Below, one piece after another: positions 1 to 64,000 of a stretch of DNA of 64,000 nt. Origin of the DNA: Lachnospiraceae bacterium GAM79 (lineage in GTDB: Bacteria; Bacillota; Clostridia; Lachnospirales; Lachnospiraceae); assembly GCA_003584705.1 (NCBI GenBank), contig AP018536.1, forward strand, positions 2,666,001 to 2,730,000. The letters run 5' to 3'. A program made the position numbers and the translations under genes. Every line of letters starts with the position of its first letter. The first letter of the stretch is position 1. Under the pieces are notes generated by a model. The model had not been told where the DNA came from. It did no database searches and saw only the letters and a list, made by a program, of their open reading frames with translations.

Positions 1-1880
1 AGGATCTCCACACGACGCTCCAGATTACGGGGCATCCAGTCGGCACTTCCACAGTAGATCTCATAATGATCATCATTTGCAAAATAGAAAATACGGCTAT
101 GCTCCAGGAAATTGCCGACGATGGAACGGACACTGATATTCTCGCTGACACCGGGGATTCCCACCTTCAGGCAGCAGATACCTCTGACGATCAGTTCGAT
201 CTTCACGCCGGCCGCACTTGCTTCATACAGGGCACGGATAATATCCTTGTCGCAGAGGGAGTTCATCTTCGCAATGATATGAGCATTCTTTCCCTCCAGC
301 GCATAATTTTTCTCACGCTCGATCAGGTGCAGGAACTTATCCTTCAGCCATAACGGTGCCAATGCCAGCTTGTTCCAGAACAGTGGCTCAGAATAACCGG
401 ACAGCATGTTGAATACTGCCGTGGCATCCTCGCCGATGCGCTCCGCGCAGGTCAGCATACCCACATCCGTGTACAGCTTCGCCGTAGCATCGTTATAGTT
501 ACCGGTACCCAGATGGACATATCTGCGGATGCCATCCTCTTCTCTGCGGACCACCAGTGTGATCTTGGAATGAGTCTTTAATCCCACCAGTCCGTAGATA
601 ACATGACAGCCTGCTTTTTCCAGCATTCTCGCCCAGACGATATTATTTTCCTCATCGAAACGGGCTTTCAGTTCCACCAGTACTGTGACCTGCTTGCCGT
701 TCTCGGCGGCCTGAGCCAATGCCGCAATAATGGGAGAATTGCCGCTGACACGATACAAGGTCTGTTTGATAGCCAGTACTTCCGGATCTCTCGCCGCCTG
801 ACGGATGAAATCCACCACCGGCGTAAAGCTCTGGAACGGATGATGTAAGAGGATATCTCCCTTACGGATCTCCTCGAAAATATTGCAGCCTGCGGGAAGT
901 TCCGGTGACTGCTGGGGCTCATACTTGGGAGTCTTTAAATGGTCAAAGCCCTCCAGCCCGTAGATCTTCATCAATACAGTCAGATCCAACGGTCCGTCGA
1001 TTTCATAAATATTCTCGGGCTCGATGTTCAATTCCTTCTTAATGATCTTCAGCAGCCGCTTATCCATGCCGCTTTCCACTTCCAGGCGGATGGCTTCGCC
1101 CCACTGACGCTTCTTTAACTGCTTTTCGATCTCCTTTAACAGGTCTGCCGCCTCATCCTCATCAATGCTCAGATCCGCATTTCGCATGATACGGAAAGGA
1201 TGGGCACAAACAATATCATAATTCAGGAACAGCTTATCCATGTTCCGCTCAATGATCTCTTCTAACAGAATGATCTTGCAGGCCTTGCCCTTAGACGGGA
1301 TCCGTACCACACGGCTCAGGACACTGGGCACCTGCACGGTGGCGAATTCCAGTTCCCCGTCACTGTTTTTCTTCCGCACCATGGCTCCGATGTTCAGAGA
1401 TTTGTTGCGAATCAGAGGGAACGGTCTGGAAGAGTCCACGGCCATGGGGGTCAGCACAGGATACACATTTTCCTGAAAATACTGATCCACATACGTTGCT
1501 TCCTCCGCCGTCAGCTGCTCATGCTCTCTGACAATATGCAGCCCGTTTTTCTCCAGAAGCGGGAGCAGAGAACGGTTATAGGTGGAATATTGCAGATCCA
1601 CCAGTTCATGGATCGCCACATGCAGCGCTTTTAACTGCTCCGTGGGAGTCATGCCCGCAATGTCTTTTTTGGTATAACCCGCATTTTCCATATCCTTTAA
1701 AGATGCCACGCGGATCATGAAAAATTCATCCAGGTTCGATGCTGTGATGCTTAAAAATTTCAACCGTTCGAACAGTGGGATGCTCTTGTCTCTGGCCTCG
1801 TTCAACACTCTATAGTCGAACAGTACCCAGCTCAGTTCCCGGTTGGTATAATATTTCGGATCTTTAAAATCGATTTCCAT
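1..1880 (-). CDS. ppk1: Polyphosphate kinase 1, C-terminus cut by window edge
   Basis: Reversibly polymerises the gamma phosphate of ATP into inorganic polyphosphate. About 626 residues are visible from MEIDFKDPKYYTNRELSWVLF; PPK1 is usually near 700, so only the C-terminal end is missing, to the left of the window. The N-terminal region (NRELSWVLFDYRVLNEA), the central helical domain and the two phospholipase-D-like catalytic domains are recognisable. The segment GLKTHSKITLVV contains the histidine expected to be autophosphorylated, and GSADWMPRNL lies in the last visible domain. The ATG at 1880 has GGGAGG upstream, though about 12 nt away. The gene follows the exopolyphosphatase gene by 18 nt, so synthesis and degradation of polyphosphate are probably co-transcribed. 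Identity is clear from several motifs along the whole length. Confidence 0.95.
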   Translation of the reverse strand, partial: MEIDFKDPKYYTNRELSWVLFDYRVLNEARDKSIPLFERLKFLSITASNLDEFFMIRVASLKDMENAGYTKKDIAGMTPTEQLKALHVAIHELVDLQYSTYNRSLLPLLEKNGLHIVREHEQLTAEEATYVDQYFQENVYPVLTPMAVDSSRPFPLIRNKSLNIGAMVRKKNSDGELEFATVQVPSVLSRVVRIPSKGKACKIILLEEIIERNMDKLFLNYDIVCAHPFRIMRNADLSIDEDEAADLLKEIEKQLKKRQWGEAIRLEVESGMDKRLLKIIKKELNIEPENIYEIDGPLDLTVLMKIYGLEGFDHLKTPKYEPQQSPELPAGCNIFEEIRKGDILLHHPFQSFTPVVDFIRQAARDPEVLAIKQTLYRVSGNSPIIAALAQAAENGKQVTVLVELKARFDEENNIVWARMLEKAGCHVIYGLVGLKTHSKITLVVRREEDGIRRYVHLGTGNYNDATAKLYTDVGMLTCAERIGEDATAVFNMLSGYSEPLFWNKLALAPLWLKDKFLHLIEREKNYALEGKNAHIIAKMNSLCDKDIIRALYEASAAGVKIELIVRGICCLKVGIPGVSENISVRSIVGNFLEHSRIFYFANDDHYEIYCGSADWMPRNLERRVEI

Positions 1881-1898
1881 TTTGCCCTGCTGCCTCCC

Positions 1899-3449
1899 TT
1901 AAAATTTCTTTTTCTGCCGGATCACCGGGGTAATGCTGTATACTTCCTTGAAAAATTCCGTGCTGGTCTGGAAGAATCCCTTTTCCAGCGTAATATCTTC
2001 CTGGGTGTCCACTTTCAGAATCAGTTCATTCTCCTGTAAAACGGCCTTGACACCTTTCATTTTCTGTTTGTGGCTGCGGTCAAGGCTGTTGGCCAGACGT
2101 AAGATGGCAGTCAGTTTGGCAACCGTTAAGTAGCTCGCCTTATCCAGTCCCATAGGGCGCTCCTGTGCCTGCCCATAATAGACGAAATCGCTGTGGTTAA
2201 ACCTTACCACGTTGGCCACGATCTCCCGCTCCATATGGGACAATCCGATCATTTCCGTTGCCATGATGATGTCATAGGAAGCCTCGCCGACATTGAGCAG
2301 GCTGATATATTTTCCACAGTCGTGCAAAATAGCGGCCAGCCGCAGATACAGGCGTTCTCTCTGCCCCATGCCATGCACTTTTTTCATACTGTCAAAAATC
2401 GTGGTAGTGATATGTTCCAGGGTATCCGCTCTCTTACTGCTGCCATTGTAGCGCTTGCTGATATTCAGTGCGCAGGCGATAATATCCTCCGCAAAATCAT
2501 GCTCGCCACGGAACATTTTGTTCTGCTCCGCATACTCATAGGCGATGCCGTCGCAGAGTGTTACGCCCGGTGCCCAGACCAGTTCCGCGCCCATGAGTTC
2601 TGCAATTCGTCTGGTCAGAATGGCACTGATGTACACCAGAGGCACTTTCTCCTCCGCAATATCCATCCGCTTCGCCAGCTCCGTGGTGCCTTTGGTACGA
2701 AGGGCTTCCATCAGCTGGGAAAATGCCTTGCGATCCACTACGGCATTGACTTCTCCCCGCTCGTGAGCCTTGCGCACCGCCCAGGGAGACAGGTAATCGT
2801 CCACGATGATGATATTTTTGATCTCGCGGTCCTTGAGATACAGCTTCTTGTAATCATCCAGCTGTGCCGTAGCCAGTTCGTCCACCAGACGCTCCATCTG
2901 AGTGCTGCCCGCGTTCAGATGATTCAGCAGTTCCTGCAGCCGCAGTACCCCCAGCCGCAGGTTCTGCGTGGAGACCAGTGTATCCTTGTCGAACAGGGAA
3001 ATCTGGATACTACCCCCGCCGATGTCCAGGATCGCCGTCTTTTCTTCAATGATTCTGCGGAAAGTCTCTCCCTTGGAGGCAATGGACTTGTAATCCAGGA
3101 AACGCTGTTCGGAGTTGCTTAAGGTCTCCACCCAGATGCCGGTACGCTGTTCAATCTGATCCTGTAGGATCAAGGTATTTTCCGTCTCCCGGATGGCACT
3201 GGTACCGTAGGCTTTGTAAGCTGTCACCTTGTAGGATTCCATGATCTGTGCAAATTCTTTCAAAGTATGACACAGGTCATCTATTTTCTCATTGCTAATC
3301 TTCCCGTGGGCATAGGTATCCGAGCCCAGATCGATCCGCTGGCGGATACAGTCGATCTCCCGCATGGTATTTTTCCCGGAGAGATCAAATATTTTCATGG
3401 TGAGTTCAAAGCTGCCCACATCAATGGCTGCGAAGGTTTTTACACTCAT
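1899..3449 (-). CDS. ppx: Exopolyphosphatase, Ppx/GppA family with HD domain
   Basis: Ppx/GppA-type phosphatase, expected to release phosphate from polyphosphate ends or to hydrolyse pppGpp. The N-terminal actin-like ATPase fold shows FAAIDVGSFELTMKIF, YGTSAIRETEN and the phosphate-binding AILDIGGGSIQISLF. A C-terminal HD domain follows (ILHDCGKYISLLNVGE, about residues 360-400), as in long Ppx proteins. I chose ATG 3449 because it is preceded by GTGAGG at good spacing. A GTG at 3461 would overlap the upstream stop by 4 nt but has a poorer ribosome site. It sits between DUF815 and ppk1 in one apparent operon. The choice between exopolyphosphatase and guanosine pentaphosphatase is not decidable from sequence, but the ppk1 neighbour favours polyphosphate. 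Confidence 0.9.
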   Translation of the reverse strand: MSVKTFAAIDVGSFELTMKIFDLSGKNTMREIDCIRQRIDLGSDTYAHGKISNEKIDDLCHTLKEFAQIMESYKVTAYKAYGTSAIRETENTLILQDQIEQRTGIWVETLSNSEQRFLDYKSIASKGETFRRIIEEKTAILDIGGGSIQISLFDKDTLVSTQNLRLGVLRLQELLNHLNAGSTQMERLVDELATAQLDDYKKLYLKDREIKNIIIVDDYLSPWAVRKAHERGEVNAVVDRKAFSQLMEALRTKGTTELAKRMDIAEEKVPLVYISAILTRRIAELMGAELVWAPGVTLCDGIAYEYAEQNKMFRGEHDFAEDIIACALNISKRYNGSSKRADTLEHITTTIFDSMKKVHGMGQRERLYLRLAAILHDCGKYISLLNVGEASYDIIMATEMIGLSHMEREIVANVVRFNHSDFVYYGQAQERPMGLDKASYLTVAKLTAILRLANSLDRSHKQKMKGVKAVLQENELILKVDTQEDITLEKGFFQTSTEFFKEVYSITPVIRQKKKF

Positions 3450-3457
3450 AAAGTTCC

Positions 3458-4744
3458 TCACTTTCCTAACAGGTAATCAATGAACTGCTGGGCACTTCTT
3501 CCGGACAATCCGCCATGGGATAGTTCCCATTTATTAGCCTCCTGTAAAAGCTCCTCTTCCGGCATCTCCACATGATATCGCTCCGCCAGTGTCTTTACGA
3601 TATTCTGGAATTCCTTTTTATTGGGAGCACCGAAGTAAATAGTCACACCGAAACGATATACCAGTGACAGCTTCTCCTGTACGGTATCACTGGTGTGCAT
3701 ATCCTCTCTGGTCTCCTCCTTGTCACTGTAGTTCTCGCGGATGAGATGGCGGCGGTTGGAAGTAGCATAGATCAGGACGTTCTCCGGCTTTTTCTCTAGA
3801 CCACCCTCGATGACAGCCTTTAAGTATTTGTATTCGATCTCGAACTCTTCGAAGCTCAGGTCATCCATATAAATGATAAATTTGTAATTGCGGTTCTTGA
3901 TCTGGCTGATGACCGTGTTCAGATCCTGGAACTGATGCTTGTAGACCTCGATAATACGCAGGCCCCTGTCATAATATTCATTGGCAATGGCTTTGATGCT
4001 GGAAGATTTACCGGTTCCCGCATCACCGAACAGCAGGCAGTTGTTGGCCTTTTTACCGTTTACAAAAGCCTCGGTATTGTCTACCAGTTTTTTCTTGGGA
4101 AGCTCGTAACCTACCAGATCATCCAGTTTCACATGGGCAATGTTCAAAATCGGAACGATATGTACACCCTCCTCGTCATGGGTAATGCGGAAGGACTTGT
4201 GCAGGCCGAATTTGCCGACACCGTATTCCTTATAGAACTGGGTCAGTGTAGCCTTCATCTCCTCGGCCGTTCCGTCTGCGCAGAACTTTTCCGCCAGTTC
4301 ACAGATGCGGGCACAAATTCTCTTATTGTACACCTTGCTCTCCTGCATACTGCTGGCATAATTTTCAATGATGGAAAATTCCGGCACATGAAGCTGCTCC
4401 ATCATGGGTGCAAAATCAAAGTCATAGAATTCCTTGAAAATGCGGATGTCATGCAGTGCCGCATCGTTGATGGAACCGACGATCTCTCCGCGGATCTCGC
4501 AGCCACAGCTGTAGCTGTTCTCGTTATTCACCAGAAGATTGGCCAGATAGCAGTGCCACAGATTCCCGTGGAAACCGTAATTACCTGCCAGATCGATCAA
4601 ATCATGAATGCACTCGTAAAACAGTGCCGCCATATCTTCCGTGTTGTAATATTCGTCATCGTAATGGGACATGAGGAACGCCATGTCATACAGCAGTTCT
4701 CCGTCCTCGAAATCACGGTATACGATCAGTTCTTTTTCTCTCAT
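3458..4744 (-). CDS. DUF815-family AAA-type ATPase
   Basis: P-loop ATPase of the DUF815 family, 428 residues, no established function. The C-terminal half carries Walker A (FGDAGTGKSSSIKAI, about residue 240) and Walker B (FIIYMDDLSFEEFE, about 290), followed by YATSNRRHLIRENYSD, a sensor-like element. The N-terminal ~200 residues are helical and unlike other families I recognise. It is the first gene of an apparent three-gene unit with ppx and ppk1, whose ribosome sites and near-zero spacing suggest translational coupling. Start ATG 4744 has AAGAAGG upstream. No membrane segment is visible, so it should be cytoplasmic. A chaperone-like or remodelling role linked to polyphosphate is only inference from position. 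Confidence 0.85.
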   Translation of the reverse strand: MREKELIVYRDFEDGELLYDMAFLMSHYDDEYYNTEDMAALFYECIHDLIDLAGNYGFHGNLWHCYLANLLVNNENSYSCGCEIRGEIVGSINDAALHDIRIFKEFYDFDFAPMMEQLHVPEFSIIENYASSMQESKVYNKRICARICELAEKFCADGTAEEMKATLTQFYKEYGVGKFGLHKSFRITHDEEGVHIVPILNIAHVKLDDLVGYELPKKKLVDNTEAFVNGKKANNCLLFGDAGTGKSSSIKAIANEYYDRGLRIIEVYKHQFQDLNTVISQIKNRNYKFIIYMDDLSFEEFEIEYKYLKAVIEGGLEKKPENVLIYATSNRRHLIRENYSDKEETREDMHTSDTVQEKLSLVYRFGVTIYFGAPNKKEFQNIVKTLAERYHVEMPEEELLQEANKWELSHGGLSGRSAQQFIDYLLGK

Positions 4745-4772
4745 ATGTCTAACCTTCTTGTTTTATATGTTT

Positions 4773-4883
4773 TAACTATTCAGAGCCAATGGGCGAAGTA
4801 ACCACATGAGCAAATAACATGCAGGCATGTTATTTAAGTAAGCCTCGCAGAGGCGGTTTTGCGAATGGGTTTCTGAATAGTTG
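4773..4883 (+). repeat. TAACTATTCAGA-family structured element, copy R1 (short form)
   Basis: Bounded by TAACTATTCAGA (4773-4784) and its near-complement TCTGAATAGTTG. Between them are GCC-AATG-GGCGAAGTAACC, a hairpin with arms AAATAACATGC/GCATGTTATTT, a hairpin GCCTC-gca-GAGGC, and the shared segment TTTTGCGAATGG. It lacks the central CGAATG...CATTCG stem-loop found in the long copies. It occupies the spacer between pheA and DUF815. Confidence 0.85.
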
Positions 4884-4889
4884 TTATGC

Positions 4890-6014
4890 TTAATAATTGC
4901 CCAGTATCTTCATGCTGCGGGCTTCTTCTCTGAGTCCCCGCAGTGCGTTTTTCACCGCGCTGTCCGCAAGATTGCCTTCGAAATCAATAAAGAAGCGGTA
5001 CTCCCAGTTCCTCTCGGGGATCGGGCGGCTCTCGATCTTGGTCATGTTCAGATTGTTGTAGATAAAATGGGACAGAATGTGGTACAGGGATCCGCTCTCA
5101 TGGGGGATTTCCAGACACAGGCTGATCTTGTTGGCATTTTTGCGGAAGATCTTCTGGTTCGTCACAATGATGAAACGGGTGGAGTTGCTGTCGGAATCGT
5201 TGATCCCTTTTTCCAGAATCTCCAGTCCGTAGGTCTGGCCCGCATATTCGCTGGCGATGGCCGCCTGGGTCTGATCCTTGTCCTTTGCCACCTTCAGTGC
5301 TGCGAAAGCGTTGTTCTGCATGCTGATCTGCTGCCAGTCATGCTCGGAGAGGTATCTGGTGCTCTGCATCAGGGACTGGGGATGGGAATAGACTCTTTTG
5401 ATCTCTTCCATCTTCGTGCCGGGCAGTGCCAGCAGGCAGTGTTCGATGGGGATCACCTGCTCTCCCACGATGTAGTTTTCGAATTCCACCAGCAGATCGT
5501 AGATTTCATTGACAATGCCCGCCGTGGAATTTTCAATGGGAAGTACGGCAAAATCCGCACTGCCTTCATCAATGGCACTCATGGCATCCCGGAAAGTTTC
5601 CACATGGAATGCATTGACATTCTCGCCAAAAAATTTCCGCATGGCTGCCTGGGAATAGGAACCTTCCGCACCCTGATAGACCACTCTGGCACAGTCGGTT
5701 TCCAGTTCTTCCACGCCGATAAAAGGAAGCCTTCCCTCACTTCCGTGGGCGGCTAACAGCTGGTACTGAAGCTTCCGGCTCATGGACATGATCTGTTCAA
5801 ACAGTTCCTCCACACCGTGGCTGTTGAAATCATTATGGGTCAATGCCTTGACTCCGGCGATCTTCTCCTGCTCTCTCTGTTTGTCAAATACTTTTTTGCC
5901 GGTCTCTATTTTATATTCCGCCACCTGTCTGCTGACATCCATGCGCTTCTCATAGAGATCCACGATCTGCCGGTCAATGGTGTCGATCTGTTGTCTCAAC
6001 TGTGATAAATCCAT
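4890..6014 (-). CDS. pheA: Chorismate mutase-prephenate dehydratase (P-protein)
   Basis: Bifunctional enzyme converting chorismate to prephenate and then to phenylpyruvate for phenylalanine synthesis. Domain order: AroQ-type chorismate mutase (residues 1-85, LRQQIDTIDRQIVDLYEKR), prephenate dehydratase (about 110-285, YQGAEGSYSQAAM, FAVLPIENSTAGIVNEIYDL and the catalytic-region SNSTRFIIV), and a C-terminal ACT domain (about 300-374) with the ESRP motif that binds phenylalanine in feedback inhibition. Length of 374 is typical. ATG 6014 is preceded by AAGGAG with 6-nt spacing. It appears monocistronic, with its own promoter and a hairpin in the leader, and is divergent from the DUF5050 gene. 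Confidence 0.95.
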   Translation of the reverse strand: MDLSQLRQQIDTIDRQIVDLYEKRMDVSRQVAEYKIETGKKVFDKQREQEKIAGVKALTHNDFNSHGVEELFEQIMSMSRKLQYQLLAAHGSEGRLPFIGVEELETDCARVVYQGAEGSYSQAAMRKFFGENVNAFHVETFRDAMSAIDEGSADFAVLPIENSTAGIVNEIYDLLVEFENYIVGEQVIPIEHCLLALPGTKMEEIKRVYSHPQSLMQSTRYLSEHDWQQISMQNNAFAALKVAKDKDQTQAAIASEYAGQTYGLEILEKGINDSDSNSTRFIIVTNQKIFRKNANKISLCLEIPHESGSLYHILSHFIYNNLNMTKIESRPIPERNWEYRFFIDFEGNLADSAVKNALRGLREEARSMKILGNY

Positions 6015-6044
6015 GCTGTTCTCCTTAACTTAACTGATATCCAC

Positions 6045-6078
6045 GAATTGCTCCGCTGCAAAGCAGCTCCCGCAATTC
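6045..6078 (-). other. Hairpin in the pheA 5' leader
   Basis: GAATTGC...GCAATTC encloses a second stem GCTGC-aaa-GCAGC. It lies about 30 nt upstream of the pheA start, inside the predicted leader. It could affect translation or transcript stability. There is no T-run on the pheA strand, so it is not an ordinary terminator. Confidence 0.5.
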
Positions 6079-6107
6079 TCAAACATTCGGAATCCGCTGA
6101 CTCCAAA

Positions 6108-6130
6108 TGTAACTATTCAGAATAGTTACA
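6108..6130. repeat. Minimal copy R2 of the TAACTATTCAGA family
   Basis: The two terminal repeats are joined with no interior: TGTAACTATTC-A-GAATAGTTACA, a near-perfect 23-nt palindrome. It lies in the intergenic region between pheA and the DUF5050 gene, next to the predicted pheA -10 box. Confidence 0.75.
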
Positions 6131-6158
6131 TTCTATCTCACTTTTCCCTTGTTAGCAA
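6130..6158 (-). promoter_or_regulatory. Predicted pheA promoter
   Basis: Read on the minus strand: -35 TTGCTA, 17-nt spacer, -10 TAGAAT. The -35 box overlaps that of the divergent plus-strand promoter, so the two transcription units probably compete for polymerase. Confidence 0.55.
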
Positions 6159-6177
6159 GCAAGAACCAAGGTATAAT
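6149..6177 (+). promoter_or_regulatory. Predicted promoter of the DUF5050 gene
   Basis: -35 TTGTTA (6149-6154), 17-nt spacer, perfect -10 TATAAT (6172-6177). It is followed by a 5' leader of about 45 nt and AGAAGGA before the ATG at 6230. Confidence 0.7.
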
Positions 6178-6229
6178 ATTAGATATTACAAAAACTTTAC
6201 ATTTCATTTTACATAAAGAAGGATTGCTT

Positions 6230-7255
6230 ATGAAAGATAAAAAAGCCTTATTGATTCTGATTCCTTTTCTTCTGTTCGTGATCATCATCGGTGCATTTGC
6301 CATCGTGGGAGACCGGATCCCTGACAATCCCCCGGAGACCGTGGGGAACACCGCCGGAAATCTGAACAATTCCGGCTACTTCTGCGAGTATGATGGAAAA
6401 GTGTATTTTGCCAATGTCTATGACAGCGACACCCTGTACTCCATGGACCCTTCCGAACAGGACATCAAAAAACTGGGGAATGCCTCCGTACAAAATATCC
6501 TGGCTGGCGGTAAATTCCTCTACTATTATCAGACCGGAGCTTCCGGGGATGCCGGGATCGGTGCTCTGCGAACTGTGCGTTCCTTCAACCGCTGTAAGCT
6601 AAACGGCAGCGACGTCACAGGACTTACCAGAGATCCCATTTCCACCGCCCAGCTGGTGGGAAGCGACCTCTATATTATGACCGTGGATGATAACGGGCCA
6701 TTATTTTACCGTATGAAGATCGATAAATCCGATAAGACAGAGCTGGCCAACTTCGAGATCAATCCCGCCAGCGCCGTTAACGGCACCATTTACTACAACG
6801 GTACACAGGACAACCACTATCTCTATGCCATGAATACCGCAACGGACGGAGTTTCCACCGTATGGGACGGCAATCTGTGGTATCCCATCGTACAGGGAGA
6901 TTATGTCTACTATATGGATGTGGAAAATGATTACCGCCTGTGTCGTTACTCCCTGTCCCGGAATGAGATCGAAGTCCTGACCAACGAACGGATCGACTGC
7001 TTCAATGTGGGTTACGGTTATGTGTACTATCAGGTGAACGGCGAAGAAGCCTGCCTGAAATGCATGCGGGATGACGGAAGCGACTCCTGGGTCATTGCCG
7101 AAGGCAATTATACTGCCATCAATATGACATCCCAGTATGTCTATTTCCAGATGTTCGGAGATGACTCTTCCTGGTATCACTCTCCATTAGGCAGTCAGAG
7201 CTACAGCGTATTTGACGCAGCCAGACAGGCCGCGCTGGATGCTTTGAAAAAATAA
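6230..7255 (+). CDS. DUF5050 membrane-anchored beta-propeller-like protein
   Basis: Predicted extracellular protein of 341 residues anchored by one N-terminal membrane segment (about residues 5-25, ALLILIPFLLFVIIIGAFAIV) with no signal-peptidase or lipobox site. The rest consists of repeated YF-C-Y-G-K-VYFAN / YIMTVDD-G-LFYRM / YYNG-LYAMN-like strands, the DUF5050 pattern that resembles a beta propeller. A longer reading frame begins at 6149, but ATG 6230 has AGAAGGA at proper spacing and places the membrane segment at the N-terminus. It is transcribed alone from a good promoter. Ligand and function are unknown; a sensing or binding role is inference from the fold. Confidence 0.8.
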   Translation: MKDKKALLILIPFLLFVIIIGAFAIVGDRIPDNPPETVGNTAGNLNNSGYFCEYDGKVYFANVYDSDTLYSMDPSEQDIKKLGNASVQNILAGGKFLYYYQTGASGDAGIGALRTVRSFNRCKLNGSDVTGLTRDPISTAQLVGSDLYIMTVDDNGPLFYRMKIDKSDKTELANFEINPASAVNGTIYYNGTQDNHYLYAMNTATDGVSTVWDGNLWYPIVQGDYVYYMDVENDYRLCRYSLSRNEIEVLTNERIDCFNVGYGYVYYQVNGEEACLKCMRDDGSDSWVIAEGNYTAINMTSQYVYFQMFGDDSSWYHSPLGSQSYSVFDAARQAALDALKK

Positions 7256-7256
7256 T

Positions 7257-7408
7257 GTAACGATTCAGGGCCATGAAATATTAGCGGATGTTCGTCGAAT
7301 GCTTGCATTTGTAAGAGCATCCGCTAATATTTCTTTGGCGAAGCAGCTTGTATGAGCAAAAAGAAAGCATCGAAGATGCGATTTTGCGATACTGCTCTGA
7401 ATAGTTAC
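7257..7408 (+). repeat. TAACTATTCAGA-family element, copy R3 (long form)
   Basis: Ends GTAACGATTCAG and TCTGAATAGTTAC. Contains the central hairpin with a perfectly paired 15-nt stem AAATATTAGCGGATG (7276-7290)/CATCCGCTAATATTT (7318-7332) around the conserved loop CGAATG-CTTG-CATTTG and GTAAGA, then GGCGAAGCA, a small hairpin GCATC-gaa-GATGC and TTTTGCGA. It begins immediately after the DUF5050 stop codon. Confidence 0.85.
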
Positions 7409-7424
7409 AGAATAATAACATAGC

Positions 7425-7462
7425 AAGAGCCGCAGACATTCCGCCTGCGGCTCTTATTTTTC
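7425..7462 (+). terminator. Rho-independent terminator
   Basis: Perfect 11-bp stem AAGAGCCGCAG/CTGCGGCTCTT followed by ATTTTTCG on the plus strand. It would end the DUF5050 transcript after element R3, and may also block minus-strand reading beyond arsR. Confidence 0.8.
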
Positions 7463-7482
7463 GTTCCCGTTGCAAATTGATT

Positions 7483-7833
7483 TTAACCTTCCTCGATATG
7501 GTTCAGGCCCTGATTCAGAATCGTGATGATATGGTCATCCGCCAGTGCATAAAAGATCGTCTTGCCGTCTCTGCGGTTTTTCACCAGATCCATCTGCTTC
7601 AATACCCGTAACTGATGGGAAATGGCAGACTGTGACATACCAAGCAGAGTGGCTATGTCATACACACACATTTCGGAGCACAGCAGCACCGACAAGATCT
7701 TCAGTCTTGTAGCATCTCCAAATACTTTAAAAAATTCTGCCAGATCCTGTAACTCCTCCTCCGGCGGCATCTTCTCATCGATCTGTCGGATGGTTTCCGG
7801 ATCTGCGGAAAGATAACTGTTCTTCTCTTCCAT
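7483..7833 (-). CDS. ArsR/SmtB-family metal-sensing repressor
   Basis: 116-residue winged-helix regulator of the ArsR/SmtB family. Helix-turn-helix: CVYDIATLLGMSQSAISHQLRVLKQMDLV, followed by the wing NRRDGKTIFYAL. The C-terminal helix has D-x-H-x10-H-x2-E (DDHIITILNQGLNHIEE), exactly the alpha-5 ligand spacing of SmtB, so zinc or cobalt sensing is likely. The alpha-3 arsenic/cadmium site is incomplete because only one cysteine of the usual pair remains (SEMCVYD). ATG 7833 has GGAG about 7 nt upstream. It stands alone with its own promoter, whose -35 lies inside the end of apbE. No metal transporter is adjacent, so the target cannot be named. Confidence 0.9.
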   Translation of the reverse strand: MEEKNSYLSADPETIRQIDEKMPPEEELQDLAEFFKVFGDATRLKILSVLLCSEMCVYDIATLLGMSQSAISHQLRVLKQMDLVKNRRDGKTIFYALADDHIITILNQGLNHIEEG

Positions 7834-7916
7834 TTTATTTCTCCATTATTTACTCTGTGATCCCTCTCTCAACAGAGGTTTTCTGCACTGACTGTTATCT
7901 ACGGTTAACTATATTT

Positions 7917-7945
7917 ACTATACACTATTTCTGCGAATTCGACAA
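7917..7945 (-). promoter_or_regulatory. Predicted arsR promoter inside the apbE 3' end
   Basis: Minus strand: -35 TTGTCG, 17-nt spacer, -10 TATAGT. The -35 and most of the spacer overlap the last codons and stop of apbE. The leader to the ATG is about 80 nt. Confidence 0.55.
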
Positions 7946-9016
7946 ATGAAAATATTGCCGCATGCCCTCTGTCATGGTGATCGTTCCCTCATGGTCGATG
8001 AACAATCCTTCCGCATCATACTTTTCCAGAAGTTTCTGGCCTTCCTCCTGTCCCAGTACAAAGCAGGCCGTAGACAGGGCATCACTTAAGAATCCGTCCT
8101 TCGTCACGATGGTGACCCCCGCCACATCACTGTGGGCCGGTGATCCGGTCCGGGGATCCAGTATGTGATGATATCTGACACCATCCACTTCCACATAACG
8201 TTCATAATCTCCCGATGTGGATACACAGTGCCCTCCGTCCAGTGTCAGCACGCCCACACTCTCCGAAGGATCCAGCGGATCTGTCACTGCGATCTGCCAG
8301 GCTCCACCCTCCGGCTTGCTTCCGTAAGTCAGGATGCTGCCGCCCACGGAAATCACGGCACCACTTACCTCCGGATGCGCTTCCAGTGTCTTAAGGATCT
8401 CATCCAGCGCCACACCTTTTCCCACAGCTCCCAGATCCAACTGCATTTCTGCGGGAATGCTCACCGAATCCCCGTCCGCCTGTTGTTCCAACTGAATTTT
8501 CTGCCAGCCTGTGGTGGCAAGAGCCTCCGCGATCTCTTCCTGCCTCGGCAGTTCATAATCCCCGGAATCTCCGGCAGCCGCCCAGGTATCAATGTCCCAC
8601 AGACGGCTGAGCCGGCCGATACTGACATCAAAGGCCCCGGCACTCTCCTCTGAGATCTGCCGGCATCTTCCCAGCCACTCAGACATCGCAGGAGATACGG
8701 AGGTCTGCCCTTCTCCAGCGGCTGCATTGATCCGCGCCACTTCCGCACTTTCCAGTCTCCAGGAAAGTTCTTTTTGTTCCAGATCGTTTAGTTTTTGTAA
8801 AAGAACATCTGTTATTTTCTCATTTATTTCACTATTTGTTGTGGTTGCGGAATTTCCGGTAACATAAACGGTCTGGGAGATCACGGTTCCCATGGCGGTA
8901 TCTATGCTTTTTTCGCATTCCGTTTTCTGCCCGCATCCCGCCAGAAAAAACACCGGGAGCATTGCCAGTAACGTTGCCCGCCGCAACGCCCGGGGCGTTT
9001 TCAAATACTTCTTCAT
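7925..9016 (-). CDS. apbE: FAD:protein FMN transferase, lipoprotein ApbE
   Basis: Attaches FMN covalently to threonine of flavoproteins such as Rnf/Nqr subunits on the outer face of the membrane. From ATG 9016 it is 363 residues. A lipoprotein signal (FFLAGC, lipidated Cys28) leads into the ApbE domain: DTAMGTVISQTVYV, LDLGAVGKGVALDEI (flavin site), VISVGGSILTYG and HHILDPRTGSPAHSD with the Mg-binding region. In-frame starts exist up to 9172, but they push the signal peptide inside. ATG 9016 has AAGGA 9 nt upstream, whereas ATG 9025 has it directly abutting. It is divergent from the NusG-II/Gx pair, with which ApbE genes often cluster. The flavinylated partner is not in the window. Confidence 0.9.
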   Translation of the reverse strand: MKKYLKTPRALRRATLLAMLPVFFLAGCGQKTECEKSIDTAMGTVISQTVYVTGNSATTTNSEINEKITDVLLQKLNDLEQKELSWRLESAEVARINAAAGEGQTSVSPAMSEWLGRCRQISEESAGAFDVSIGRLSRLWDIDTWAAAGDSGDYELPRQEEIAEALATTGWQKIQLEQQADGDSVSIPAEMQLDLGAVGKGVALDEILKTLEAHPEVSGAVISVGGSILTYGSKPEGGAWQIAVTDPLDPSESVGVLTLDGGHCVSTSGDYERYVEVDGVRYHHILDPRTGSPAHSDVAGVTIVTKDGFLSDALSTACFVLGQEEGQKLLEKYDAEGLFIDHEGTITMTEGMRQYFHLSNSQK

Positions 9017-9070
9017 TTTTTTCATTCCTTTTGCTATACTGTTCTCATCAGAAAGGAGTTCCTTATTCCT

Positions 9071-9499
9071 ATGAATCTTTCCATGAATGATCGAAAAAAA
9101 GCAGTTCTCCTTACCACCGCTCTGCTTGTAATAGCTGTCCTTTGCGTAGTGCGGATCTATGTAGTCTCGCACAGTTCCGTAGAAAACGGTCAGGCTCTCT
9201 ATGCCGATCTCTATCAGAACGGCGAATTATTGCAGACCATCCGTCTGGATACGGTGACCGCCGAATATACCTTTGAGGTCTCCGGGAATGCCGGTGCCAC
9301 GAATACCGTCTGTGTCCGTCCGGGCAGCATTGCCATCGTCTCTGCGTCCTGTCCGGATCAGATCTGCGTGCATCAGGGATTTATCAGCACCTCCCTGCTC
9401 CCCATCACCTGTCTGCCCAATCGGTTGGTGATCCGGGTCAGAGAAGAGGTTTCCGTTCCAGATGACACTGCACCGGTTCCGGACGGCGTGACCTACTGA
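9071..9499 (+). CDS. NusG domain II-containing membrane protein
   Basis: 142-residue protein with one N-terminal membrane segment (about residues 12-32, LLTTALLVIAVLCVVRIYVV) and an extracytoplasmic NusG domain II. Conserved cysteines occur in the pattern SCPDQICVHQGFIS...ITCLPNRLVI, as in this family. It lacks the NGN/KOW parts of true NusG and is not a transcription factor. AAGGAG lies 12 nt before ATG 9071, a slightly long spacing. It is followed after 90 nt by the Gx transporter gene and is divergent from apbE. This triad recurs in Clostridia and is presumed to belong to a redox or flavin-dependent envelope system. That role is inference. Confidence 0.82.
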   Translation: MNLSMNDRKKAVLLTTALLVIAVLCVVRIYVVSHSSVENGQALYADLYQNGELLQTIRLDTVTAEYTFEVSGNAGATNTVCVRPGSIAIVSASCPDQICVHQGFISTSLLPITCLPNRLVIRVREEVSVPDDTAPVPDGVTY

Positions 9500-9589
9500 C
9501 AGAATACCATTTTTGCCTGCACAGCGTACCAAAATGCACGGTACCAAACCACCGGACCATTTACGAATTACGAAAACACGGAGATTTTT

Positions 9590-10087
9590 ATGAAACCACC
9601 TGTAACTACCAGAAAACTGACGACGCTTTCTCTGTTGGCGGCCATTGCACTGGCGCTGTATGCCGTGGAAAGTGCTCTGCCCCCCATTGTCCCGATCCCG
9701 GGCATCAAGCTGGGGCTTTCCAATATAATAACGCTTGTTGTTCTATGGAAATATTCCGCAAAAGACGCCTTTTTCGTGCTTCTGGTGCGGATCCTTTTAG
9801 CGACCATGTTCTTCGGGCAGGCCATGAGTCTCCTGTACAGCCTGTCCGGCGGTATACTCTGCCTGTTTGCCATGTTGCTTGTGAAGCTGCTGTTGCATGG
9901 GAATTACCTGTTCCTCGCAAGCATGACAGGTGCTGTTTTTCACAATCTGGGGCAGATTGGAGTGGCGTTTCTGCTGACTTCCGTTCCCGCCGTGCTTGTC
10001 TATCTGCCGTTTTTGCTTCTCAGCGGTCTGGTGACCGGTTTGTTCATTGGTCTCTGTGCCCGCTTTACGCTTCGCTTCCTTCCGTGA
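9590..10087 (+). CDS. Gx transporter / heptaprenyl diphosphate synthase component I-like membrane protein
   Basis: 165-residue integral membrane protein with about five hydrophobic segments and the family start TRKLTTLSLLAAIALALYAVESALPPIVPIPGIKLGLSNIITL. It matches the Hpre_diP_synt_I/Gx transporter family, whose members are annotated as component I of heptaprenyl diphosphate synthase but look like ECF-type substrate-binding (S) components. The substrate is unknown. It probably forms one unit with the NusG-II gene. It ends convergently inside the 3' end of folBK, overlapping by 23 nt, with no hairpin terminator between them. Confidence 0.8.
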   Translation: MKPPVTTRKLTTLSLLAAIALALYAVESALPPIVPIPGIKLGLSNIITLVVLWKYSAKDAFFVLLVRILLATMFFGQAMSLLYSLSGGILCLFAMLLVKLLLHGNYLFLASMTGAVFHNLGQIGVAFLLTSVPAVLVYLPFLLLSGLVTGLFIGLCARFTLRFLP

Positions 10088-10922
10088 GATCCACGGGAAG
10101 CTCCGCCAGTATCTGTGCTACGGTCTTGTGAGTAATGGGATGACGGAAATTCGGTGCCAGCTCACTTAATGGCTTCAGTACAAAATAACGGTTCTCCATA
10201 TCTACATGCGGGATCACCAGATCCTCGGAGCTGTAGATCAAGTCATCATAGAAAATAATATCCAGATCCAGTGTCCGGGGGCCCCAGTGGATCTTCCGTT
10301 CCCGTCCTTCCGAGGCCTCGATCTTATGCAGTTCCCGCAACAGTTCTTCCGGTGTCAGCAATGTCCGGATCTCAAACATTCCGTTTACAAAATTGTCCTG
10401 TTCCACACCGCCGTAAGGCAATGTCTCCAGCAGTCCCGATACTTTCGTGACCTGTATGTCCTTATGCTTCTCCAGCTGGCCCAGTGCCTTCGCGATATGC
10501 TCTCTGCTGTCTCCCATATTGGAACCTACGGCAATATAGGCCTCATGCCATTCCCTGTGGATTGCCACAGACACGCTGCCAAAGGGCAGTGGAATCGGCG
10601 CTTCAGGTTTACGGATCTCCAGATCCAGTCCCTGTACCAGCGGGAAATGCTGCAATACCTCATAGGCAGTCCACTCCACCACCGTTTCGATCAGCTGAAA
10701 GGTATGCTGCTGCATAAACTCCGTAATAAACTGGCAGACCTCTCCGTAATTGGTGGAAAGGCGCAGATCATCCGCTATTCCCGCCGGGCGGGTGTTTGTA
10801 TACAGGGTGGCATTCACGTAAAAATGCTGTCCTTTTTCATTTTCTTCCGGATATACGCCGTGATGCGCATATACTTCCAGTTCTTCGATACGGATCTGAT
10901 CTTTCCGATTCTCATTTCTCAT
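10065..10922 (-). CDS. folBK: Fused dihydroneopterin aldolase / HPPK
   Basis: Bifunctional folate enzyme of 285 residues. Residues 1-120 are dihydroneopterin aldolase (IRIEELEVYAHHGVYPEENEKG), which makes 6-hydroxymethyl-dihydropterin. Residues 130-285 are 6-hydroxymethyl-dihydropterin pyrophosphokinase (AYIAVGSNMGDSREHI and RKIHWGPRTLDLDIIFYDDL). The FolB-FolK fusion is common in Clostridia and channels consecutive steps. ATG 10922 has GGCGGAG upstream. It is last in the folC-folE-HD-folP-folBK operon, 39 nt after folP. Confidence 0.95.
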   Translation of the reverse strand: MRNENRKDQIRIEELEVYAHHGVYPEENEKGQHFYVNATLYTNTRPAGIADDLRLSTNYGEVCQFITEFMQQHTFQLIETVVEWTAYEVLQHFPLVQGLDLEIRKPEAPIPLPFGSVSVAIHREWHEAYIAVGSNMGDSREHIAKALGQLEKHKDIQVTKVSGLLETLPYGGVEQDNFVNGMFEIRTLLTPEELLRELHKIEASEGRERKIHWGPRTLDLDIIFYDDLIYSSEDLVIPHVDMENRYFVLKPLSELAPNFRHPITHKTVAQILAELPVDLTEGSEA

Positions 10923-10961
10923 TTGCTGACTCCGCCTTTCCCGATACCTTTTCAGAGCTTT

Positions 10962-11777
10962 TTATTTTCCACTGTTTAAAATAGCCTCACACATTTTAAT
11001 GGTGCGGACATTTTCTTTCACATCATGCACCCGGACAAACATACATCCCTTTTGGACGCCGAACATGGTAGTCACCAGCGTTCCCTCCACTCTCTCCGTC
11101 ACCGGCAGATCCAGTGTCAGTCCGATCACGGATTTGCGGCTGCATCCTAAAAGCAACGGATAACCGAACATATTCAGTTCTTCCAGACAGTTGATGATCT
11201 CCAGATTGTTCTCATAGGTCTTGCCGAAGCCCACCCCGGGGTCTAAGATGATCTTCTCATCCGCGATGCCTGCCGCTTCCGCCAAATGGATCGTGTCCGC
11301 CAGATCCGCTGCCACATCCTGCATGAAATCCCGATAATCCGCTTCTTTACGGTTATGCATCAGACAACAGGGCAGACCGCTCTTCGCAATGACCTCTGCC
11401 ATACGATTATCATATTTCAAGCCCCAGATATCATTGATGAGATTCGCCCCCGCACGGATTCCCGCCTCTGCCACACCGCTTTTGTAGGTGTCCAGGGAAA
11501 TGGGAATGTCAAAATTTGCCTTCACCGACTCGATCATGGGTACGACTCTGGCAATCTCCTCCTCATCAGATAACAGGGTATAACCCCACGGTCTGGTGGA
11601 TTCTCCGCCGATATCCACAATATCCATCCCCTCAGCGATCATTTCTTCCACATGCTTCAATGCCCGGTCTCTGTCATTCCACTTTCCTCCGTCGGAAAAA
11701 GAATCCGGGGTCACATTCAGGATCCCCATTACATAAGTATGTCCTTTGGTCTGAAACTCTCTGTTGCCAATCTTCAT
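10962..11777 (-). CDS. folP: Dihydropteroate synthase
   Basis: Condenses hydroxymethyl-dihydropterin pyrophosphate with p-aminobenzoate to give dihydropteroate, the sulfonamide target step. The 271-residue TIM barrel shows both family signatures near its N-terminus, MGILNVTPDSFSDGG and DIVDIGGESTRPWG, plus ILDPGVGFGKTYENN, GCSRKSVIG and the C-terminal VRVHDVKE. ATG 11777 is preceded by GGGAG with 7-nt spacing. It is the fourth gene of the folate operon, downstream of the HD protein. No key residue appears missing. Confidence 0.96.
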   Translation of the reverse strand: MKIGNREFQTKGHTYVMGILNVTPDSFSDGGKWNDRDRALKHVEEMIAEGMDIVDIGGESTRPWGYTLLSDEEEIARVVPMIESVKANFDIPISLDTYKSGVAEAGIRAGANLINDIWGLKYDNRMAEVIAKSGLPCCLMHNRKEADYRDFMQDVAADLADTIHLAEAAGIADEKIILDPGVGFGKTYENNLEIINCLEELNMFGYPLLLGCSRKSVIGLTLDLPVTERVEGTLVTTMFGVQKGCMFVRVHDVKENVRTIKMCEAILNSGK

Positions 11778-11870
11778 TTGTTTTCTCCCTCATGTTTGTA
11801 TTATTTTTTGTTCGGATATGTTCCCCTACCGGGCACAGCTTTGCGAATTTCTCGGTTCAGCCTGTTGCAC

Positions 11871-12353
11871 TCAGTACCTGATCGTCAGGTTCTTCTTGCC
11901 GTCTTTCCAGTTGCAATCCTTCTCCGCATCGCAGGCGAAGCAGGCACGACTTGCCTTGTCTGCCCGGTAAAGAACGCCGTTTAGGTTCTTCTCTTTCGCG
12001 GCCTCGGGATCTCTGTGCCGTGAGATTGCAGTTACAATAACATCCGTTTCTTTATCGTCAAATCCACAGTTCTTAAGGATCTCCGGTGCGATCCGGGCAC
12101 TGGCCTGCTCATGAGGCGTGCCGTTCTCGTACTGTTCATGCTTCCCGCAATCATGGAGCAATGCCGCCGCATAGATCCACTCCCGGTCCAGTTCCAGTCC
12201 TTCCTCCAGAGCTATGATCGTCCCGATCCGGGCCACATCCAGAAAATGTACCATACTATGACGGCAGAAGCGTCTGTCTGCTTCTGCCGCATTGTTCTTT
12301 CCTAAATGGTATAAAAATAAATCATGATTTAATATTTTATCAATTCTGTCCAC
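11871..12353 (-). CDS. HD-domain phosphohydrolase in the folate operon
   Basis: 160-residue metal-dependent hydrolase of the HD superfamily: H-S-MVHFLDVARIG supplies the first histidine, AALLHDCGKHEQYENG the HD pair, and AISRHRDPEAAKEKN the later ligand region. The C-terminus has a cysteine group (CFACDAEKDC) not typical of HD domains. It begins with GTG behind GGGGGAA and lies between folE and folP. The substrate cannot be read from sequence. Its position suggests removal of phosphate from dihydroneopterin triphosphate, the step that has no other candidate here, but this is inference. A general nucleotide-hydrolase role is the alternative. Confidence 0.8.
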   Translation of the reverse strand: MDRIDKILNHDLFLYHLGKNNAAEADRRFCRHSMVHFLDVARIGTIIALEEGLELDREWIYAAALLHDCGKHEQYENGTPHEQASARIAPEILKNCGFDDKETDVIVTAISRHRDPEAAKEKNLNGVLYRADKASRACFACDAEKDCNWKDGKKNLTIRY

Positions 12354-12410
12354 AGGAGTTCCCCCATTTCGATCCGGTCTTTCCGCAGCTTCCTCTGGTC
12401 TTCATAATTT

Positions 12411-12974
12411 CTATCGGTTCACCAGCTGTAAGAATCTGTCCTGCAATTCCTTATTCTCCGCAAAGACTCCCCTTGTCACCATGGTAACGGTCTGACTGCC
12501 GGGCTTTTTGATCCCGCGCATGGTCATGCACATATGCTCTGCTTCCAACATTACCATAACTCCCTGAGGTGCCAGATATTTCATGATATCATCGGCGATC
12601 TGCGCCGTCATCCGCTCCTGGATCTGTAATCTTCTGGCATATACCTCCACAGTCCTGGCAAGCTTACTCAGACCCACAACCTTGCCATCGGGGATATACG
12701 CAACATGAGCTTTGCCGTAAAAAGGCATCAGATGATGCTCGCACATAGAATAGAAGGTAATATCCTTCTCCAGTACCATCTCGTTATTGTCTACTGAGAA
12801 GACCTTCGACAGATGCTCTCCCGCATCCTGATCCATACCGCCGCAGATCTCTTCATACATCCTGCCGATCCGCTCCGGTGTCTCCTTCAGTCCTTCTCTA
12901 TCGGTATCTTCCCCGATTCCTTCCAGTAAAAGCTTTATTGCTTCCTGTACTTTCTTCTGATCTACCATTTTCAC
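12411..12974 (-). CDS. folE: GTP cyclohydrolase I
   Basis: Converts GTP to 7,8-dihydroneopterin triphosphate, the first committed folate step. The 187-residue type I enzyme has the zinc site in [45 protein letters not shown], and the second zinc cysteine in [17 protein letters not shown]. The GTG at 12974 overlaps the folC stop by 4 nt and has GGAAAG upstream; an ATG two codons in (12968) is the alternative start. Tight coupling to folC supports a single transcript. Confidence 0.96.
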
Positions 12975-14287
12975 CGCTTCGCTTTCCGTTTATTCCCTGC
13001 TGTCTGTCTCTTCTCCATGAGCTTCAGGATTCTTCCCAGATAAGAGAGAGAGCCGAAGCACAATATCACATCATCCCGTCCTGCCAGCAGGTGACTAAGC
13101 TCCACTGCCTCTTCCAGGCTGTCCACCGCCGTCACATTGGGGTGTACCTTTGCCACCTCCGTTGCCAGATCATAAGCATGCATGGCTCTGGGATTGTCCG
13201 GAGGTGTCACCGTGAGAATCTGATCCGCATACTTCTCCGTCAGCGCGATCACGCGGTCCACTTCCTTGTCCTTTAACATTCCCATTATATAGATAATTCT
13301 TTTGTTTGTAAAATAGAATTCTATGGAATCCGCAAGTTTTACGGCTGCATCCTCGTTATGCGCGCCGTCCACTATAAATAACGGGTGTTCTTTCAGTATT
13401 TGCAGCCTTCCGTTCCAGACAGTCCCCTTCAGGCCTTTCCGAATGGCAGTCTCTTTGATCTCATAACCGCATTTCCCCAGAGCCTCCACCGCTTCTACCG
13501 CCAGCACAGCATTTGCTACCTGGAATTTCCCCGCAAGGGTGATCTCCAGCTTTTTATAATTTCCATAATCGAAGGTCTGCTTTTTCAGTCCGTATTTCAC
13601 ATGCTTTGCATTTGCCACATCTGCGATGGTCAGCATGCAGCCAAGCTCTGCCGCCGTCTGCTCCACAACCTTTTGTGCCGCTTCCTTTTGCCGCATGGAG
13701 ACCACCTGACATCCCGGCTTACAGATTCCTGTCTTGTGTGCTGCGATCTCCTCCAGACTGTTCCCTAAGAATTTCATATGATCCATACCGATGGAAGCCA
13801 GTACCGCCACCTGCGTGGTCGTGATCAGATTTGTAGCATCCTCCCTGCCGCCCATACCGGTCTCCAGTACGACGATATCACACTGTTTTTCCCGGAAATA
13901 CCAAAAAGCCAGCGCCGTCTCAATTTCAAAGGGCGTCGGATGATGGAAGCCGTCACTTACCATAGCATCACAATGCTTTTTTATGATCTCCAGTCCTTCA
14001 CACAGATCCTTATGCGTGATCTTCTGCTTTCCGATCTGGATTTTTTCACAATATTCAATAATAACAGGTGATATATATTTTCCCACACGGTATCCGGCCG
14101 CCTGTAAGATGCCGGAAATATAAGCAAGTGTGGATCCTTTTCCGTTGGTTCCCGCAATATGCACAAATTTTAATTCATCCTGCGGATTTCCCAGTCTCCT
14201 GCACAGTTCCCGGATGCTGTCCAGCCCCGGAACGATGCCGTAAGTTCCCACTTTTTCCATATATTCCATTGCTTCCTGATAGTTCAT
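12971..14287 (-). CDS. folC: Dihydrofolate synthase / folylpolyglutamate synthase
   Basis: Mur-ligase family enzyme adding glutamate to dihydropteroate and then gamma-linked glutamates to folates. 438 residues from ATG 14287, chosen because GGGAGAG sits 6 nt upstream; the frame is open 12 codons further but without a better site. Motifs: [18 protein letters not shown] (P-loop), [33 protein letters not shown], and [10 protein letters not shown] in the C-terminal glutamate-ligase domain. It is the first gene of the folate operon, with a predicted promoter 30-60 nt upstream overlapping the start of a divergent gene. Confidence 0.95.
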
Positions 14288-14318
14288 AGCAATCTCTCCC
14301 GTATCATACGCTGAAAAT

Positions 14319-14347
14319 TTCATATACTATGTCCATGAAAATGACAA
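14319..14347 (-). promoter_or_regulatory. Predicted folate-operon promoter
   Basis: Minus strand: -35 TTGTCA, 17-nt spacer, -10 TATGAA. The box pair lies within the first codons of the divergent CmpB-like gene. Confidence 0.5.
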
Positions 14348-14757
14348 AATCCTTCGCAAACTCTTTTAAAACCTTCGGCAGGAGCTTTCTCCTGTGCGGG
14401 CTGTGCGGCTGGTGCATGGAGATCCTGTTCACAGCGCTGCACTCCCTTCGGCGCAGGGATCTGCGTCTTACCGGTAATACTTCCCTGTGGATGTTCCCTA
14501 TCTACGGCTCCGCCTGCCTGCTTGCACCCTTCAAACGGCTTTTTGAGCACCTGAATATCAGTCGTCCCGGGCGCGGGCTGTTCTATATGGCTATGATCTT
14601 CACCGTGGAATATCTCAGTGGGCGCCTATTGTGGAAGCATGGTCTCTGCCCCTGGGATTACGGTAAAAGCCGTTTCCACATCCACCGGATCATCCGGCTG
14701 GACTATGCTCCCTGGTGGTTCCTGGCAGGACTGTTTTTTGAAAAGATCCTGCCCTGA
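14329..14757 (+). CDS. CmpB-family (PF06541) membrane protein
   Basis: 142-residue integral membrane protein of the family often labelled putative ABC transporter permease (ABC_trans_CmpB). Characteristic stretches are LLCGLCGWCMEILFTALHS, TGNTSLWMFPIYGSACLLAP, EYLSGRLLW and CPWDYGKSRFHIHRIIRLDYAPWWFLAGL. It has three to four hydrophobic segments, no ATPase partner nearby, and no experimentally defined role I know of. The start is uncertain: ATG 14329, 14335 and 14341 are all possible and none has a clear ribosome site, perhaps because the divergent folC promoter occupies this sequence. Confidence 0.75.
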   Translation: MSMKMTKSFANSFKTFGRSFLLCGLCGWCMEILFTALHSLRRRDLRLTGNTSLWMFPIYGSACLLAPFKRLFEHLNISRPGRGLFYMAMIFTVEYLSGRLLWKHGLCPWDYGKSRFHIHRIIRLDYAPWWFLAGLFFEKILP

Positions 14758-14771
14758 ACCGTTTTACTGCA

Positions 14772-16145
14772 TTACTGCATTGCTTCTGCCAGCATCCGTT
14801 CCTCATGACCCTTTTTGTCCCTCACCATCTTCTTCATGAGGAAATGATAAGCGATCCAGAGGAAAATACCTGCGGTCAGCCAGGCTGAGGCATTGGCAAA
14901 GCACACACCCACATAACTCATCAGATGCGCTGCCGCAAAAGCCACGATACCACGGCTCAACAATTCCACCACACCGCCCATCATTGGCATGAAGCCGAAG
15001 CCACAGCCCTGCAGCGCATTTCGGAAGATAAATATCATTCCCAGCGGAATGAAGAACATGCCACAGATCGTAATATACGTTCTGGCATAGCCGCATACCA
15101 TCTCAACCTGTTCGGAGATGAACAGCGGTACAATATAAGGAAGTGCTATATATACTAGTCCGTAGACAAGCACCGCATAGACACCGGACATGATATTGGC
15201 AGCTTTCACGCCCTTACGGATCCGGTTCAGATCATTGATGCCGCGGTTCTGCGCACAGTAAGTTGCCATAGTCACACCCATTGCAGCAAAGGGCTGTGTC
15301 ACCAGCTGTTCCACCTTGCAGGACACCGAATAAGATGCCACCACGGTAGAACCCAGCAGATTCAGTGCTGCCTGTACCAGAATGGTACCGATAGCAGTAA
15401 TGGAAAACTGCAGTGCCATGGGAATTCCCACGGTCAGCTGATTTTTCACACACTGACTTTCCAGTCTGCAATGCTCCGGACGGATATGCAGTGTAGGTAC
15501 TCTCTTAATAATATAAATCAGACACAGTACACCGGATAATCCCTGCGAAATGATGGTAGCATAAGCTGCACCGCCCACTCCCATATGACCGTAAACGATC
15601 AGTACATAGTCCAAGACAATATTCGTCACCGAAGCGATCACCAGCAATACTAACGGCACCACACTGTTGCCGATGGCACGCAGGATACTGGACAACAGGT
15701 TATACAATACATTGCAGGCAATTCCCGCACAGATGATCATAATGTATTCCTTCGTCATATCAAAAATATCTTCCGGAGTATTCATCACCCGAAGCAGCCT
15801 GTCCATACTGGCCATACTGACTGCCGTCATCACGATTGTCACGATCACCGACAGGATGGCTGCGCTTCCGATACTTTTGCGCATACCCTCCCGGTCCCCG
15901 GCTCCGAAGCGTTGTGCCGTCAGCACAGTAAATCCGGTGGTCAGCCCCTGGGTAAATCCCAGGATCAGGAAGCTTACCGACCCGGTGGCTCCTACTGCCG
16001 CCAATGCATCCACACCTACGAAACGACCCACGATAATGGTATCCACCATACTGTATAACTGTTGGAAAATATTACCTATGATAATAGGAATGATAAATTT
16101 TGTAATCAGCTTAGAAGGACTGCCCTTCGTCATATCAAGTTCCAT
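14772..16145 (-). CDS. MATE-family multidrug/Na+ antiporter
   Basis: 457-residue exporter with about twelve membrane helices, typical for the family. The N-terminus KLITKFIIPIIIGNIFQQLYSMVDTIIVGRFVG is diagnostic, as is GATGSVSFLILGFTQGLTTGFTVLTAQRFGAGD. The second half repeats the fold (ALQFSITAIGTILVQAALNLLG). It probably exports cationic drugs or metabolites using a Na+ or H+ gradient; substrate unknown. ATG 16145 is preceded by GAAGAG. A terminator lies directly upstream at 16160-16186, so the gene is likely transcribed alone or by read-through. It ends 14 nt from the convergent CmpB-like gene. Confidence 0.9.
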   Translation of the reverse strand: MELDMTKGSPSKLITKFIIPIIIGNIFQQLYSMVDTIIVGRFVGVDALAAVGATGSVSFLILGFTQGLTTGFTVLTAQRFGAGDREGMRKSIGSAAILSVIVTIVMTAVSMASMDRLLRVMNTPEDIFDMTKEYIMIICAGIACNVLYNLLSSILRAIGNSVVPLVLLVIASVTNIVLDYVLIVYGHMGVGGAAYATIISQGLSGVLCLIYIIKRVPTLHIRPEHCRLESQCVKNQLTVGIPMALQFSITAIGTILVQAALNLLGSTVVASYSVSCKVEQLVTQPFAAMGVTMATYCAQNRGINDLNRIRKGVKAANIMSGVYAVLVYGLVYIALPYIVPLFISEQVEMVCGYARTYITICGMFFIPLGMIFIFRNALQGCGFGFMPMMGGVVELLSRGIVAFAAAHLMSYVGVCFANASAWLTAGIFLWIAYHFLMKKMVRDKKGHEERMLAEAMQ

Positions 16146-16159
16146 AAATCTCTTCTCCC

Positions 16160-16186
16160 GAAAAAACAGGGCCCCGGAAGGCCCCG
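16160..16186 (-). terminator. Rho-independent terminator downstream of the PH-domain gene
   Basis: Minus strand: GGGGCC-TTCC-GGGGCCC stem followed by TGTTTTTT. It lies between the PH-domain gene and the MATE gene. Confidence 0.8.
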
Positions 16187-16219
16187 TCTCTTATACACAT
16201 GTATACTTGCTTCTCAATA

Positions 16220-16600
16220 TTACTGTAAATCGTCAATATCCCCGACCTCTCCGGAACCGATATCCAGCATGTTCACGGTTCTGCGCTTCAATCTGGCTTC
16301 TTCCGACTCCTTCAAAATAAACTCCTTGATCGCTTTGGAATTGCGGATATGCTCAATCAACAGTTTGGGATGAGTGGTATCACCGGTATAACAGACAATG
16401 GTGCCAAGTCCTACCATTCTCTCCCAGATACTTGCCGTATGCTCCACATCCTGTACCTTGTACATATAGCAGTCATTCTCTACCTTGGTGAACACACCCG
16501 TATCCACAGTGATCATATCCTCTTTGATCACATACTTAGTAAAAGTAAAAGGTAATCCTAAAAATAACCAGCGCTTCTTTTCCACAAATTCTACAGACAT
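16220..16600 (-). CDS. Bacterial PH-domain protein (bPH_2/DUF304-like)
   Basis: 126-residue protein consisting mainly of a bacterial pleckstrin-like fold: FLGLPFTFTKYVIKEDMITVDTG, KVENDCYMYKVQDVEHTASI, GLGTIVCYTGDTTHPKLLIEHI. The C-terminus is acidic (GSGEVGDIDDLQ). No membrane helix is present, unlike the related YdbS/YdbT proteins. Function unknown. ATG 16600 has an excellent AAAGGAGGG site. It has its own promoter and terminator and a leader of roughly 100 nt that contains a GC-rich hairpin (GAAGCCGGCT...AGCCGGTTCC). Confidence 0.75.
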   Translation of the reverse strand: MSVEFVEKKRWLFLGLPFTFTKYVIKEDMITVDTGVFTKVENDCYMYKVQDVEHTASIWERMVGLGTIVCYTGDTTHPKLLIEHIRNSKAIKEFILKESEEARLKRRTVNMLDIGSGEVGDIDDLQ

Positions 16601-16706
16601 AATGCCCTCCTTTTATTGTCTGGTACAATGTTCCACGGTCATCTGTAACGTACATTGGAACCGGCTTTTACACAGCCGGCTTCATCGATATAGTTCTCTT
16701 TGCCTC

Positions 16707-16735
16707 ATTATATGATATCCTATCCGGAAATGCAA
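16707..16735 (-). promoter_or_regulatory. Predicted promoter of the PH-domain gene
   Basis: Minus strand: -35 TTGCAT, 17-nt spacer, perfect -10 TATAAT. Confidence 0.6.
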
Positions 16736-16788
16736 AACCTTTCTGTCATATCCACACAAATTTTCTATATTTTTTCACTCTTTTCTGC

Positions 16789-16817
16789 TTGATTCTCCTA
16801 CGGAGAAATGGTATTAT
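16789..16817 (+). promoter_or_regulatory. Predicted promoter of the nitroreductase gene
   Basis: -35 TTGATT (16789-16794), 17-nt spacer, -10 TATTAT (16812-16817). The leader to ATG 16850 is about 25 nt and carries AGGAGG. Confidence 0.65.
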
Positions 16818-16849
16818 GTTACAAATGTAAAAATACAGGAGGATAAACA

Positions 16850-17389
16850 ATGACCGCAAAAGAATGTATCACAGGCCGCAGAAGTATCCGTCAGTATACG
16901 GATCAACCGGTATCTCATGATCTTCTGGCTCAGATCGTAGAGACAGCTTCTTATGCTCCCAGCTGGAAGCATACGCAAATCGTTCGTTATATCGCTGTGG
17001 AAGGCGAAAAGAAGGCGAAACTGGCAGCATGTACTTCCTCCTTCCCGGGTAATGGCAAGATCATGGAGAACGCTCCCATGGTCGTTGCAGTAACCGTGAT
17101 CAAGGGCAGAAGCGGTTTCGAGAGAGACGGCTCCTTCACTACCGCCAGAGGCGATGCATGGCAGATGTTCGATGCCGGTGTTGCCAGCGAAGCATTTTGT
17201 CTGGCTGCTTACGAGCAGGGCCTTGGCACCGTGATCATGGGTATTTTCGATCAGCAGGAAGCTGCTGATCTCCTTGAGATTCCTGAAAATCAGGACCTGA
17301 TCGCACTGATCCCCATCGGTTATCCCGCAGAAGCACCCGTTGCTCCCAAACGGAAACCCGTAACGGATCTGTTATCTTATCAACAGTAA
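16850..17389 (+). CDS. Nitroreductase-family FMN oxidoreductase
   Basis: 179-residue flavoenzyme of the nitroreductase superfamily, using NAD(P)H to reduce an unknown electrophile. N-terminal FMN-phosphate motif: CITGRRSIRQYTDQPV, then ETASYAPSWKHTQIVRYIAV. The middle segment EAFCLAAYEQGLGTVIMGIFDQ and the closing LIALIPIGYPAE are typical. It is at the short end of the family. ATG 16850 is preceded by AGGAGGATAAACA. It is flanked by its own promoter and terminator, so monocistronic. Physiological substrate cannot be predicted. Confidence 0.9.
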   Translation: MTAKECITGRRSIRQYTDQPVSHDLLAQIVETASYAPSWKHTQIVRYIAVEGEKKAKLAACTSSFPGNGKIMENAPMVVAVTVIKGRSGFERDGSFTTARGDAWQMFDAGVASEAFCLAAYEQGLGTVIMGIFDQQEAADLLEIPENQDLIALIPIGYPAEAPVAPKRKPVTDLLSYQQ

Positions 17390-17395
17390 TTTTAA

Positions 17396-17426
17396 AGTCG
17401 AAGAGTTTTTCCTCTTCGACTTTTTT
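17396..17426 (+). terminator. Rho-independent terminator after the nitroreductase gene
   Basis: Perfect 10-bp stem AGTCGAAGAG/CTCTTCGACT with a short T-rich loop and a run of six T. Confidence 0.9.
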
Positions 17427-17475
17427 CTGGTCAGGGTATGAGCAGTCCGCTTCCTGCGGACCCTGTTTCTACCCG

Positions 17476-17507
17476 CATCATAAGAAAAGCGCTGTATTCT
17501 TATGATG
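17476..17507. repeat. 11-bp inverted repeat upstream of pyrB
   Basis: CATCATAAGAA (17476-17486) and TTCTTATGATG (17497-17507) are perfect inverted repeats separated by 10 nt, about 80 nt upstream of pyrB. A preceding hairpin GTCCGC-ttcct-GCGGAC also occurs. Candidate operator or leader structure; no T-run follows, so it is not a simple attenuator. Confidence 0.5.
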
Positions 17508-17584
17508 TCGCATACACAAGTGGGCACGGATTCCCCTATTCCGTACGGTCACTGTGTCGAAAATAGCAGCGCAGAAATGAGGAA

Positions 17585-18505
17585 ATGAAAAAAATGAGAC
17601 ACTTGATGAACCCACTTGACTTCTCTGTTGAGGAACTGGACAAGCTGTTCGCTCTGGCAGACGACATTGAGAAGGATCCCGCCAAATACGCCCACAAATG
17701 TGACGGCAAGATCCTCGCCACCTGCTTCTACGAGCCCAGCACCCGCACACGTTTAAGCTTTGAATCCGCCATGACCCGTTTAGGCGGCAGAGTCATCGGC
17801 TTCTCCGATGCAGCTTCCTCTTCTGCTTCTAAGGGAGAAAGTGTATCCGATACCATCCGCATCATCTCCTGTTATGCGGACATCTGCGCTATGCGCCATC
17901 CCAAGGAAGGTGCTCCCATGGTAGCTGCAGAGAAATCCCTGATCCCCGTGATCAATGCCGGTGACGGCGGCCATCAGCATCCCACCCAGACCCTGACTGA
18001 CCTGCAGACCATCCGCAGCCTCCACGGCGATCTGAATCATTTTACCATCGGTCTGTGCGGTGACCTGAAATTCGGTCGTACCGTACACTCCCTGATCAAC
18101 GCACTGGTGCGCTACGAAGGTATCAAATTCATTTTCATCTCTCCCGAAGAGCTGAAGATCCCTGACTATGTCACCGACATGCTCCGCGAGAAAGGCATTC
18201 CTTTCCAGGAAGTTATCCGTCTCGAAGATGTGATGCCGGAACTGGATCTCTTATACATGACCCGTGTGCAGAAGGAACGTTTCTTCAACGAAGAGGATTA
18301 CGTCCGCCTGAAAGATTTCTATGTACTGACCAAGGAAAAGATGGAACTGGCAAAACCCGATATGCTGGTACTGCATCCCCTTCCCAGAGTCAATGAGATC
18401 GCCGTGGAGATCGATGACGATCCCAGAGCCGCCTATTTCAAACAGGCACAGTTCGGTGTCTATGTCCGTATGGCTCTGATCCTGACTTTGCTGGGTCTGG
18501 CATAA
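17585..18505 (+). CDS. pyrB: Aspartate carbamoyltransferase, catalytic subunit
   Basis: Forms N-carbamoyl-aspartate from carbamoyl phosphate and aspartate in pyrimidine synthesis. 306 residues, the usual length. Carbamoyl-phosphate site [13 protein letters not shown], the SASSKGES-like loop ([17 protein letters not shown]), [18 protein letters not shown] and [14 protein letters not shown] are intact. ATG 17585 and ATG 17594 are both possible; GAGG sits 2 and about 11 nt upstream respectively. pyrI follows about 90 nt later, so this is the two-subunit, allosteric form of the enzyme. Confidence 0.96.
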
Positions 18506-18596
18506 TTTTCCGGCATCTGACCGCAAAATTATCTTATGAATTCGTATATTAAAGCTAACATACGCAGCACTCTGTGCCTGCAGAATGGAGATTACT

Positions 18597-19025
18597 ATGT
18601 TAAATGTAGGAAAAATCGAAGAGGGCTTCGTCCTCGATCATATCAAAGCCGGAAAAAGTCTCTCGATCTATGAGCACCTTCAGCTGGATAAGTTAGATTG
18701 CACCGTTGCTATCATCAAAAATGCCCGCAGCGGAAAAATGGGCAAAAAAGACATTCTGAAAGTAGAATGTGATATCGATATGCTGGATTTGGATGTACTG
18801 GCATTCATCGACCACAACATCACTGTCAACGTCATCAAAAACGGTGAGATCGTAGAGAAGAAGGAACTGGTACTTCCCAAACAGATCAAAAACGTCATCA
18901 AATGCCGCAACCCTAGATGCATCACTTCCATCGAGCAGGGACTGCCCCATGTATTCGTCCTCTCCGATGAGAAAAAAGAGATCTACCGCTGCAAATACTG
19001 CGAAGAGAAATACAGCGAAAGCTAA
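18597..19025 (+). CDS. pyrI: Aspartate carbamoyltransferase, regulatory subunit
   Basis: Binds CTP/ATP and controls PyrB allosterically. 142 residues from ATG 18597, chosen because GGAG is 6 nt upstream; an ATG at 18585 is in frame without a good site. The nucleotide-binding domain is MLNVGKIEEGFVLDHIKAGK...LDCTVAIIKNARS. The C-terminal zinc domain has four cysteines, C-x4-C (CRNPRC) and C-x2-C (CKYC), which hold the contact to PyrB. It is co-directional with pyrB. Confidence 0.95.
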   Translation: MLNVGKIEEGFVLDHIKAGKSLSIYEHLQLDKLDCTVAIIKNARSGKMGKKDILKVECDIDMLDLDVLAFIDHNITVNVIKNGEIVEKKELVLPKQIKNVIKCRNPRCITSIEQGLPHVFVLSDEKKEIYRCKYCEEKYSES

Positions 19026-19039
19026 GAACCTTATACAAC

Positions 19040-19078
19040 AAATGCCCTATCAGCAGCCGCTGGTGGGGCATATTTACA
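19040..19078 (+). repeat. Hairpin after pyrI; left member of a direct-repeat pair
   Basis: ATGCCC-TATCAGC/GCTGGTG-GGGCAT hairpin, which may end the pyrBI transcript. The same 39-nt stretch recurs at 20303-20341 in the same orientation with about 8 differences, bracketing the AT-rich insert. Confidence 0.6.
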
Positions 19079-19082
19079 ATAC

Positions 19083-19883
19083 TTATTCCGCATCATCCTC
19101 TGTTTTCTTTTCACTATCTTCCTGCTTCTGCATATACATTATTTCTAACCTTACCTGAATTGGCAGTAATAGCAGAAAACCAATTAATCCATATAAAATT
19201 CCATTTAATGCAATTGAAATGGAAATACTTAATCCTGCAAAAAGAAGTGTTCCTTCCCCCATAGGTTGAATTGCCATAAAGCTGATACAGCTTTCGAGGA
19301 ATCCCATTCCCAAAAATGTGATTTTCGCAAGATTTATCGCTGATTTTGCCTGAAACAATTGTTTTATTGATACTGATTTCTTTTTTCCAAAAATAATCCG
19401 AAAGGAATCAAAAAAGGGTAGTCCCAAATTTGTCCCCAGCAAAAATAAAGCAGTAACTAAAAACATACTCAATAATGTAGGCATATCCACAAAAAGCATA
19501 TTCATACTGATTCCCATATTGGTAATAATAGAATATAAAACAACGAATAAAAAAATTATCACAGTTATCCCAAAAGCCAATAATGAACTTTGGCTTTTCT
19601 TTTTGCTATTCTCTGTTTCCTGTAAAAGATTCATCATATTGACTTCAGCTTTTTCAGTGTAACCGTTTTCCAACAAATGTTCACCTGACAGGAACTCATT
19701 AATACTAATTTGCAGAATGTGGCATAACGGAACAATCAATGCCAGTTCCGGCATTCCTTTGCCACATTCCCATTTGGATATTGTTTTGTTACTGACACCA
19801 ATCGCATCCGCCAATTGTTGTTGCGTCATTCCCTGCTCTTTTCTTAATGTAGAAATGAATACCCCAATCTTTTCCTGATCCAT
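19083..19883 (-). CDS. XRE-family regulator with C-terminal membrane domain
   Basis: 266-residue protein. N-terminal XRE helix-turn-helix (about residues 6-62: FISTLRKEQGMTQQQLADAI, GVSNKTISKWECGKGMPELA) is followed by about four hydrophobic helices from residue ~98 (LLAFGITVIIFLFVVLYSII, LLSMFLVTALFLLGTNLGL, a segment near FLGMGFLESCISFMAI, and GILYGLIGFLLLLPI). Such membrane-tethered XRE proteins typically sense an envelope signal, but the signal is unknown here. Strong GGGAGG site before ATG 19883. The gene is clearly more AT-rich than pyrI and kdgK on either side, suggesting later acquisition. An inverted repeat just upstream may be an autoregulatory operator. Confidence 0.85.
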   Translation of the reverse strand: MDQEKIGVFISTLRKEQGMTQQQLADAIGVSNKTISKWECGKGMPELALIVPLCHILQISINEFLSGEHLLENGYTEKAEVNMMNLLQETENSKKKSQSSLLAFGITVIIFLFVVLYSIITNMGISMNMLFVDMPTLLSMFLVTALFLLGTNLGLPFFDSFRIIFGKKKSVSIKQLFQAKSAINLAKITFLGMGFLESCISFMAIQPMGEGTLLFAGLSISISIALNGILYGLIGFLLLLPIQVRLEIMYMQKQEDSEKKTEDDAE

Positions 19884-19907
19884 TGCTGTTCCTCCCGTAA
19901 AACTATA

Positions 19908-19934
19908 AAAATACGATTTTCATGACTGTATTTT
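19908..19934. promoter_or_regulatory. Candidate operator upstream of the XRE gene
   Basis: AAAATAC (19908-19914) and GTATTTT (19928-19934) form an inverted repeat with a 13-nt gap, 25-50 nt before the XRE start, next to a TATAGT-like -10. A binding site for the adjacent regulator is inference. Confidence 0.4.
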
Positions 19935-20039
19935 ACAATTTTATCGCTATGAGGACAACTTTTCCTTCATAGACCCCAGTCTATCTATCGTAGATTTTCA
20001 TTGTATATAACTTCTTTCTGCGTATTTCAACAATCTTAT

Positions 20040-20216
20040 CTACACATTATCTGCGACATAAAATGTGGGAGCCGACATATTTTCCCACTCTGTTAATGGT
20101 ATATTTCCTTTTGCAATTTCCGCAGCTTCCAATAATCCTTGCATGGTTTCATCAAAAAAGTGGTCACCCTTATCCAAAGAATCTCCTACTGTTTTAAATT
20201 CAGCACCATGTATTAT
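20040..20216 (-). pseudogene. Short coding remnant of unknown gene
   Basis: Minus strand reads an open stretch of about 58 codons ending in TAG at 20040: HGAEFKTVGDSLDKGDHF continuing DETMQGLLEAAEIAKGN and ending SAPTFYVADNV. The composition is protein-like. There is no start codon near its 5' end (the frame begins just after a stop with ATA ATA CAT) and no ribosome site, so it looks like the 3' remnant of a broken gene. The family is not recognised. The rest of 19884-20400 holds only AT-rich sequence, the operator candidate and the hairpin at 20303-20341. Confidence 0.4.
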
Positions 20217-20302
20217 TTATTCTTAATACTTTATGCTTTTTTTAATAATCTATTTTAAGTCTGCCTACCAAAGATTTTCATAGGCATCCTCTTTTAGTAT
20301 AA

Positions 20303-20341
20303 AAATTCCCCATCAGCAGACACTGACGGGGAACATTTACA
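20303..20341 (-). terminator. Terminator of the KDG operon; right member of the direct-repeat pair
   Basis: Minus strand: TTCCCCGTCAG/CTGATGGGGAA stem followed by TTTTTATA, about 70 nt after the kdgK stop. It is about 80% identical, in direct orientation, to 19040-19078. Confidence 0.75.
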
Positions 20342-20400
20342 AACTATATTATTTCTATCCCACCTACATAGCAAGCGGCAAAGATTCTGTTCACAGAAGC

Positions 20401-21432
20401 TTATCTCTGTACACGTCCGGAAGCATCGCCGCCAGCCAGGGTCTCAACTTCTTTTCTGGATACCAGGTTGAAGTCGCCGGGGATGGTGTGCTTCAGAGCA
20501 GATGCAGCTACGCCGTACTCAAGAGCATCCTTGAAGTTCTTGCCATCCAGCATACCGCAGATCACGCCGCCTGCGAAGGAGTCGCCGCCGCCTACACGGT
20601 CAACGATGGGATGGATGCTGTACTCTTTGGAGTGATAGAACTCCTTGGTATCTCTGGAGTAGATGCAAGCAGACCAACCGTTATCGGAAGCGGAATGGCT
20701 TACACGCAGAGAGGATACGCAGTACTCGAAGTTGAACTTGTCAACCATCTGCTCGAAGATGGACTTGTAACCAGCCAGCTCCAGCTCACCGCTGGTAACA
20801 TCGGTATCGCCGGGCTTGAAGCCAAGTACCAGCTCAGCATCTTCTTCGTTACCGATACATACATCAACGTACTTCATCAGGTTGGTCATAACCTTCTGAG
20901 CCTTCTCGGAGCTCCACAGCTTCTTACGGAAGTTCAGGTCTACGGATACCTTTACGCCATGCTTCTTAGCAGCGATCAGAGCCTTCTCGGTCAGCTCTGC
21001 AGCAGCGTCGGATACAGCGGGGGTAATACCGGTGAAGTGGAACCAGTCAGCGCCTTCGAAGATCTCATCGAAGTTGAAATCAGCCTCGGTTGCGGTGGAG
21101 ATAGAGGAATGTGCTCTATCGTATACAACCTTGGAAGGTCTCATGGAAGAACCGCTCTCCAGGTAGTAGATACCCAGTCTCTCACCGCATCTTGCGATGT
21201 GCTTGGTCTCTACGTTGTACTTTCTCAGAGCTGCGACTGCGCACTCACCGATCTCGTTGTCAGGAACTGCGGTAACGAACTCAGCGTCATGACCGTAGTT
21301 AGCCAGAGATACTGCTACGTTAGCTTCACCGCCGCCGTAGTTTACATCGAACTCGTCTGCCTGGATAAATTTCTCGTTGTTGGGGGTGGACAGTCTCAGC
21401 ATGATCTCACCCATGGTAATTACTTTTGCCAT
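20401..21432 (-). CDS. kdgK: 2-keto-3-deoxygluconate kinase (PfkB family)
   Basis: Phosphorylates 2-keto-3-deoxygluconate (KDG) to KDPG. 343 residues from ATG 21432, which follows AGAAAGGA. The frame is open 20 codons further upstream without support. PfkB features: EIMLRLSTPNNEKFIQADEFDVNYGGGEANVAVSLANYG at the substrate side and the catalytic/anion-hole motif VGGGDSFAGGVICGML near the C-terminus. It is last in the hexuronate operon, separated from kdgA by about 290 nt of highly structured sequence. Codon use looks strongly biased, as for an abundant enzyme. Other ribokinase-family sugars are possible in principle, but the kduI/kduD/kdgA context fixes KDG. Confidence 0.9.
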   Translation of the reverse strand: MAKVITMGEIMLRLSTPNNEKFIQADEFDVNYGGGEANVAVSLANYGHDAEFVTAVPDNEIGECAVAALRKYNVETKHIARCGERLGIYYLESGSSMRPSKVVYDRAHSSISTATEADFNFDEIFEGADWFHFTGITPAVSDAAAELTEKALIAAKKHGVKVSVDLNFRKKLWSSEKAQKVMTNLMKYVDVCIGNEEDAELVLGFKPGDTDVTSGELELAGYKSIFEQMVDKFNFEYCVSSLRVSHSASDNGWSACIYSRDTKEFYHSKEYSIHPIVDRVGGGDSFAGGVICGMLDGKNFKDALEYGVAASALKHTIPGDFNLVSRKEVETLAGGDASGRVQR

Positions 21433-21497
21433 TTTGGTATATTCCTTTCTCAAATTAAAATTATCTATAATCTCCGGTTGTTCCGATTGCATATTCC

Positions 21498-21680
21498 GTC
21501 ACGGACCCGCTCTCGCTTCGGCCCTCCCGTAGCGGTACATAAGATGCTAAAATACAGCATCTAAGTACCGACGGTCGGTTAGAGTCCGTGTCGAAACACG
21601 CAACCGTCCAACCTGATAGTTCTAAATCCTATTCATTCCACCGTGTAATCGCTATATTACAGTGGAAGCGGGTCCGCGAC
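21498..21680 (-). other. Multi-branched structured element in the kdgA-kdgK spacer
   Basis: An outer 14-bp stem with one mismatch pairs 21498-21511 (GTCACGGACCCGCT) with 21667-21680 (AGCGGGTCCGCGAC). Inside are three hairpins: 21533-21570 (CGGTAC, AGATGCT with their complements), 21577-21605 (GGTT, CGTGT-CGAA-ACACG, AACC) and 21636-21667 (TTCCAC, TGTAAT with complements and a 2-nt bulge; its last base is shared with the outer stem). A 12-nt palindrome GACGGATCCGTC follows at 21695-21706. The element lies wholly between two co-transcribed genes. It could be an RNA processing or stability element, or a mobile palindromic repeat. Confidence 0.65.
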
Positions 21681-21726
21681 TGAAATATGAAGTCGACGGA
21701 TCCGTCCGGATCCCGGAATCCTATTC

Positions 21727-22692
21727 TTATTTCTGTACCAGATGAATAGCGAAGCCGCCGATCTCCTCTTTCAGGTAGATAGCCTTCAGGTTGCCCTTGG
21801 CATCTCTCTTAGCGGACTCTTCGTTGAACTCAACACCCAGAACAGTGCTCAGGTAGTTGACAGCTCTCTCGATGTAGTTGGTCTTAACAGCGATGTGACC
21901 GTTCTTGCCCAGGTAAGGAGTCTTCATAACTTCCAGAGCAGAGCCTGCGAATACGGAGCTGTTGCCAACCTTAGCGGGCATACCGAAGATGAATGCGAAA
22001 CGGTTCGCAGCCTTAACAGCCTCTTCCTCGTTCTCTGCATTGACACCAACGTGAGCCAGTTCGAAGCCCAGCATGGTCTGTACTGCTTCTCTGGTCAGCT
22101 GCTCGATCTTGTCCCACTCACCGGCGTTGATCAGGTCACCGGGAACCATCCAGGAACCACCGCAAGCGATGATCTTGGGGAAGTCAAGGTAAGAAGTCAG
22201 GTTCTTAGCGTTTACACCGCCGGTAGGCATGAACTTCATATTTACATAAGGAGCTGCCATAGCCTTGATCTTAGCCAGACCGCCAGACTGCTCAGCGGGG
22301 AAGAACTTAACTACATCCAGGCCAAGCTCGATAGCCTGCTCGATGTCGCTGGGGCTGGAAGTACCGGGAGTGATAGGAATGTTCTTCTCTACACAATACT
22401 TAACGGTTCTGGGATTTAAGCCGGGGCTTACGATGAACTTAGCGCCTGCTGCTACTGCTGCGTCAACCTGCTCTGCGTTCAGAACGGTACCTGCCCCAAC
22501 ACACATGCTGGGGAAATTGTCGGTCATGATCTTGATAGCTTCCGCTGCTGCGCTGGTACGGAAGGTAACCTCTGCACAGGGAAGTCCGCCTGCGCAAAGT
22601 GCTTTTGCCAGAGGAAGTGCATCTGCTGCGTTGTCAATTTTTACAACCGGTACAATACCGATTTTGCTGATTTGCTCTAATACTGCGTTCAT
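21727..22692 (-). CDS. kdgA: KDPG aldolase with C-terminal VOC-like extension
   Basis: Class I aldolase splitting KDPG into pyruvate and glyceraldehyde 3-phosphate. Residues 1-205 form the TIM-barrel domain with the catalytic glutamate in PCAEVTFRT, the Schiff-base lysine in DVVKFFPAEQSGG, and the phosphate loop MPTGGVNAKN. Typical KDPG aldolases end near 210. Here about 105 further residues (FELAHVGVNAENEEEAVKAA...IGGFAIHLVQK) resemble a glyoxalase/VOC fold. ATG 22692 has GAAAGGTG at 6 nt; a TTG at 22701 is less likely. It lies between the RpiB-like isomerase and kdgK. 4-hydroxy-2-oxoglutarate aldolase activity is a known side function. Confidence 0.92.
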   Translation of the reverse strand: MNAVLEQISKIGIVPVVKIDNAADALPLAKALCAGGLPCAEVTFRTSAAAEAIKIMTDNFPSMCVGAGTVLNAEQVDAAVAAGAKFIVSPGLNPRTVKYCVEKNIPITPGTSSPSDIEQAIELGLDVVKFFPAEQSGGLAKIKAMAAPYVNMKFMPTGGVNAKNLTSYLDFPKIIACGGSWMVPGDLINAGEWDKIEQLTREAVQTMLGFELAHVGVNAENEEEAVKAANRFAFIFGMPAKVGNSSVFAGSALEVMKTPYLGKNGHIAVKTNYIERAVNYLSTVLGVEFNEESAKRDAKGNLKAIYLKEEIGGFAIHLVQK

Positions 22693-22788
22693 AAATAACA
22701 CCTTTCTGTCTTATAGACTAATAGTTATGTGAAAAATCTTCGCAGGAGATCCTGTCGAAAATATTTCTGCAAAATTAAACCAATACTT

Positions 22789-23427
22789 TTATGCCAGTAC
22801 TTCCTTCACTGCCTCAGCGATCTTGTCGCACTTGCAGTTTGCAAAGAAATACTCCTTAAACCTGGCACCGGATAAAGCACCCTTTACCAGTTCACGATCC
22901 AGATTCTTCAGGATGGTAACCATATCGGTATGAGTTACTTCTTTTACCTGATCCAGGATCTTCTTGTTGCGCTGCTCGGGAACAACTCTCTCAGGGGGAT
23001 ATCCACCGCCGCCGGGAGCACAGAACAGCTTTTCAAAAGTATACTGTAAGTTCAGTTCACCGCCCCAGCCGAAGTTCTCAGCAAAAGGAAGTGCTACACA
23101 GTTACCGTCGTTTACCTGAGAGAACAGGTAAGCATCCAGAGGGGACTCAATGTGTCCACACAGAACCTTTGGGAAGGAATTGCATGCAAGCATGGCACCT
23201 TCGCCGGTTCCGCATCCGGTGATAACGAAATCCGCTGCCCCGGAGTTCAAAAGAACTGCTGCCAGAATACCGTTCTGTACGTAGGTCAGGGAATTGGGAT
23301 CCTCTGCGCCGCACATACCGTAGTTGAATACTTCATGCCCCATGGGCTCTACTACTTTTTTAAGAGTAGCGCAGATCATTTCATTCTTAGCAGCCTGACT
23401 GTTTTCATTAATCAAAGCTATCTTCAT
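22789..23427 (-). CDS. RpiB/LacA/LacB-family sugar isomerase, DhuI-like
   Basis: 212-residue isomerase of the RpiB/LacAB fold from ATG 23427 (AAGGAG, 6-nt spacing). N-terminus MKIALINENSQAAKNEMICATLKKVVEPMG and ITGCGTGEGAMLACN correspond to the substrate-phosphate/active-site region of RpiB. A ~60-residue C-terminal extension (EVTHTDMVTILKNLDRELVKGAL...) distinguishes it from true RpiB (~150). RpiB-type DhuI enzymes isomerise 4-deoxy-L-threo-5-hexosulose uronate, the same reaction as KduI. Given the operon this is the likeliest role, but KduI itself is also encoded here, so the division of labour is unclear. Confidence 0.75.
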   Translation of the reverse strand: MKIALINENSQAAKNEMICATLKKVVEPMGHEVFNYGMCGAEDPNSLTYVQNGILAAVLLNSGAADFVITGCGTGEGAMLACNSFPKVLCGHIESPLDAYLFSQVNDGNCVALPFAENFGWGGELNLQYTFEKLFCAPGGGGYPPERVVPEQRNKKILDQVKEVTHTDMVTILKNLDRELVKGALSGARFKEYFFANCKCDKIAEAVKEVLA

Positions 23428-23617
23428 GAGATACTCCTTTTCCAAACGCCACAACAGTCAGCCGCCGAAATTCTTCTGCGACTGACCTGATGTGAAGTGT
23501 TTATTCTATTTTTGATATCCTGCGTAAATGCACAAGCTCCATAGCTACTCACTCGCAAATTCGTGCTTCGCACTCTGCATCCGGCTCGTAAACTCACCGG
23601 ATATTTACTCGTGAGCT

Positions 23618-23669
23618 GTGCAAGGAAAACAAATGTCCGCTACGCGGCCGCTTGTTTTCCTTTTGCACA
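23618..23669 (-). other. Long hairpin downstream of kduD
   Basis: GTGCAAGGAAAACAA (23618-23632) pairs with TTGTTTTCC and TTGCAC (23652-23668) across a 2-nt bulge, with inner CCGC-tac-GCGG. The sequence TGCACAAGCTC occurs twice in direct orientation (23529-23539 and 23664-23674), and smaller hairpins (ATCCGG/CCGGAT; GTGC-ttc-GCAC) lie between. It fills most of the 246-nt kduD-rpiB spacer. No T-run, so probably not a terminator. Confidence 0.55.
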
Positions 23670-23673
23670 AGCT

Positions 23674-24477
23674 CTACTGGGGCTGCTTGCCGATGTAAGC
23701 AAGGATACCGCCATCTACATACAGGATGTGTCCGTTGACTGCATTGGATGCCTCAGAAGCAAGGAATACAGCGGGGCCGGTCAGCTCTTCGGGCTTTAAC
23801 CATCTGTTAGCAGGGGTCTTAGCGCAGATGAACTGGTCGAAAGGATGTCTGCTGCCATCGGGCTGGATCTCACGAAGAGGAGCTGTCTGAGGAGTCTCGA
23901 TGTAACCGGGTCCAAGGCCGTTACACTGAATGTTGTACTGGCCGTACTCGGAGCAGATGTTCTTGGTCAGCATCTTTAAGCCGCCCTTAGCTGCTGCATA
24001 TGCAGATACAGTCTCACGACCCAGCTCGGACATCATGGAACAGATGTTGATGATCTTACCATGACCCTTCTTGATCATTGCAGGGATAACTGCTTTCGAT
24101 ACGATGAAAGGTGCATTCAGGTCTACGTCGATTACCTGACGGAACTGATCTGCGGTCATCTCGGTCATGGGGATTCTCTTGATGATACCTGCGTTGTTAA
24201 CCAGGATATCGATGGTACCTACTTCCTTCTCGATCTGAGCTACCATAGCGTTAACTGCTTCTTCGTTGGTAACGTCACATACATAGCCGTGAGCCTTGAT
24301 GCCTTTCTCAGCGTATGCAGCGATTCCCTTGTCTACCAGTTCCTGCTTGATATCGTTGAAGCAGATGGTAGCACCGCACTCAGCGTATGCGGAAGCGATA
24401 GCGAAGCCAATACCGTAAGATGCGCCGGTAACCAGTGCAACCTTACCTTCCAGTGAGAAATTAGTGAATTCAGACAT
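23674..24477 (-). CDS. kduD: SDR-family 2-keto-3-deoxygluconate / gluconate 5-dehydrogenase
   Basis: 267-residue short-chain dehydrogenase. NAD(P) motif TGASYGIGFA, NNAGI, and the catalytic Ser-Tyr-Lys triad spread over ICSMMSELGRETVSAYAAAKGG. By context it reduces 2,5-diketo-3-deoxygluconate (DKI product) to KDG, as KduD/DhuD do; gluconate 5-dehydrogenases are close relatives and cannot be excluded. ATG 24477 follows AAAAGGAG. Second gene of the operon after kduI. The gene is followed on its strand by strong hairpins before the isomerase gene. Confidence 0.88.
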   Translation of the reverse strand: MSEFTNFSLEGKVALVTGASYGIGFAIASAYAECGATICFNDIKQELVDKGIAAYAEKGIKAHGYVCDVTNEEAVNAMVAQIEKEVGTIDILVNNAGIIKRIPMTEMTADQFRQVIDVDLNAPFIVSKAVIPAMIKKGHGKIINICSMMSELGRETVSAYAAAKGGLKMLTKNICSEYGQYNIQCNGLGPGYIETPQTAPLREIQPDGSRHPFDQFICAKTPANRWLKPEELTGPAVFLASEASNAVNGHILYVDGGILAYIGKQPQ

Positions 24478-24535
24478 TGTTTTTTCTCCTTTTCTTTATA
24501 AAAACTGTTATTTTAGTTACATGTTCCAAAGGATC

Positions 24536-25396
24536 TTATTTCAGATCTCTGTTGTCAACGCCGTCCATATCGTCGAAGTCCTGATTCTCTCCGACCATAC
24601 CCCAGATAAAGGTATATGCTCTGGAACCGCATCCGGAATGGATGGACCAGCTGGGGGAGATCACTGCTTCTTCGTTACGCATTACGATGTGGCGGGTCTC
24701 ATCGGGCTCACCCATATAGTGCATAACAAAGGCATCCTCAGGCATATCGAAATACAGATATACTTCCATACGTCTGTCATGTGTATGACAAGGCATGGTG
24801 TTCCATACACTGCCGGGCTCTAACTTCGTCATACCCATCTCCAGCTGACAGCTCTCTACCTGTCCGGGAAGGATATACTTGCAGATTACTCTGTGGTTGG
24901 CATCCTCCAGAGTACCCAGTTCTACTTTATTCTCATCCTTTACAATGACCACGCCCTCTTCGGGAGTACCTTCCGGCTTGATCAGCACGGTCGGATAAGT
25001 CTTATGTGCGGGAGCGGAATTCAGATAAAATTTAGCGGGCTGTTTCTCATCTTCACTTGCGAAAATGATCTCCTTGGAGCCCATTCCTATGTACATAGCT
25101 TCCTTGTAACCTACCTTGTACACTTTGCCATCAACGGTAATCATACCTGCTCCGCCAATATTGATCACACCCAGTTCTCTTCTCTGACAGAAATACTCTG
25201 CACGGAGTTCATCTCCGGCGGTCAGAGTGATAGGGCTTACAGGAACTGCTGCTCCTGTAATGATTCTGTCGATGTGGCTGTACACCAGCTTGATCTCGCC
25301 GGGTACGAACAGATTCTGGATCAGAAACTCTTCTCTCAGACGCTCTGTGGTGTAATGCTTCACATCTCTTGGTGATACTGCTGTTCTAAGTTCCAC
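24536..25396 (-). CDS. kduI: 5-dehydro-4-deoxy-D-glucuronate isomerase
   Basis: Isomerises 5-keto-4-deoxyuronate (from pectin or glycosaminoglycan unsaturated uronates) to 2,5-diketo-3-deoxygluconate. 286 residues of the KduI cupin family: SPRDVKHYTTERLREEFLI at the N-terminus and the zinc site TMPCHTHDRRMEVYLYFDMP with two His and a Glu. WSIHSG supplies the fourth ligand. I place the start at GTG 25396, preceded by AGAGAGG with 6-nt spacing; a TTG at 25417 gives seven extra residues not typical of the family. First gene of the KDG operon, with a good promoter at 25470-25499 and a divergent AraC regulator. Confidence 0.95.
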   Translation of the reverse strand: MELRTAVSPRDVKHYTTERLREEFLIQNLFVPGEIKLVYSHIDRIITGAAVPVSPITLTAGDELRAEYFCQRRELGVINIGGAGMITVDGKVYKVGYKEAMYIGMGSKEIIFASEDEKQPAKFYLNSAPAHKTYPTVLIKPEGTPEEGVVIVKDENKVELGTLEDANHRVICKYILPGQVESCQLEMGMTKLEPGSVWNTMPCHTHDRRMEVYLYFDMPEDAFVMHYMGEPDETRHIVMRNEEAVISPSWSIHSGCGSRAYTFIWGMVGENQDFDDMDGVDNRDLK

Positions 25397-25469
25397 CTTA
25401 CGCCTCTCTTTCCTCAACGGGCGGCCTGCGTGCCGCTATTGAATGTTACCTTTTTATGAAAGCACTTAC

Positions 25470-25499
25470 ATTATAACATATCATTGTAACCATTTCCAA
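25470..25499 (-). promoter_or_regulatory. Predicted promoter of the KDG operon
   Basis: Minus strand: -35 TTGGAA, 18-nt spacer, perfect -10 TATAAT, about 70 nt upstream of kduI. The AT-rich sequence between this and the divergent AraC gene (25500-25620) is the natural place for regulator binding. Confidence 0.65.
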
Positions 25500-25672
25500 C
25501 ACATTTTTACTATTTTTTATAAAAATTTTGGAAGGCTGTAACTGCTTTTCTCTTTTGTATGAGTTAAGTATACTAGAAAAGATTCTCAAAGTCTTTTCAT
25601 ATTTTAATCTAAACATTGCAAATTTTGAACTTTTGGTGTTTAATAAAAGAAAAAGCGAAAAGGATGAAAGAA

Positions 25673-26566
25673 ATGGAAGAACTTACCTCCTGTAAAACAG
25701 CCATAGAAAACTGTAAAACCTCCGGGACTTTTGCCATTGCCCACTTATATAAAGAAGAAAAAGCCATGGACATGCACATCCATGACTGCTACGAGATCTA
25801 CTATTCCATCTGCGGCGGCAAACAGTTTCTGATCGACAACTGCTTCTACACCATCGCCCCAGGCGATCTCTTTATCATCAACCAGTACGAAAGTCACAAG
25901 CTGACCCAGATCGACAACTCCGTCCACGAACGTATCGTTCTGTCGGTGGCGCCGGATTTCATGAAGCTGATCTCCACCAAAGAGACGGATCTGAGCTTTT
26001 GCTTCACTCACCGCAGTGCCCCCTTTTCCCATAAGCTTTCGCTTAACAAGGAACAGCAGAAACGTTTCCTCTATTATATCAACAAAATCACTTCCGCGGA
26101 GGGCTTTGCCCATGACATCACGGAATACGCCGCTTTCATGGAGCTGATGGTCATGCTCAACACGCTGTTCATCCGCAGTGCAGAGCAGACGGCGGCCGTG
26201 GAAACCGTAACAGCTCCCGCCGAATACAAGGACCGTAGCTACCGCTACAACCATCAGGTGGACGATATTCTGGCTTACATCAACCAGAACATCTCCCAGC
26301 CTATTACAGTGGAACAGCTGGCCGGACAGTTCTACTTAAGCGAATCCTATATCTGCCGGATTTTCAAATCCGCCACAGGCACCACCATTAATAAATACAT
26401 CACCGCCCGCCGCATCAGTATCGCCAAGGCGGTTCTGAACGAAAACGGCAATGTCATGGAAGCCTTCGAACGCAGCGGTTTCACGGACTACAGCAATTTC
26501 TTCAAAGCCTTCACCAAAGCCGTGGGTGTTTCCCCGAAAAAATACGCAAGCCTGAGTGTCAGCTAA
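25673..26566 (+). CDS. AraC-family transcriptional regulator
   Basis: 297-residue regulator from ATG 25673 (AAGG 9 nt upstream; ATG 25664 is in frame but abuts it). The N-terminal cupin sensor shows MDMHIHDCYEIYYSICGGKQFLID and TIAPGDLFIINQYESHKL. The C-terminal ~100 residues contain two helix-turn-helix units, ITVEQLAGQFYLSESYICRIFK and VMEAFERSGFTDYSNFFKAFTKAVGVSPKKY. It is divergent from kduI, so it most likely controls the KDG operon in response to a uronate intermediate. The inducer is inferred. Its stop codon lies in the loop of a terminator hairpin. Confidence 0.92.
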   Translation: MEELTSCKTAIENCKTSGTFAIAHLYKEEKAMDMHIHDCYEIYYSICGGKQFLIDNCFYTIAPGDLFIINQYESHKLTQIDNSVHERIVLSVAPDFMKLISTKETDLSFCFTHRSAPFSHKLSLNKEQQKRFLYYINKITSAEGFAHDITEYAAFMELMVMLNTLFIRSAEQTAAVETVTAPAEYKDRSYRYNHQVDDILAYINQNISQPITVEQLAGQFYLSESYICRIFKSATGTTINKYITARRISIAKAVLNENGNVMEAFERSGFTDYSNFFKAFTKAVGVSPKKYASLSVS

Positions 26567-26593
26567 CCTGCTGACGCTCAGGCTCTTCTTTTT
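26549..26593 (+). terminator. Terminator overlapping the AraC gene stop
   Basis: 15-nt arms AGCCTGAGTGTCAGC and GCTGACGCTCAGGCT (one mismatch) around TAACCT, followed by CTTCTTTTT. The stop codon TAA lies in the loop. It may also stop minus-strand yitT transcription. Confidence 0.85.
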
Positions 26594-26600
26594 ACATTTC

Positions 26601-27464
26601 TTAATCATTCGGTCTCTGATAGAACCGGCCCGCCAGATTCTCCGTACGGATCATGTTGACAAAGGCCTGTGGGTCCGTCTCCCGCACCGTATTCACAACT
26701 TTGTTCACCTCGTCTCGTCCCACCACGGAATACAGCACGTCACATTCCTGTTTGGAATAACAGCCCTCACCCTTGATCAGGGTGGCATCGTGATGGGTGA
26801 TCTCCGCAATAGCTTCGTAGACATCCTCCGGCCGTTTCGTCACGATGATCAGTGTCTGCTTCTGGTAGCGCTTGTACAGCACATGGAGTACCTGCGTGGA
26901 GGTATACTGAAAAATAATGGAATACAGCGCCTTGTCCCAGCCAAACAGTGCTCCAGCGATCCCTAGGATCACCACATTTCCCGCAAAAATATAATTCCAG
27001 GAATCAATGCCGTACTTTTCCGACAGGAAGATCGCGATAAAATCCGTACCGCCGCTGGTGGCATTGGCGAACAGACACAGGCTGATGGCCAGTGCATTGA
27101 TCAGTCCACCGAAGATAGCAATCAGCAGAATATCCTCCGTTACCGGCCAGGCGGGCACCATATCCGTCAAAATACCGCTCACCACGATCATCAGACAGGA
27201 ATAACCGGTGAACTTTTTTCCGATGAATTTGAAGCTGATGACCACCGGAACCGCATTTAAGATAAAGTTGATCACCGAAAAAGGAGGCTCCCAGTGCCAC
27301 AACAGCACGCTGATCTCCTGGATCAGTCGGGTCAGACCGTTGAATCCACCGGGGATCAATCCCCCGGCCCGGACAAAGCTTTTCAAATTGACTGCCATGA
27401 TAAAGGATCCCGCCAGGATCAGGCAGGTACGCCGCAAGGTATCACAAATACTCTTCTTCGTCAT
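26601..27464 (-). CDS. YitT-family membrane protein
   Basis: 287-residue protein of the YitT (DUF161) family with about five membrane helices (RTCLILAGSFIMAVNLKSFV, GGFNGLTRLIQEI, INFILNAVPVVISF, ...) and a C-terminal cytoplasmic DUF2179 domain (QTLIIVTKRPEDVYEAIAEI...GRDEVNKVVNTVRETDP). Transport substrate unknown. ATG 27464 follows AAGGAG with 6-nt spacing. It starts 13 nt after yfhO ends, so it is probably the last gene of an ltaS-yfhO-yitT unit. It converges on the AraC gene across a shared terminator. Confidence 0.88.
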   Translation of the reverse strand: MTKKSICDTLRRTCLILAGSFIMAVNLKSFVRAGGLIPGGFNGLTRLIQEISVLLWHWEPPFSVINFILNAVPVVISFKFIGKKFTGYSCLMIVVSGILTDMVPAWPVTEDILLIAIFGGLINALAISLCLFANATSGGTDFIAIFLSEKYGIDSWNYIFAGNVVILGIAGALFGWDKALYSIIFQYTSTQVLHVLYKRYQKQTLIIVTKRPEDVYEAIAEITHHDATLIKGEGCYSKQECDVLYSVVGRDEVNKVVNTVRETDPQAFVNMIRTENLAGRFYQRPND

Positions 27465-27477
27465 AATTCGCTCCTTC

Positions 27478-30129
27478 TTACATTCTTCCTGCCTCTTCCT
27501 TCACAGAACCTTCCTCTGTGTGCGTTTTTTCCGCATTCCCGTCTTCCATCGTTTCGTCTGCTGCCCTTTGCAAAGGCTCATTCTCCGCACAGTCTTTCCT
27601 TTTCCTGTCACACCTCTGACACAGCACGCATCCCAACAGGATCAGTACACTTCCCGCACTCACTAAAATACCGATATTCCGTCCTTCCGGTACATAGTGC
27701 ATCTGTATTGTATGTTCTCCTGCTTCCAGATCAAATGCCATGAGCGCATCGCCAAACTGCTCAGGCTCCGCATTTTCTCCATCGATCTGCACCGTCCAGC
27801 CCTCCTCATAAGGCACGGACAGGATCAGTCTGCCGGCTTCTTTCAGACTTAAGGTTCCGGAAATATGGGTGCTGTCCATCGCTACATTTTCAAGATGTTC
27901 TTTTGACAATATCTCCACTGCCTGTGCCAGCACTTCTTCATTCAGTACATAAGCTTCCGCCGATACCTTCTGCGTTTCATCCGCATCATCCCCATTGGTC
28001 AGCGTCACGCGCTCTCCTTCCAACAGATATCCCAGATACAGAATGGATCCGTCCTTCAGATCACTGTAATCCTGGGTCTCCAGCGTTCCCCCAAGCACCT
28101 GCACCTTTTTCGTCCCTGTGGCATTGATCCTCGCGTAATAGCAGCCTGCCCGGTCCGCCGTAATACATACATTATCTCCACTAGTCTCACTGGACGCCCG
28201 GTCCAGTAAGGGCTCTGCGATTCCCAGATCCTCGGTCAGCTGATTCTGCGCTCTCACACCGGTGCCGATCTCGTCCGTAACATTCCAGCCCGTCGGTGCC
28301 ACATAGCCAAAGGGCAGCGTATATTTACAATGATATAAATAAACATCTCCACTGTTATTCACGATCTCATACAGACCGTTTTCGTATTTATCCGATCCGC
28401 CGAACATGTAATCCACATTCAGAAGTGCCGAAACGAAAGCTGTCGCTCCGTCGAAGCCGTAATAAACCTTACTGTGGCGCATGCCAAGCTTCTTATACAG
28501 ATCCATGACCTGGGAATTCATGGTGGAGGAAAATACCGAAGCCGTAGGGTACCCGGTCAGGGTTCCGTCATTTTTCGTCTTGCGGGTAAACTTCTCGATA
28601 CGGAAGAAGTCATCCCCCTCCTGTTCCCGCGCCAGGGTGTACAACGCTTTATAATCCTCCTGGTCTCCCAGATAAGCGCTTCGTCCGGTAGTGCCCAGAC
28701 TCGTATTAAATGTATTGATGCTCAGCTCCGCCACTATGCACGCCAGCACCAGAATCCCCAGCACCTGTCTCGTCAGTTCGTCTTTTCTCGTCCGATACAG
28801 ATACAGAAGCACACCATAGATCGTAACGAACACCAGCGTCAGCACTTCAATACCCGTGTCGAAATCCTCGCTCTCCACGAATTTCTCACAGGCAAGTAAA
28901 AATATCACCGCCGCCAGATACCCATAGATGATCTGCCTGGGAGAAGTGCCCTCCACATTCCGGAAAGCATCATAGCACATGACAAGGATCAGAAAAATAT
29001 ATAGAAAAGACTGTCTCGCCGGCAGGGAATCCGGATAATTCAGACCGTGCCATAAAAAGTCCAGGACATTGGTTCCGAAGCTGAGCAGCAAAAATCCCGC
29101 CAGTGCCAGATTGCAGAACCGTTTTCTCACTGATATTTTTTCATTCAGTGCATACATGGGCACCAGTAAAAATACTGCCACACCACAGTAAATGTTCGGC
29201 CAGTGTTCCAGTCCCCTCTCCGTGGTCACGCACAGGCAATGTCTCGCCAGCATATCAAACACGGAAAAATAGGACTCCAGCGTACCGGGGAAATCCGAAT
29301 TGCCAAAATCCGTCCGTAGAATAGCACAGACCTCCGGAATCAGCAGTACTGCAGCCAGCCCTCCTGCCAGCAGCGATGCAAATGCAAATCTTCCGATCCT
29401 GCCGAATACCGTTTTTACTTTTTGGCTCTGCCCTTCCGTCATGGTATGGTATTCCGTGATCAACAACATTCCAAAATACAGCACCAGGAAGATGCAGATC
29501 ATAATGGAGATGTAATAATTGGTCAGAATACAGAGTCCCAGAGTCACGGTATACATGACCCATTTGCCTTCTCTGACCAGCCGCTCTGCTCCTAACAGGA
29601 TCAAGGGTAGCAGGATCAGGCAGTCCAGCCACATCACATTCCAGTTGTAGGCCGCCAGATAGCCGGACAGAGCATACGCAGTGGAAAACAAAAGAGCCGC
29701 CGGATCCTCCTTGCCGAACACTTTCCGCAGATAGATGCTGAAGGTAAGCCCCATAAGGCCGATCCGCAGGATCACCAGATAACTCATGAATTCCATGATC
29801 AGGCCTTCCGGCAGCAAAAATACCAGCCAGTTAAAAGGACTTGCCAGATAATAGACATACAGTGCCAGGAAATTCGATCCGATCCCTACATTGTAGGAAT
29901 AGAACAGTCCCTCTCCCGCTTTGATCTTGTGTACAAATTCACTTAAAAAAGGCATATACTGATGGTACATGTCGGAGAACAGAAAACTCCGGTCACCAAA
30001 AGGATATATGCCCCGTATGATAAAAAGAACCAGCATAATAAATGCAGGCACAAAGAACGCAAGCACAGAGATCCCTCTCTGCATCCTGCGCTCCTCACTA
30101 CTTGTTGCTGTCGTTTTATTGCCGTTCAT
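27478..30129 (-). CDS. YfhO-family membrane glycosyltransferase-like protein
   Basis: 883-residue polytopic protein of the YfhO family (GT-C-like fold). The first ~500 residues have about twelve helices and the loop YPFGDRSFLFSDMYHQYMPFLSEF, containing the acidic residues usual after helix 1 in GT-C enzymes. The remaining ~350 residues form an extracytoplasmic domain with two late helices (NIGILVSAGSVLILLGCVL) and an acidic tail. Bacillus YfhO is needed for glycosylating lipoteichoic acid with undecaprenyl-linked sugar. The LTA-synthase-like gene 27 nt upstream supports a similar role here, as inference. ATG 30129 has GGGAG upstream. Confidence 0.85.
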   Translation of the reverse strand: MNGNKTTATSSEERRMQRGISVLAFFVPAFIMLVLFIIRGIYPFGDRSFLFSDMYHQYMPFLSEFVHKIKAGEGLFYSYNVGIGSNFLALYVYYLASPFNWLVFLLPEGLIMEFMSYLVILRIGLMGLTFSIYLRKVFGKEDPAALLFSTAYALSGYLAAYNWNVMWLDCLILLPLILLGAERLVREGKWVMYTVTLGLCILTNYYISIMICIFLVLYFGMLLITEYHTMTEGQSQKVKTVFGRIGRFAFASLLAGGLAAVLLIPEVCAILRTDFGNSDFPGTLESYFSVFDMLARHCLCVTTERGLEHWPNIYCGVAVFLLVPMYALNEKISVRKRFCNLALAGFLLLSFGTNVLDFLWHGLNYPDSLPARQSFLYIFLILVMCYDAFRNVEGTSPRQIIYGYLAAVIFLLACEKFVESEDFDTGIEVLTLVFVTIYGVLLYLYRTRKDELTRQVLGILVLACIVAELSINTFNTSLGTTGRSAYLGDQEDYKALYTLAREQEGDDFFRIEKFTRKTKNDGTLTGYPTASVFSSTMNSQVMDLYKKLGMRHSKVYYGFDGATAFVSALLNVDYMFGGSDKYENGLYEIVNNSGDVYLYHCKYTLPFGYVAPTGWNVTDEIGTGVRAQNQLTEDLGIAEPLLDRASSETSGDNVCITADRAGCYYARINATGTKKVQVLGGTLETQDYSDLKDGSILYLGYLLEGERVTLTNGDDADETQKVSAEAYVLNEEVLAQAVEILSKEHLENVAMDSTHISGTLSLKEAGRLILSVPYEEGWTVQIDGENAEPEQFGDALMAFDLEAGEHTIQMHYVPEGRNIGILVSAGSVLILLGCVLCQRCDRKRKDCAENEPLQRAADETMEDGNAEKTHTEEGSVKEEAGRM

Positions 30130-30156
30130 ATTATTTTTCTCCCACGATCTCTTTTC

Positions 30157-32019
30157 TTACCTTCCGTAATCAAACAGCAGATAATACTCCAGACTCCGGT
30201 AATCGTTCAATGCTTCCCCACATTCCTTCACCGTCGTGAGTGTGCCGTCCGCTTCTCTCACACCGGCCGCGCTGATCACCGGATATTTTTCCCGCACCCC
30301 GGTCAGACTGCTCTGCAAGGCAGGCAGCGGCAGATCACAGTTCTCCAACACATCCATGGCCAGATAATTGGCACTGGTCTCTCCGTCCGTCTGCTCCTCA
30401 ATGTCAAAGTTGCTCCAGATCACATAAGGTACTTTATATTTTAACAGATTTTCCTCATCTGTTAAAGTCTCCGGATCCACTTTATTATTTCTTAAGATCG
30501 GATTGCTCACATAGGTCGTAGGCTGATGATCCCCGAAGAATACGATCATGGTATCCTCATCGACCTGAGAGAAATAATCAATCAGTCCCTGCAGGGCGGA
30601 ATCCGTCTGTTTTACCAGGGACAGATACATGGACAGTACCTTGGAATCAATACCGTCCACCGTGATATCCGGGGTAAAATTGTGGAATTCCTCCTCATAA
30701 CCGCTGTGATTCTGCATGGTCACATTGAATACAAACAGAGGCTCTCCCGCTTCCTTGTTCTCATACAGTTCAATGATCTTGGCAAAGCTGCTCTCATCGG
30801 AGATATAGTTACGGATCCGTTTCGGATTCCTGAAATCGTCCTGTGACAGGAACTCATCAAATCCAAGCAGCGGATAGACTCTGTCTCTGTCCCAGCCGCT
30901 GGCATAATAAGGATGGATCGCCACAGTATGATAATCCAGTTCCTTCAGGTAGGAAGCCAGAGAAGGCATCTCCTTCTGCACATACTGCTGGTAAGCCACG
31001 CTGCCCTGCGGTAAAAATCCTATAGTGTTGCCGGTAAGGAATTCAAACTCCGTATTGGCAGTATTCCCGCCCAGCACGGAAACATTCAGGTAACCGGTTC
31101 TGGTATTCTCTGCCCCCTGTTGTAAGCTGTGAATAAAGGGCATATAGTCTTCGTTGGTGGTAAACTCTCCCCGGACTGCCAGATCCGAAAATGCCTCATC
31201 CATGATCACAATGATATTCGGACGCTTCACGCTCTCCGGTTCTTCCACAGCTGCTGCAAGCCCTGCGGAATCTTTCCCGGCCTGCTCATAATTGCTGCCG
31301 GTGCCATCTGCAGAATAATCTGCGGGTTTCTCCACATCCATATATTCCATTTCCATCAGAAATGCCACGATATTGCCATCTCTCTTATTCATGACGGTAG
31401 GGGTAAACAGCTTGTCGTATAATCCAAAGCTCTGCACAAAGCTCTCGCTCTGTATCATGCCGGTATAACCATAGATCATGACAATGCTTAACAGGATCAG
31501 TGCCGCTCTCTTTGCCACTCTTCCCGGTGCCTTCATGTGAAAACGGCTCTCGATCAACAGCAAAATCAGGAATCCCACAATGACCAGTATCGTACTGGTG
31601 GACAATTCATAGTTGAAATTGCCCGCCACACTGGCTGCTGTACTGATGGAATAAATATCCCAGGGCATGATGGGTGCGGAACGGAAATTCAGCACATAAT
31701 AATTCGCCAGTCCCGCCACCATGAAAAAGGCCGTCTGCAACATCAGAGCCGCCCGGACATATTTCACGATTCCGAATAACAGAAGTGCGGTCAGTACATA
31801 GAACGCCATGTTCAACAGCTGGGTTTTGAAATGCATTGTCGTAAAAGGATTATGGGTATACATTTCAAACAGATAAAATGTCACCAGCGGACATACTGCC
31901 AGCGCGATACAGGAAGGAAGCTTCTCCCTGGTAATTCCTATTTTTCGAACGGAATGACGCAAAAAGCCTGTAATGGCAGCTGCGACACTTCGTATTGATT
32001 TTTTCTGTAAATAATCCAT
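30157..32019 (-). CDS. LTA synthase family protein (sulfatase fold)
   Basis: 620-residue membrane protein: about five N-terminal helices (residues ~30-220) and an extracellular sulfatase-type catalytic domain. Metal and nucleophile motifs are visible: NIIVIMDEAFSD, the catalytic-threonine region GGNTANTEFEFLTGNT, HPYYASGWDRDRVYPLLGF and FFGDHQPTT. The family transfers glycerol-phosphate from phosphatidylglycerol to build lipoteichoic acid or related polymers. Whether this is a true LtaS, a primase or another phosphotransferase cannot be told. ATG 32019 has AGGAG at 9 nt. It has its own promoter behind the atp operon and is followed by yfhO and yitT. Confidence 0.88.
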   Translation of the reverse strand: MDYLQKKSIRSVAAAITGFLRHSVRKIGITREKLPSCIALAVCPLVTFYLFEMYTHNPFTTMHFKTQLLNMAFYVLTALLLFGIVKYVRAALMLQTAFFMVAGLANYYVLNFRSAPIMPWDIYSISTAASVAGNFNYELSTSTILVIVGFLILLLIESRFHMKAPGRVAKRAALILLSIVMIYGYTGMIQSESFVQSFGLYDKLFTPTVMNKRDGNIVAFLMEMEYMDVEKPADYSADGTGSNYEQAGKDSAGLAAAVEEPESVKRPNIIVIMDEAFSDLAVRGEFTTNEDYMPFIHSLQQGAENTRTGYLNVSVLGGNTANTEFEFLTGNTIGFLPQGSVAYQQYVQKEMPSLASYLKELDYHTVAIHPYYASGWDRDRVYPLLGFDEFLSQDDFRNPKRIRNYISDESSFAKIIELYENKEAGEPLFVFNVTMQNHSGYEEEFHNFTPDITVDGIDSKVLSMYLSLVKQTDSALQGLIDYFSQVDEDTMIVFFGDHQPTTYVSNPILRNNKVDPETLTDEENLLKYKVPYVIWSNFDIEEQTDGETSANYLAMDVLENCDLPLPALQSSLTGVREKYPVISAAGVREADGTLTTVKECGEALNDYRSLEYYLLFDYGR

Positions 32020-32047
32020 TGCTTAACTCTCCTCTTATACTTAAGAG

Positions 32048-32076
32048 ATTTTATCGCAATGACAGAAAAATAACAA
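32048..32076 (-). promoter_or_regulatory. Predicted promoter of the ltaS-like/yfhO/yitT unit
   Basis: Minus strand: -35 TTGTTA, 17-nt spacer, -10 TAAAAT, with a leader of about 25 nt. It lies in the AT-rich 130-nt gap after atpC, where no terminator hairpin is seen, so read-through from atp is also possible. Confidence 0.65.
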
Positions 32077-32149
32077 TTTCCGAATTGCACACATTTGCTA
32101 ACATTACAGGCTTAATTTTGTTACTTTTTACATATATTTTACTTGATTT

Positions 32150-32566
32150 CTAGTTGATCTCGTATTTTCCGGCTTCCTTCAGGCGCAGCATAGCTCTCGC
32201 CATGGATGCCTGGGATACATGGTACTCCTGAATGCTCTGCTTCTGACGCAGCTGCTCTTTGGCACGCTCCAGAGCGGCTTCCGCACGGACTCTGTCGATA
32301 TCCTCCGGGCGCTCCGCCGTATCCACCAGCATGATCACACGGTTATGAGAAATGTAGACACAGCCCACACCGACTACGGCCTTGGTCCAGTCGTCATCCT
32401 CTTTTTCCTTAAACCGTACCTCGCCTTCCTTCGTGGCAATGACCATATCCTCATGATGGGACATGATGGCCTGCTCGCCGTCCAGAGCCGGTACGATAAT
32501 GATGCCGCATTTTCCGTCGAAAAATACTTTATCACTGGCAATGACCTTCAAGCTGAAGGTGTTCAT
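32150..32566 (-). CDS. atpC: ATP synthase epsilon subunit
   Basis: Central-stalk subunit of F1 that can inhibit ATP hydrolysis. 138 residues: N-terminal beta sandwich (NTFSLKVIASDKVFFDGKCG, VPALDGEQAIMSHHEDMVIAT) and a C-terminal two-helix hairpin (DRVRAEAALERAKEQLRQKQ). ATG 32566 has AAGGCGGTG upstream; a GTG two codons earlier is also possible. It is the last gene of the atp operon, 17 nt after atpD. Confidence 0.93.
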   Translation of the reverse strand: MNTFSLKVIASDKVFFDGKCGIIIVPALDGEQAIMSHHEDMVIATKEGEVRFKEKEDDDWTKAVVGVGCVYISHNRVIMLVDTAERPEDIDRVRAEAALERAKEQLRQKQSIQEYHVSQASMARAMLRLKEAGKYEIN

Positions 32567-32583
32567 ACGCACACCGCCTTTCC

Positions 32584-34922
<2,339 letters not shown>

Positions 34923-34940
34923 GTTAACCTCCTGTTATTT

Positions 34941-35032
34941 GTAACTATTCAGAGCCAATGGGCGAAGTAACCACATAAGCAAAAGTAAAGCCCTGAAAGA
35001 GCGGTTTTGCGAATGGGTTTCTGAATAGTTAC
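34941..35032 (+). repeat. TAACTATTCAGA-family element, copy R4 (short form), atpA-atpG spacer
   Basis: GTAACTATTCAGA and TCTGAATAGTTAC are perfect terminal inverted repeats. Interior: GCC-AATG-GGCGAAGTAACCACATAAGC, a degenerate hairpin GCCCTGAAAGAGC, then GGTTTTGCGAATGGG. Like R1 it lacks the central stem-loop. It fills the spacer between the atpHA stop and the atpG ribosome site. Confidence 0.9.
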
Positions 35033-35033
35033 A

Positions 35034-37058
35034 TTATTTCTGTAAAAATTCCTTTTTAAATTCTGTTGCAGCATCACAGATCTGCTTGTTCAGCTCGTCA
35101 TCCAGAGCCTTGGTGGTCTCTAACTGACGAACGATGTCGCTGTGCTGTTCCTTCATGTAGTCTAAGTACTTCATCTGGAAATCCTTTACCTGATTTACAG
35201 GCACATCCAGCATCACTCTGCCGTTGGCTGCACACAGGGTCATAACCTGCTCTGCCATGCTCAAAGGCCTGCACAGAGGCTGCTTCAACAGTTCCATCAG
35301 TACATGTCCGTGCTGTAACTGTTCCTTTGTGGCGTTATCCAGATCAGATGCGAACTGGGTGAACACTTCCATCTCACGGAACTGTGCCAGGTCGATACGG
35401 ATACTTCCGGCTGCTTTCTTCATTGCCTTGGTCTGTGCAGCACCGCCGACACGGGATACGGACAGACCGACATTGACTGCAGGTCTCATGCCGGAGAAAA
35501 ACAGATCACTCTCCAGGAAGATCTGACCATCGGTAATGGAGATAACGTTGGTCGGAATGTATGCGGATACATCGCCTGCCTGGGTCTCAATGATCGGCAG
35601 TGCGGTGATGGAGCCGCCGCCCTTATCGGCACTCAGTCTTGCGGAACGCTCCAGCAGTCTGGAATGCAGATAGAATACATCTCCGGGATATGCCTCACGT
35701 CCGGGAGAACGTTCCAGCAACAGGGACAGTGCACGATAAGCTACCGCATGCTTGGACAGATCATCGTATACGATGAGGACATCCTTGCCCTGATACATAA
35801 AGTACTCAGCCAGTGCGGTACCGGAATAAGGTGCGATGTACTGCAGAGGTGCAGGATCGCTGGCGGTTGCGGATACGATAATGGTGTAATCCATGGCATC
35901 GTTCTTTTTCAGGGTTCCTACCAGTTTTGCAATGGTGGATGCCTTCTGGCCGATGGCCACATAGATACATACCACATCCTTGCCCTTCTGGTTCAAAATT
36001 GCATCGATGGCAATGGAAGTCTTACCGGTCTGACGGTCACCGATGACCAGTTCACGCTGTCCACGACCGATGGGGAACATGGAATCGATAGCCAGAATAC
36101 CAGTCTCCATAGGCACGCCTACGGACTGTCTGTCCACGATGGAAGGTGCCGGCTGCTCGATGGGACGATAGCCTTCTTCCTTAATAGGACCTGCACCGTC
36201 AATGGGTGCTCCCAGAGCATCCACGATTCTGCCTTTGAATCCGTCACCTACAGGAATACCGGCTCTCTTACCGGTACGAACGACCCTGGTGCCTTCGCGG
36301 ATCTCGGTATCATGACCGAACAGGATACATCCGATCTCATCTCTGCGGACATCCTGTACCATACCTTTGACACCGGAATCAAAGATAACGATCTCGCCGT
36401 ACTCTGCATGGTCGATACCATTGACGTTGGCGATACCGTCACCTACCCAGCTGACAGAACCGATCTCATTTTCCTGTGCCTGTAAGTTGAAATCCTCGAT
36501 CTCACCTTTCAGAATGGAAATGATGCCCTGCTCACTGGCGGTCTTTCCTACCTGGGAAAGCTTGTCTGCGAACTGCTTCATACGTCCATTGGTACTCCAG
36601 TCATAGACCTCGTTACCGGCACGGATGATGAAACCGCCGCCAAGAGAAGGATCTTCTTTGGTCTCAAAGACCATATCCTCTCTGTTGTATTTCTTCTGGA
36701 TAAAATTACGGATATTCTGCAGCTGCTCATCGGTGGGCGCTGTCACATAGGACAGGGTTACAACGAACTCTTCCTTTTTCTCGGGAGAGGCTTCTCTGTA
36801 TGCGGTGCAGATATCATCCCACAGATAGACGTCTCCGTTGTCACACAGGACTTTCAGAAAATCTCTGATCTGTAAGGGGAATACTTTTTCTATTACATTG
36901 TGCTTGGCAGACAGCGACACAGCAGGGGATTCGAAATCCAGCTTCACCTGCGGTACGGCTTTGAAGATATCGCCTGTCTGACCTACAATGTCTCCGGGGA
37001 TATTCAGTTCACGCAATCTTTTTGCGTATTCTAAAGCTGTACTAATCAATCTTTTCAC
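35034..37058 (-). CDS. atpHA: Fused ATP synthase delta-alpha subunit
   Basis: 674-residue fusion. Residues ~1-175 correspond to the delta (OSCP) subunit: [64 protein letters not shown]. Residues ~175-674 are a full alpha subunit with [16 protein letters not shown] (Walker A), the alpha signature [21 protein letters not shown] and the [25 protein letters not shown] region. The join is in frame with no stop and the length equals delta plus alpha, so this is a real fusion rather than an assembly gap. GTG 37058 overlaps atpF by 17 nt. No separate atpH or atpA exists in the operon. Confidence 0.93.
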
Positions 37059-37530
37059 CTGTCTTTGCTATAAATTGGTTGTAAAGTTCTCTGTCTGAAT
37101 CTGCGTTCTGCTTGGCAGCTACCAGTTTTGCAGTAGCTTCCACTACCAGGCCGGCGATCTGTTCCTGTGCCTGCTCGATGCGCTTCTGCTCTTCCAGTGT
37201 GGCATTCTTACTGGCATTGTCCATGATCTTTTTCGCTTCTGTCTGGGCATCTGCCACGATGCGGTCATATTCGTTGCTGGCCTTGCCTCTTGCCTCGTTC
37301 AGAATGCTTTCTTTTTCTGCCTGAACACCGCTTAAGGATGCCTCGTACTGGCCTTTCAGTTCATTGGCACTGTCCTGTGCAGCTTTTGCATCTGCATATT
37401 GCTTATCGATCTCTGCCTGTCTTGCATCCAGGATCTTGTGGATGGGCTTGATCAGGAAGATCTTCACAATGGCAAAGATGATCAACAGATTCAGGATGGT
37501 CCATACAATATTAATATCTAATCTCAGCAT
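37042..37530 (-). CDS. atpF: ATP synthase b subunit
   Basis: Peripheral-stalk subunit, 162 residues: a single N-terminal membrane helix ([25 protein letters not shown]) followed by a long alanine- and charge-rich coiled coil ([26 protein letters not shown]...). ATG 37530 follows AAAGGATG. It overlaps the start of atpHA by 17 nt, so the b subunit and its partner delta domain are translationally coupled. Confidence 0.93.
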
Positions 37531-37571
37531 GTGCTTTCATCCTTTCTTACGTTTCGCTTTCTAATTTCCTT

Positions 37572-37720
37572 ATAACTATCCGAAACTTCCATTCGCAAAA
37601 CGCTCTTTCAGAGCTTTCTTTTTGCTCATGGAGTTTTAGTCGTCGTAAATCGTCACAAAACAGCTTACAAATGCAGGCATTTGACGCTTGTCTGTGACGT
37701 TTCCGGCTTCGGATAGTTAT
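37572..37720 (-). repeat. TAACTATTCAGA-family element, copy R7 (long form, reversed), atpE-atpF spacer
   Basis: Terminal repeats are ATAACTATCCGAA and TTCGGATAGTTAT: both ends carry the same changes relative to the family consensus, so they remain perfectly complementary. On the minus strand the interior has the central hairpin with stem CGTCACA/TGTGACG around CAAATG-CCTG-CATTTG and GTAAGC, then ATGAGC, a hairpin GCTCT-gaa-AGAGC and GTTTTGCGAATGG. It starts inside the atpE stop codon and fills most of the spacer. Confidence 0.85.
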
Positions 37721-37932
37721 GCCATGAACAGAATGATCAGGATGCCGATAACGAATCCGTAAATAGCGGTTGCCTCTGCCAGCGCACCACCTAACAGTAA
37801 GATCTTGGTGATCTTGCTCTCTGCTTCCGGCTGTCTTGCGACTGCCTCTGCTGCTTTACTTGTTGCGATACCGATACCGATACCTGCTCCGATACATGCC
37901 AGTGCTGCAATACCTGCTCCAATAGCTATCAT
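37717..37932 (-). CDS. atpE: ATP synthase c subunit
   Basis: 71-residue hairpin protein forming the rotor ring in the membrane. Two helices flank the polar loop ARQPE. The ion-carrying carboxylate is Glu53 in [13 protein letters not shown]. Compared with Na+-binding c subunits of the Ilyobacter type, the glutamine ligand is Ile20 and the serine after the glutamate is Ala54, so proton coupling is more likely. ATG 37932 follows CGGAGG. It is flanked on both sides by structured repeats of one family. Confidence 0.95.
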
Positions 37933-37970
37933 AATTCTTTTCCTCCGTTTTTGTGTGAATTAGTGTTTCA

Positions 37971-38013
37971 TAACTATTCATAATCGCATTCGCAAAATAG
38001 CTCTGAATAGTTA
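37971..38013 (-). repeat. TAACTATTCAGA-family element, copy R8 (minimal), atpB-atpE spacer
   Basis: TAACTATTCA (37971-37980) and TGAATAGTTA (38004-38013) enclose only AGAGCTATTTTGCGAATGCGATTA-type sequence when read on the minus strand; the piece TTTTGCGAATG matches the end module of the long copies. Confidence 0.8.
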
Positions 38014-38018
38014 TCCAG

Positions 38019-38729
38019 TTACTCAATGGCTTCCTTAATGTACATGGATGTCAGGAATACAAATACATATGCCTGAATCAATCCATCAAAAATATCAAAG
38101 TAAAAGCTGAAGGGTACCGGCAATGCCACCGGAACCAGAAGCTTCAACAGCTCCATGATAACGAATGCTCCCAAAACGTTACCAAACAATCGCATACACA
38201 GGGACAGGGGCTTGATGAACACCTCCAGGATATTGATAGGTGTTACGATCGCGATGGGTTCGGTAAAGCTCTTGATCCATCCGCCCACACCTTTTTTGCG
38301 GATACCTGCGGCTTCCACCAGAACGATACTCATCAGGGCCAGTGCCGCCGTTACGTTCAGATCCTTGGTAGGGGGCTTCATACCGAACAATCCAATGATA
38401 TTGGATATGCCCAGATACAACAGTACGCTAACCAGATATGGTACATACCGTTTGCCTTCTTCTCCGATCATTCCCGTAACAATGCCTTCCAGCTTTGTCA
38501 CGATCGTCTCTGCCACCAGCTGTCGTCTGCTGACATTGTGTACTTTGAGGTTGCTTGTAAGGATAATCGACAAGATCAGAATGACTGCCATGACCACCCA
38601 GGTGATAACGACCGATTCCGCAATGTCCAGCTGTACTCCACCGATCAGGGGTAGACCTGCCGGAAGCTTAATAGAAAAAGCCGTGTCACAATTCAGTTCC
38701 TTGAGCAGTTCTGATGCCAATTCCTCCAT
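38019..38729 (-). CDS. atpB: ATP synthase a subunit
   Basis: Membrane stator subunit forming the ion half-channels, 236 residues with about six hydrophobic segments. The essential arginine lies in LSLCMRLFGNVLGAFVIMELL and the family's C-terminal motif is FDGLIQAYVFVFLTSMYIKEAIE. ATG 38729 follows GGAAAGGAAG. First gene of the operon atpB-E-F-HA-G-D-C. No atpI is present upstream. A weak TAAAAT -10-like box lies about 80 nt upstream, but no convincing -35 is visible. Confidence 0.93.
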   Translation of the reverse strand: MEELASELLKELNCDTAFSIKLPAGLPLIGGVQLDIAESVVITWVVMAVILILSIILTSNLKVHNVSRRQLVAETIVTKLEGIVTGMIGEEGKRYVPYLVSVLLYLGISNIIGLFGMKPPTKDLNVTAALALMSIVLVEAAGIRKKGVGGWIKSFTEPIAIVTPINILEVFIKPLSLCMRLFGNVLGAFVIMELLKLLVPVALPVPFSFYFDIFDGLIQAYVFVFLTSMYIKEAIE

Positions 38730-38904
38730 AATACCACTTCCTTTCCGTGAACATCCTTGAAAGAGCTTTCACTCCCTCACGGTCGTTGCTATTTTACTCC
38801 TATTTATTGAAAAACGTAAGATACATTTTTGCTAATTTGTTCCATGCAAAAATGAAAAGTTATGGCATATATTAACTATAAAAAATGAGGTATCAGAAAA
38901 TCAT

Positions 38905-39528
38905 ATGACAAAATTAGTCATTTTGGGACGCAAATCCCAGACGGGCAATTATGAGACGTTTTTTTCGAAACTTCCCGCCAGAACCGTAACCACACTGGTC
39001 CCCGGGGAAGTCACCTCCTGTGATGCCTTGATTCTGCCGGGCGGCGGAGATATCACTCCGGCTTTTTTCGGAGAAAAAAACAAAGGTTCCCGTACTGTTG
39101 ACACCGAACTGGACATCCTGCAATTTCAGGCCCTTGACACAGCCATTGCCGCCGGGATCCCCGTGATCGGGATCTGCAAGGGCATGCAGGTCATCAATGT
39201 TGCCTTCGGTGGCACTATTTTGCAGGATATGTCGGGAGATTCCCTGCACAGTATCCCCTCCGGTGATGCATTCCATACGTCCATTATGACGGAAGATTCC
39301 CGTCTTTTCAAGTATTTTCCTGTCGAAATGCACGTCAACAGCGCCCACCATCAGAGGATCGACCGCTTAGGTCAGCATCTGAAGATCATTCAGCGCTGCC
39401 CCGATGACGGCTGCCCCGAAGCTTTGGAGCATGACGAGCTGCCGATCCTTGGGCTGCAGTGGCATCCGGAGCGTCTTCCGGAACAGGCCGGTGAGCCTCT
39501 GCTTTCTCTTCTTTCTTCCTATTTCTGA
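38905..39528 (+). CDS. Class I glutamine amidotransferase / gamma-glutamyl-GABA hydrolase family (peptidase C26)
   Basis: 207-residue hydrolase. The oxyanion region ALILPGGGDITPAFFGE, nucleophile elbow VIGICKGMQVINVAFGGT with the catalytic Cys, and LGLQWHPERLPE with the catalytic His-x-Glu define the PuuD-like peptidase C26 family, which cleaves gamma-glutamyl bonds. It is somewhat shorter than PuuD (~250). The ATG has only GAGG at 14 nt. The last 143 nt overlap, antisense, the end of the DUF2974 gene, a long convergent overlap. Substrate unknown. Confidence 0.85.
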   Translation: MTKLVILGRKSQTGNYETFFSKLPARTVTTLVPGEVTSCDALILPGGGDITPAFFGEKNKGSRTVDTELDILQFQALDTAIAAGIPVIGICKGMQVINVAFGGTILQDMSGDSLHSIPSGDAFHTSIMTEDSRLFKYFPVEMHVNSAHHQRIDRLGQHLKIIQRCPDDGCPEALEHDELPILGLQWHPERLPEQAGEPLLSLLSSYF

Positions 39529-40648
39529 ATCTGCGCCCGGGCTTTTTCGCCGGGGCCAGCTCCTCTCTGACCTTGACTTTGGCGATTTCGAACAGGGAGC
39601 GGATGATTCCCCGCAGCATCTCCGCGGTCTGGTCGTCCACTTCCTTCAGTGCAGTAACCACCGCATTCATACTCTTTTTCCAGTCAGCGGTAAACGTGAT
39701 CAGATCATCCGCCTGGGATGCGGAGATGACCTGATAGAGTGTTTCCACGAAGGTGCGGACCTGTTCTTCATTTAAGGATAGGATCCATTCGTTCAGTGCT
39801 TCATTCATGATCTTCTGGCTCTCATAAATGTCACCCACATCCACGAAATGGTCCTCCTCCACCAGCCAGGAAAAAGGATCGTGCTGCAAAAGCCCATGGC
39901 TGTTGCTCTCCACCACGCGGTAATGAATATCCCGCTCGAAAATCATACCGATCATGGAAGAATGTGGCAACAGCTTCACCACCTTGCCTTCGATGGCATT
40001 ATAGTGACACTCCTTCAGCATTTCCGGCCGGAATCCAGGCCCATCCAGACTGTAGATCTTCTGGATCCGTTTCTGCACAAAAGGGGCGCATTTCATGGCA
40101 CTGTAGACTGCCAGATTGCCGCCCTTGGAATGCCCTCCGATATAAAAGGGCTGGTGCAGCCATCCGGTGACCATATTTACATATTTTACACTGTACTCCT
40201 GCCCCGGCACCGGTGACAGAAATGCCATGTTGAAATCTTCCTTCCAGCCTACGATAGTCTCATCCGTTCCCCGGAATGCCAGAAACAGGGTTCCGTCATC
40301 CAGAATAAAAGTGATGGCGGAGAACTGGGTCTCCCATTCCTTTTCCACCAGATTGATATAGCAGTTCAGCTTCATATCCCGGAAACGTCTGCCACTTAAC
40401 ATTCCTTCGAACAGCGCCCGGTTCTCCTTCTCAAAACGGACATCCCCGAACAGTTTGTCCACGTCCGGACGCTCTGCAATCTCCCGCAGGGTCACGGAAG
40501 GGCCATTGTGCCGCACATCGCTGACCATCCCGTCGAATTTCAGATAAGAGAGCTGGCACAATGCCAGACTGTCCACATCATTCAGAGGTTTTTCCCGAAA
40601 AGAAATGTCTCCGTATTTTTGCAAATATTCTATTACCGTTCCTGCCAT
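39386..40648 (-). CDS. DUF2974 (Mbeg1-like) alpha/beta-hydrolase
   Basis: 420-residue protein of the DUF2974/Mbeg1-like family, an alpha/beta-hydrolase fold. DGTLFLAFRGTDETIVGWKEDFN and the nucleophile elbow YIGGHSKGGNLAVYSAM (serine in GHSKGG) are clear; the C-terminal ~90 residues are basic and low in complexity (PGRRFRNRKKEEKAEAHRP...), reading across the end of the convergent amidotransferase gene. ATG 40648 follows AAAGGAG. Lipase or esterase chemistry is inferred; substrate unknown. The odd tail may have arisen by stop-codon loss into the neighbouring gene. Confidence 0.85.
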   Translation of the reverse strand: MAGTVIEYLQKYGDISFREKPLNDVDSLALCQLSYLKFDGMVSDVRHNGPSVTLREIAERPDVDKLFGDVRFEKENRALFEGMLSGRRFRDMKLNCYINLVEKEWETQFSAITFILDDGTLFLAFRGTDETIVGWKEDFNMAFLSPVPGQEYSVKYVNMVTGWLHQPFYIGGHSKGGNLAVYSAMKCAPFVQKRIQKIYSLDGPGFRPEMLKECHYNAIEGKVVKLLPHSSMIGMIFERDIHYRVVESNSHGLLQHDPFSWLVEEDHFVDVGDIYESQKIMNEALNEWILSLNEEQVRTFVETLYQVISASQADDLITFTADWKKSMNAVVTALKEVDDQTAEMLRGIIRSLFEIAKVKVREELAPAKKPGRRFRNRKKEEKAEAHRPVPEDAPDATAAQGSAARHAPKLRGSRHRGSAE

Positions 40649-40709
40649 ATGCCGCTCCTTTCCGCGAGGAACTTTCCTTGCGTATTTCGCTGGATTGTGT
40701 TACGTTCTA

Positions 40710-40914
40710 TATAATGATGCCAGGGTCAAAAGGTCTAAGCCCACATGAGCTTGCTCATAGGTGGGTGAAAGACCTTAGGACCCGCCCCGATATGAGCATA
40801 AAAGTGGGATGATAATCCCACGATATGCGAATATTGGGTAGGATTGTGGGAGTGCGTAGCACGGAACAATCCGTAGGCATCAAAGTCGGGGGCTTTTGAC
40901 CCCGACATCATATA
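40710..40914 (-). repeat. Multi-hairpin element with long terminal inverted repeats
   Basis: Ends TGATGCCAGGGTCAAAAG and CTTTTGACCCCGACATCA pair over 18 nt with two differences, both G-U wobbles on the minus strand. Inside are hairpins 40730-40779 (AAGGTCT/AGACCTT enclosing TGAGC-tt-GCTCA), 40804-40821 (GTGGGAT-gata-ATCCCAC), 40841-40872 (GGATTGT/ACAATCC enclosing GTGC-gta-GCAC) and 40885-40906 (GTCGGGG/CCCCGAC). It occupies most of the non-coding 40649-40922 and directly adjoins copy R5 of the other family. Confidence 0.7.
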
Positions 40915-40922
40915 ATTATATG

Positions 40923-41098
40923 GTAACTATTCAGAGCCATGCAAATCATGTCAACATGTACGTCGAATGCTTGCATTCGTAAGAACATTTGATATGATTT
41001 ATATGGCGAAGTAACCACAATGAGCAGAGAACAGGCCGGCCTGTTCTCCAAGGAAGCCTCATAGAGGCGACTTTGCGAATGGAGGTCTGAATCGTTAC
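40923..41098 (+). repeat. TAACTATTCAGA-family element, copy R5 (long form)
   Basis: Ends GTAACTATTCAGA and TCTGAATCGTTAC. Central hairpin stem AAATCATGTCAACATGT (40943-40959)/ACATTTGATATGATTT (40985-41000), with one bulge, around CGAATG-CTTG-CATTCG and GTAAGA. Then GGCGAAGTAACC, a perfect hairpin GAGAACAGGCC/GGCCTGTTCTC, a hairpin GCCTC-at-AGAGGC and TTTGCGAATGG. The most complete copy, upstream of the TetR gene. Confidence 0.9.
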
Positions 41099-41134
41099 AT
41101 TATTAGGTAGAAATCATAAAGAAGGTGATCCGTC

Positions 41135-41656
41135 ATGTCCACAAAGAATTCCAACTTTTTTTCCAGAGATTGTATGGTACAGGCTCTGATCCAGCTGCTG
41201 AAGACCAAATCCCTGTCCAATATTACAATTACCGAGCTGACCGAGCGTGCCGGTGTCTCCCGCATGACCTATTATCGCAATTACCATTCTCTGGATGATA
41301 TCTTCAGCAGTTATCTGAAGGATCTGGTAGAATCCTACCGTCAGGATGTTGCGACATGGCCGGACAAGGGCAATTACAATGACTCCCGCAATATGCTGCA
41401 TTGCTATGAATATTTCAATCATTACAAAGAATTCATTACCTGTCTGGTGCAGACCGGTCTGGGGCACCTGCTGTTACAGGCACTGGACAGCTACATTCTG
41501 GATACCTATTATACCGAAGACAAGGGGCGGGATTTTTATTACACGCTCCGAGCCTTCTCCGGTTCCCTCTACAATATTTATGTCACCTGGATTCTGGAAA
41601 ATTCCAAAGAATCCGCTGAAGAGATCGTATCCATTATCTGCAAGATCTATTCGTAG
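41135..41656 (+). CDS. TetR/AcrR-family transcriptional regulator
   Basis: 173-residue regulator. N-terminal helix-turn-helix (residues ~12-60): MVQALIQLLKTKSLSNITITEL and AGVSRMTYYRNYHSLDDIFSSYL. The C-terminal ligand domain is short (about 110 residues) and aromatic-rich (HCYEYFNHYKEFITCL, RDFYYTLRAFSGSLYNIYVTW). ATG 41135 has AAGGTG upstream. It stands alone behind two structured elements and before a terminator; no neighbouring exporter or obvious target is present, so its regulon is unknown. Confidence 0.88.
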   Translation: MSTKNSNFFSRDCMVQALIQLLKTKSLSNITITELTERAGVSRMTYYRNYHSLDDIFSSYLKDLVESYRQDVATWPDKGNYNDSRNMLHCYEYFNHYKEFITCLVQTGLGHLLLQALDSYILDTYYTEDKGRDFYYTLRAFSGSLYNIYVTWILENSKESAEEIVSIICKIYS

Positions 41657-41688
41657 GTTCCCCGATCTGTTCTCCATAGTAATTCAGC

Positions 41689-41722
41689 AAAGGACTGCGC
41701 AAAATACGCAGTCCTTTATTAT
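41689..41722 (+). terminator. Terminator between the TetR and citrate synthase genes
   Basis: Perfect 11-bp stem AAAGGACTGCG/CGCAGTCCTTT, followed by ATTATTTG on the plus strand. Lying between convergent genes, it may act in both directions. Confidence 0.85.
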
Positions 41723-41730
41723 TTGATAAT

Positions 41731-43077
41731 TTATCTCTGATTCAAAGGAACATATTCCAGTTCCTGCATTACGCTCTTGTAAGCGGGACGAATGATCTTA
41801 TCCATATTGATCAGCTCTTCGATACGATGTGCACTCCATCCTACGATTCTGGCAATGGCAAAGATCGGGGTATACAGTTCCAGAGGAATCTCCAACATGC
41901 TGTATACGAAACCGCTGTAGAAATCAACGTTGGCGCTGACACCCTTGTAGATCCGGGATTTCTGGGAAATGACCTCCGGTGCGATCCGCTCGATCATGGA
42001 ATACAGGGCGAAATCCTTGTCTCTGCCCTTGGCTACCGCCAGTTTTTCCACGAAGCTTTTGAATACCTGGGCTCTGGGGTCAGACAGGGAGTAGACTGCA
42101 TGCCCCATACCATAGATCAGTCCCTTGCCGTCGAAGGCTTCTTTGCTCAGAATCTTGTTCAGATATGCCCTTACCGCATCCTCATCTGTCCAGTCGGACA
42201 CATGTGCTTCGATATCCCGCATCATCTCTACGACTTTGATATTGGCACCACCATGTTTGGGTCCCTTCAGGGAGGAAAGTGCTGCCGCAATGACAGAATA
42301 AGTATCGGATCCGGAAGAAGTCACGACTCTGGTGGTAAAGGTGGAGTTGTTACCACCGCCATGCTCCATATGCAGCACCAGTGCGGTGTCCAGTACCCTC
42401 GCCTCCAGTTCGGTGTATTGTTTGTCCGGGCGAAGCATCATCAGCAGATTCTCTGCGGTGGAAAGTTTCTTCTGGGGACGGTGTATGTACATACTCTCAT
42501 CGTTGGAATAGTGATTATATGCATGGTAGCCGTAGACTGCCAGCATGGGGAACACAGCAATCAGTCCCAGGCACTGTCTTAATACATTTTCAATGGAAGT
42601 GTCGCTGCAGTTTTTATCATAGGAAGCCAGTGTCAGAACGCTCCTGGTCAGTGAATTCATAATATCACTGCTGGGGGCTTTCATAATGACGTCTCTGGTG
42701 AAGTTGGTCGGCAGAGTTCTGCTGGACGCAAGAATATCGTTAAAATGTTTCAGTTCCTCACGGTTCGGCAGCTTACCGAACAGAAGTAAATAAGCCACTT
42801 CCTCGAATCCGAAATGATCACCCCGGAAGCCGTTGACCAGCTCGATGCAGTCATAGCCGCGATACCACAGCTTACCTTCACAGGGAACTTTTTTGCCGTC
42901 TTCCATTTTGAAGGATTCGATCCGTGAAATATTGGTAAGACCTGCGACTACGCCGTTACCGTTCTTATCACGCAGTCCCCTCTGTACGCCGTATTCGTCG
43001 AACATCTGGGGTTCCAATCTATCTGCCGCTCTGCACAATCCGGCATGTTCCAACATATACTCTTCGTTTTTCTTCAT
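41731..43077 (-). CDS. gltA: Citrate synthase
   Basis: Condenses acetyl-CoA and oxaloacetate to citrate, here probably feeding glutamate synthesis in an anaerobe. 448 residues. Catalytic histidines lie in LHMEHGGGNNSTFTTR and LIYGMGHAVYSLSDPRA, and the aspartate in ANVDFYSGFVYSML. The N-terminal region (LWYRGYDCIELV) is of the long type. 2-methylcitrate synthase activity cannot be excluded. ATG 43077 has AAGGAAGG upstream, behind a near-consensus promoter. No aconitase or isocitrate dehydrogenase gene is adjacent. Confidence 0.93.
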   Translation of the reverse strand: MKKNEEYMLEHAGLCRAADRLEPQMFDEYGVQRGLRDKNGNGVVAGLTNISRIESFKMEDGKKVPCEGKLWYRGYDCIELVNGFRGDHFGFEEVAYLLLFGKLPNREELKHFNDILASSRTLPTNFTRDVIMKAPSSDIMNSLTRSVLTLASYDKNCSDTSIENVLRQCLGLIAVFPMLAVYGYHAYNHYSNDESMYIHRPQKKLSTAENLLMMLRPDKQYTELEARVLDTALVLHMEHGGGNNSTFTTRVVTSSGSDTYSVIAAALSSLKGPKHGGANIKVVEMMRDIEAHVSDWTDEDAVRAYLNKILSKEAFDGKGLIYGMGHAVYSLSDPRAQVFKSFVEKLAVAKGRDKDFALYSMIERIAPEVISQKSRIYKGVSANVDFYSGFVYSMLEIPLELYTPIFAIARIVGWSAHRIEELINMDKIIRPAYKSVMQELEYVPLNQR

Positions 43078-43118
43078 CCAAATACCTTCCTTTCCCTCAC
43101 ATTTTTATATACTTATTT

Positions 43119-43148
43119 ATCATAACTTTTTGGAAGGGGCGATGTCAA
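43119..43148 (-). promoter_or_regulatory. Predicted citrate synthase promoter
   Basis: Minus strand: perfect -35 TTGACA, 18-nt spacer, -10 TATGAT, leader about 35 nt. One of the strongest promoters in the window. Confidence 0.75.
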
Positions 43149-43162
43149 TTAACAAAATATAA

Positions 43163-43254
43163 AATATTCCAATCCATGTAAATATCACCCAATATACGTC
43201 GAATGCTCGCATTCGTAAGAATATTGAGTGATATTTATAGGGCGAAGGAATATT
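43163..43254 (+). repeat. Element R6 with the conserved stem-loop module
   Basis: Ends are AATATTCC and GGAATATT rather than the TAACTATTCAGA consensus. The central hairpin is clearly homologous: stem AAATATCACCCAATAT (43180-43195)/ATATTGAGTGATATTT (43221-43236) with one mismatch, around CGAATG-CTCG-CATTCG and GTAAGA, bounded by CCATG and GGCGAAG. It overlaps the stop codon of the glycosyltransferase gene. Confidence 0.8.
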
Positions 43255-44641
43255 ATCCCAGAATCCTCTTTGTATTTTCTTTTATTTTCTCCGACAGATC
43301 TGCGTATTTTATCAGTTCTTCCTCGGTAAATCCCACAAATCTCGCCTCATCATAATCCCGCTGTGCCAGTGCCAGTTCCTTCATGACCGCTTCCGCAGTG
43401 GGAAGGATTGTCACTGTGACCTTGGTTTTACGGTCTTTGCGCCTTGTCTCCGGCTTTTCCGCTTTTCCCTGTACTTCTCCGGCTGCCTTGCTTTTTCTGG
43501 AAGGCTTGGGTTCCTTCACTTCCTCTATTTTCAAGAATCCCTTCATGGTCAGGCGTTGCAAGCCGCTGGTCAGGTTCGTGCGGGAGATTCCGGCGAAATC
43601 CGCCAGTTCCCGTCTGCTGTCCCACTCGTGCTTTTCACACAGGCACAGAAGCAGCCGCACATCCGCTACCTTCAGATCTCCTTTTAATGCCACCGGCTCC
43701 AGATAATGTTCCAGAAGCTTCCGCTTACGGTAAGCATCCCCCGCCGGTCCCTCGGCCTGCAGGATCTCGGTATTGACAAAGACTCTCTCGTCTCCCAGCT
43801 TCTTGGATCCGGGCAGGATGGAAGGCGGCACGGTTCCGTCTCCTGCCGCATCAATGAAGAAACGATATACCTGCAAACGGTTCTTCTCGTAGTCCTCTTC
43901 TTCCAGCACATGCTTGTAGAAGTTATTGTAATACTCAAAGACATTCAACTTCATCTTTACCGTCTTGGAGATGCTGATTCCCTGACTGGCAAGGGAGCCT
44001 TTGCGCTTCACATAATAATAGATTGGGGCATGCAGGGCATAGAATACTTTCGCGTAACGGATATATTCCAGATTGAACAGAAAATCCTCACACCAGTTGA
44101 TATTCGTATCCATTCGCAGACTGTGCTCCTCCACCAGATCCCTGCGGTACAGTTTGTTCCACAACACACCATAGTAAAAGTCTGCCGGATTCTCCATCAT
44201 ATGTGCCGCGAACTCCTCCTGGGTGAGCACACCCTCCTCTTCAATGTCTCCCTTGGGGGACAGACGCTCTCCCACCACGCGGTAAAAGTCTGAAATGACC
44301 ATATCGCAGCCATACTCTTCCGCCGCCCGCACGAACAGTCTTGTGGCATCCGGCGTGATCCAGTCGTCGCTGTCTAAGAATTGCAGATATTTTCCCCGTG
44401 CACGATCCAATGCCAGATTTCTGCTGTCGGAGACTCCGGTATTTTCCTTCTGGATCACAATGACTCTTGTGTCCTTATTGCCGTATTCCTCGCAGATGTC
44501 ACCGGAGGAATCCGTACTGCCGTCGTTTACCAGAAACACTTCAAAGTCCGTGTATTCCTGATTCAAAATGCTGTCGACACAGCGTCGTAAATATTGCTCC
44601 GCATTGTATACCGGAACAATGATGCTTACCATGGGACGCAT
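43253..44641 (-). CDS. Family 2 glycosyltransferase fused to a MarR-like winged-helix domain
   Basis: 462-residue protein. Residues 1-230 are a GT-A family 2 transferase (VSIIVPVYNAEQYLRRCVDS, NDGSTDSSGDICEEYG, metal-binding FLDSDDWITPD). Residues ~290-462 read like MarR: LKVADVRLLLCLCEKHEWDSRRELADFAGISRTNLTSGLQRLTMKGFLKIEEV, then TVTILPTAEAVMKELA and GFTEEELIKYADLSEKIKENTKRIL. The wing carries a ~25-residue basic insert (KPSRKSKAAGEVQGKAEK...). ATG 44641 has AAAGGATG. No frameshift or internal start is obvious at the join. It follows the DUF362 gene by 19 nt. The sugar donor and DNA target are unknown. Confidence 0.85.
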   Translation of the reverse strand: MRPMVSIIVPVYNAEQYLRRCVDSILNQEYTDFEVFLVNDGSTDSSGDICEEYGNKDTRVIVIQKENTGVSDSRNLALDRARGKYLQFLDSDDWITPDATRLFVRAAEEYGCDMVISDFYRVVGERLSPKGDIEEEGVLTQEEFAAHMMENPADFYYGVLWNKLYRRDLVEEHSLRMDTNINWCEDFLFNLEYIRYAKVFYALHAPIYYYVKRKGSLASQGISISKTVKMKLNVFEYYNNFYKHVLEEEDYEKNRLQVYRFFIDAAGDGTVPPSILPGSKKLGDERVFVNTEILQAEGPAGDAYRKRKLLEHYLEPVALKGDLKVADVRLLLCLCEKHEWDSRRELADFAGISRTNLTSGLQRLTMKGFLKIEEVKEPKPSRKSKAAGEVQGKAEKPETRRKDRKTKVTVTILPTAEAVMKELALAQRDYDEARFVGFTEEELIKYADLSEKIKENTKRILG

Positions 44642-44660
44642 AAGCTCATCCTTTCTGAAA

Positions 44661-45791
44661 TTACTTCATAACAATAAGTTCGTACGCCCTGCTGCCGATA
44701 CCGATCTTCTCCGCATGCTCCAGACAGGTCTTGTACTCCGCATTTGGAGTGGTATTTTCAAAATGATCATGGTGATCACAAAAGCCCTCTTTTGCCATGG
44801 CATCCGTCAGCTGGCTGTTCGGCAGCGGTGTCTGCTTCAGGCAGGCATCCACACAGGCCTGATCCAGCGCCAGAGGATCGAAGGAGGCGAACATACCGAT
44901 ATTGGGCAGGATGGGTACATCATTCTCCCGGTGGCAGTCACAGTTCGGAGACACATCCACCACCAGAGAAATATGGAAATTGGGTCTGCCGTCCACGACC
45001 GCCTTCGCATACTCTGCCATACGGCAGTTGAAATCCTTTGTTGCCGCATCACAACCGCTATGGATTGCGTCGAAGTTACAGGCACCGATACAGCGTCCAC
45101 AGCCCAGGCATTTGTTATGATCAATATGCATCTTATGGGTAGTCTCGTCGTATACCAGTCCCTCATTGGCACATTCTCTCATGCATCGTTTGCAGCCACG
45201 GCACAAATTCTCATTGATCTCCGGTTTGCCCTGAGCGTGCTGTTCCATTTTACCGGCTCTGGATCCGCAGCCCATACCGATATTTTTGATAGCACCGCCG
45301 AAGCCCGCCGTTTCATGCCCCTTGAAATGATTCAGGGAAATAAACACATCCGCATCCATAATGGCCCGGCCGATCTTAGCATTTTTCACATATTCGCCGC
45401 CCTCTACCGGCACCTCGATGTCATCCGTTCCCTTCAGACCATCACCAATGATCACAGGACACCCAACCGTCAACGGTGTGAAACCATTCTCCCAGGCACA
45501 GTACATATGCTCGATGGCATTCTTACGGCTGCCGGGATACAGGGTATTACAGTCCGTCAGGAAAGGAATTCCTCCCAGTTCCTTCACCACATCTGCTACC
45601 GCCTTGGCATAATTGGGACGTAAATATCCCAGATTGCCAAGCTCGCCGAAGTGCATCTTTATGGCAACAAACTTGTGATCCATATCCATATCCTGAATCC
45701 CCGCCGCCGTCATCAGACGCTTTAACTTACTGGGAAGTCCCTCTCCCAGACGGGTTCTGAAGTCTGTAAAATATACTTTTGATTTTTCCAT
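44661..45791 (-). CDS. DUF362 ferredoxin-type 4Fe-4S protein
   Basis: 376 residues from ATG 45791 (GGAGGATAAATCT before it; an open frame extends 30 codons further without support). N-terminal DUF362 domain (KVYFTDFRTRLGEGLPSKLKRLM, FVAIKMHFGELGNLGYLRPNYAKAV). Two 4Fe-4S clusters follow at about residues 190-245 (CRGCKRCMRECANEG and CLGCGRCIGACNFDAI), then a second part of the DUF362 domain. Cytoplasmic electron carrier or oxidoreductase subunit of unknown partner. Own promoter; co-transcribed with the glycosyltransferase-MarR gene. Confidence 0.88.
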   Translation of the reverse strand: MEKSKVYFTDFRTRLGEGLPSKLKRLMTAAGIQDMDMDHKFVAIKMHFGELGNLGYLRPNYAKAVADVVKELGGIPFLTDCNTLYPGSRKNAIEHMYCAWENGFTPLTVGCPVIIGDGLKGTDDIEVPVEGGEYVKNAKIGRAIMDADVFISLNHFKGHETAGFGGAIKNIGMGCGSRAGKMEQHAQGKPEINENLCRGCKRCMRECANEGLVYDETTHKMHIDHNKCLGCGRCIGACNFDAIHSGCDAATKDFNCRMAEYAKAVVDGRPNFHISLVVDVSPNCDCHRENDVPILPNIGMFASFDPLALDQACVDACLKQTPLPNSQLTDAMAKEGFCDHHDHFENTTPNAEYKTCLEHAEKIGIGSRAYELIVMK

Positions 45792-45825
45792 AGATTTATC
45801 CTCCGTACCAAAAAAAGATATTACG

Positions 45826-45854
45826 ATTATAACACATTTTTTTGTTTTTGAGAA
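45826..45854 (-). promoter_or_regulatory. Predicted promoter of the DUF362/GT unit
   Basis: Minus strand: -35 TTCTCA, 17-nt spacer, perfect -10 TATAAT, about 35 nt before the ATG. It starts just downstream of the cobalamin-operon terminator. Confidence 0.65.
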
Positions 45855-45863
45855 TTTTTCTGC

Positions 45864-45906
45864 AAAAAAGGACGAACCCAACTCTCGCCAGCCGGTTTCG
45901 TCCTTT
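45864..45906 (-). terminator. Terminator of the cobalamin operon
   Basis: Minus strand: AAAGGACGAA...TTCGTCCTTT stem (with an additional CC/GG pair past a one-base bulge) followed by TTTTGC. It is about 120 nt downstream of the cbiA stop. Confidence 0.75.
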
Positions 45907-45948
45907 CAACGTATTTCATCCGAAATACTTCCCCATTTCTTTGTACAC

Positions 45949-45964
45949 CGTACATCGATGTACG
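45949..45964. repeat. 16-nt perfect palindrome downstream of cbiA
   Basis: CGTACATCGATGTACG is perfectly self-complementary. It lies between cbiA and the operon terminator. Could be a protein-binding site or part of the 3' UTR structure. Confidence 0.5.
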
Positions 45965-46022
45965 ATGCAAGTGTTTTTTTATTTTTCTTGCACAATTTTT
46001 GCAGATACCGCCAAATATCCTG

Positions 46023-47474
46023 CTATTTAAAACGATTTTTGTACTGCGCAGCCTTTTCCACAAATTGCTCTGCGAACTCGGGGCAGGAAGGATAATAGAG
46101 GTGGGGGAAACCATACCAGTGGTTCTCACCGACATGGATGCAGGGATAGTTTCTTCCGATGGTTGGTTTAGTTGCGATACAGTCCACGCCGTTATCTTCA
46201 CTGTCATAGTAATGAAATTCATGTGCCCGGATGCGGCTGCCCCGGGGCAGAAAATATTCACTGTTCTCTTCCAGTTCGATATATCCGAAGCGCACCAGGC
46301 TTCCGGTATCGAAGCATTTTTCAGGCAGCACTCCTGCCATAAGGAAGGAATGTCCTTCTCTGTCTGTCAGAGACGTATGCAGGTATAAAAAGCCTCCGCA
46401 CTCCGCTACGGTGGGGAGGCCACCTATGACTGCTGCCCGGATGGCCTTGCGCATGGCATTGTTCTCACTCAGCTGTCTGGCATATAATTCCGGATAACCG
46501 CCGCCCAACAGCATCCCATGGATATTTTCCGGCAACGCCTTGTCATGCAATGGAGAAAAATACACCAGTTCCGCTCCGGTCTGTTCCAGCAGGCGCAGAT
46601 TCTCTTCATAATAAAAGCAAAAGGCTTCATCCCGGGCTACAGCGATCCTCGGGCACTTTACCCTATCGTTTTCCACAGAATCCGGATCTTGCTCTTCTGC
46701 CGTTTCTTCACTGCGTTCCTTCTTTTTGGTTTGGGAGGTTCTCTCTATTCTCTCAGCTCCCAGCGGTTCCGCCTCTTCTGCAATCTTCAACAGCTTCGAA
46801 ATGTCTACGCTCTCCCTTAGTTTTGCCGCCGTGACCCGGATCTTTCCCTGCAGATCTTCCAGTTCTCCCGGCAGGCACAGGCCAAGATGTCTGCTGGCGA
46901 TCTGTAAGTCCTTATTTTCCGGGAAATATCCCAGCACTGCAATACCAAGTTCCTCTTCCGCCAGAGGCTTCAGAATCTCATAGTAAACTGCTGACATACG
47001 GTTGAAGATCACTCCCCGGATCAGATGTTCTTTATCATAAGCCAGAAATCCGGTGATCAGAGGAAGCACCGATTTTCCCATGCCTTTTGCATCTACCACC
47101 AGTATGATGGGGGTCTGCGTCACCTTTGCCAGATGATAGGAGGAGCCTTCCTCTCTTATTCCGCCCAGCCCGTCATAGAGTCCCATAACACCTTCCATGA
47201 CCACAAGCTCGTCTTCCCTGTGATCTCTCAGAAACAGGCTTCTCGTGCCGTCCTCTCCGGTGAAAAAAGTGTCCAGATTTCTGGCAGGAATCCCCAGCAC
47301 CTGTCTGTGGAACATGGGATCGATATAATCCGGGCCGCATTTACAGGAAGAGATATTCTCTCCGTTTTCCTTAAAAATCTGCAATAATCCACACGTGATC
47401 ATAGTCTTGCCGCTGCCGCTTTTCGGGGCGGCGATCATGATGCGTCGTATCTTTTTTTCCTGTGCTCCGATCAT
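46023..47474 (-). CDS. cbiA: Cobyrinic acid a,c-diamide synthase
   Basis: Amidates carboxylates a and c of cob(II)yrinate using glutamine and ATP. 483 residues from ATG 47474, which overlaps the upstream stop by 4 nt. The N-terminal dethiobiotin-synthetase-like P-loop (IMIAAPKSGSGKTMITCGLL) and C-terminal glutamine amidotransferase with catalytic Cys in VAECGGFLYL and the HEFHYYDSE segment are intact. A hydrophilic linker of about 25 residues (QTKKKERSEETAEEQDP) before the amidotransferase part is longer than usual. Last gene of the operon, followed by a palindrome and a terminator. Confidence 0.94.
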   Translation of the reverse strand: MIGAQEKKIRRIMIAAPKSGSGKTMITCGLLQIFKENGENISSCKCGPDYIDPMFHRQVLGIPARNLDTFFTGEDGTRSLFLRDHREDELVVMEGVMGLYDGLGGIREEGSSYHLAKVTQTPIILVVDAKGMGKSVLPLITGFLAYDKEHLIRGVIFNRMSAVYYEILKPLAEEELGIAVLGYFPENKDLQIASRHLGLCLPGELEDLQGKIRVTAAKLRESVDISKLLKIAEEAEPLGAERIERTSQTKKKERSEETAEEQDPDSVENDRVKCPRIAVARDEAFCFYYEENLRLLEQTGAELVYFSPLHDKALPENIHGMLLGGGYPELYARQLSENNAMRKAIRAAVIGGLPTVAECGGFLYLHTSLTDREGHSFLMAGVLPEKCFDTGSLVRFGYIELEENSEYFLPRGSRIRAHEFHYYDSEDNGVDCIATKPTIGRNYPCIHVGENHWYGFPHLYYPSCPEFAEQFVEKAAQYKNRFK

Positions 47475-49720
47475 CTCTGCACTTCTCCATTTTCCCTGTT
47501 TCCGTTTTCTTCTTCGGTCAGCAACGCTTTCTTCACTTTGTCCATAGAGCCTGTTTCTCCCTCCCTGAACGTAAATGAGCAGATCCACACCGGATTCTCC
47601 GCCTGCGGCAGATGATAGTTTCCCAGCTTCTTCACCCGGTTTACCTGCATCTGCAGGATTTCCTCGTCCTCCACAGGAAACGCTTCCAAAACTTCCTGAA
47701 ACTCCGCAATCGTCTCCATGCTGATGGCATTGATCACAATGCGCATATGAGGATTTTTCCGATACAAGGTCTGTAAAATATCCATTAATCTGCCTCCACT
47801 GCCACCGATAAAAGCATAGGTGGGCACAGGCAGTTCTTCCAGTCCCTCCGGTGCCAGTGCTTCGATGATCTCCATATTGTCCATATGGAAATGCTCTCGG
47901 TTCTTCCGAAGCAGTTCCACCGCCTCCGGTTTTCTCTCAATGGCATAGACATGCACCGTTTCCGAAAATCCGGCGATTTCCACCGCCACGGATCCGGTGC
48001 CGCTGCCGATATCATAGACTACGGCTCCATCTGTCAGGTGCAGCTTGCAAATACTGACTTCCCGGACTTCTTCCTTGGTCATAGGAGTTCTGCGAAGTTT
48101 TCCCTCCGTCCCGGAAGCATCCCGTAGGAAACAGGTGTCCGCTCTGCCGTGGGTCAGGGGTTCCGGCTGTGGATGTGGATTACGGATCAGGCAGGTATAC
48201 AGGCCTTCCTCCGTGACCTCTTCACACTGCTCCGGTGTCAGGATACGTATGTTTTCCTCCGGATAGGACAGCTGATATCCTGCGATCACTTCGCAGTCCC
48301 CCAGTCCTGCCTCTGTCAACGTCTGTCCGATCTTACGAATATCTTCACAACCCGAAGTCAGTAAAAATACCTTTTCATGGCTCTCCACCGTTGCCGCTAG
48401 TCGGTTCAGTTTCTTGCCGTGCATGCTTAAAATGGCGGCATCCTCATAGCTTTCTCCCACCCGGGCCGCCAGAGAAACCACCGATGAAATTCCCGGCAGG
48501 ATCCTCACACTGCCTCTCAGTTGTCCTGCTGCAATTGCTTCCTGTAATTCCGCATACAATTTTCTGCATCCGCTGTAGAATCCGGTATCTCCGGAAAACA
48601 GAACCGCTACCCGAAGTGTCTCCTGCTGTGCCAGTTCCTCGCTTTCCTGTAATTTTTCCAAATAGGGCAGGATCTGGGCAGCCATATAGTAGGGCTTTTT
48701 TTCTATTCTGGCAGAATAGTCTGCAATCATGCGCTCCGCCCCCAGCAGGATATCCGCAGTTTCGATTGTCTGCTGCACTTCTTTTGTCATGCAGTCTCTG
48801 CTGCCCATACCGATCCCGGCAAGGCAGATTTCCAGACTTCCCTGCTGCGAAATCTTACAATCACAGAGTTGTCCCAGTTTTCCACAGATTCCTGCAAACG
48901 AATACGAGTCTGTCCCCGGAATATTCCCGGCAGCATCCGATGTCTTCTGCGCAGGCTCAATCACATACACCGGGATTCCCAGTATTTTCGCTGCTTCCAG
49001 CTTTTCCTGATACCCTCCGGTGCGGCCGCTGTTTTTCGTGACCATATGGCGGATGTCGTACTGCCTTAGGATGGCAGCGTTCATCTCTGTGGAAAAAGGC
49101 CCCTGCAATGCCAGGATCTGCCGGCCTTTGATTCCCTGCTCCATGCACAGTTCCAGACTCTCTCTGCCCGGCAGAATCCGTACATACAGGCGGTCGTTTA
49201 ATCTGCCGGAAGCGCAATACACCGCCAGTTCCTTGCTTCCCGTAGTCAGCAGAATATTGCCCTCTGTATTCTCCAAAGCTTTCGCACAATCTGCATTGTT
49301 TTCAAAATATTGGACATTTGTAACAATGTCATCTGCTTCTGTAATCCCGTCGATTTTCCGTTCCAGACGCAGGTATATGGGAAAATGTGCATCTTTTTCC
49401 AAAGATTTCAGTGTATCCACAGCTCCCCGCAGATTCTCCGTAACGACCCTGGCGTAAGGGTGGGTGGCATCCACTACAATCTCATAGCCTTCGTCATGCA
49501 GAAACTTCTGCATCTGCTCCCGGTCCATTCTGCCGCAGTGAAGGTTTACAATGGGCTGCCCGGCTGTCTGCATCGCTTTTGTGCTTTCCGTCTGTTCCCG
49601 CATTACGATTTCACCGTATTCCGTTGCCACGCATACCGTATGTGCGATTCCGGCATCCGCCAGAATCTCCGACAATCTCCGTCCTTCTGTGGTTCCCGCA
49701 AATATTACAAGCTTTTTCAC
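47471..49720 (-). CDS. cbiJET: Fused precorrin-6A reductase / CbiE / CbiT
   Basis: 749-residue three-enzyme fusion. Residues 1-265: CbiJ/CobK reductase (VIFAGTTEGRRLSEILADAG, VDATHPYARVVTENL, KNSGRTGGYQEKLEAA). Residues ~297-500: CbiE methyltransferase (ICLAGIGMGSRDCMTKEV, LFSGDTGFYSGCRKL, ILPGISSVVSLAARVG). Residues ~545-725: CbiT SAM-methyltransferase/decarboxylase (MTKEEVREVSICKLHLTDG, VVYDIGSGTGSVAVEIAG). It therefore covers ring reduction plus C5/C15 methylation and C12 decarboxylation. CbiE-CbiT fusions (CobL) are common; adding CbiJ is rarer. It overlaps both neighbours by 4 nt. All three domains look complete. Confidence 0.93.
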   Translation of the reverse strand: MKKLVIFAGTTEGRRLSEILADAGIAHTVCVATEYGEIVMREQTESTKAMQTAGQPIVNLHCGRMDREQMQKFLHDEGYEIVVDATHPYARVVTENLRGAVDTLKSLEKDAHFPIYLRLERKIDGITEADDIVTNVQYFENNADCAKALENTEGNILLTTGSKELAVYCASGRLNDRLYVRILPGRESLELCMEQGIKGRQILALQGPFSTEMNAAILRQYDIRHMVTKNSGRTGGYQEKLEAAKILGIPVYVIEPAQKTSDAAGNIPGTDSYSFAGICGKLGQLCDCKISQQGSLEICLAGIGMGSRDCMTKEVQQTIETADILLGAERMIADYSARIEKKPYYMAAQILPYLEKLQESEELAQQETLRVAVLFSGDTGFYSGCRKLYAELQEAIAAGQLRGSVRILPGISSVVSLAARVGESYEDAAILSMHGKKLNRLAATVESHEKVFLLTSGCEDIRKIGQTLTEAGLGDCEVIAGYQLSYPEENIRILTPEQCEEVTEEGLYTCLIRNPHPQPEPLTHGRADTCFLRDASGTEGKLRRTPMTKEEVREVSICKLHLTDGAVVYDIGSGTGSVAVEIAGFSETVHVYAIERKPEAVELLRKNREHFHMDNMEIIEALAPEGLEELPVPTYAFIGGSGGRLMDILQTLYRKNPHMRIVINAISMETIAEFQEVLEAFPVEDEEILQMQVNRVKKLGNYHLPQAENPVWICSFTFREGETGSMDKVKKALLTEEENGNRENGEVQR

Positions 49721-50469
49721 TCTGCCTTTTCTCCCTTTTCTGCCTGGTAGCCTCTTCTGGTGATCAGCTTGTCCCCCAGGATCTCCGTCTCCGAATTGCC
49801 AATAAATACAGTGGTGAACATATTGACTTCCCGGTCCCTTAATTCCCGCAGCGTACAGGTCACCGCACGGGTGCCCTCTCTGCCGATATTTTCCACATAA
49901 CCGCAGGGACGCTCCCCTTCTATGGTTTTCAGTAAAATATCACAGGCTTTTTGCAGATAATCTTTTCGTCTGTGGCTGGAAGGATTGTAAATGGCCATGG
50001 CAAAATCTCCCATTGCTGCCGCCCGCAGTCTCTTCTCGATCTTCTCCCAGGGTGTCAGCAGATCACTCAGGCTGATGACACAGAAATCATGATTTAAGGG
50101 TGCTCCCAGTACCGCCGCACCGCTGCTGGCCGCCGTGATGCCGGGAATCACAAGCAGTTCCGTCTCCGGGTGCTTTGCCCCCAGCTCGTACATCAGGGAT
50201 GCCAGACCGTAGATGCCTGCATCGCCGCTACAGATCAGTGCCACCTGATTTCCTGCTTCCGCCTCCCGGAAGCATAGCTCACAGCGCTCCGTCTCCTGCC
50301 GCATGGAAGTGGTCAGCAGCTTTTTCCCTGCAAAACGTTCTCCCAATAATTTGACATATACGGTATAACCCACAATCACATCTGCCTGCTCCAGCGCAGC
50401 GATGGCTTCTCCGGTCATCATTTCTTCCCTGCCGGGACCCATTCCTATGATATAGATTCTGTTACTCAT
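49717..50469 (-). CDS. cbiH: Precorrin-3B C17-methyltransferase (ring contraction)
   Basis: SAM-dependent enzyme that methylates C17 and promotes ring contraction. 250 residues of the tetrapyrrole methylase fold: YIIGMGPGREEMMTGEAI, ALICSGDAGIYGLASLMYEL, PGITAASSGAAVLGAPLNHDF, and AIYNPSSHRRKDYLQ. Its length and motifs fit the single-domain CbiH/CobJ rather than a CbiH60 fusion. ATG 50469 follows GGAAAGAGG. The ~135-nt gap to cbiG holds no recognisable signal. Confidence 0.93.
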   Translation of the reverse strand: MSNRIYIIGMGPGREEMMTGEAIAALEQADVIVGYTVYVKLLGERFAGKKLLTTSMRQETERCELCFREAEAGNQVALICSGDAGIYGLASLMYELGAKHPETELLVIPGITAASSGAAVLGAPLNHDFCVISLSDLLTPWEKIEKRLRAAAMGDFAMAIYNPSSHRRKDYLQKACDILLKTIEGERPCGYVENIGREGTRAVTCTLRELRDREVNMFTTVFIGNSETEILGDKLITRRGYQAEKGEKAE

Positions 50470-50603
50470 CTGATTTTCCTCTTTCCATCATTTGCAAGCC
50501 CTCCGGATCCTCTCATACTTCCATCACTTGTAGGTATTGTCCCAGGGATGCCTAGCTACATGAAAAAATCTTTGTTTTTTCTGACTGTCCTTCCGATTGG
50601 TCT

Positions 50604-51764
50604 TTACGATTGCATCGATACTTTCCATGCTTTCTCGGCAATTGCCACGGTCATGCCATCCTGTGCCTGCTTAGCTCTGCAGATTCTTCCATCTGCCCCC
50701 GCCGCCTTCATGGCGGCACGTTCACACACATTGTCCACACCCACCTGTGACTTTACAAAATCGGAGCCATGAAATGTTCCGTACACCGTCTGTAATTTCT
50801 GTGCCGGATAGGTCTGAAACGGGATTCTGTACTTTTCGCTGAATTCCAGCAGACACCGTTCCTCTTTCTTTACATCAATGGAAGCCAGTGCTGCGACCTG
50901 TTCTATGGCAATGTCCTGTTCTTCCAGTATTTTTCTTAAAAAGGCTTCCAGCTTCACACTGTCCGTTCCTTTTTTACAACCCGCACCCAGAATATATTTC
51001 TTCGGCTTCAACAACAGTTCTGCTGCCTCTTTTCGAAATATTTCTTCCGTGTTGTCCGCTATTAGGACATCCACCTTTTCCACCGGAGGATATGCACACA
51101 GCCTGATCTCTGACGGAATAGTCTCGTCCACTGCCAGATGCCCTGTCTGTACGGACATGGTAATTTTCTCGCCTGCCAGTATTTTTGCCGACACTCGGGC
51201 AATCCCCTCCCGGTTGTGGATCCACAGATCATTTCTTTTGGCAAACAAATCCACCGCAAAGCTGCCATGCAGGTCTGTAGCTGTCGTGATCACAGGGACG
51301 GCTCCCAGTTCTCCGGCCAGACGGACCGCCAGTTCATTGGCTCCGCCCACATGCCCGGACAACAGCGGGATCACATACTGCCCCTGTTCATCCATGACCA
51401 GTACCGGGCTGTCATGCAGCTTGTCCGTGATCCAGGGGGCAATAGCCCGGACCGCAATACCGCAGGCACCGACGAACACCAGCGCATGATGGGCAGCCAT
51501 CTGCTCACCGGCCCAGACTGACACACTCTCCTGTACCGCTATTGTATTCCCGGTATTATCTGTCGGTACGTTAGTGTCTTTGTTCGGAATCACCCCGAAT
51601 GCCTGCGTTGTAACGTCCCCACTGTTTTCCGCTGTCTGCACTGTCTTTTTTCGGGAGCATTTGCTATATAGAATAATCGTCTCGTCTCCACCGCACATGC
51701 TCTTCAGAATCCGTTCCGCCATCTTCTGTCCTGTTTTCGTAAAGCTGATCACACTAATCTTCAC
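50604..51764 (-). CDS. cbiG: Cobalt-precorrin-5A hydrolase
   Basis: Opens the delta-lactone of cobalt-precorrin-5A, releasing acetaldehyde. 386 residues from GTG 51764, which follows GGGAGGAGC and overlaps cbiF by 11 nt; the open frame extends 39 codons upstream inside cbiF and is rejected. CbiG N-domain: VGACGIAVRAIAPWITDKLHDSPVLVMDEQG, LLSGHVGGANELA; C-domain: ILGAGCKKGTDSVKLEAFL. The inter-domain segment after SKCSRKKTVQ contains a threonine/asparagine-rich stretch unusual for the family. Confidence 0.93.
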   Translation of the reverse strand: MKISVISFTKTGQKMAERILKSMCGGDETIILYSKCSRKKTVQTAENSGDVTTQAFGVIPNKDTNVPTDNTGNTIAVQESVSVWAGEQMAAHHALVFVGACGIAVRAIAPWITDKLHDSPVLVMDEQGQYVIPLLSGHVGGANELAVRLAGELGAVPVITTATDLHGSFAVDLFAKRNDLWIHNREGIARVSAKILAGEKITMSVQTGHLAVDETIPSEIRLCAYPPVEKVDVLIADNTEEIFRKEAAELLLKPKKYILGAGCKKGTDSVKLEAFLRKILEEQDIAIEQVAALASIDVKKEERCLLEFSEKYRIPFQTYPAQKLQTVYGTFHGSDFVKSQVGVDNVCERAAMKAAGADGRICRAKQAQDGMTVAIAEKAWKVSMQS

Positions 51765-52557
51765 GCTGCTCCTCCCGGTTTTCCTCTGTCTGCCGGACAC
51801 TGCTTTTTGCCTGACGGAATTCTGTGGAAAAATCCGCCGCATACAGCCTCGACTTCTGATAATTTCCATGGGTGATAACATCCCCCACCAGTACCAGCGC
51901 TGTCTTAATGATGCCGTGTTCTTCCGCTACCTGTGCCAGTGTCTCCACCGTACAGATATAAGCCTCTTCCTCCGGCCAGGTTGCCTTGTAGATCAGGGCT
52001 GCTGGGGTGTTCTCCGCATAACCGCCCGCCATCAGTCTGCGGCTCAGTTCCCTCAGCATTCCCGTGCTTAAATAGATCGCCATGGAAGCCTGATGGGCTG
52101 CCAGACTTTCGATGCTCTCCTTCTGCGGCACTCCGGTCCGTCCTTCCATACGGGTGATGATCAGGGTCTGGGAGACACCGGGCAGGGTATATTCCAGATT
52201 TAACGATGCCGCTGCGCCGAAGCAGGCACTGACTCCCGGACAGCTCTCATAAGGGATATGTAATGCATCCAGTGCATCCATCTGCTCCCGCACCGCACCA
52301 TAGATGCTTGGTTCTCCGGTGTGCAGACGCACCAGCATCTTCCCCTGTTCCTGTGCCTCCTGCATAATCTGCAGCACTTCCTCCAGGGTCAGTTTTGCGC
52401 TGTTATGGATTTCACAGTCTGTTTTGGCATATTGTAACAGCTCCGGGTTCACCAGTGATCCCGCATAGATGATGACATCCGCCTGTTGCAGCATGTGCAT
52501 GCCCCGCACTGTGATCAGATCTGCTGCCCCGCTTCCTGCGCCAACAAAGTAAACCAT
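51754..52557 (-). CDS. cbiF: Cobalt-precorrin-4 C11-methyltransferase
   Basis: Methylates C11 using SAM. 267 residues, tetrapyrrole methylase fold: MVYFVGAGSGAADLITVRGMHMLQQADVIIYAGSLV, VRLHTGEPSIYGAVREQMD, CPGVSACFGAAASLNLEYTLPG and MAIYLSTGML are diagnostic. It overlaps the cbiD 3' end by 43 nt and cbiG by 11 nt, so translation of the three genes is probably coupled. Confidence 0.95.
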   Translation of the reverse strand: MVYFVGAGSGAADLITVRGMHMLQQADVIIYAGSLVNPELLQYAKTDCEIHNSAKLTLEEVLQIMQEAQEQGKMLVRLHTGEPSIYGAVREQMDALDALHIPYESCPGVSACFGAAASLNLEYTLPGVSQTLIITRMEGRTGVPQKESIESLAAHQASMAIYLSTGMLRELSRRLMAGGYAENTPAALIYKATWPEEEAYICTVETLAQVAEEHGIIKTALVLVGDVITHGNYQKSRLYAADFSTEFRQAKSSVRQTEENREEQRED

Positions 52558-53690
52558 TCCTCCGCCTCCTTACTTTTCGCCAATGCTCCGAAATCATTGG
52601 CATACATGATACATTCGATCGCAAGCTTTCCCTGCGCCCGCTTCTCCAGATAAAATAAAATACGCTCCATGGCATAATCCATGACTTCCTGTCTCCTGCC
52701 GCACTCGTCCAGAATCCGCACAGCTTCCTCTGTGGTGACACAGGACAGGAGTCTGGCAGCATCCACTGCCGCTACACCGCATTTTACGGCAAAAGCGGTC
52801 AACAGCTCCATCCTGCAGTCGCCCTCCCGGGAATGGGTATTCATGACACCGCCCGCCACCTTGATGAGTTTCCCGATATGTCCTGCAAGAAGCAGACGCT
52901 TAAATCCCTCTTCCACCGCCATGTCTATGGTCAGACCGATAAAGTTACTGCATTTTACACTTTTATCCAGATCATAGTGATAGGTGTTTTTCAAAAAATC
53001 CAATCCGTAATTGCCCGGAGAGATCACCACGTCTTCTCTACCCAGTGCCCGCTGCTGCCGCAGTTCCACACGGATCGTATCCAAAATGGCCTGGGTACTC
53101 ATGGGTTCCACGACACCGCTGGTACCAAGGATCGAAATACCGCCCACGATGCCAAGCCTTGGATTAAATGTCTTCTCTGCCAACTTTTCACCTTCCGGCA
53201 CAGAGATCTCCACCGACAGGATTCCACGATAATCCAGCACCTGGCACACCTGTAATACTTCCCGTTCGATCATTTCTCTGGGGACGTGATTGATAGCTGC
53301 ATTTCCCACGGGCTGATCCAGTCCCGGCTTCGTCACCCGGCCGACACCGATGCCGCCGTCGATCACGACCTGTGCCTGTTCAGGTGCATGTCCGGTTCCA
53401 TTCTTCCTACCGGGTTCTTCTCTGGCTTTCCTATCCGTTATTTCCGCAAAAGAAACCTTCGCACAGATCAGCGCCCCTGTGGTAATATCGGGGTCATCCC
53501 CGCCATCCTTTTCCACGGCGCAGCTGACCTCCTGCTCCTTGCGGCAGATGTTGCGGATCTGGGCTGTGTAAGGGATACCTTTGGGTGTCTCTATGGTGAT
53601 TTCTGTTTTCTCCCTTCCGGTCAGCAGCATATAGGCGGCCGCCTTGGCCGCTGCCGCTGCGCAGCTTCCTGTGGTAAATCCGTACCGCAT
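52515..53690 (-). CDS. cbiD: Cobalt-precorrin-5B C1-methyltransferase
   Basis: Methylates C1 in the anaerobic pathway; this gene marks the pathway as oxygen-independent. 391 residues. The N-terminus RYGFTTGSCAAAAAKAAAYMLL is the family hallmark, and DGGIGVGRVTKPGLDQPVGNAAINHVP and GTSGVVEPMSTQAI are typical. ATG 53690 has GTGAGG 8 nt upstream. A 247-nt spacer with small hairpins separates it from cbiC. Confidence 0.95.
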   Translation of the reverse strand: MRYGFTTGSCAAAAAKAAAYMLLTGREKTEITIETPKGIPYTAQIRNICRKEQEVSCAVEKDGGDDPDITTGALICAKVSFAEITDRKAREEPGRKNGTGHAPEQAQVVIDGGIGVGRVTKPGLDQPVGNAAINHVPREMIEREVLQVCQVLDYRGILSVEISVPEGEKLAEKTFNPRLGIVGGISILGTSGVVEPMSTQAILDTIRVELRQQRALGREDVVISPGNYGLDFLKNTYHYDLDKSVKCSNFIGLTIDMAVEEGFKRLLLAGHIGKLIKVAGGVMNTHSREGDCRMELLTAFAVKCGVAAVDAARLLSCVTTEEAVRILDECGRRQEVMDYAMERILFYLEKRAQGKLAIECIMYANDFGALAKSKEAEEWFTLLAQEAGQQI

Positions 53691-53713
53691 GTCTTCTACC
53701 TCACTGTTACTAT

Positions 53714-53763
53714 ATCATGATTCGCACCTTCGGTGCTTGACGTTGCTTCGCAACTATCATGAT
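53714..53763 (-). other. Paired small hairpins in the cbiC-cbiD spacer
   Basis: Two inverted ATCATGAT octamers (53714-53721, 53756-53763) bracket hairpins GCACC-ttc-GGTGC (53724-53736) and GTTGC-ttc-GCAAC (53742-53754). Read on the operon strand their loops are GAA. Further palindromes (CATGCAAGCATG; GCTCA/TGAGC at 53809-53826) follow in the rest of the spacer up to 53937. They do not look like a terminator because no T-run follows. Confidence 0.55.
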
Positions 53764-53937
53764 CAAATTCGCCGTTCGCCAATCATGCAAGCATGTTGGC
53801 TCTCTTGCGCTCATTATATCGTGAGCCCAGAGTGCCAGTTGCCGATCCCGCCGGTATTCTGGCTCTCCTGCGTTCCTTATCCTCTGTCTACTCCGTCTCG
53901 CCGGTTGTCTTGTGTACCTTTCAAATCGTTATACAAT

Positions 53938-54582
53938 TCATTCTTTTTTCAGTTCATACAGCAAGGCATTGCAGATGGCCGCTGCCACGTTGCTGCCGCC
54001 TTTTCTTCCACGATTGATGATATAGGGCACATCCGTCTCTATAATCAGCTCCTTGGCAGCTTCCACATTCACGAAACCCACAGGGACCCCGATAACGAAT
54101 GCCGGGCGCCAGTCCCTTTCCTGCATCAGCTCATAGATCTGTATCAACGCTGTAGGCGCATTTCCAACAGCGAAGATCACTGGTTTTTCCAGCTTCGAAG
54201 CCAACTCCATGCTGATAGCCGCCCGGGTGGTCTTCCGTTCCTTCGCCATAGCCGCCACATCCGCATCCGCCATATAGCAGTGGGCTTCCCCGCCAAAAGA
54301 AGCCAACACCTTCTTATTGATCCCCGCCAGTGCCATATTGGTATCCGTCACAATATCCGCACCGTTTTTTATCAGGTTTTTAGCGATCTCCACCGCGTTT
54401 TCGGAATAGGTCATCGTCTCCGCATAATCAAAATCTGCGCTGGTATGGATCACCCTGCGGGTGACAGGATCCTGCTCCGCAGGCAAAGTGATACCCCGCT
54501 CTGCCAGTTCTGCGGCAATAATTTCAAAGCTTCGCTTCTCGATTTCTTCCGGCAATACATATTCAATGCTCTTTTTTTCCAT
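53938..54582 (-). CDS. cbiC: Cobalt-precorrin-8 methylmutase
   Basis: Moves the methyl group from C11 to C12 to give cobyrinate. 214 residues: VIHTSADFDYAETMTYSENAV contains the catalytic histidine, GADIVTDTNMALAGINKKVL and AVGNAPTALIQIYELM are conserved, and the C-terminus PYIINRGRKGGSNVAAAICNALLYEL is characteristic. ATG 54582 follows GGAAGG with 6-nt spacing. Confidence 0.95.
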   Translation of the reverse strand: MEKKSIEYVLPEEIEKRSFEIIAAELAERGITLPAEQDPVTRRVIHTSADFDYAETMTYSENAVEIAKNLIKNGADIVTDTNMALAGINKKVLASFGGEAHCYMADADVAAMAKERKTTRAAISMELASKLEKPVIFAVGNAPTALIQIYELMQERDWRPAFVIGVPVGFVNVEAAKELIIETDVPYIINRGRKGGSNVAAAICNALLYELKKE

Positions 54583-54655
54583 AAGTTACCTTCCCCAAAA
54601 ATTCATTTTCCGTCTTCCGGCTGCTCCTATTTACTGCTTTGCAAAAAAAACGAAC

Positions 54656-55726
54656 TCATTCAGCAGTAATCTGCGCAAGTTCCTGTAACAGCACTTCATT
54701 CTCTTCATGTTTCTTCACCGCGATCCGATAATAGCCCTCACCCAGTCCCCGAAAATTCTCACAGTTCCGAATCAGGATACCTTTTGCAAGCAGGCTGTCA
54801 TAGATGGGCTGTGTGGTATACAGCAACAGGAAATCCACTTCTCCGGACACCACCCGGATGCCAAGCTTTTCCAGTCCTTCCCGCAAATATTCTCTCTCGT
54901 TTTTCACATATTCCACTGTGTCTTGCAGATATTGCTCTGACTGCTCCGCGCAGGCGATGCCCGCTCTCTGGGCAAACACCGACAGGTTCCATTCCGGTAG
55001 CTGCCTGCGTATTTTCTCCCGAAGCTCTGCGTTGCTGCATACCAGATAGCCCAGACGCACCCCTGGCATAGCAAAGCTTTTCGTAAAGGCCCGTGCCAGC
55101 AGCAGATTTTCATACTGTCCGATCTCCCTAAGCAGAAACTTTGGCTGTTCCCGGCCGGACTCGCAGAACTCTATAAAACATTCATCCACTACTACGGTGA
55201 TTCCCTGCTGCCCGCAATGCTCCAACAGTTCCTGCAGATATTCTCTGCCCATCAGCTGCCCCGTGGGATTGTTGGGATTCGCTACAAACAGCATGTCTGT
55301 ATCCGCTGTCAGCTCCTGTAACAGCTCCCGCCCCGGACGGAATCCGGTCTCTTCCGGCAGATATACATATTTTATATGGCTGCCTGCTGCTTCCGCCACA
55401 TACTCGTATCCGTAAAAGGATGGCACGGGAATCACAATATTCCGGGGCTTAAGTGCATGCACAACCGCCAGAAAAAGTTCTGATGCCCCGTTGCCAAACA
55501 GCAGATACTCCTTTGGGATTTCTCTGCCACATTCTCCGGATAACATCCGGCTCACGGCTTCCGTCAGGGCCGCCGCAGTAATATCCGGATATTCTCCCAC
55601 ATGCTGCACTGCTTCATGAATCGCCTGCACCGCCGCATCCGGCGTCCCTAAAGGATTGCCGTTTACCGAAAAATCCAGCCGTATCTGTCTGCTGTAAATA
55701 TCACCGCCATGTATGTTCTGCTGCAT
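54656..55726 (-). CDS. cobD: L-threonine-O-3-phosphate decarboxylase / aminotransferase-like CobD
   Basis: PLP enzyme making (R)-1-amino-2-propanol O-2-phosphate, the linker of the nucleotide loop. 356 residues: MQQNIHGGDIYSR and RLDFSVNGNPLGTPDA at the N-terminus, LLFGNGASELFLAVV, ANPNNPTGQLMGREYL, and the Schiff-base lysine in RAFTKSFAMPGVRLGYLV. It is related to histidinol-phosphate aminotransferase, but the GGD start and cob context support CobD. ATG 55726 follows GGAAGG closely. Confidence 0.92.
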   Translation of the reverse strand: MQQNIHGGDIYSRQIRLDFSVNGNPLGTPDAAVQAIHEAVQHVGEYPDITAAALTEAVSRMLSGECGREIPKEYLLFGNGASELFLAVVHALKPRNIVIPVPSFYGYEYVAEAAGSHIKYVYLPEETGFRPGRELLQELTADTDMLFVANPNNPTGQLMGREYLQELLEHCGQQGITVVVDECFIEFCESGREQPKFLLREIGQYENLLLARAFTKSFAMPGVRLGYLVCSNAELREKIRRQLPEWNLSVFAQRAGIACAEQSEQYLQDTVEYVKNEREYLREGLEKLGIRVVSGEVDFLLLYTTQPIYDSLLAKGILIRNCENFRGLGEGYYRIAVKKHEENEVLLQELAQITAE

Positions 55727-55823
55727 TTTCCTTCCTTTCCGGTTCCTGTTACCATAGGACTTTTCATGTCCTCTATCGTCTGCAAATCATCAAAAGCTTT
55801 CACGCCCGGCCAAACTCTGCTTT

Positions 55824-56807
55824 TCACACTGCCACCGCAATCAGGATCCCCAGACACAGAATCTCACAGATCCACGCCGTCCGGTTCATCAATCGGTTCG
55901 TTCTGCGGATATCCTCCGGTTCCACTGCCCTTGTTGGATCCCCGATATAGGGCTTTTTCACGACCTTGCCAAAATAACTGGCATCTCCCGCCAGCTGGAT
56001 TTCCAGCGCTCCTGCGCACACGGATTCCGTCTGGGCGGAATTGGGGCTGGCATGCTTTCTGTTGTCTCTGCGCCAGATACGCCATGCCTGCTTTCCGTTA
56101 TAGCTTTTCCCGCTGATAAAAGCCGTCCCGACCATCAACAGCGCGCTGATCCTCGCCGGGAGAAAATTCATCACATCATCCAGCTTCGCCGCGGCTCTGC
56201 CGAAGTGAAGATACTTCTCATTCTTATATCCTACCATAGAATCCATGGTATTGACTGCCTTATATAAAAATCCCAACACCGGGCCTCCCAGTGCAGTATA
56301 CAGCATGGGGGCAATCACACCGTCGGACGTATTTTCCGCCACGGTCTCAATGGCCGCCTTTGCCACGCCTTCCTCTGTCAGATGTTCCGTGTCCCTGCCT
56401 ACGATCATGGATACCGCTTTTCTGGCTTCCTCCAGGCTCCCGGCATTCAATTGTTTCCACACCTTGCTGCTCTCCACCTGAAGACACCTCGCCGCCAGAA
56501 TCTGGTAGGTCATGACCGCTTCTATGACCACTCCCAGTCCCGGATGCATCGCATAAGCACCGAATAAAATCAGTGCCGACAGCATTCCCGTAAACAGTAA
56601 AACGATCACCACCAGAAGTTTTCCCTGTCTACGCTCCGCCCCCTCTCTCTCGGTCGAATTGCCCTGTGGATTGCCTGCTCGCAGTGTCTTTTCTGTCTTC
56701 GCTATCAGCCAGCCGATTCCCCGGATGGGATGGGGCAGAAAATAGGGATCTCCAAAGAGCTGATCCAGTAAAAATCCCGCTCCGAATGCCAGAATATGAT
56801 ATTTCAT
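55824..56807 (-). CDS. cbiB: Adenosylcobinamide-phosphate synthase, membrane protein
   Basis: Attaches aminopropanol (phosphate) to adenosylcobyric acid; integral membrane, 327 residues. DQLFGDPYFLPHPIRGIGWLIAKTEK, VGRDTEHLTEEGVAKAAIETVAENTSDGVIAPMLY, FLYKAVNTMDSMVGYKNEKY and the late GDASYFGKVVKKPYIGDPTR are signatures. ATG 56807 has AAGGAG upstream and overlaps the cobC stop by one base; the longer open frame from 56858 lies inside cobC and is rejected. Confidence 0.94.
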   Translation of the reverse strand: MKYHILAFGAGFLLDQLFGDPYFLPHPIRGIGWLIAKTEKTLRAGNPQGNSTEREGAERRQGKLLVVIVLLFTGMLSALILFGAYAMHPGLGVVIEAVMTYQILAARCLQVESSKVWKQLNAGSLEEARKAVSMIVGRDTEHLTEEGVAKAAIETVAENTSDGVIAPMLYTALGGPVLGFLYKAVNTMDSMVGYKNEKYLHFGRAAAKLDDVMNFLPARISALLMVGTAFISGKSYNGKQAWRIWRRDNRKHASPNSAQTESVCAGALEIQLAGDASYFGKVVKKPYIGDPTRAVEPEDIRRTNRLMNRTAWICEILCLGILIAVAV

Positions 56808-57550
56808 CAATATGTTTCTCCTTTTGTAAATTCCGACAGTGGGCGAAATTCTTTCCACTCCGGGGTTCCTCCGTCTGCCGGGAATACCAGCCTGCCGCTA
56901 TAACCCTGTCCGCATTTTACCTGATAATTAAAATATTGCTCTCCCAGAAAATGACTGAGCAGTGCCATGATGGTTCCACCGTGGACGACTGCGGATACGC
57001 TTTGTATCCCGGCGTACTGTGCTCCAATTTCATCGCTTCTTTCCAACTCCGTTTTCTCCGATCCTGTATTGTAATCACCCTGCTCAGATGCAGCACTTCT
57101 CTCCAAGATCATTTTCATGTAGTATAACATTTTTTCATATCCGGCAACGTTTCTGCGAATGAATTCCTCTCTGCTCTCGCCTTCCGGAAACGGCAGTGTA
57201 CCGCCGCTGTCGATCCATCTCTGATATGCCGGATCCCCGGAAAGTTCCTGATAATTGTGTCCTTCGAATGCACCGAAATCCATCTCCGTCCACTCCGGGA
57301 CAAAAATGGGAGTCTGCCCTGGATACAGGATCTGTGCTGTCTCGAGACACCGCTTCATGGGACCGGAAAACAGAAGGTCAGCAGTCGGATAGTTTCCTCC
57401 CGTCACAGCTTTTTTCAGCATTCCTATTCCTTCCGGGCTCAATGCTTCATCCGTTTTTCCAAGATAACGTCCTTCTTTATTGGAAAGAGTCGCTCCGTGC
57501 CGGATCAGGGTCAGGCGGATCTCTATTTGATTTTCTGGCCGATTCCGCAT
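56807..57550 (-). CDS. cobC: Alpha-ribazole phosphatase-like histidine phosphatase
   Basis: Histidine-phosphatase (phosphoglycerate-mutase fold) protein of 247 residues, expected to dephosphorylate alpha-ribazole or adenosylcobalamin 5'-phosphate. The RHG motif is LTLIRHGATLSNKEGRYLG, the second catalytic region is EMDFGAFEGHNYQEL, and the closing histidine is in AVVHGGTIMALLSHFL. A ~35-residue hydrophilic insert (SAASEQGDYNTGSEKTELER) precedes the last motif. It overlaps the CobU-like gene by 28 nt. Confidence 0.88.
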   Translation of the reverse strand: MRNRPENQIEIRLTLIRHGATLSNKEGRYLGKTDEALSPEGIGMLKKAVTGGNYPTADLLFSGPMKRCLETAQILYPGQTPIFVPEWTEMDFGAFEGHNYQELSGDPAYQRWIDSGGTLPFPEGESREEFIRRNVAGYEKMLYYMKMILERSAASEQGDYNTGSEKTELERSDEIGAQYAGIQSVSAVVHGGTIMALLSHFLGEQYFNYQVKCGQGYSGRLVFPADGGTPEWKEFRPLSEFTKGETY

Positions 57551-57996
57551 ACGACTCTCACCACCTCATCTGCCTGCGCCGCCAACCCTTCCAGAATTCT
57601 GCCGGTGCATTCTCTGTAAGTTCTCTCCTCCGCTTCCATGGGGACGATGCCGTTGCCGATCTCGTCACAGATCAGAATGCAGTCCGGATATTCCTTATAG
57701 AAATTCGCTATCATTGCCTCCGGATCTGTTCCCTGTCGCAACTGCTCCCGGATATATCGGTGCAGATGATTGACGATCACCTGCGGGCCAGCCGTCTGCC
57801 GCCCTGTAGGCTGCTCTGTCTGCTTTCCAGGCATTGTTTCAACCGCGCTCTCAGTTGCCCATGTTATTTTACTATCCGATGCCAGCCTCAGTGTTCCATC
57901 CAGAACCGGCACTTCCTGCCTGTCTTCACGCTGAACGTAATGCTGCTCTACATAATGTAATTTTCCCTGAGCAAAGCCGCCAATAATTAATATCAT
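57523..57996 (-). CDS. Degenerate CobU paralogue
   Basis: 157-residue protein related to adenosylcobinamide kinase/guanylyltransferase. The C-terminal half aligns well (CILICDEIGNGIVPMEAEERTYRECTGRILEGLAAQADEVVRVVCGIGQKIK versus VIVTNNVFEDG...GRVNERLAVEADEVVEVVAGIPQRIK in the true CobU). The P-loop is altered: MILIIGGFAQGKLHYVE, with Leu where Ser/Thr is needed after GK. The segment with the guanylylated His (RHHRLR in the paralogue at 58837) is absent, replaced by a low-similarity stretch. ATG 57996 (GAGAGG upstream) is preferred over TTG 58014. Probably not a kinase/transferase; a partner or regulatory role is inference. Confidence 0.75.
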   Translation of the reverse strand: MILIIGGFAQGKLHYVEQHYVQREDRQEVPVLDGTLRLASDSKITWATESAVETMPGKQTEQPTGRQTAGPQVIVNHLHRYIREQLRQGTDPEAMIANFYKEYPDCILICDEIGNGIVPMEAEERTYRECTGRILEGLAAQADEVVRVVCGIGQKIK

Positions 57997-58049
57997 TTCC
58001 CTCTCCCATTTCAAATGTGCTTCTGCACCACTCTATCCGGCAATACATT

Positions 58050-58823
58050 TTACACTGTCAGCATCATATGTTCTGCGATTGCTGCCGCAACCACCACGCA
58101 TCCTTCGCAAAACGTCACAAAATACCCCGCCGTATCTCCGGTGATGCCGCCGAACTCTTTTTTGCTGCGATAGTAATAATACGCAAAAGTAAGCAGGGCC
58201 GCTGCCACCGCGATTCCTCCCGTCACGAAAGATGTCCACATCATAAAGCCGATGCACAGGATTCCCTGTGCGTACAAAGCAGTTTTTACCACTCTTTTAT
58301 GCGCCTTATCCGCGAACAGATACAGCGTCCCCTCCTGCTTTGCGGAAGGGAAACTCACCACTGCAACACCGCTCAGCACTCTGGACAGGAAGCTTCCGGC
58401 TCCCACCACGACCAGCGTCCGGCATTCCGTAATCTCCGAAAAGCCTCCCAGAAAAATCAGTCCATACAGAGCCAGCATGATCACCGCAAAGGCCCCGATA
58501 TGAGAATCCTTCAGAATCTCCAGTTTCCGCTCTCTCGGCTGGTAGGAATGCAGGGCATCACAGGTATCTAAAAATCCATCCACATGAAAGCCCCCGGTGA
58601 TCAGAATCGGTATCGCCGTTCCCACCACCGTATAGCACAAGGTTCCCACTCCGAACCGGGCACAGATCCATTTCCACAGATACCACAGGACACCGATCAC
58701 CGCTCCCACCCAGGGGAAAAAGCAGAGAGCGTACCGCATGTCCTCATCCTTCCACTGAAACTGTGGCATGGGGATCTTGGAATACATAGAAAACGCTATG
58801 AAAAATGATTTAATAATTCGCAT
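58050..58823 (-). CDS. cobS: Adenosylcobinamide-GDP ribazoletransferase
   Basis: Membrane enzyme joining adenosylcobinamide-GDP and alpha-ribazole. 257 residues from ATG 58823 (GGAAACAGAC upstream); the open frame to 58925 lies inside cobU and is rejected. The signature GGFHVDGFLDTCDALHSYQPRERKLEILKDSHIGAFAVI is intact, and about six membrane helices follow. It lies between the true cobU and its degenerate paralogue. Confidence 0.94.
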   Translation of the reverse strand: MRIIKSFFIAFSMYSKIPMPQFQWKDEDMRYALCFFPWVGAVIGVLWYLWKWICARFGVGTLCYTVVGTAIPILITGGFHVDGFLDTCDALHSYQPRERKLEILKDSHIGAFAVIMLALYGLIFLGGFSEITECRTLVVVGAGSFLSRVLSGVAVVSFPSAKQEGTLYLFADKAHKRVVKTALYAQGILCIGFMMWTSFVTGGIAVAAALLTFAYYYYRSKKEFGGITGDTAGYFVTFCEGCVVVAAAIAEHMMLTV

Positions 58824-58836
58824 GTCTGTTTCCTTT

Positions 58837-59412
58837 CTATCCCCGGCTGTCCTGCCAGTTCTGTGCTTTTGCTCCTGGTGAGCCGGGTTTGATCCGCTGT
58901 GGGATCCCCGCCACGACTTCCACAACCTCGTCCGCCTCCACGGCCAGCCTCTCGTTTACCCTTCCCAGCGCCTCAATATATTCTATAGTAGCACTGTCAT
59001 AGGCAATGCCGTCTTCGAATACATTATTGGTCACGATAACCAGCGGATCCGCCCGTTTTCTTAAGACTTCAATGCCTTGCAGAATTTTTGCGATCACTGT
59101 CTCACGATCCACAGGCTGCTCCCTGGAAAACATTTCGTTGGCCGCAAGATTCGACATACATTCCAGCAATACTGCCGCCTCCGGCTCCATTTGGGAGGCA
59201 GCCTGCTCCAGTGCAGTAGGCTGTTCGATGGTAGTGAAACCTTTTCCCTGCCGCAGTCTGTGATGTCTGTCCACTTTGGCCTGCATTTCCTCATCCCAGA
59301 TCTGCATAGTAGCGATATAATATTTTTTCTTATCACCGGCAGTCCGCAGCAGATAATCTTCCGCATAAGCGGATTTCCCGCTGCCGCTGCCCCCCAGGAT
59401 CAATATCATCAT
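58837..59412 (-). CDS. cobU: Adenosylcobinamide kinase / guanylyltransferase
   Basis: Phosphorylates adenosylcobinamide and transfers GMP to it. 191 residues. P-loop ILILGGSGSGKSAYAEDYL is canonical, KYYIATMQIWDEEMQAKVDRHHRLRQGKGFTTIE holds the guanylylated His, and VIVTNNVFEDGIAYDSATIEYIEALGRVNERLA is conserved. ATG 59412 or the next ATG may serve as start. It ends 13 nt before cobS. About 100 nt of spacer to cobT contains one small hairpin (GTCAC-ttc-GTGAC). Confidence 0.95.
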   Translation of the reverse strand: MMILILGGSGSGKSAYAEDYLLRTAGDKKKYYIATMQIWDEEMQAKVDRHHRLRQGKGFTTIEQPTALEQAASQMEPEAAVLLECMSNLAANEMFSREQPVDRETVIAKILQGIEVLRKRADPLVIVTNNVFEDGIAYDSATIEYIEALGRVNERLAVEADEVVEVVAGIPQRIKPGSPGAKAQNWQDSRG

Positions 59413-59514
59413 GTCGCTTCTCCATCCGTTCCGTCTTTCAGCTGCGCCAATCGCAAGGTCGCGCTATCACGCTTTTGCGTCACTTCGTGACTACCCTTGC
59501 TTCTGGCGGAAATG

Positions 59515-60603
59515 TTAGCGCTTATATTGTTCCACTGCAATCTCCGAAAATGTAGCGCTCTGTCCATAAATGCTCATTGCCATATCCAGCAGTGTGAACA
59601 TCATAACGGCTCCGGTTCCTTCTCCCAGTGCCATTCCCGCATGGATCACCGGAGACAGCTGCAAAGCATCTGCCAGCTTCACTGCCGCCGGTTCTTTCCC
59701 CTGATGGGAAGGAATCAGATATTCCCGCACGCCGGGAAACAGCCGCTCCGCCACCAATGCTGCCGCCATGCTGATCACACCATCCAACACAATGGGTATA
59801 TGCCACAACGCGCCGCCGATGCACATACCGGTAAGTCCTGCAATGTCCAGTCCTCCGACTGTCTGCAATACCGTGAAGGCATCAGCATGCCACAAGTCAT
59901 AGGTTTCCAATGCGGTGCGGACAACCTGTTGCTTACGAGTCAGTCCCTGGTCCGTAAGTCCCGCGCCTCTGCCGGTGACTTCCTCTGCTTCGCACTGCAA
60001 AAGAGCTGCCGTCACCGCACTGCTGGTAGTCGTGTTGCCGATTCCCATTTCCCCGGTGGCCAGAAGTCCGTAACCCTTCTCCTTGCAATCCTGTACCAGT
60101 TCGATTCCTGTGACAATGGCCCGGACAGTCTCTTCCTCCGTCATCGTCGGTTCTTTCAAAAAATTTCTTGTGCCGGGACGCACCTTACGATCCAGGACGC
60201 CGGGAATGGATTCCTCACTATTTATTCCGATATCCACAGGGATCGTCTCCGCGCCGATGCTCTGCGCCATCTTGCAGACGGAGGATCCTTTCCGTGCCAT
60301 GGACTTTGCCACTGCCAACGTGACCTCCTGCCCCGTCTGGCTCACGCCTTCCTCCACGATTCCGTTGTCTGCACAGAAGATCAGCACACCTTTTTTCCGA
60401 AGGTCGATCTGTTCCGTTCCCAGTATAGCTCCGATCTGCGCCGTAATGGTTTCAAAGCTACCCATGCCGTCCAACGGTTTTGCCAGGGTATCCCAGTGTT
60501 TTTTCACAAGACTTCTCACCGCTTCCTCCGGTGCCGTGATCCGGATCTGCGCCAGTTCCTGTCTGGTATAGTTATGAAATATGGGCTTCTCTGAGCATTC
60601 CAT
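59515..60603 (-). CDS. cobT: Nicotinate-nucleotide--dimethylbenzimidazole phosphoribosyltransferase
   Basis: Activates the lower-ligand base to alpha-ribotide. 362 residues: [85 protein letters not shown] and [22 protein letters not shown] 60603 has TGGAGGACATTT before it and overlaps the cbiP end by 32 nt. No bzaABCDE genes for anaerobic dimethylbenzimidazole synthesis are in the window, so the actual lower ligand is open. Confidence 0.95.
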
Positions 60604-62095
60604 AAATGTCCTCCATATACAGATATTCCCGCAGGGTATCCGCCAGTTGATCGTACTGTCTTTCCTTAATGATGCGGTAATCTTCCCAGACTCCGCCCTC
60701 CAAAATGATGCCTTTTTCCCGTGCCAGAGTCTGTATCATATGCCCGGCAATCTCGCCTTTGTCGAACAGGCCGTGGATGTAGGAACCGTAGACGCACCCG
60801 GTCGAATCGCTGACTACAGTTTTTGTAATTTTTATATTCCTCATGGCATCGTCCGCGCAGGAAGTGCTCCGCTTGCCGTCTTCCCCACAATACACCGTCT
60901 CCCCCATATGAATCTCATATCCGGTGAACTCATATCCCGTAAGTCCGGCGAAAATGCCTTCCACCGCTTCCAGTTTTCCATCAATCTGGCAGCGATGTTT
61001 CTCCTTCTGCAACACTGTCCGTACCGGAAGCAGCTCCATGCCGCGGATCCGTCCGCCTTCCTCCACGCTGTCCGGATCTGCGATCTCACAGCCTAACATC
61101 TGATAGCCTCCGCAGATCCCGAAAATAGGAACTTTTCCCGCAGCACGTTTTACCGCTGCCTCCAGTCCGTTCTGCCGCATCCATTTCAGATCTCCCATGG
61201 TATTTTTACTGCCGGGGAGAAATATCAGATCCGGCGTTCCCAGCTCTCTCACATTTGTCACATACCGGACACTGACCTCCGGCATCTGCTCAAACACATC
61301 AAAATCCGTAAAATTTGAAATTCTGGGATAGTGGATCACCGCCAGATCGATCTTCCCCACATGTTTTGCATCAAAACGATCCGTCAGACTATCCTCATCT
61401 TCCAGCGTAAGTTCCATATAAGGTACAGTCCCCAGCACCGGCACCTGTCCCCGTTCTGTTAACATCTGAATGCCGGGATCTAAAATTGTACTGTCTCCAC
61501 GGAATTTGTTGATGATCAATCCCTTTACCCGCTTCCGCTCTTCTTCGGTCAGCAGCATCAGGGTTCCCAAAAGCTGTGCGAACACGCCGCCTCTGTCAAT
61601 GTCTCCCACCAGAAGTACCGGTGCATCCACCATTGCCGCCATTCCCATATTTACGATGTCATTCTGTTTCAGGTTGATCTCCGCCGGACTTCCGGCGCCC
61701 TCGATGACAATAATATCCGCATAGGTCTCCAGCTTGCGGAATGCGACCTTGATCTCCGGGATCAGTTCCGTCTTGTGGGCAAAATAGTCTCTGGCGGACA
61801 GATTGCCCCGTACTTCCCCGTTCACAATGACCTGGGATCCGGTATGGCTGGTTGGCTTTAACAAAATGGGATTCATGCACACCAGCGGTTCGATCCCTGC
61901 GGCCTCTGCCTGCATGACCTGTGCCCTGCCCATTTCCAGTCCTTCCTTGGTGATATAGGAATTGAGCGCCATATTCTGTGATTTAAAAGGGGCGACCCGG
62001 TAACCGTCCTGCCGGAAGATCCGGCATAGACCCGCCACCAGGAGACTTTTCCCGGCACCGGACATGGTGCCCTGTATCATGATTACTTTTGCCAT
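60572..62095 (-). CDS. cbiP: Cobyric acid synthase
   Basis: Amidates carboxylates b, d, e and g of adenosylcobyrinic a,c-diamide. 507 residues from ATG 62095 (GGAGAG upstream). N-terminal P-loop [54 protein letters not shown], and the C-terminal amidotransferase with [11 protein letters not shown] (Cys) and GSYIHGLFD (His). It follows the ABC ATPase gene by about 57 nt. Confidence 0.95.
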
Positions 62096-62152
62096 CGTTC
62101 TCTCCATCACACAGATGTCATAGACATCCCGGGAATTTCGTTTCTCTGTTTT

Positions 62153-63307
62153 CTAACACCCGCTCTGTTGTTCCGGTCTTTCTAGCTTTTCTATCTGCTT
62201 CCCCAGCTGTTCTGCATACTCCAGAAGTTCTCTCTGAAAAGTCTCCAGACTGCCGAAATTCTCCCGGCAACAGATAACACGTTTGCACTTATCTATCGTT
62301 TTCTTTGCTGCCTGTATTTTTTCCTGTGCCACCGGCTCAAAAGGATGCTCTGCGATCACCTCCGCCGCCAGTGCCTTCGCCACGGGATAATCCAGATCAT
62401 TTTCATACAGGATCCCGGTGGCAAAGGGGATCCCCGCTCTCTGCAGACGCCGGTAAGTTTTCCGTCCGTTTCCGGCTCCGGCGATCACAAAGACCTGTGG
62501 TGTTCCTTCCGGCGCCGCCAGCTCCATATCACTGCTGGCCTCATCATAGCTTCCCATCCGGATGCCATATAACTGTGTAATATACCCGGCTGTCATAATT
62601 TCCTCCGGCGTTCCGATCCGGTCCACCGCCCTGCCGTTCACACACAGGATCCTGTCGGAGATTTTCTCCGCCAGTTCCAACTCATGCAAGGACAGGATCA
62701 CCGTAAGTTCTCTCTCCCTGCACAGCTTTTGCAGGATCGATAAAAATTCCAGTTTATGCCGCACATCCAGGTAAGAAGTCGGCTCGTCCAGGATCAGTAT
62801 CTCCGGCTCCTGACAGATGGCTCTGGCTAACATCACCCGCTGTCTCTGCCCGTCACTGATCCGGTCAAACATAAGATCCCTGAGTTCTGTCACCTTCACC
62901 AGTTCCATGGCGTTTTCCACCGCTTTGTGATCATCTTTCGACAGCACACCAAAACGTCCGGTATAAGGATACCTTCCGGTGGCCACCACATCTTCGCAGG
63001 TCATCAGTTCCCCCCGCAGACGTTTTGTCATTACCACTGCCATTTTTTTCGACAGTTCTGCCCCGGTGAGTGTCCGCATATCTTCTCCGTCCAGCCGCAC
63101 CGTTCCCGCGATCAGGGACAGCTGTCTCGCAATACTTTTTAAGATCGTGGATTTCCCGGCACCGTTAGGTCCCAGTAACGTCAGGATCTCTCCCTTCCTG
63201 AGTGCGATCTCCACTTCTTCGATCAGAGGCTTTCCGTCGTAACCCACGCTCATTTTTTCCGTTGTAATATAATAAGGCTTCTGCGTCTTCATAGGTAAGT
63301 TATCCAC
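62153..63307 (-). CDS. FecE/BtuD-type ABC ATPase with unrecognised C-terminal domain
   Basis: 384-residue protein. Residues 1-255 are an ABC ATPase of the cobalamin/iron-siderophore class: Walker A LLGPNGAGKSTILK, signature ISDGQRQRVMLARAIC, Walker B EILILDEPTSYLD, H-loop ILSLHELELAE. Residues ~268-384 form an added alpha/beta-like domain starting PQVFVIAGAGNGRKTYRRL and ending in a charged helix with three cysteines nearby (CKRVICC). Ordinary BtuD proteins end near 260. The GTG start at 63307 overlaps the permease stop; ATG 63292 is an alternative. With the permease it should import corrinoid or cobalt chelate, inferred from the operon. Confidence 0.88.
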   Translation of the reverse strand: MDNLPMKTQKPYYITTEKMSVGYDGKPLIEEVEIALRKGEILTLLGPNGAGKSTILKSIARQLSLIAGTVRLDGEDMRTLTGAELSKKMAVVMTKRLRGELMTCEDVVATGRYPYTGRFGVLSKDDHKAVENAMELVKVTELRDLMFDRISDGQRQRVMLARAICQEPEILILDEPTSYLDVRHKLEFLSILQKLCRERELTVILSLHELELAEKISDRILCVNGRAVDRIGTPEEIMTAGYITQLYGIRMGSYDEASSDMELAAPEGTPQVFVIAGAGNGRKTYRRLQRAGIPFATGILYENDLDYPVAKALAAEVIAEHPFEPVAQEKIQAAKKTIDKCKRVICCRENFGSLETFQRELLEYAEQLGKQIEKLERPEQQSGC

Positions 63308-64000
63308 GCTCCCGTCTGCTTCTGGATACCATGATCCACAATACCACCGGTGCTCCGAAGATTGCCGTCACTGTACTGATACTAAGCTCTGTGGGTGCCA
63401 TCCAGGTTCTCGCCAGCAGATCACAGAACAGGCAGAACACACTGCCTCCTAAGAAACATGCCGGTATCATGAGTAACGGTTTTGTGGTGCCGAATAATTT
63501 CCGGATCAGCTGCGGCACGGCGATCCCCACAAAAGAGATGGGTCCGGCAAATGCCACGATACATGCTGAAAGCACGCTGGACAATACCACCAGCAGGATC
63601 CGCAGGGTCCGGATATTCACTCCAAGATTCTGCGCATAGGTTTCTCCCAGCTGGTAGGCTTCCAGCGGCTTGGCCAAAAGAATCACCAACAAAAAAGCCG
63701 CCGCCACCATGACGCTCATCACTTTCACATTATCCCAGGTCATTCCGGAAAAGCTTCCTCTGGACCAGTTGTGGAGGTTCACGATGTCCGCGTCCTCCGC
63801 AAACGTCACCACCAGTTCCGTGATGGCGGAACAGATGTAGCCGATCATCACACCGCTGACCACCAACATGGACATACTGTCCACCTTTCGCGCCATAAGA
63901 AGCACAAATCCCATGGACAGCATAGCACCCAGAAATGCCGCCAGGATCAGCAGTCCGGAGCTGACCCGGATCGTATTCCCCAGCAAAAATACCATCACCA
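63300..64000 (-). CDS. FecCD/BtuC-type ABC permease, N-terminus beyond window
   Basis: The visible 233 residues are the C-terminal two thirds of a FecCD-family permease (typical length ~330): VDSMSMLVVSGVMIGYICSAI, LHNWSRGSFSGMTWDNV, LGVNIRTLRILLVVLSSVLSACIVAFAGPISFVGIAVPQLIR and the final TELSISTVTAIFGAPVVLWIM. The reading frame runs off the right edge. About six membrane helices are seen. It pairs with the ATPase at 62153, and the solute-binding protein and any cobalamin riboswitch would lie to the right. Confidence 0.92.
   Translation of the reverse strand, partial: VMVFLLGNTIRVSSGLLILAAFLGAMLSMGFVLLMARKVDSMSMLVVSGVMIGYICSAITELVVTFAEDADIVNLHNWSRGSFSGMTWDNVKVMSVMVAAAFLLVILLAKPLEAYQLGETYAQNLGVNIRTLRILLVVLSSVLSACIVAFAGPISFVGIAVPQLIRKLFGTTKPLLMIPACFLGGSVFCLFCDLLARTWMAPTELSISTVTAIFGAPVVLWIMVSRSRRERG

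Follow-up and report, generated by a model that had tools for sequence, protein, structure and literature searches.

The intergenic repeats of this window (the whole 64,000-nucleotide stretch of the Lachnospiraceae bacterium GAM79 genome analyzed here) are copies of a non-autonomous transposon of IS66 type (MITE) that has moved as DNA, and the secondary structure of the MITE interior covaries. Its fold is a three-way junction comprising an outer stem (P1), a hairpin with a G(CUUG)C tip (P2) and an arm with a conserved tandem G·A (P3). We consider it quite probable that the family represents an IS66-family (ISBst12-like) MITE that carries, as its cargo, a three-way-junction RNA related to Clostridiales-1 (Rfam RF01699), a reading that includes mobilization in trans and a role in untranslated regions (UTRs). 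An earlier note on this DNA did not recognize the family, which can now be placed as an IS66-type MITE with an interior that is kin to Clostridiales-1.

The MITE is ~155 bp long, is bounded by the ends GTAACTATTCAGA…TCTGAATAGTTAC and is found at no fewer than 71 distinct places of this genome; at least 21 of 36 further genomes from the genus contain matches. A loop pattern allowing up to 3 mismatches matched 27 times genome-wide, compared with 0 matches for the reversed control. All eight places that the earlier note had described as sharing end repeats or modules hold the described sequence (Table 1). A covariance model (R1), of the kind that note had proposed and built on 18 full copies from this genome, finds six of the eight places (4771, 7256, 34940, 37571 on the minus strand, 40922 and 43159), the remaining two (6108 and 37970) being remnants. 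The hairpin with the CGAATG / CATTCG / GTAAGA tip was likewise found in the four copies for which it had been described (7256, 37571, 40922 and 43159), as was the paired change of its loop module, the CAAATG/CATTTG tip being that of the 37571 copy. Two of the eight places lie on the minus strand, which was not visible from the coordinates of the earlier note.

Table 1. MITE copies, remnants and Clostridiales-1 elements in the window.
Feature	Position	Strand	Evidence	Remarks
MITE copy without P2	4771..4885	+	R1, 74.0 bits; sequence	P3 with additional hairpin AATAACATGC/GCATGTTATT
Degenerate Clostridiales-1 copy	6035..6188	-	RF01699, 41.0 bits (G000:2672035-2672188), below the cut-off of 48	Encloses the 6109 remnant
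End-repeat-only remnant	6109..6129	.	Sequence	GTAACTATTCAGAATAGTTAC, two end repeats fused; 6108 in the earlier note
Full MITE copy (P1, P2 and P3)	7256..7409	+	R1, 148.9 bits	Immediately after a DUF5050 gene; flanking 8-mers AAAATAAT / AGAATAAT, identical at 7/8
MITE copy without P2	34940..35033	+	R1, 91.2 bits	Between the ATP synthase gamma gene and a fused delta-alpha gene, antisense to both; flanking 8-mers match at 3/8
Full MITE copy	37571..37721	-	R1, 116.8 bits	Within the ATP synthase operon, sense; outer stem TATCCGAA/TTCGGATA; flanking 8-mers match at 0/8
Short MITE remnant, P1 and a scrap of P3	37970..38014	-	Sequence	Within the ATP synthase operon
Canonical Clostridiales-1 RNA in a 196-bp element, TGATG...CATCA	40715..40910	+	RF01699, 158.2 bits	RNA part 40715-40882; 5-bp duplications TATAA at 40710-40714 and 40911-40915
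Full MITE copy	40922..41099	+	R1, 137.4 bits	Additional P3 hairpin GAGAACAGGCC/GGCCTGTTCTC; flanking 8-mers match at 6/8; the gene downstream has a TetR-type match that is weak (TetR_C_8, 26.7 bits; cut-off 26.1)
P2-only MITE remnant	43159..43282	+	R1, 69.3 bits	P1 and P3 gone; P2 inside a short ATATTCC/GGAATAT stem (by eye)

That these elements moved as DNA follows from their IS66-like end repeats, their 8-bp target duplications and a length too short for a transposase gene, which they lack. The duplications are exact at 10 of the 71 places and in 3 of a further 40, mostly weaker, copies, with flank identity averaging 0.495 at the 8-bp register and no more than 0.343 at the other registers tested. 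This genome also holds two identical complete 1817-bp IS66-family elements, each with exact 8-bp duplications, whose ends are GTAACTATTCAGC...CTGAATAGTTAC (matching the MITE end repeats as GTAACTATTCAG...CTGAATAGTTAC) and whose 485-aa protein matches NCBIfam transpos_IS66 (263.2 bits, cut-off 180) as well as Pfam DDE_Tnp_IS66. By eye, this helper and the MITE have no more than their first 12 and last 16 bases in common, and we infer that the IS66 transposase of the same genome mobilizes the MITE in trans. Among seven relatives that carry the MITE, all with assemblies in many contigs, PF03050 is present in two, one of them as a fragment, and an IS66 transposase was not found in the other five, two of which are 99% complete. 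ISDge4, which belongs to the ISBst12 group within the IS66 family, has the ends GTAACTGCTCAGCA/GTGACTACTCAGCA, a single ORF and a direct repeat of 8 bases (PMC12898284), the likeness lying in the ends GTAACT..TCAGCA, the direct repeat and the one-ORF element, whereas the MITE itself has no transposase.

The strong structure and many copies would also suit a conventional cis-regulatory RNA, or a ribosomal leader, multiplied by duplication. The target duplications already disfavor this account, which we regard as extremely improbable, as do the unrelated neighbor genes of the window copies, the occurrence of MITE copies in both orientations relative to host genes, and the lack of any insertion site common to different species among 96 loci compared with both flanks required to be joined at the element.

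Turning to the interior, we assessed the fold against shuffled sequence and then against patterns of paired change. For three copies, none of 200 shuffles folded as well (0/200 each; z -10.3, -6.8 and -8.7). Both-sided changes occur in 43 of 60 structure pairs, amounting to 280 cells against 81 when shuffled (0 of 500 shuffles as high), and the real structure exceeds every shuffle and every slid structure in paired changes, counts that favor the structures, as these were taken from a member of the alignment itself. A tree-based covariation null, purpose-built for this analysis, was passed by 17 of 59 structure pairs, with 7 structure pairs and 0 off-structure pairs passing at its stricter all-pairs level; the smaller alignment yielded just 4 passing pairs out of 58, 2 of them at the all-pairs level. 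The selection on structure that the earlier note had proposed is thus supported by both the shuffle comparisons and the tree-based null. Its own alternative, a MITE with stems differing through recent inversion or insertion alone, was right as to the MITE, but the stem change found is compensatory instead. Where both partners of an outer P1 pair changed, 60 of 96 cells are Watson-Crick, compared to an expected one third, while 83 one-sided changes broke the pair, such that many copies are decaying (related copies are kept in both counts). A small ORF in P3 (ATGAGCAAA...TAG) was rejected because its ATG is absent from copies with CATTCGC or CATAAGC.

Paired changes might also arise in a plain IS66 MITE, free of any selection on structure, through template switching at quasi-palindromes, whereby replication copies one arm onto the other. 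Two observations speak for such copying: the 5' strand of P3 is the exact reverse complement of its 3' strand (ATTCGC and GCGAAT) in eight copies, ten with a changed partner, which looks like arm copying, and several outer-stem changes exchange two or three consecutive pairs at once. However, template switching would be expected to remove the tandem G·A, a mismatch that is retained in 98 of 135 copies, and the P2 tip remains CUUG-like although the stems change. It also predicts equal numbers of G·U and A·C, against 72 and 33 observed in distinct contexts (135 copies; ~2:1; p 0.0004; simulated null 277:262), though this excess is not significant once contexts are collapsed to 3+3 bases (25:18, p 0.45). 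We judge this account, a plain MITE under no selection on structure, unlikely. Among the MITE copies, a certain amount of arm copying apparently takes place.

Because G·U mismatches exceed A·C, selection at the RNA level is favored, and the evidence supports a structure maintained in RNA, on the strand read as P2 then P3. The same test on 30 Clostridiales-1 copies gave 10 G·U and 5 A·C distinct contexts, too few events to weigh. The earlier note had left RNA and single-stranded DNA side by side; the G·U excess, lying on one strand, favors the former and disfavors the latter. Were the structure kept instead for single-stranded DNA or cruciform recognition in transposition, one could point to P1, which is the transposase end repeat, and to hairpins, which elements moving as single strands often have. 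IS66, however, is a DDE element with 8-bp duplications, and such elements are not known to need hairpins; moreover, R1 matched neither of the two helper copies among the 150 of 1213 candidates that were scored, and MITE copies with altered outer ends often still pair. Recognition as DNA thus seems to us very unlikely.

To place the RNA-level structure among known families, we compared it with Rfam. RF01699, whose gathering cut-off is 48 bits, matches the MITE interior over the same stretch and strand, although most of its matches on MITEs are below cut-off: in this genome only four copies exceed it (58.8, 55.9, 54.5 and 49.5 bits, the last, L039, with a match that takes in ~30 bases of flank), along with one copy in a relative (G004:C84, 49.1 bits). 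Of nine MITE loci compared with RF01699, seven matched, all below cut-off (46.1 to 30.0 bits), and two did not. Residue-by-residue alignment revealed the same closing stem, GCUUGC-tipped P2 and P3 with an AUGAGC/GCGAAU tandem G·A, in the same order, and both families have numerous copies per genome. The MITE copy aligned (L061) is without the fourth stem (GGAUUGnGGGAG...CGGAGCAAUCC) that Clostridiales-1 has between P3 and P1, the alignment skipping 34 model positions, whereas in L039 the model extends into flank instead. Since this stem is absent, the evidence supports a relative of Clostridiales-1 rather than a plain member. The kinship is seen from one side only, as R1 in the reverse search returned no canonical Clostridiales-1 copy among the candidates scored (again 150 of 1213). 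No other Rfam 15 family reached its gathering score on the window elements, the sole gathering match in the window being the canonical copy at 40715-40882.

That canonical copy adjoins the MITE copy at 40922 and differs from it in how it is packaged, as canonical copies here carry TGATG ends and are flanked by duplications of 5 bp (exact in 5 of 9), whereas the MITE has IS66-type ends and 8-bp duplications. The end repeat of the TGATG-type element was followed to four stretches that might hold its helper; in two of these, no transposase was recognized by eye among ORFs of 150 aa or more, nor in the parts read of one sequence. A literature search, covering mostly work outside subscription journals, found no paper tying Clostridiales-1 to MITEs or IS66.

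With regard to host context, 30 strong copies with longer flanks and simple gene calls comprised 13 sense, 9 antisense and 8 mixed, revealing no clear orientation bias toward host genes. When full and P2-deleted copies were compared, 27 of 46 were ambiguous; among the others, 6 full copies lay sense and 0 antisense, against 0 and 3 for shortened copies (Fisher p 0.012), with the rest between opposite-strand genes. We do not claim this difference, given the longer-flank count of 13 sense and 9 antisense. A promoter scan of one copy gave nothing convincing.

For the IS66-type MITE with RNA cargo, we envisage that the IS66 transposase would act on the MITE in trans, and that a MITE inserted between genes would be transcribed by read-through from its neighbors and fold up within the UTR as a compact RNA module. 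This module might be bound by a host protein or limit decay, which could make insertions tolerable or useful, and the parts recognized would be the GU/UAA internal loop, the tandem G·A, the CUUG tip and the junction bases. A likeness of the GU/UAA loop to a GNRA-tetraloop receptor plays no part in this reading. A function as a folded UTR module read through from neighboring genes is our best guess, and one that we hold to be rather doubtful.

Bacterial MITEs and repeats with RNA-level effects include NEMIS/Correia and ERIC, which are short, intergenic, bounded by inverted repeats and able to fold once transcribed, and which are mostly simple hairpins. The MITE described here differs from these in keeping a branched fold and conserved loops across the genus while its stems turn over. 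MITEs usually decay as neutral DNA; the interior of this one behaves like selected RNA across the genus. More tentatively, Clostridiales-1-type RNA may be a mobile domain, in effect a bacterial equivalent of the SINEs of eukaryotes, that has been packaged at least twice between unrelated transposon ends (IS66 type with 8-bp and TGATG type with 5-bp duplications) and kept in UTRs by RNA selection, with a third group sitting on gene stop codons with copy-specific closing stems. An orphan Rfam family is hereby tied to transposition, a link that would explain the copy number of Clostridiales-1, and its function becomes accessible to insertion and reporter experiments.

All eight intergenic places that the earlier note had assigned to a structured family were found to be real on reading the window, and a full copy of this MITE (a non-autonomous transposon with a three-way-junction interior) spans ~155 bp with the layout TGTAACTATTCAGA-GCC...[P2]...GGC-GAAGTAA-CC...[P3]...GG-TCTGAATAGTTACA. 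The end inverted repeat constitutes arm P1. In the long hairpin P2 the stem is variable and the tip (CGU-CGAAUG-CUUG-CAUUCG-UAAG) conserved. The stem of P3 (CAUGAGCAAAA...UUUUGCGAAUG) contains a tandem G·A and ends in a small hairpin, and some copies have an extra hairpin inserted in this arm. Folded singly, each of three copies was predicted to form P1, P2 and P3 (z -10.3, -6.8 and -8.7), with 0/200 shuffles folding as well as the native sequence in each case; the bottom part of the P3 stem was not predicted to pair in the copy at 40922. Some copies of relatives (L113, L114, L116, L122, L181 and others) have an extra predicted junction hairpin (GGC-GAGA or GAA-GCC), which may create a four-way junction competing with P2 and the P3 extension. 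By eye, the P3 variants of L122, L123 and L165 keep the tandem G·A with altered flanking pairs (for example, ACC-GA-GGAAA / TTTTC-GA-GGT).

The MITE family is a transposon. Flanking 8-mers at the register GTAAC...GTTAC were exact duplications in 10 of 71 copies, with a mean identity of 0.495 against at most 0.343 at any other 8-mer register tested, the 71 being sense-strand matches retained from 102 (the 31 dropped were mostly antisense echoes, the remainder weak or partial). Among 40 further copies, mostly weaker, three had an exact 8-mer duplication. Two elements of 1817 bp, identical to each other, occur in the GAM79 genome (G000); their ends are GTAACTATTCAGC...CTGAATAGTTAC, exact 8-bp duplications (ATTTTTAT and GTTTTTTT) flank them, and they encode a 485-aa IS66 family transposase. 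Ends and duplication length agree with those reported for ISDge4 of the ISBst12 group (PMC12898284). Judged by transposase alone, IS66 was found in only two of seven carrier relatives, one as a fragment, and no insertion was common to different species among 96 loci compared. At G000:890695-891555 lies another IS66-family transposase (557-aa frame) that differs from the first; MITE-type end repeats are absent from the surrounding 2.8 kb.

A covariance model trained on 18 full copies gave 81 matches in the GAM79 genome (E<=0.01). Ten of them overlap another match in the opposite orientation, so that the total comes to 71 distinct places, and 37 of these reach >=140 nt; with 150 of 1213 first-look candidates scored, 71 is a lower bound. 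Counts in relatives are likewise lower bounds, since the filters were stricter and 49 candidates were scored in each genome: among 36 further genomes of the genus at least 21 had matches at E<=0.001, as did at least one of 24 from other families of the order. One genome, G032, had a single match that by eye resembles the antisense of an element. The P3 pattern occurred in at least 117 stretches of named genomes; among the 80 matches listed, all but a few are titled Lachnospiraceae or other Clostridia-type, the plain outsiders being a Bacteroidales, a Pinibacter and a Hahellaceae.

The interior structure of the element covaries. In a plain MAFFT alignment of 18 GAM79 copies, 32 of 58 pairs changed on both sides, giving 106 both-sided cells, where shuffling gave 32 (0/500 reached 106) and sliding the structure gave 20 to 36, while 38 copies hand-picked from nine genomes gave both-sided change in 43/60 pairs and 280 cells versus 81 shuffled and 58 to 73 slid; the structure counted in both alignments was the fold of one aligned member, which favours it over slid versions. 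A tree-based null, run with our own script modelled on the R-scape idea (not R-scape itself), was passed by 4/58 and 17/59 structure pairs when structure pairs only were tested. At the all-column-pair level, 2 (18 copies) and 7 (38 copies) structure pairs were significant, and off-structure pairs numbered 0 in both alignments. Across the outer five P1 pairs, counted in the 106 of 135 copies with both anchors and with related copies unthinned, both-sided changes were Watson-Crick in 60/96 cells (expected one third), even though changes of this kind damage the transposon end. A further 83 changes there were one-sided and broke the pair, so decay affects many copies as well.

We favour the reading that this structure is kept at the level of RNA and not of DNA. 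When the copies were folded with G·U pairs disallowed and the isolated mismatches within helices were tallied, 135 copies yielded 72 G·U versus 33 A·C distinct contexts (p 0.0004), against 277:262 when the first 95 sequences of this set were mutated at random in simulation; the observed ratio was 45:22 in those first 95 copies and 27:11 in the 40 new ones, and the excess over all 135 was not significant after collapsing to 3+3-base contexts (25:18). The alternative, that one arm is copied from the other, bears on P3, where in eight copies the 5' strand now complements the 3' strand exactly, two more copies share this altered 5' strand with a changed partner, and 98/135 retain the exact tandem G·A. 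Arm copying therefore probably occurs but leaves part of the pattern unaccounted for. In L010, L129, L143 and L147, the tandem G·A is altered on both strands, to ATAAGC/GCGCAT.

The sole Rfam match in the window at its own cut-off was Clostridiales-1 RNA (RF01699; curated cut-off 48 bits) at 40715-40882, adjoining the MITE copy at 40922. Of nine element loci searched at a lowered threshold, seven gave RF01699 matches that lie on the element itself and share its strand, all seven below cut-off; L116 and L123 gave no match. Its 80 matches in the GAM79 genome (E<=0.001) coincide with MITE places in nine cases when the two lists are compared by eye, four above cut-off, and a laxer-filter search added L014, L015 and L020. 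Several MITE places in relatives matched as well (G022 and G015 below cut-off, G004:C84 just over), and 14 control genomes had no RF01699 match. The two families align at the GCUUGC tip, the A-GG after it, the tandem G·A stem and the closing stem. The L061 MITE lacks the fourth stem of RF01699, and the L039 match extends ~30 bases into the flank. The best-scoring GAM79 MITEs (L061, L054, L069) belong to a single four-copy subfamily, whose remaining member, L067, scores 46.0 bits. PMC2864571 lists Clostridiales-1, from Clostridiales and human gut, as probably an RNA and probably without a cis-regulatory role; no paper connecting it with MITEs or IS66 was found in the literature searched.

The canonical Clostridiales-1 copies, too, are elements, 195 to 245 bp long with TGATG...CATCA ends, five of nine having exact 5-bp target duplications (the nine G000 copies being L299-L304, L319, L322 and L325; L305, a tenth, was left out); a helper looked for through the end repeat was not found. 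Among the 19 non-canonical GAM79 copies, a grouping of our own, 14 have a long sense ORF whose stop codon lies -5 to +6 from the closing-stem start (a raw count), so many such stems include or adjoin a stop codon and pair with a copy-specific partner.

Clostridiales-1 features in the window and in the GAM79 genome (G000).
Feature	Position or loci	Description
Canonical element	40710-40915 (with duplications)	TGATG...CATCA and 5-bp target duplications
Stop-codon-linked copies	L307, L309-L313, L317, L318, L320, L321, L323, L324, L327, L328	
Tandem arrays	G000 1879004-1879472, 1560395-1560731, 2766159-2766511	RF01699 matches

The MITE copies of the window adjoin unrelated genes, three of them within the ATP synthase operon. 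Relative to both neighbours (genes called by longest ORF), 30 strong copies were sense in 13 cases, antisense in 9 and mixed in 8, and a promoter scan of one copy turned up no good candidate. From this setting, these orientations and that scan, we infer as the favoured reading that insertion would expose the element to read-through transcription from its neighbours, and that the read-through transcript would carry a folded UTR module as a consequence of insertion.
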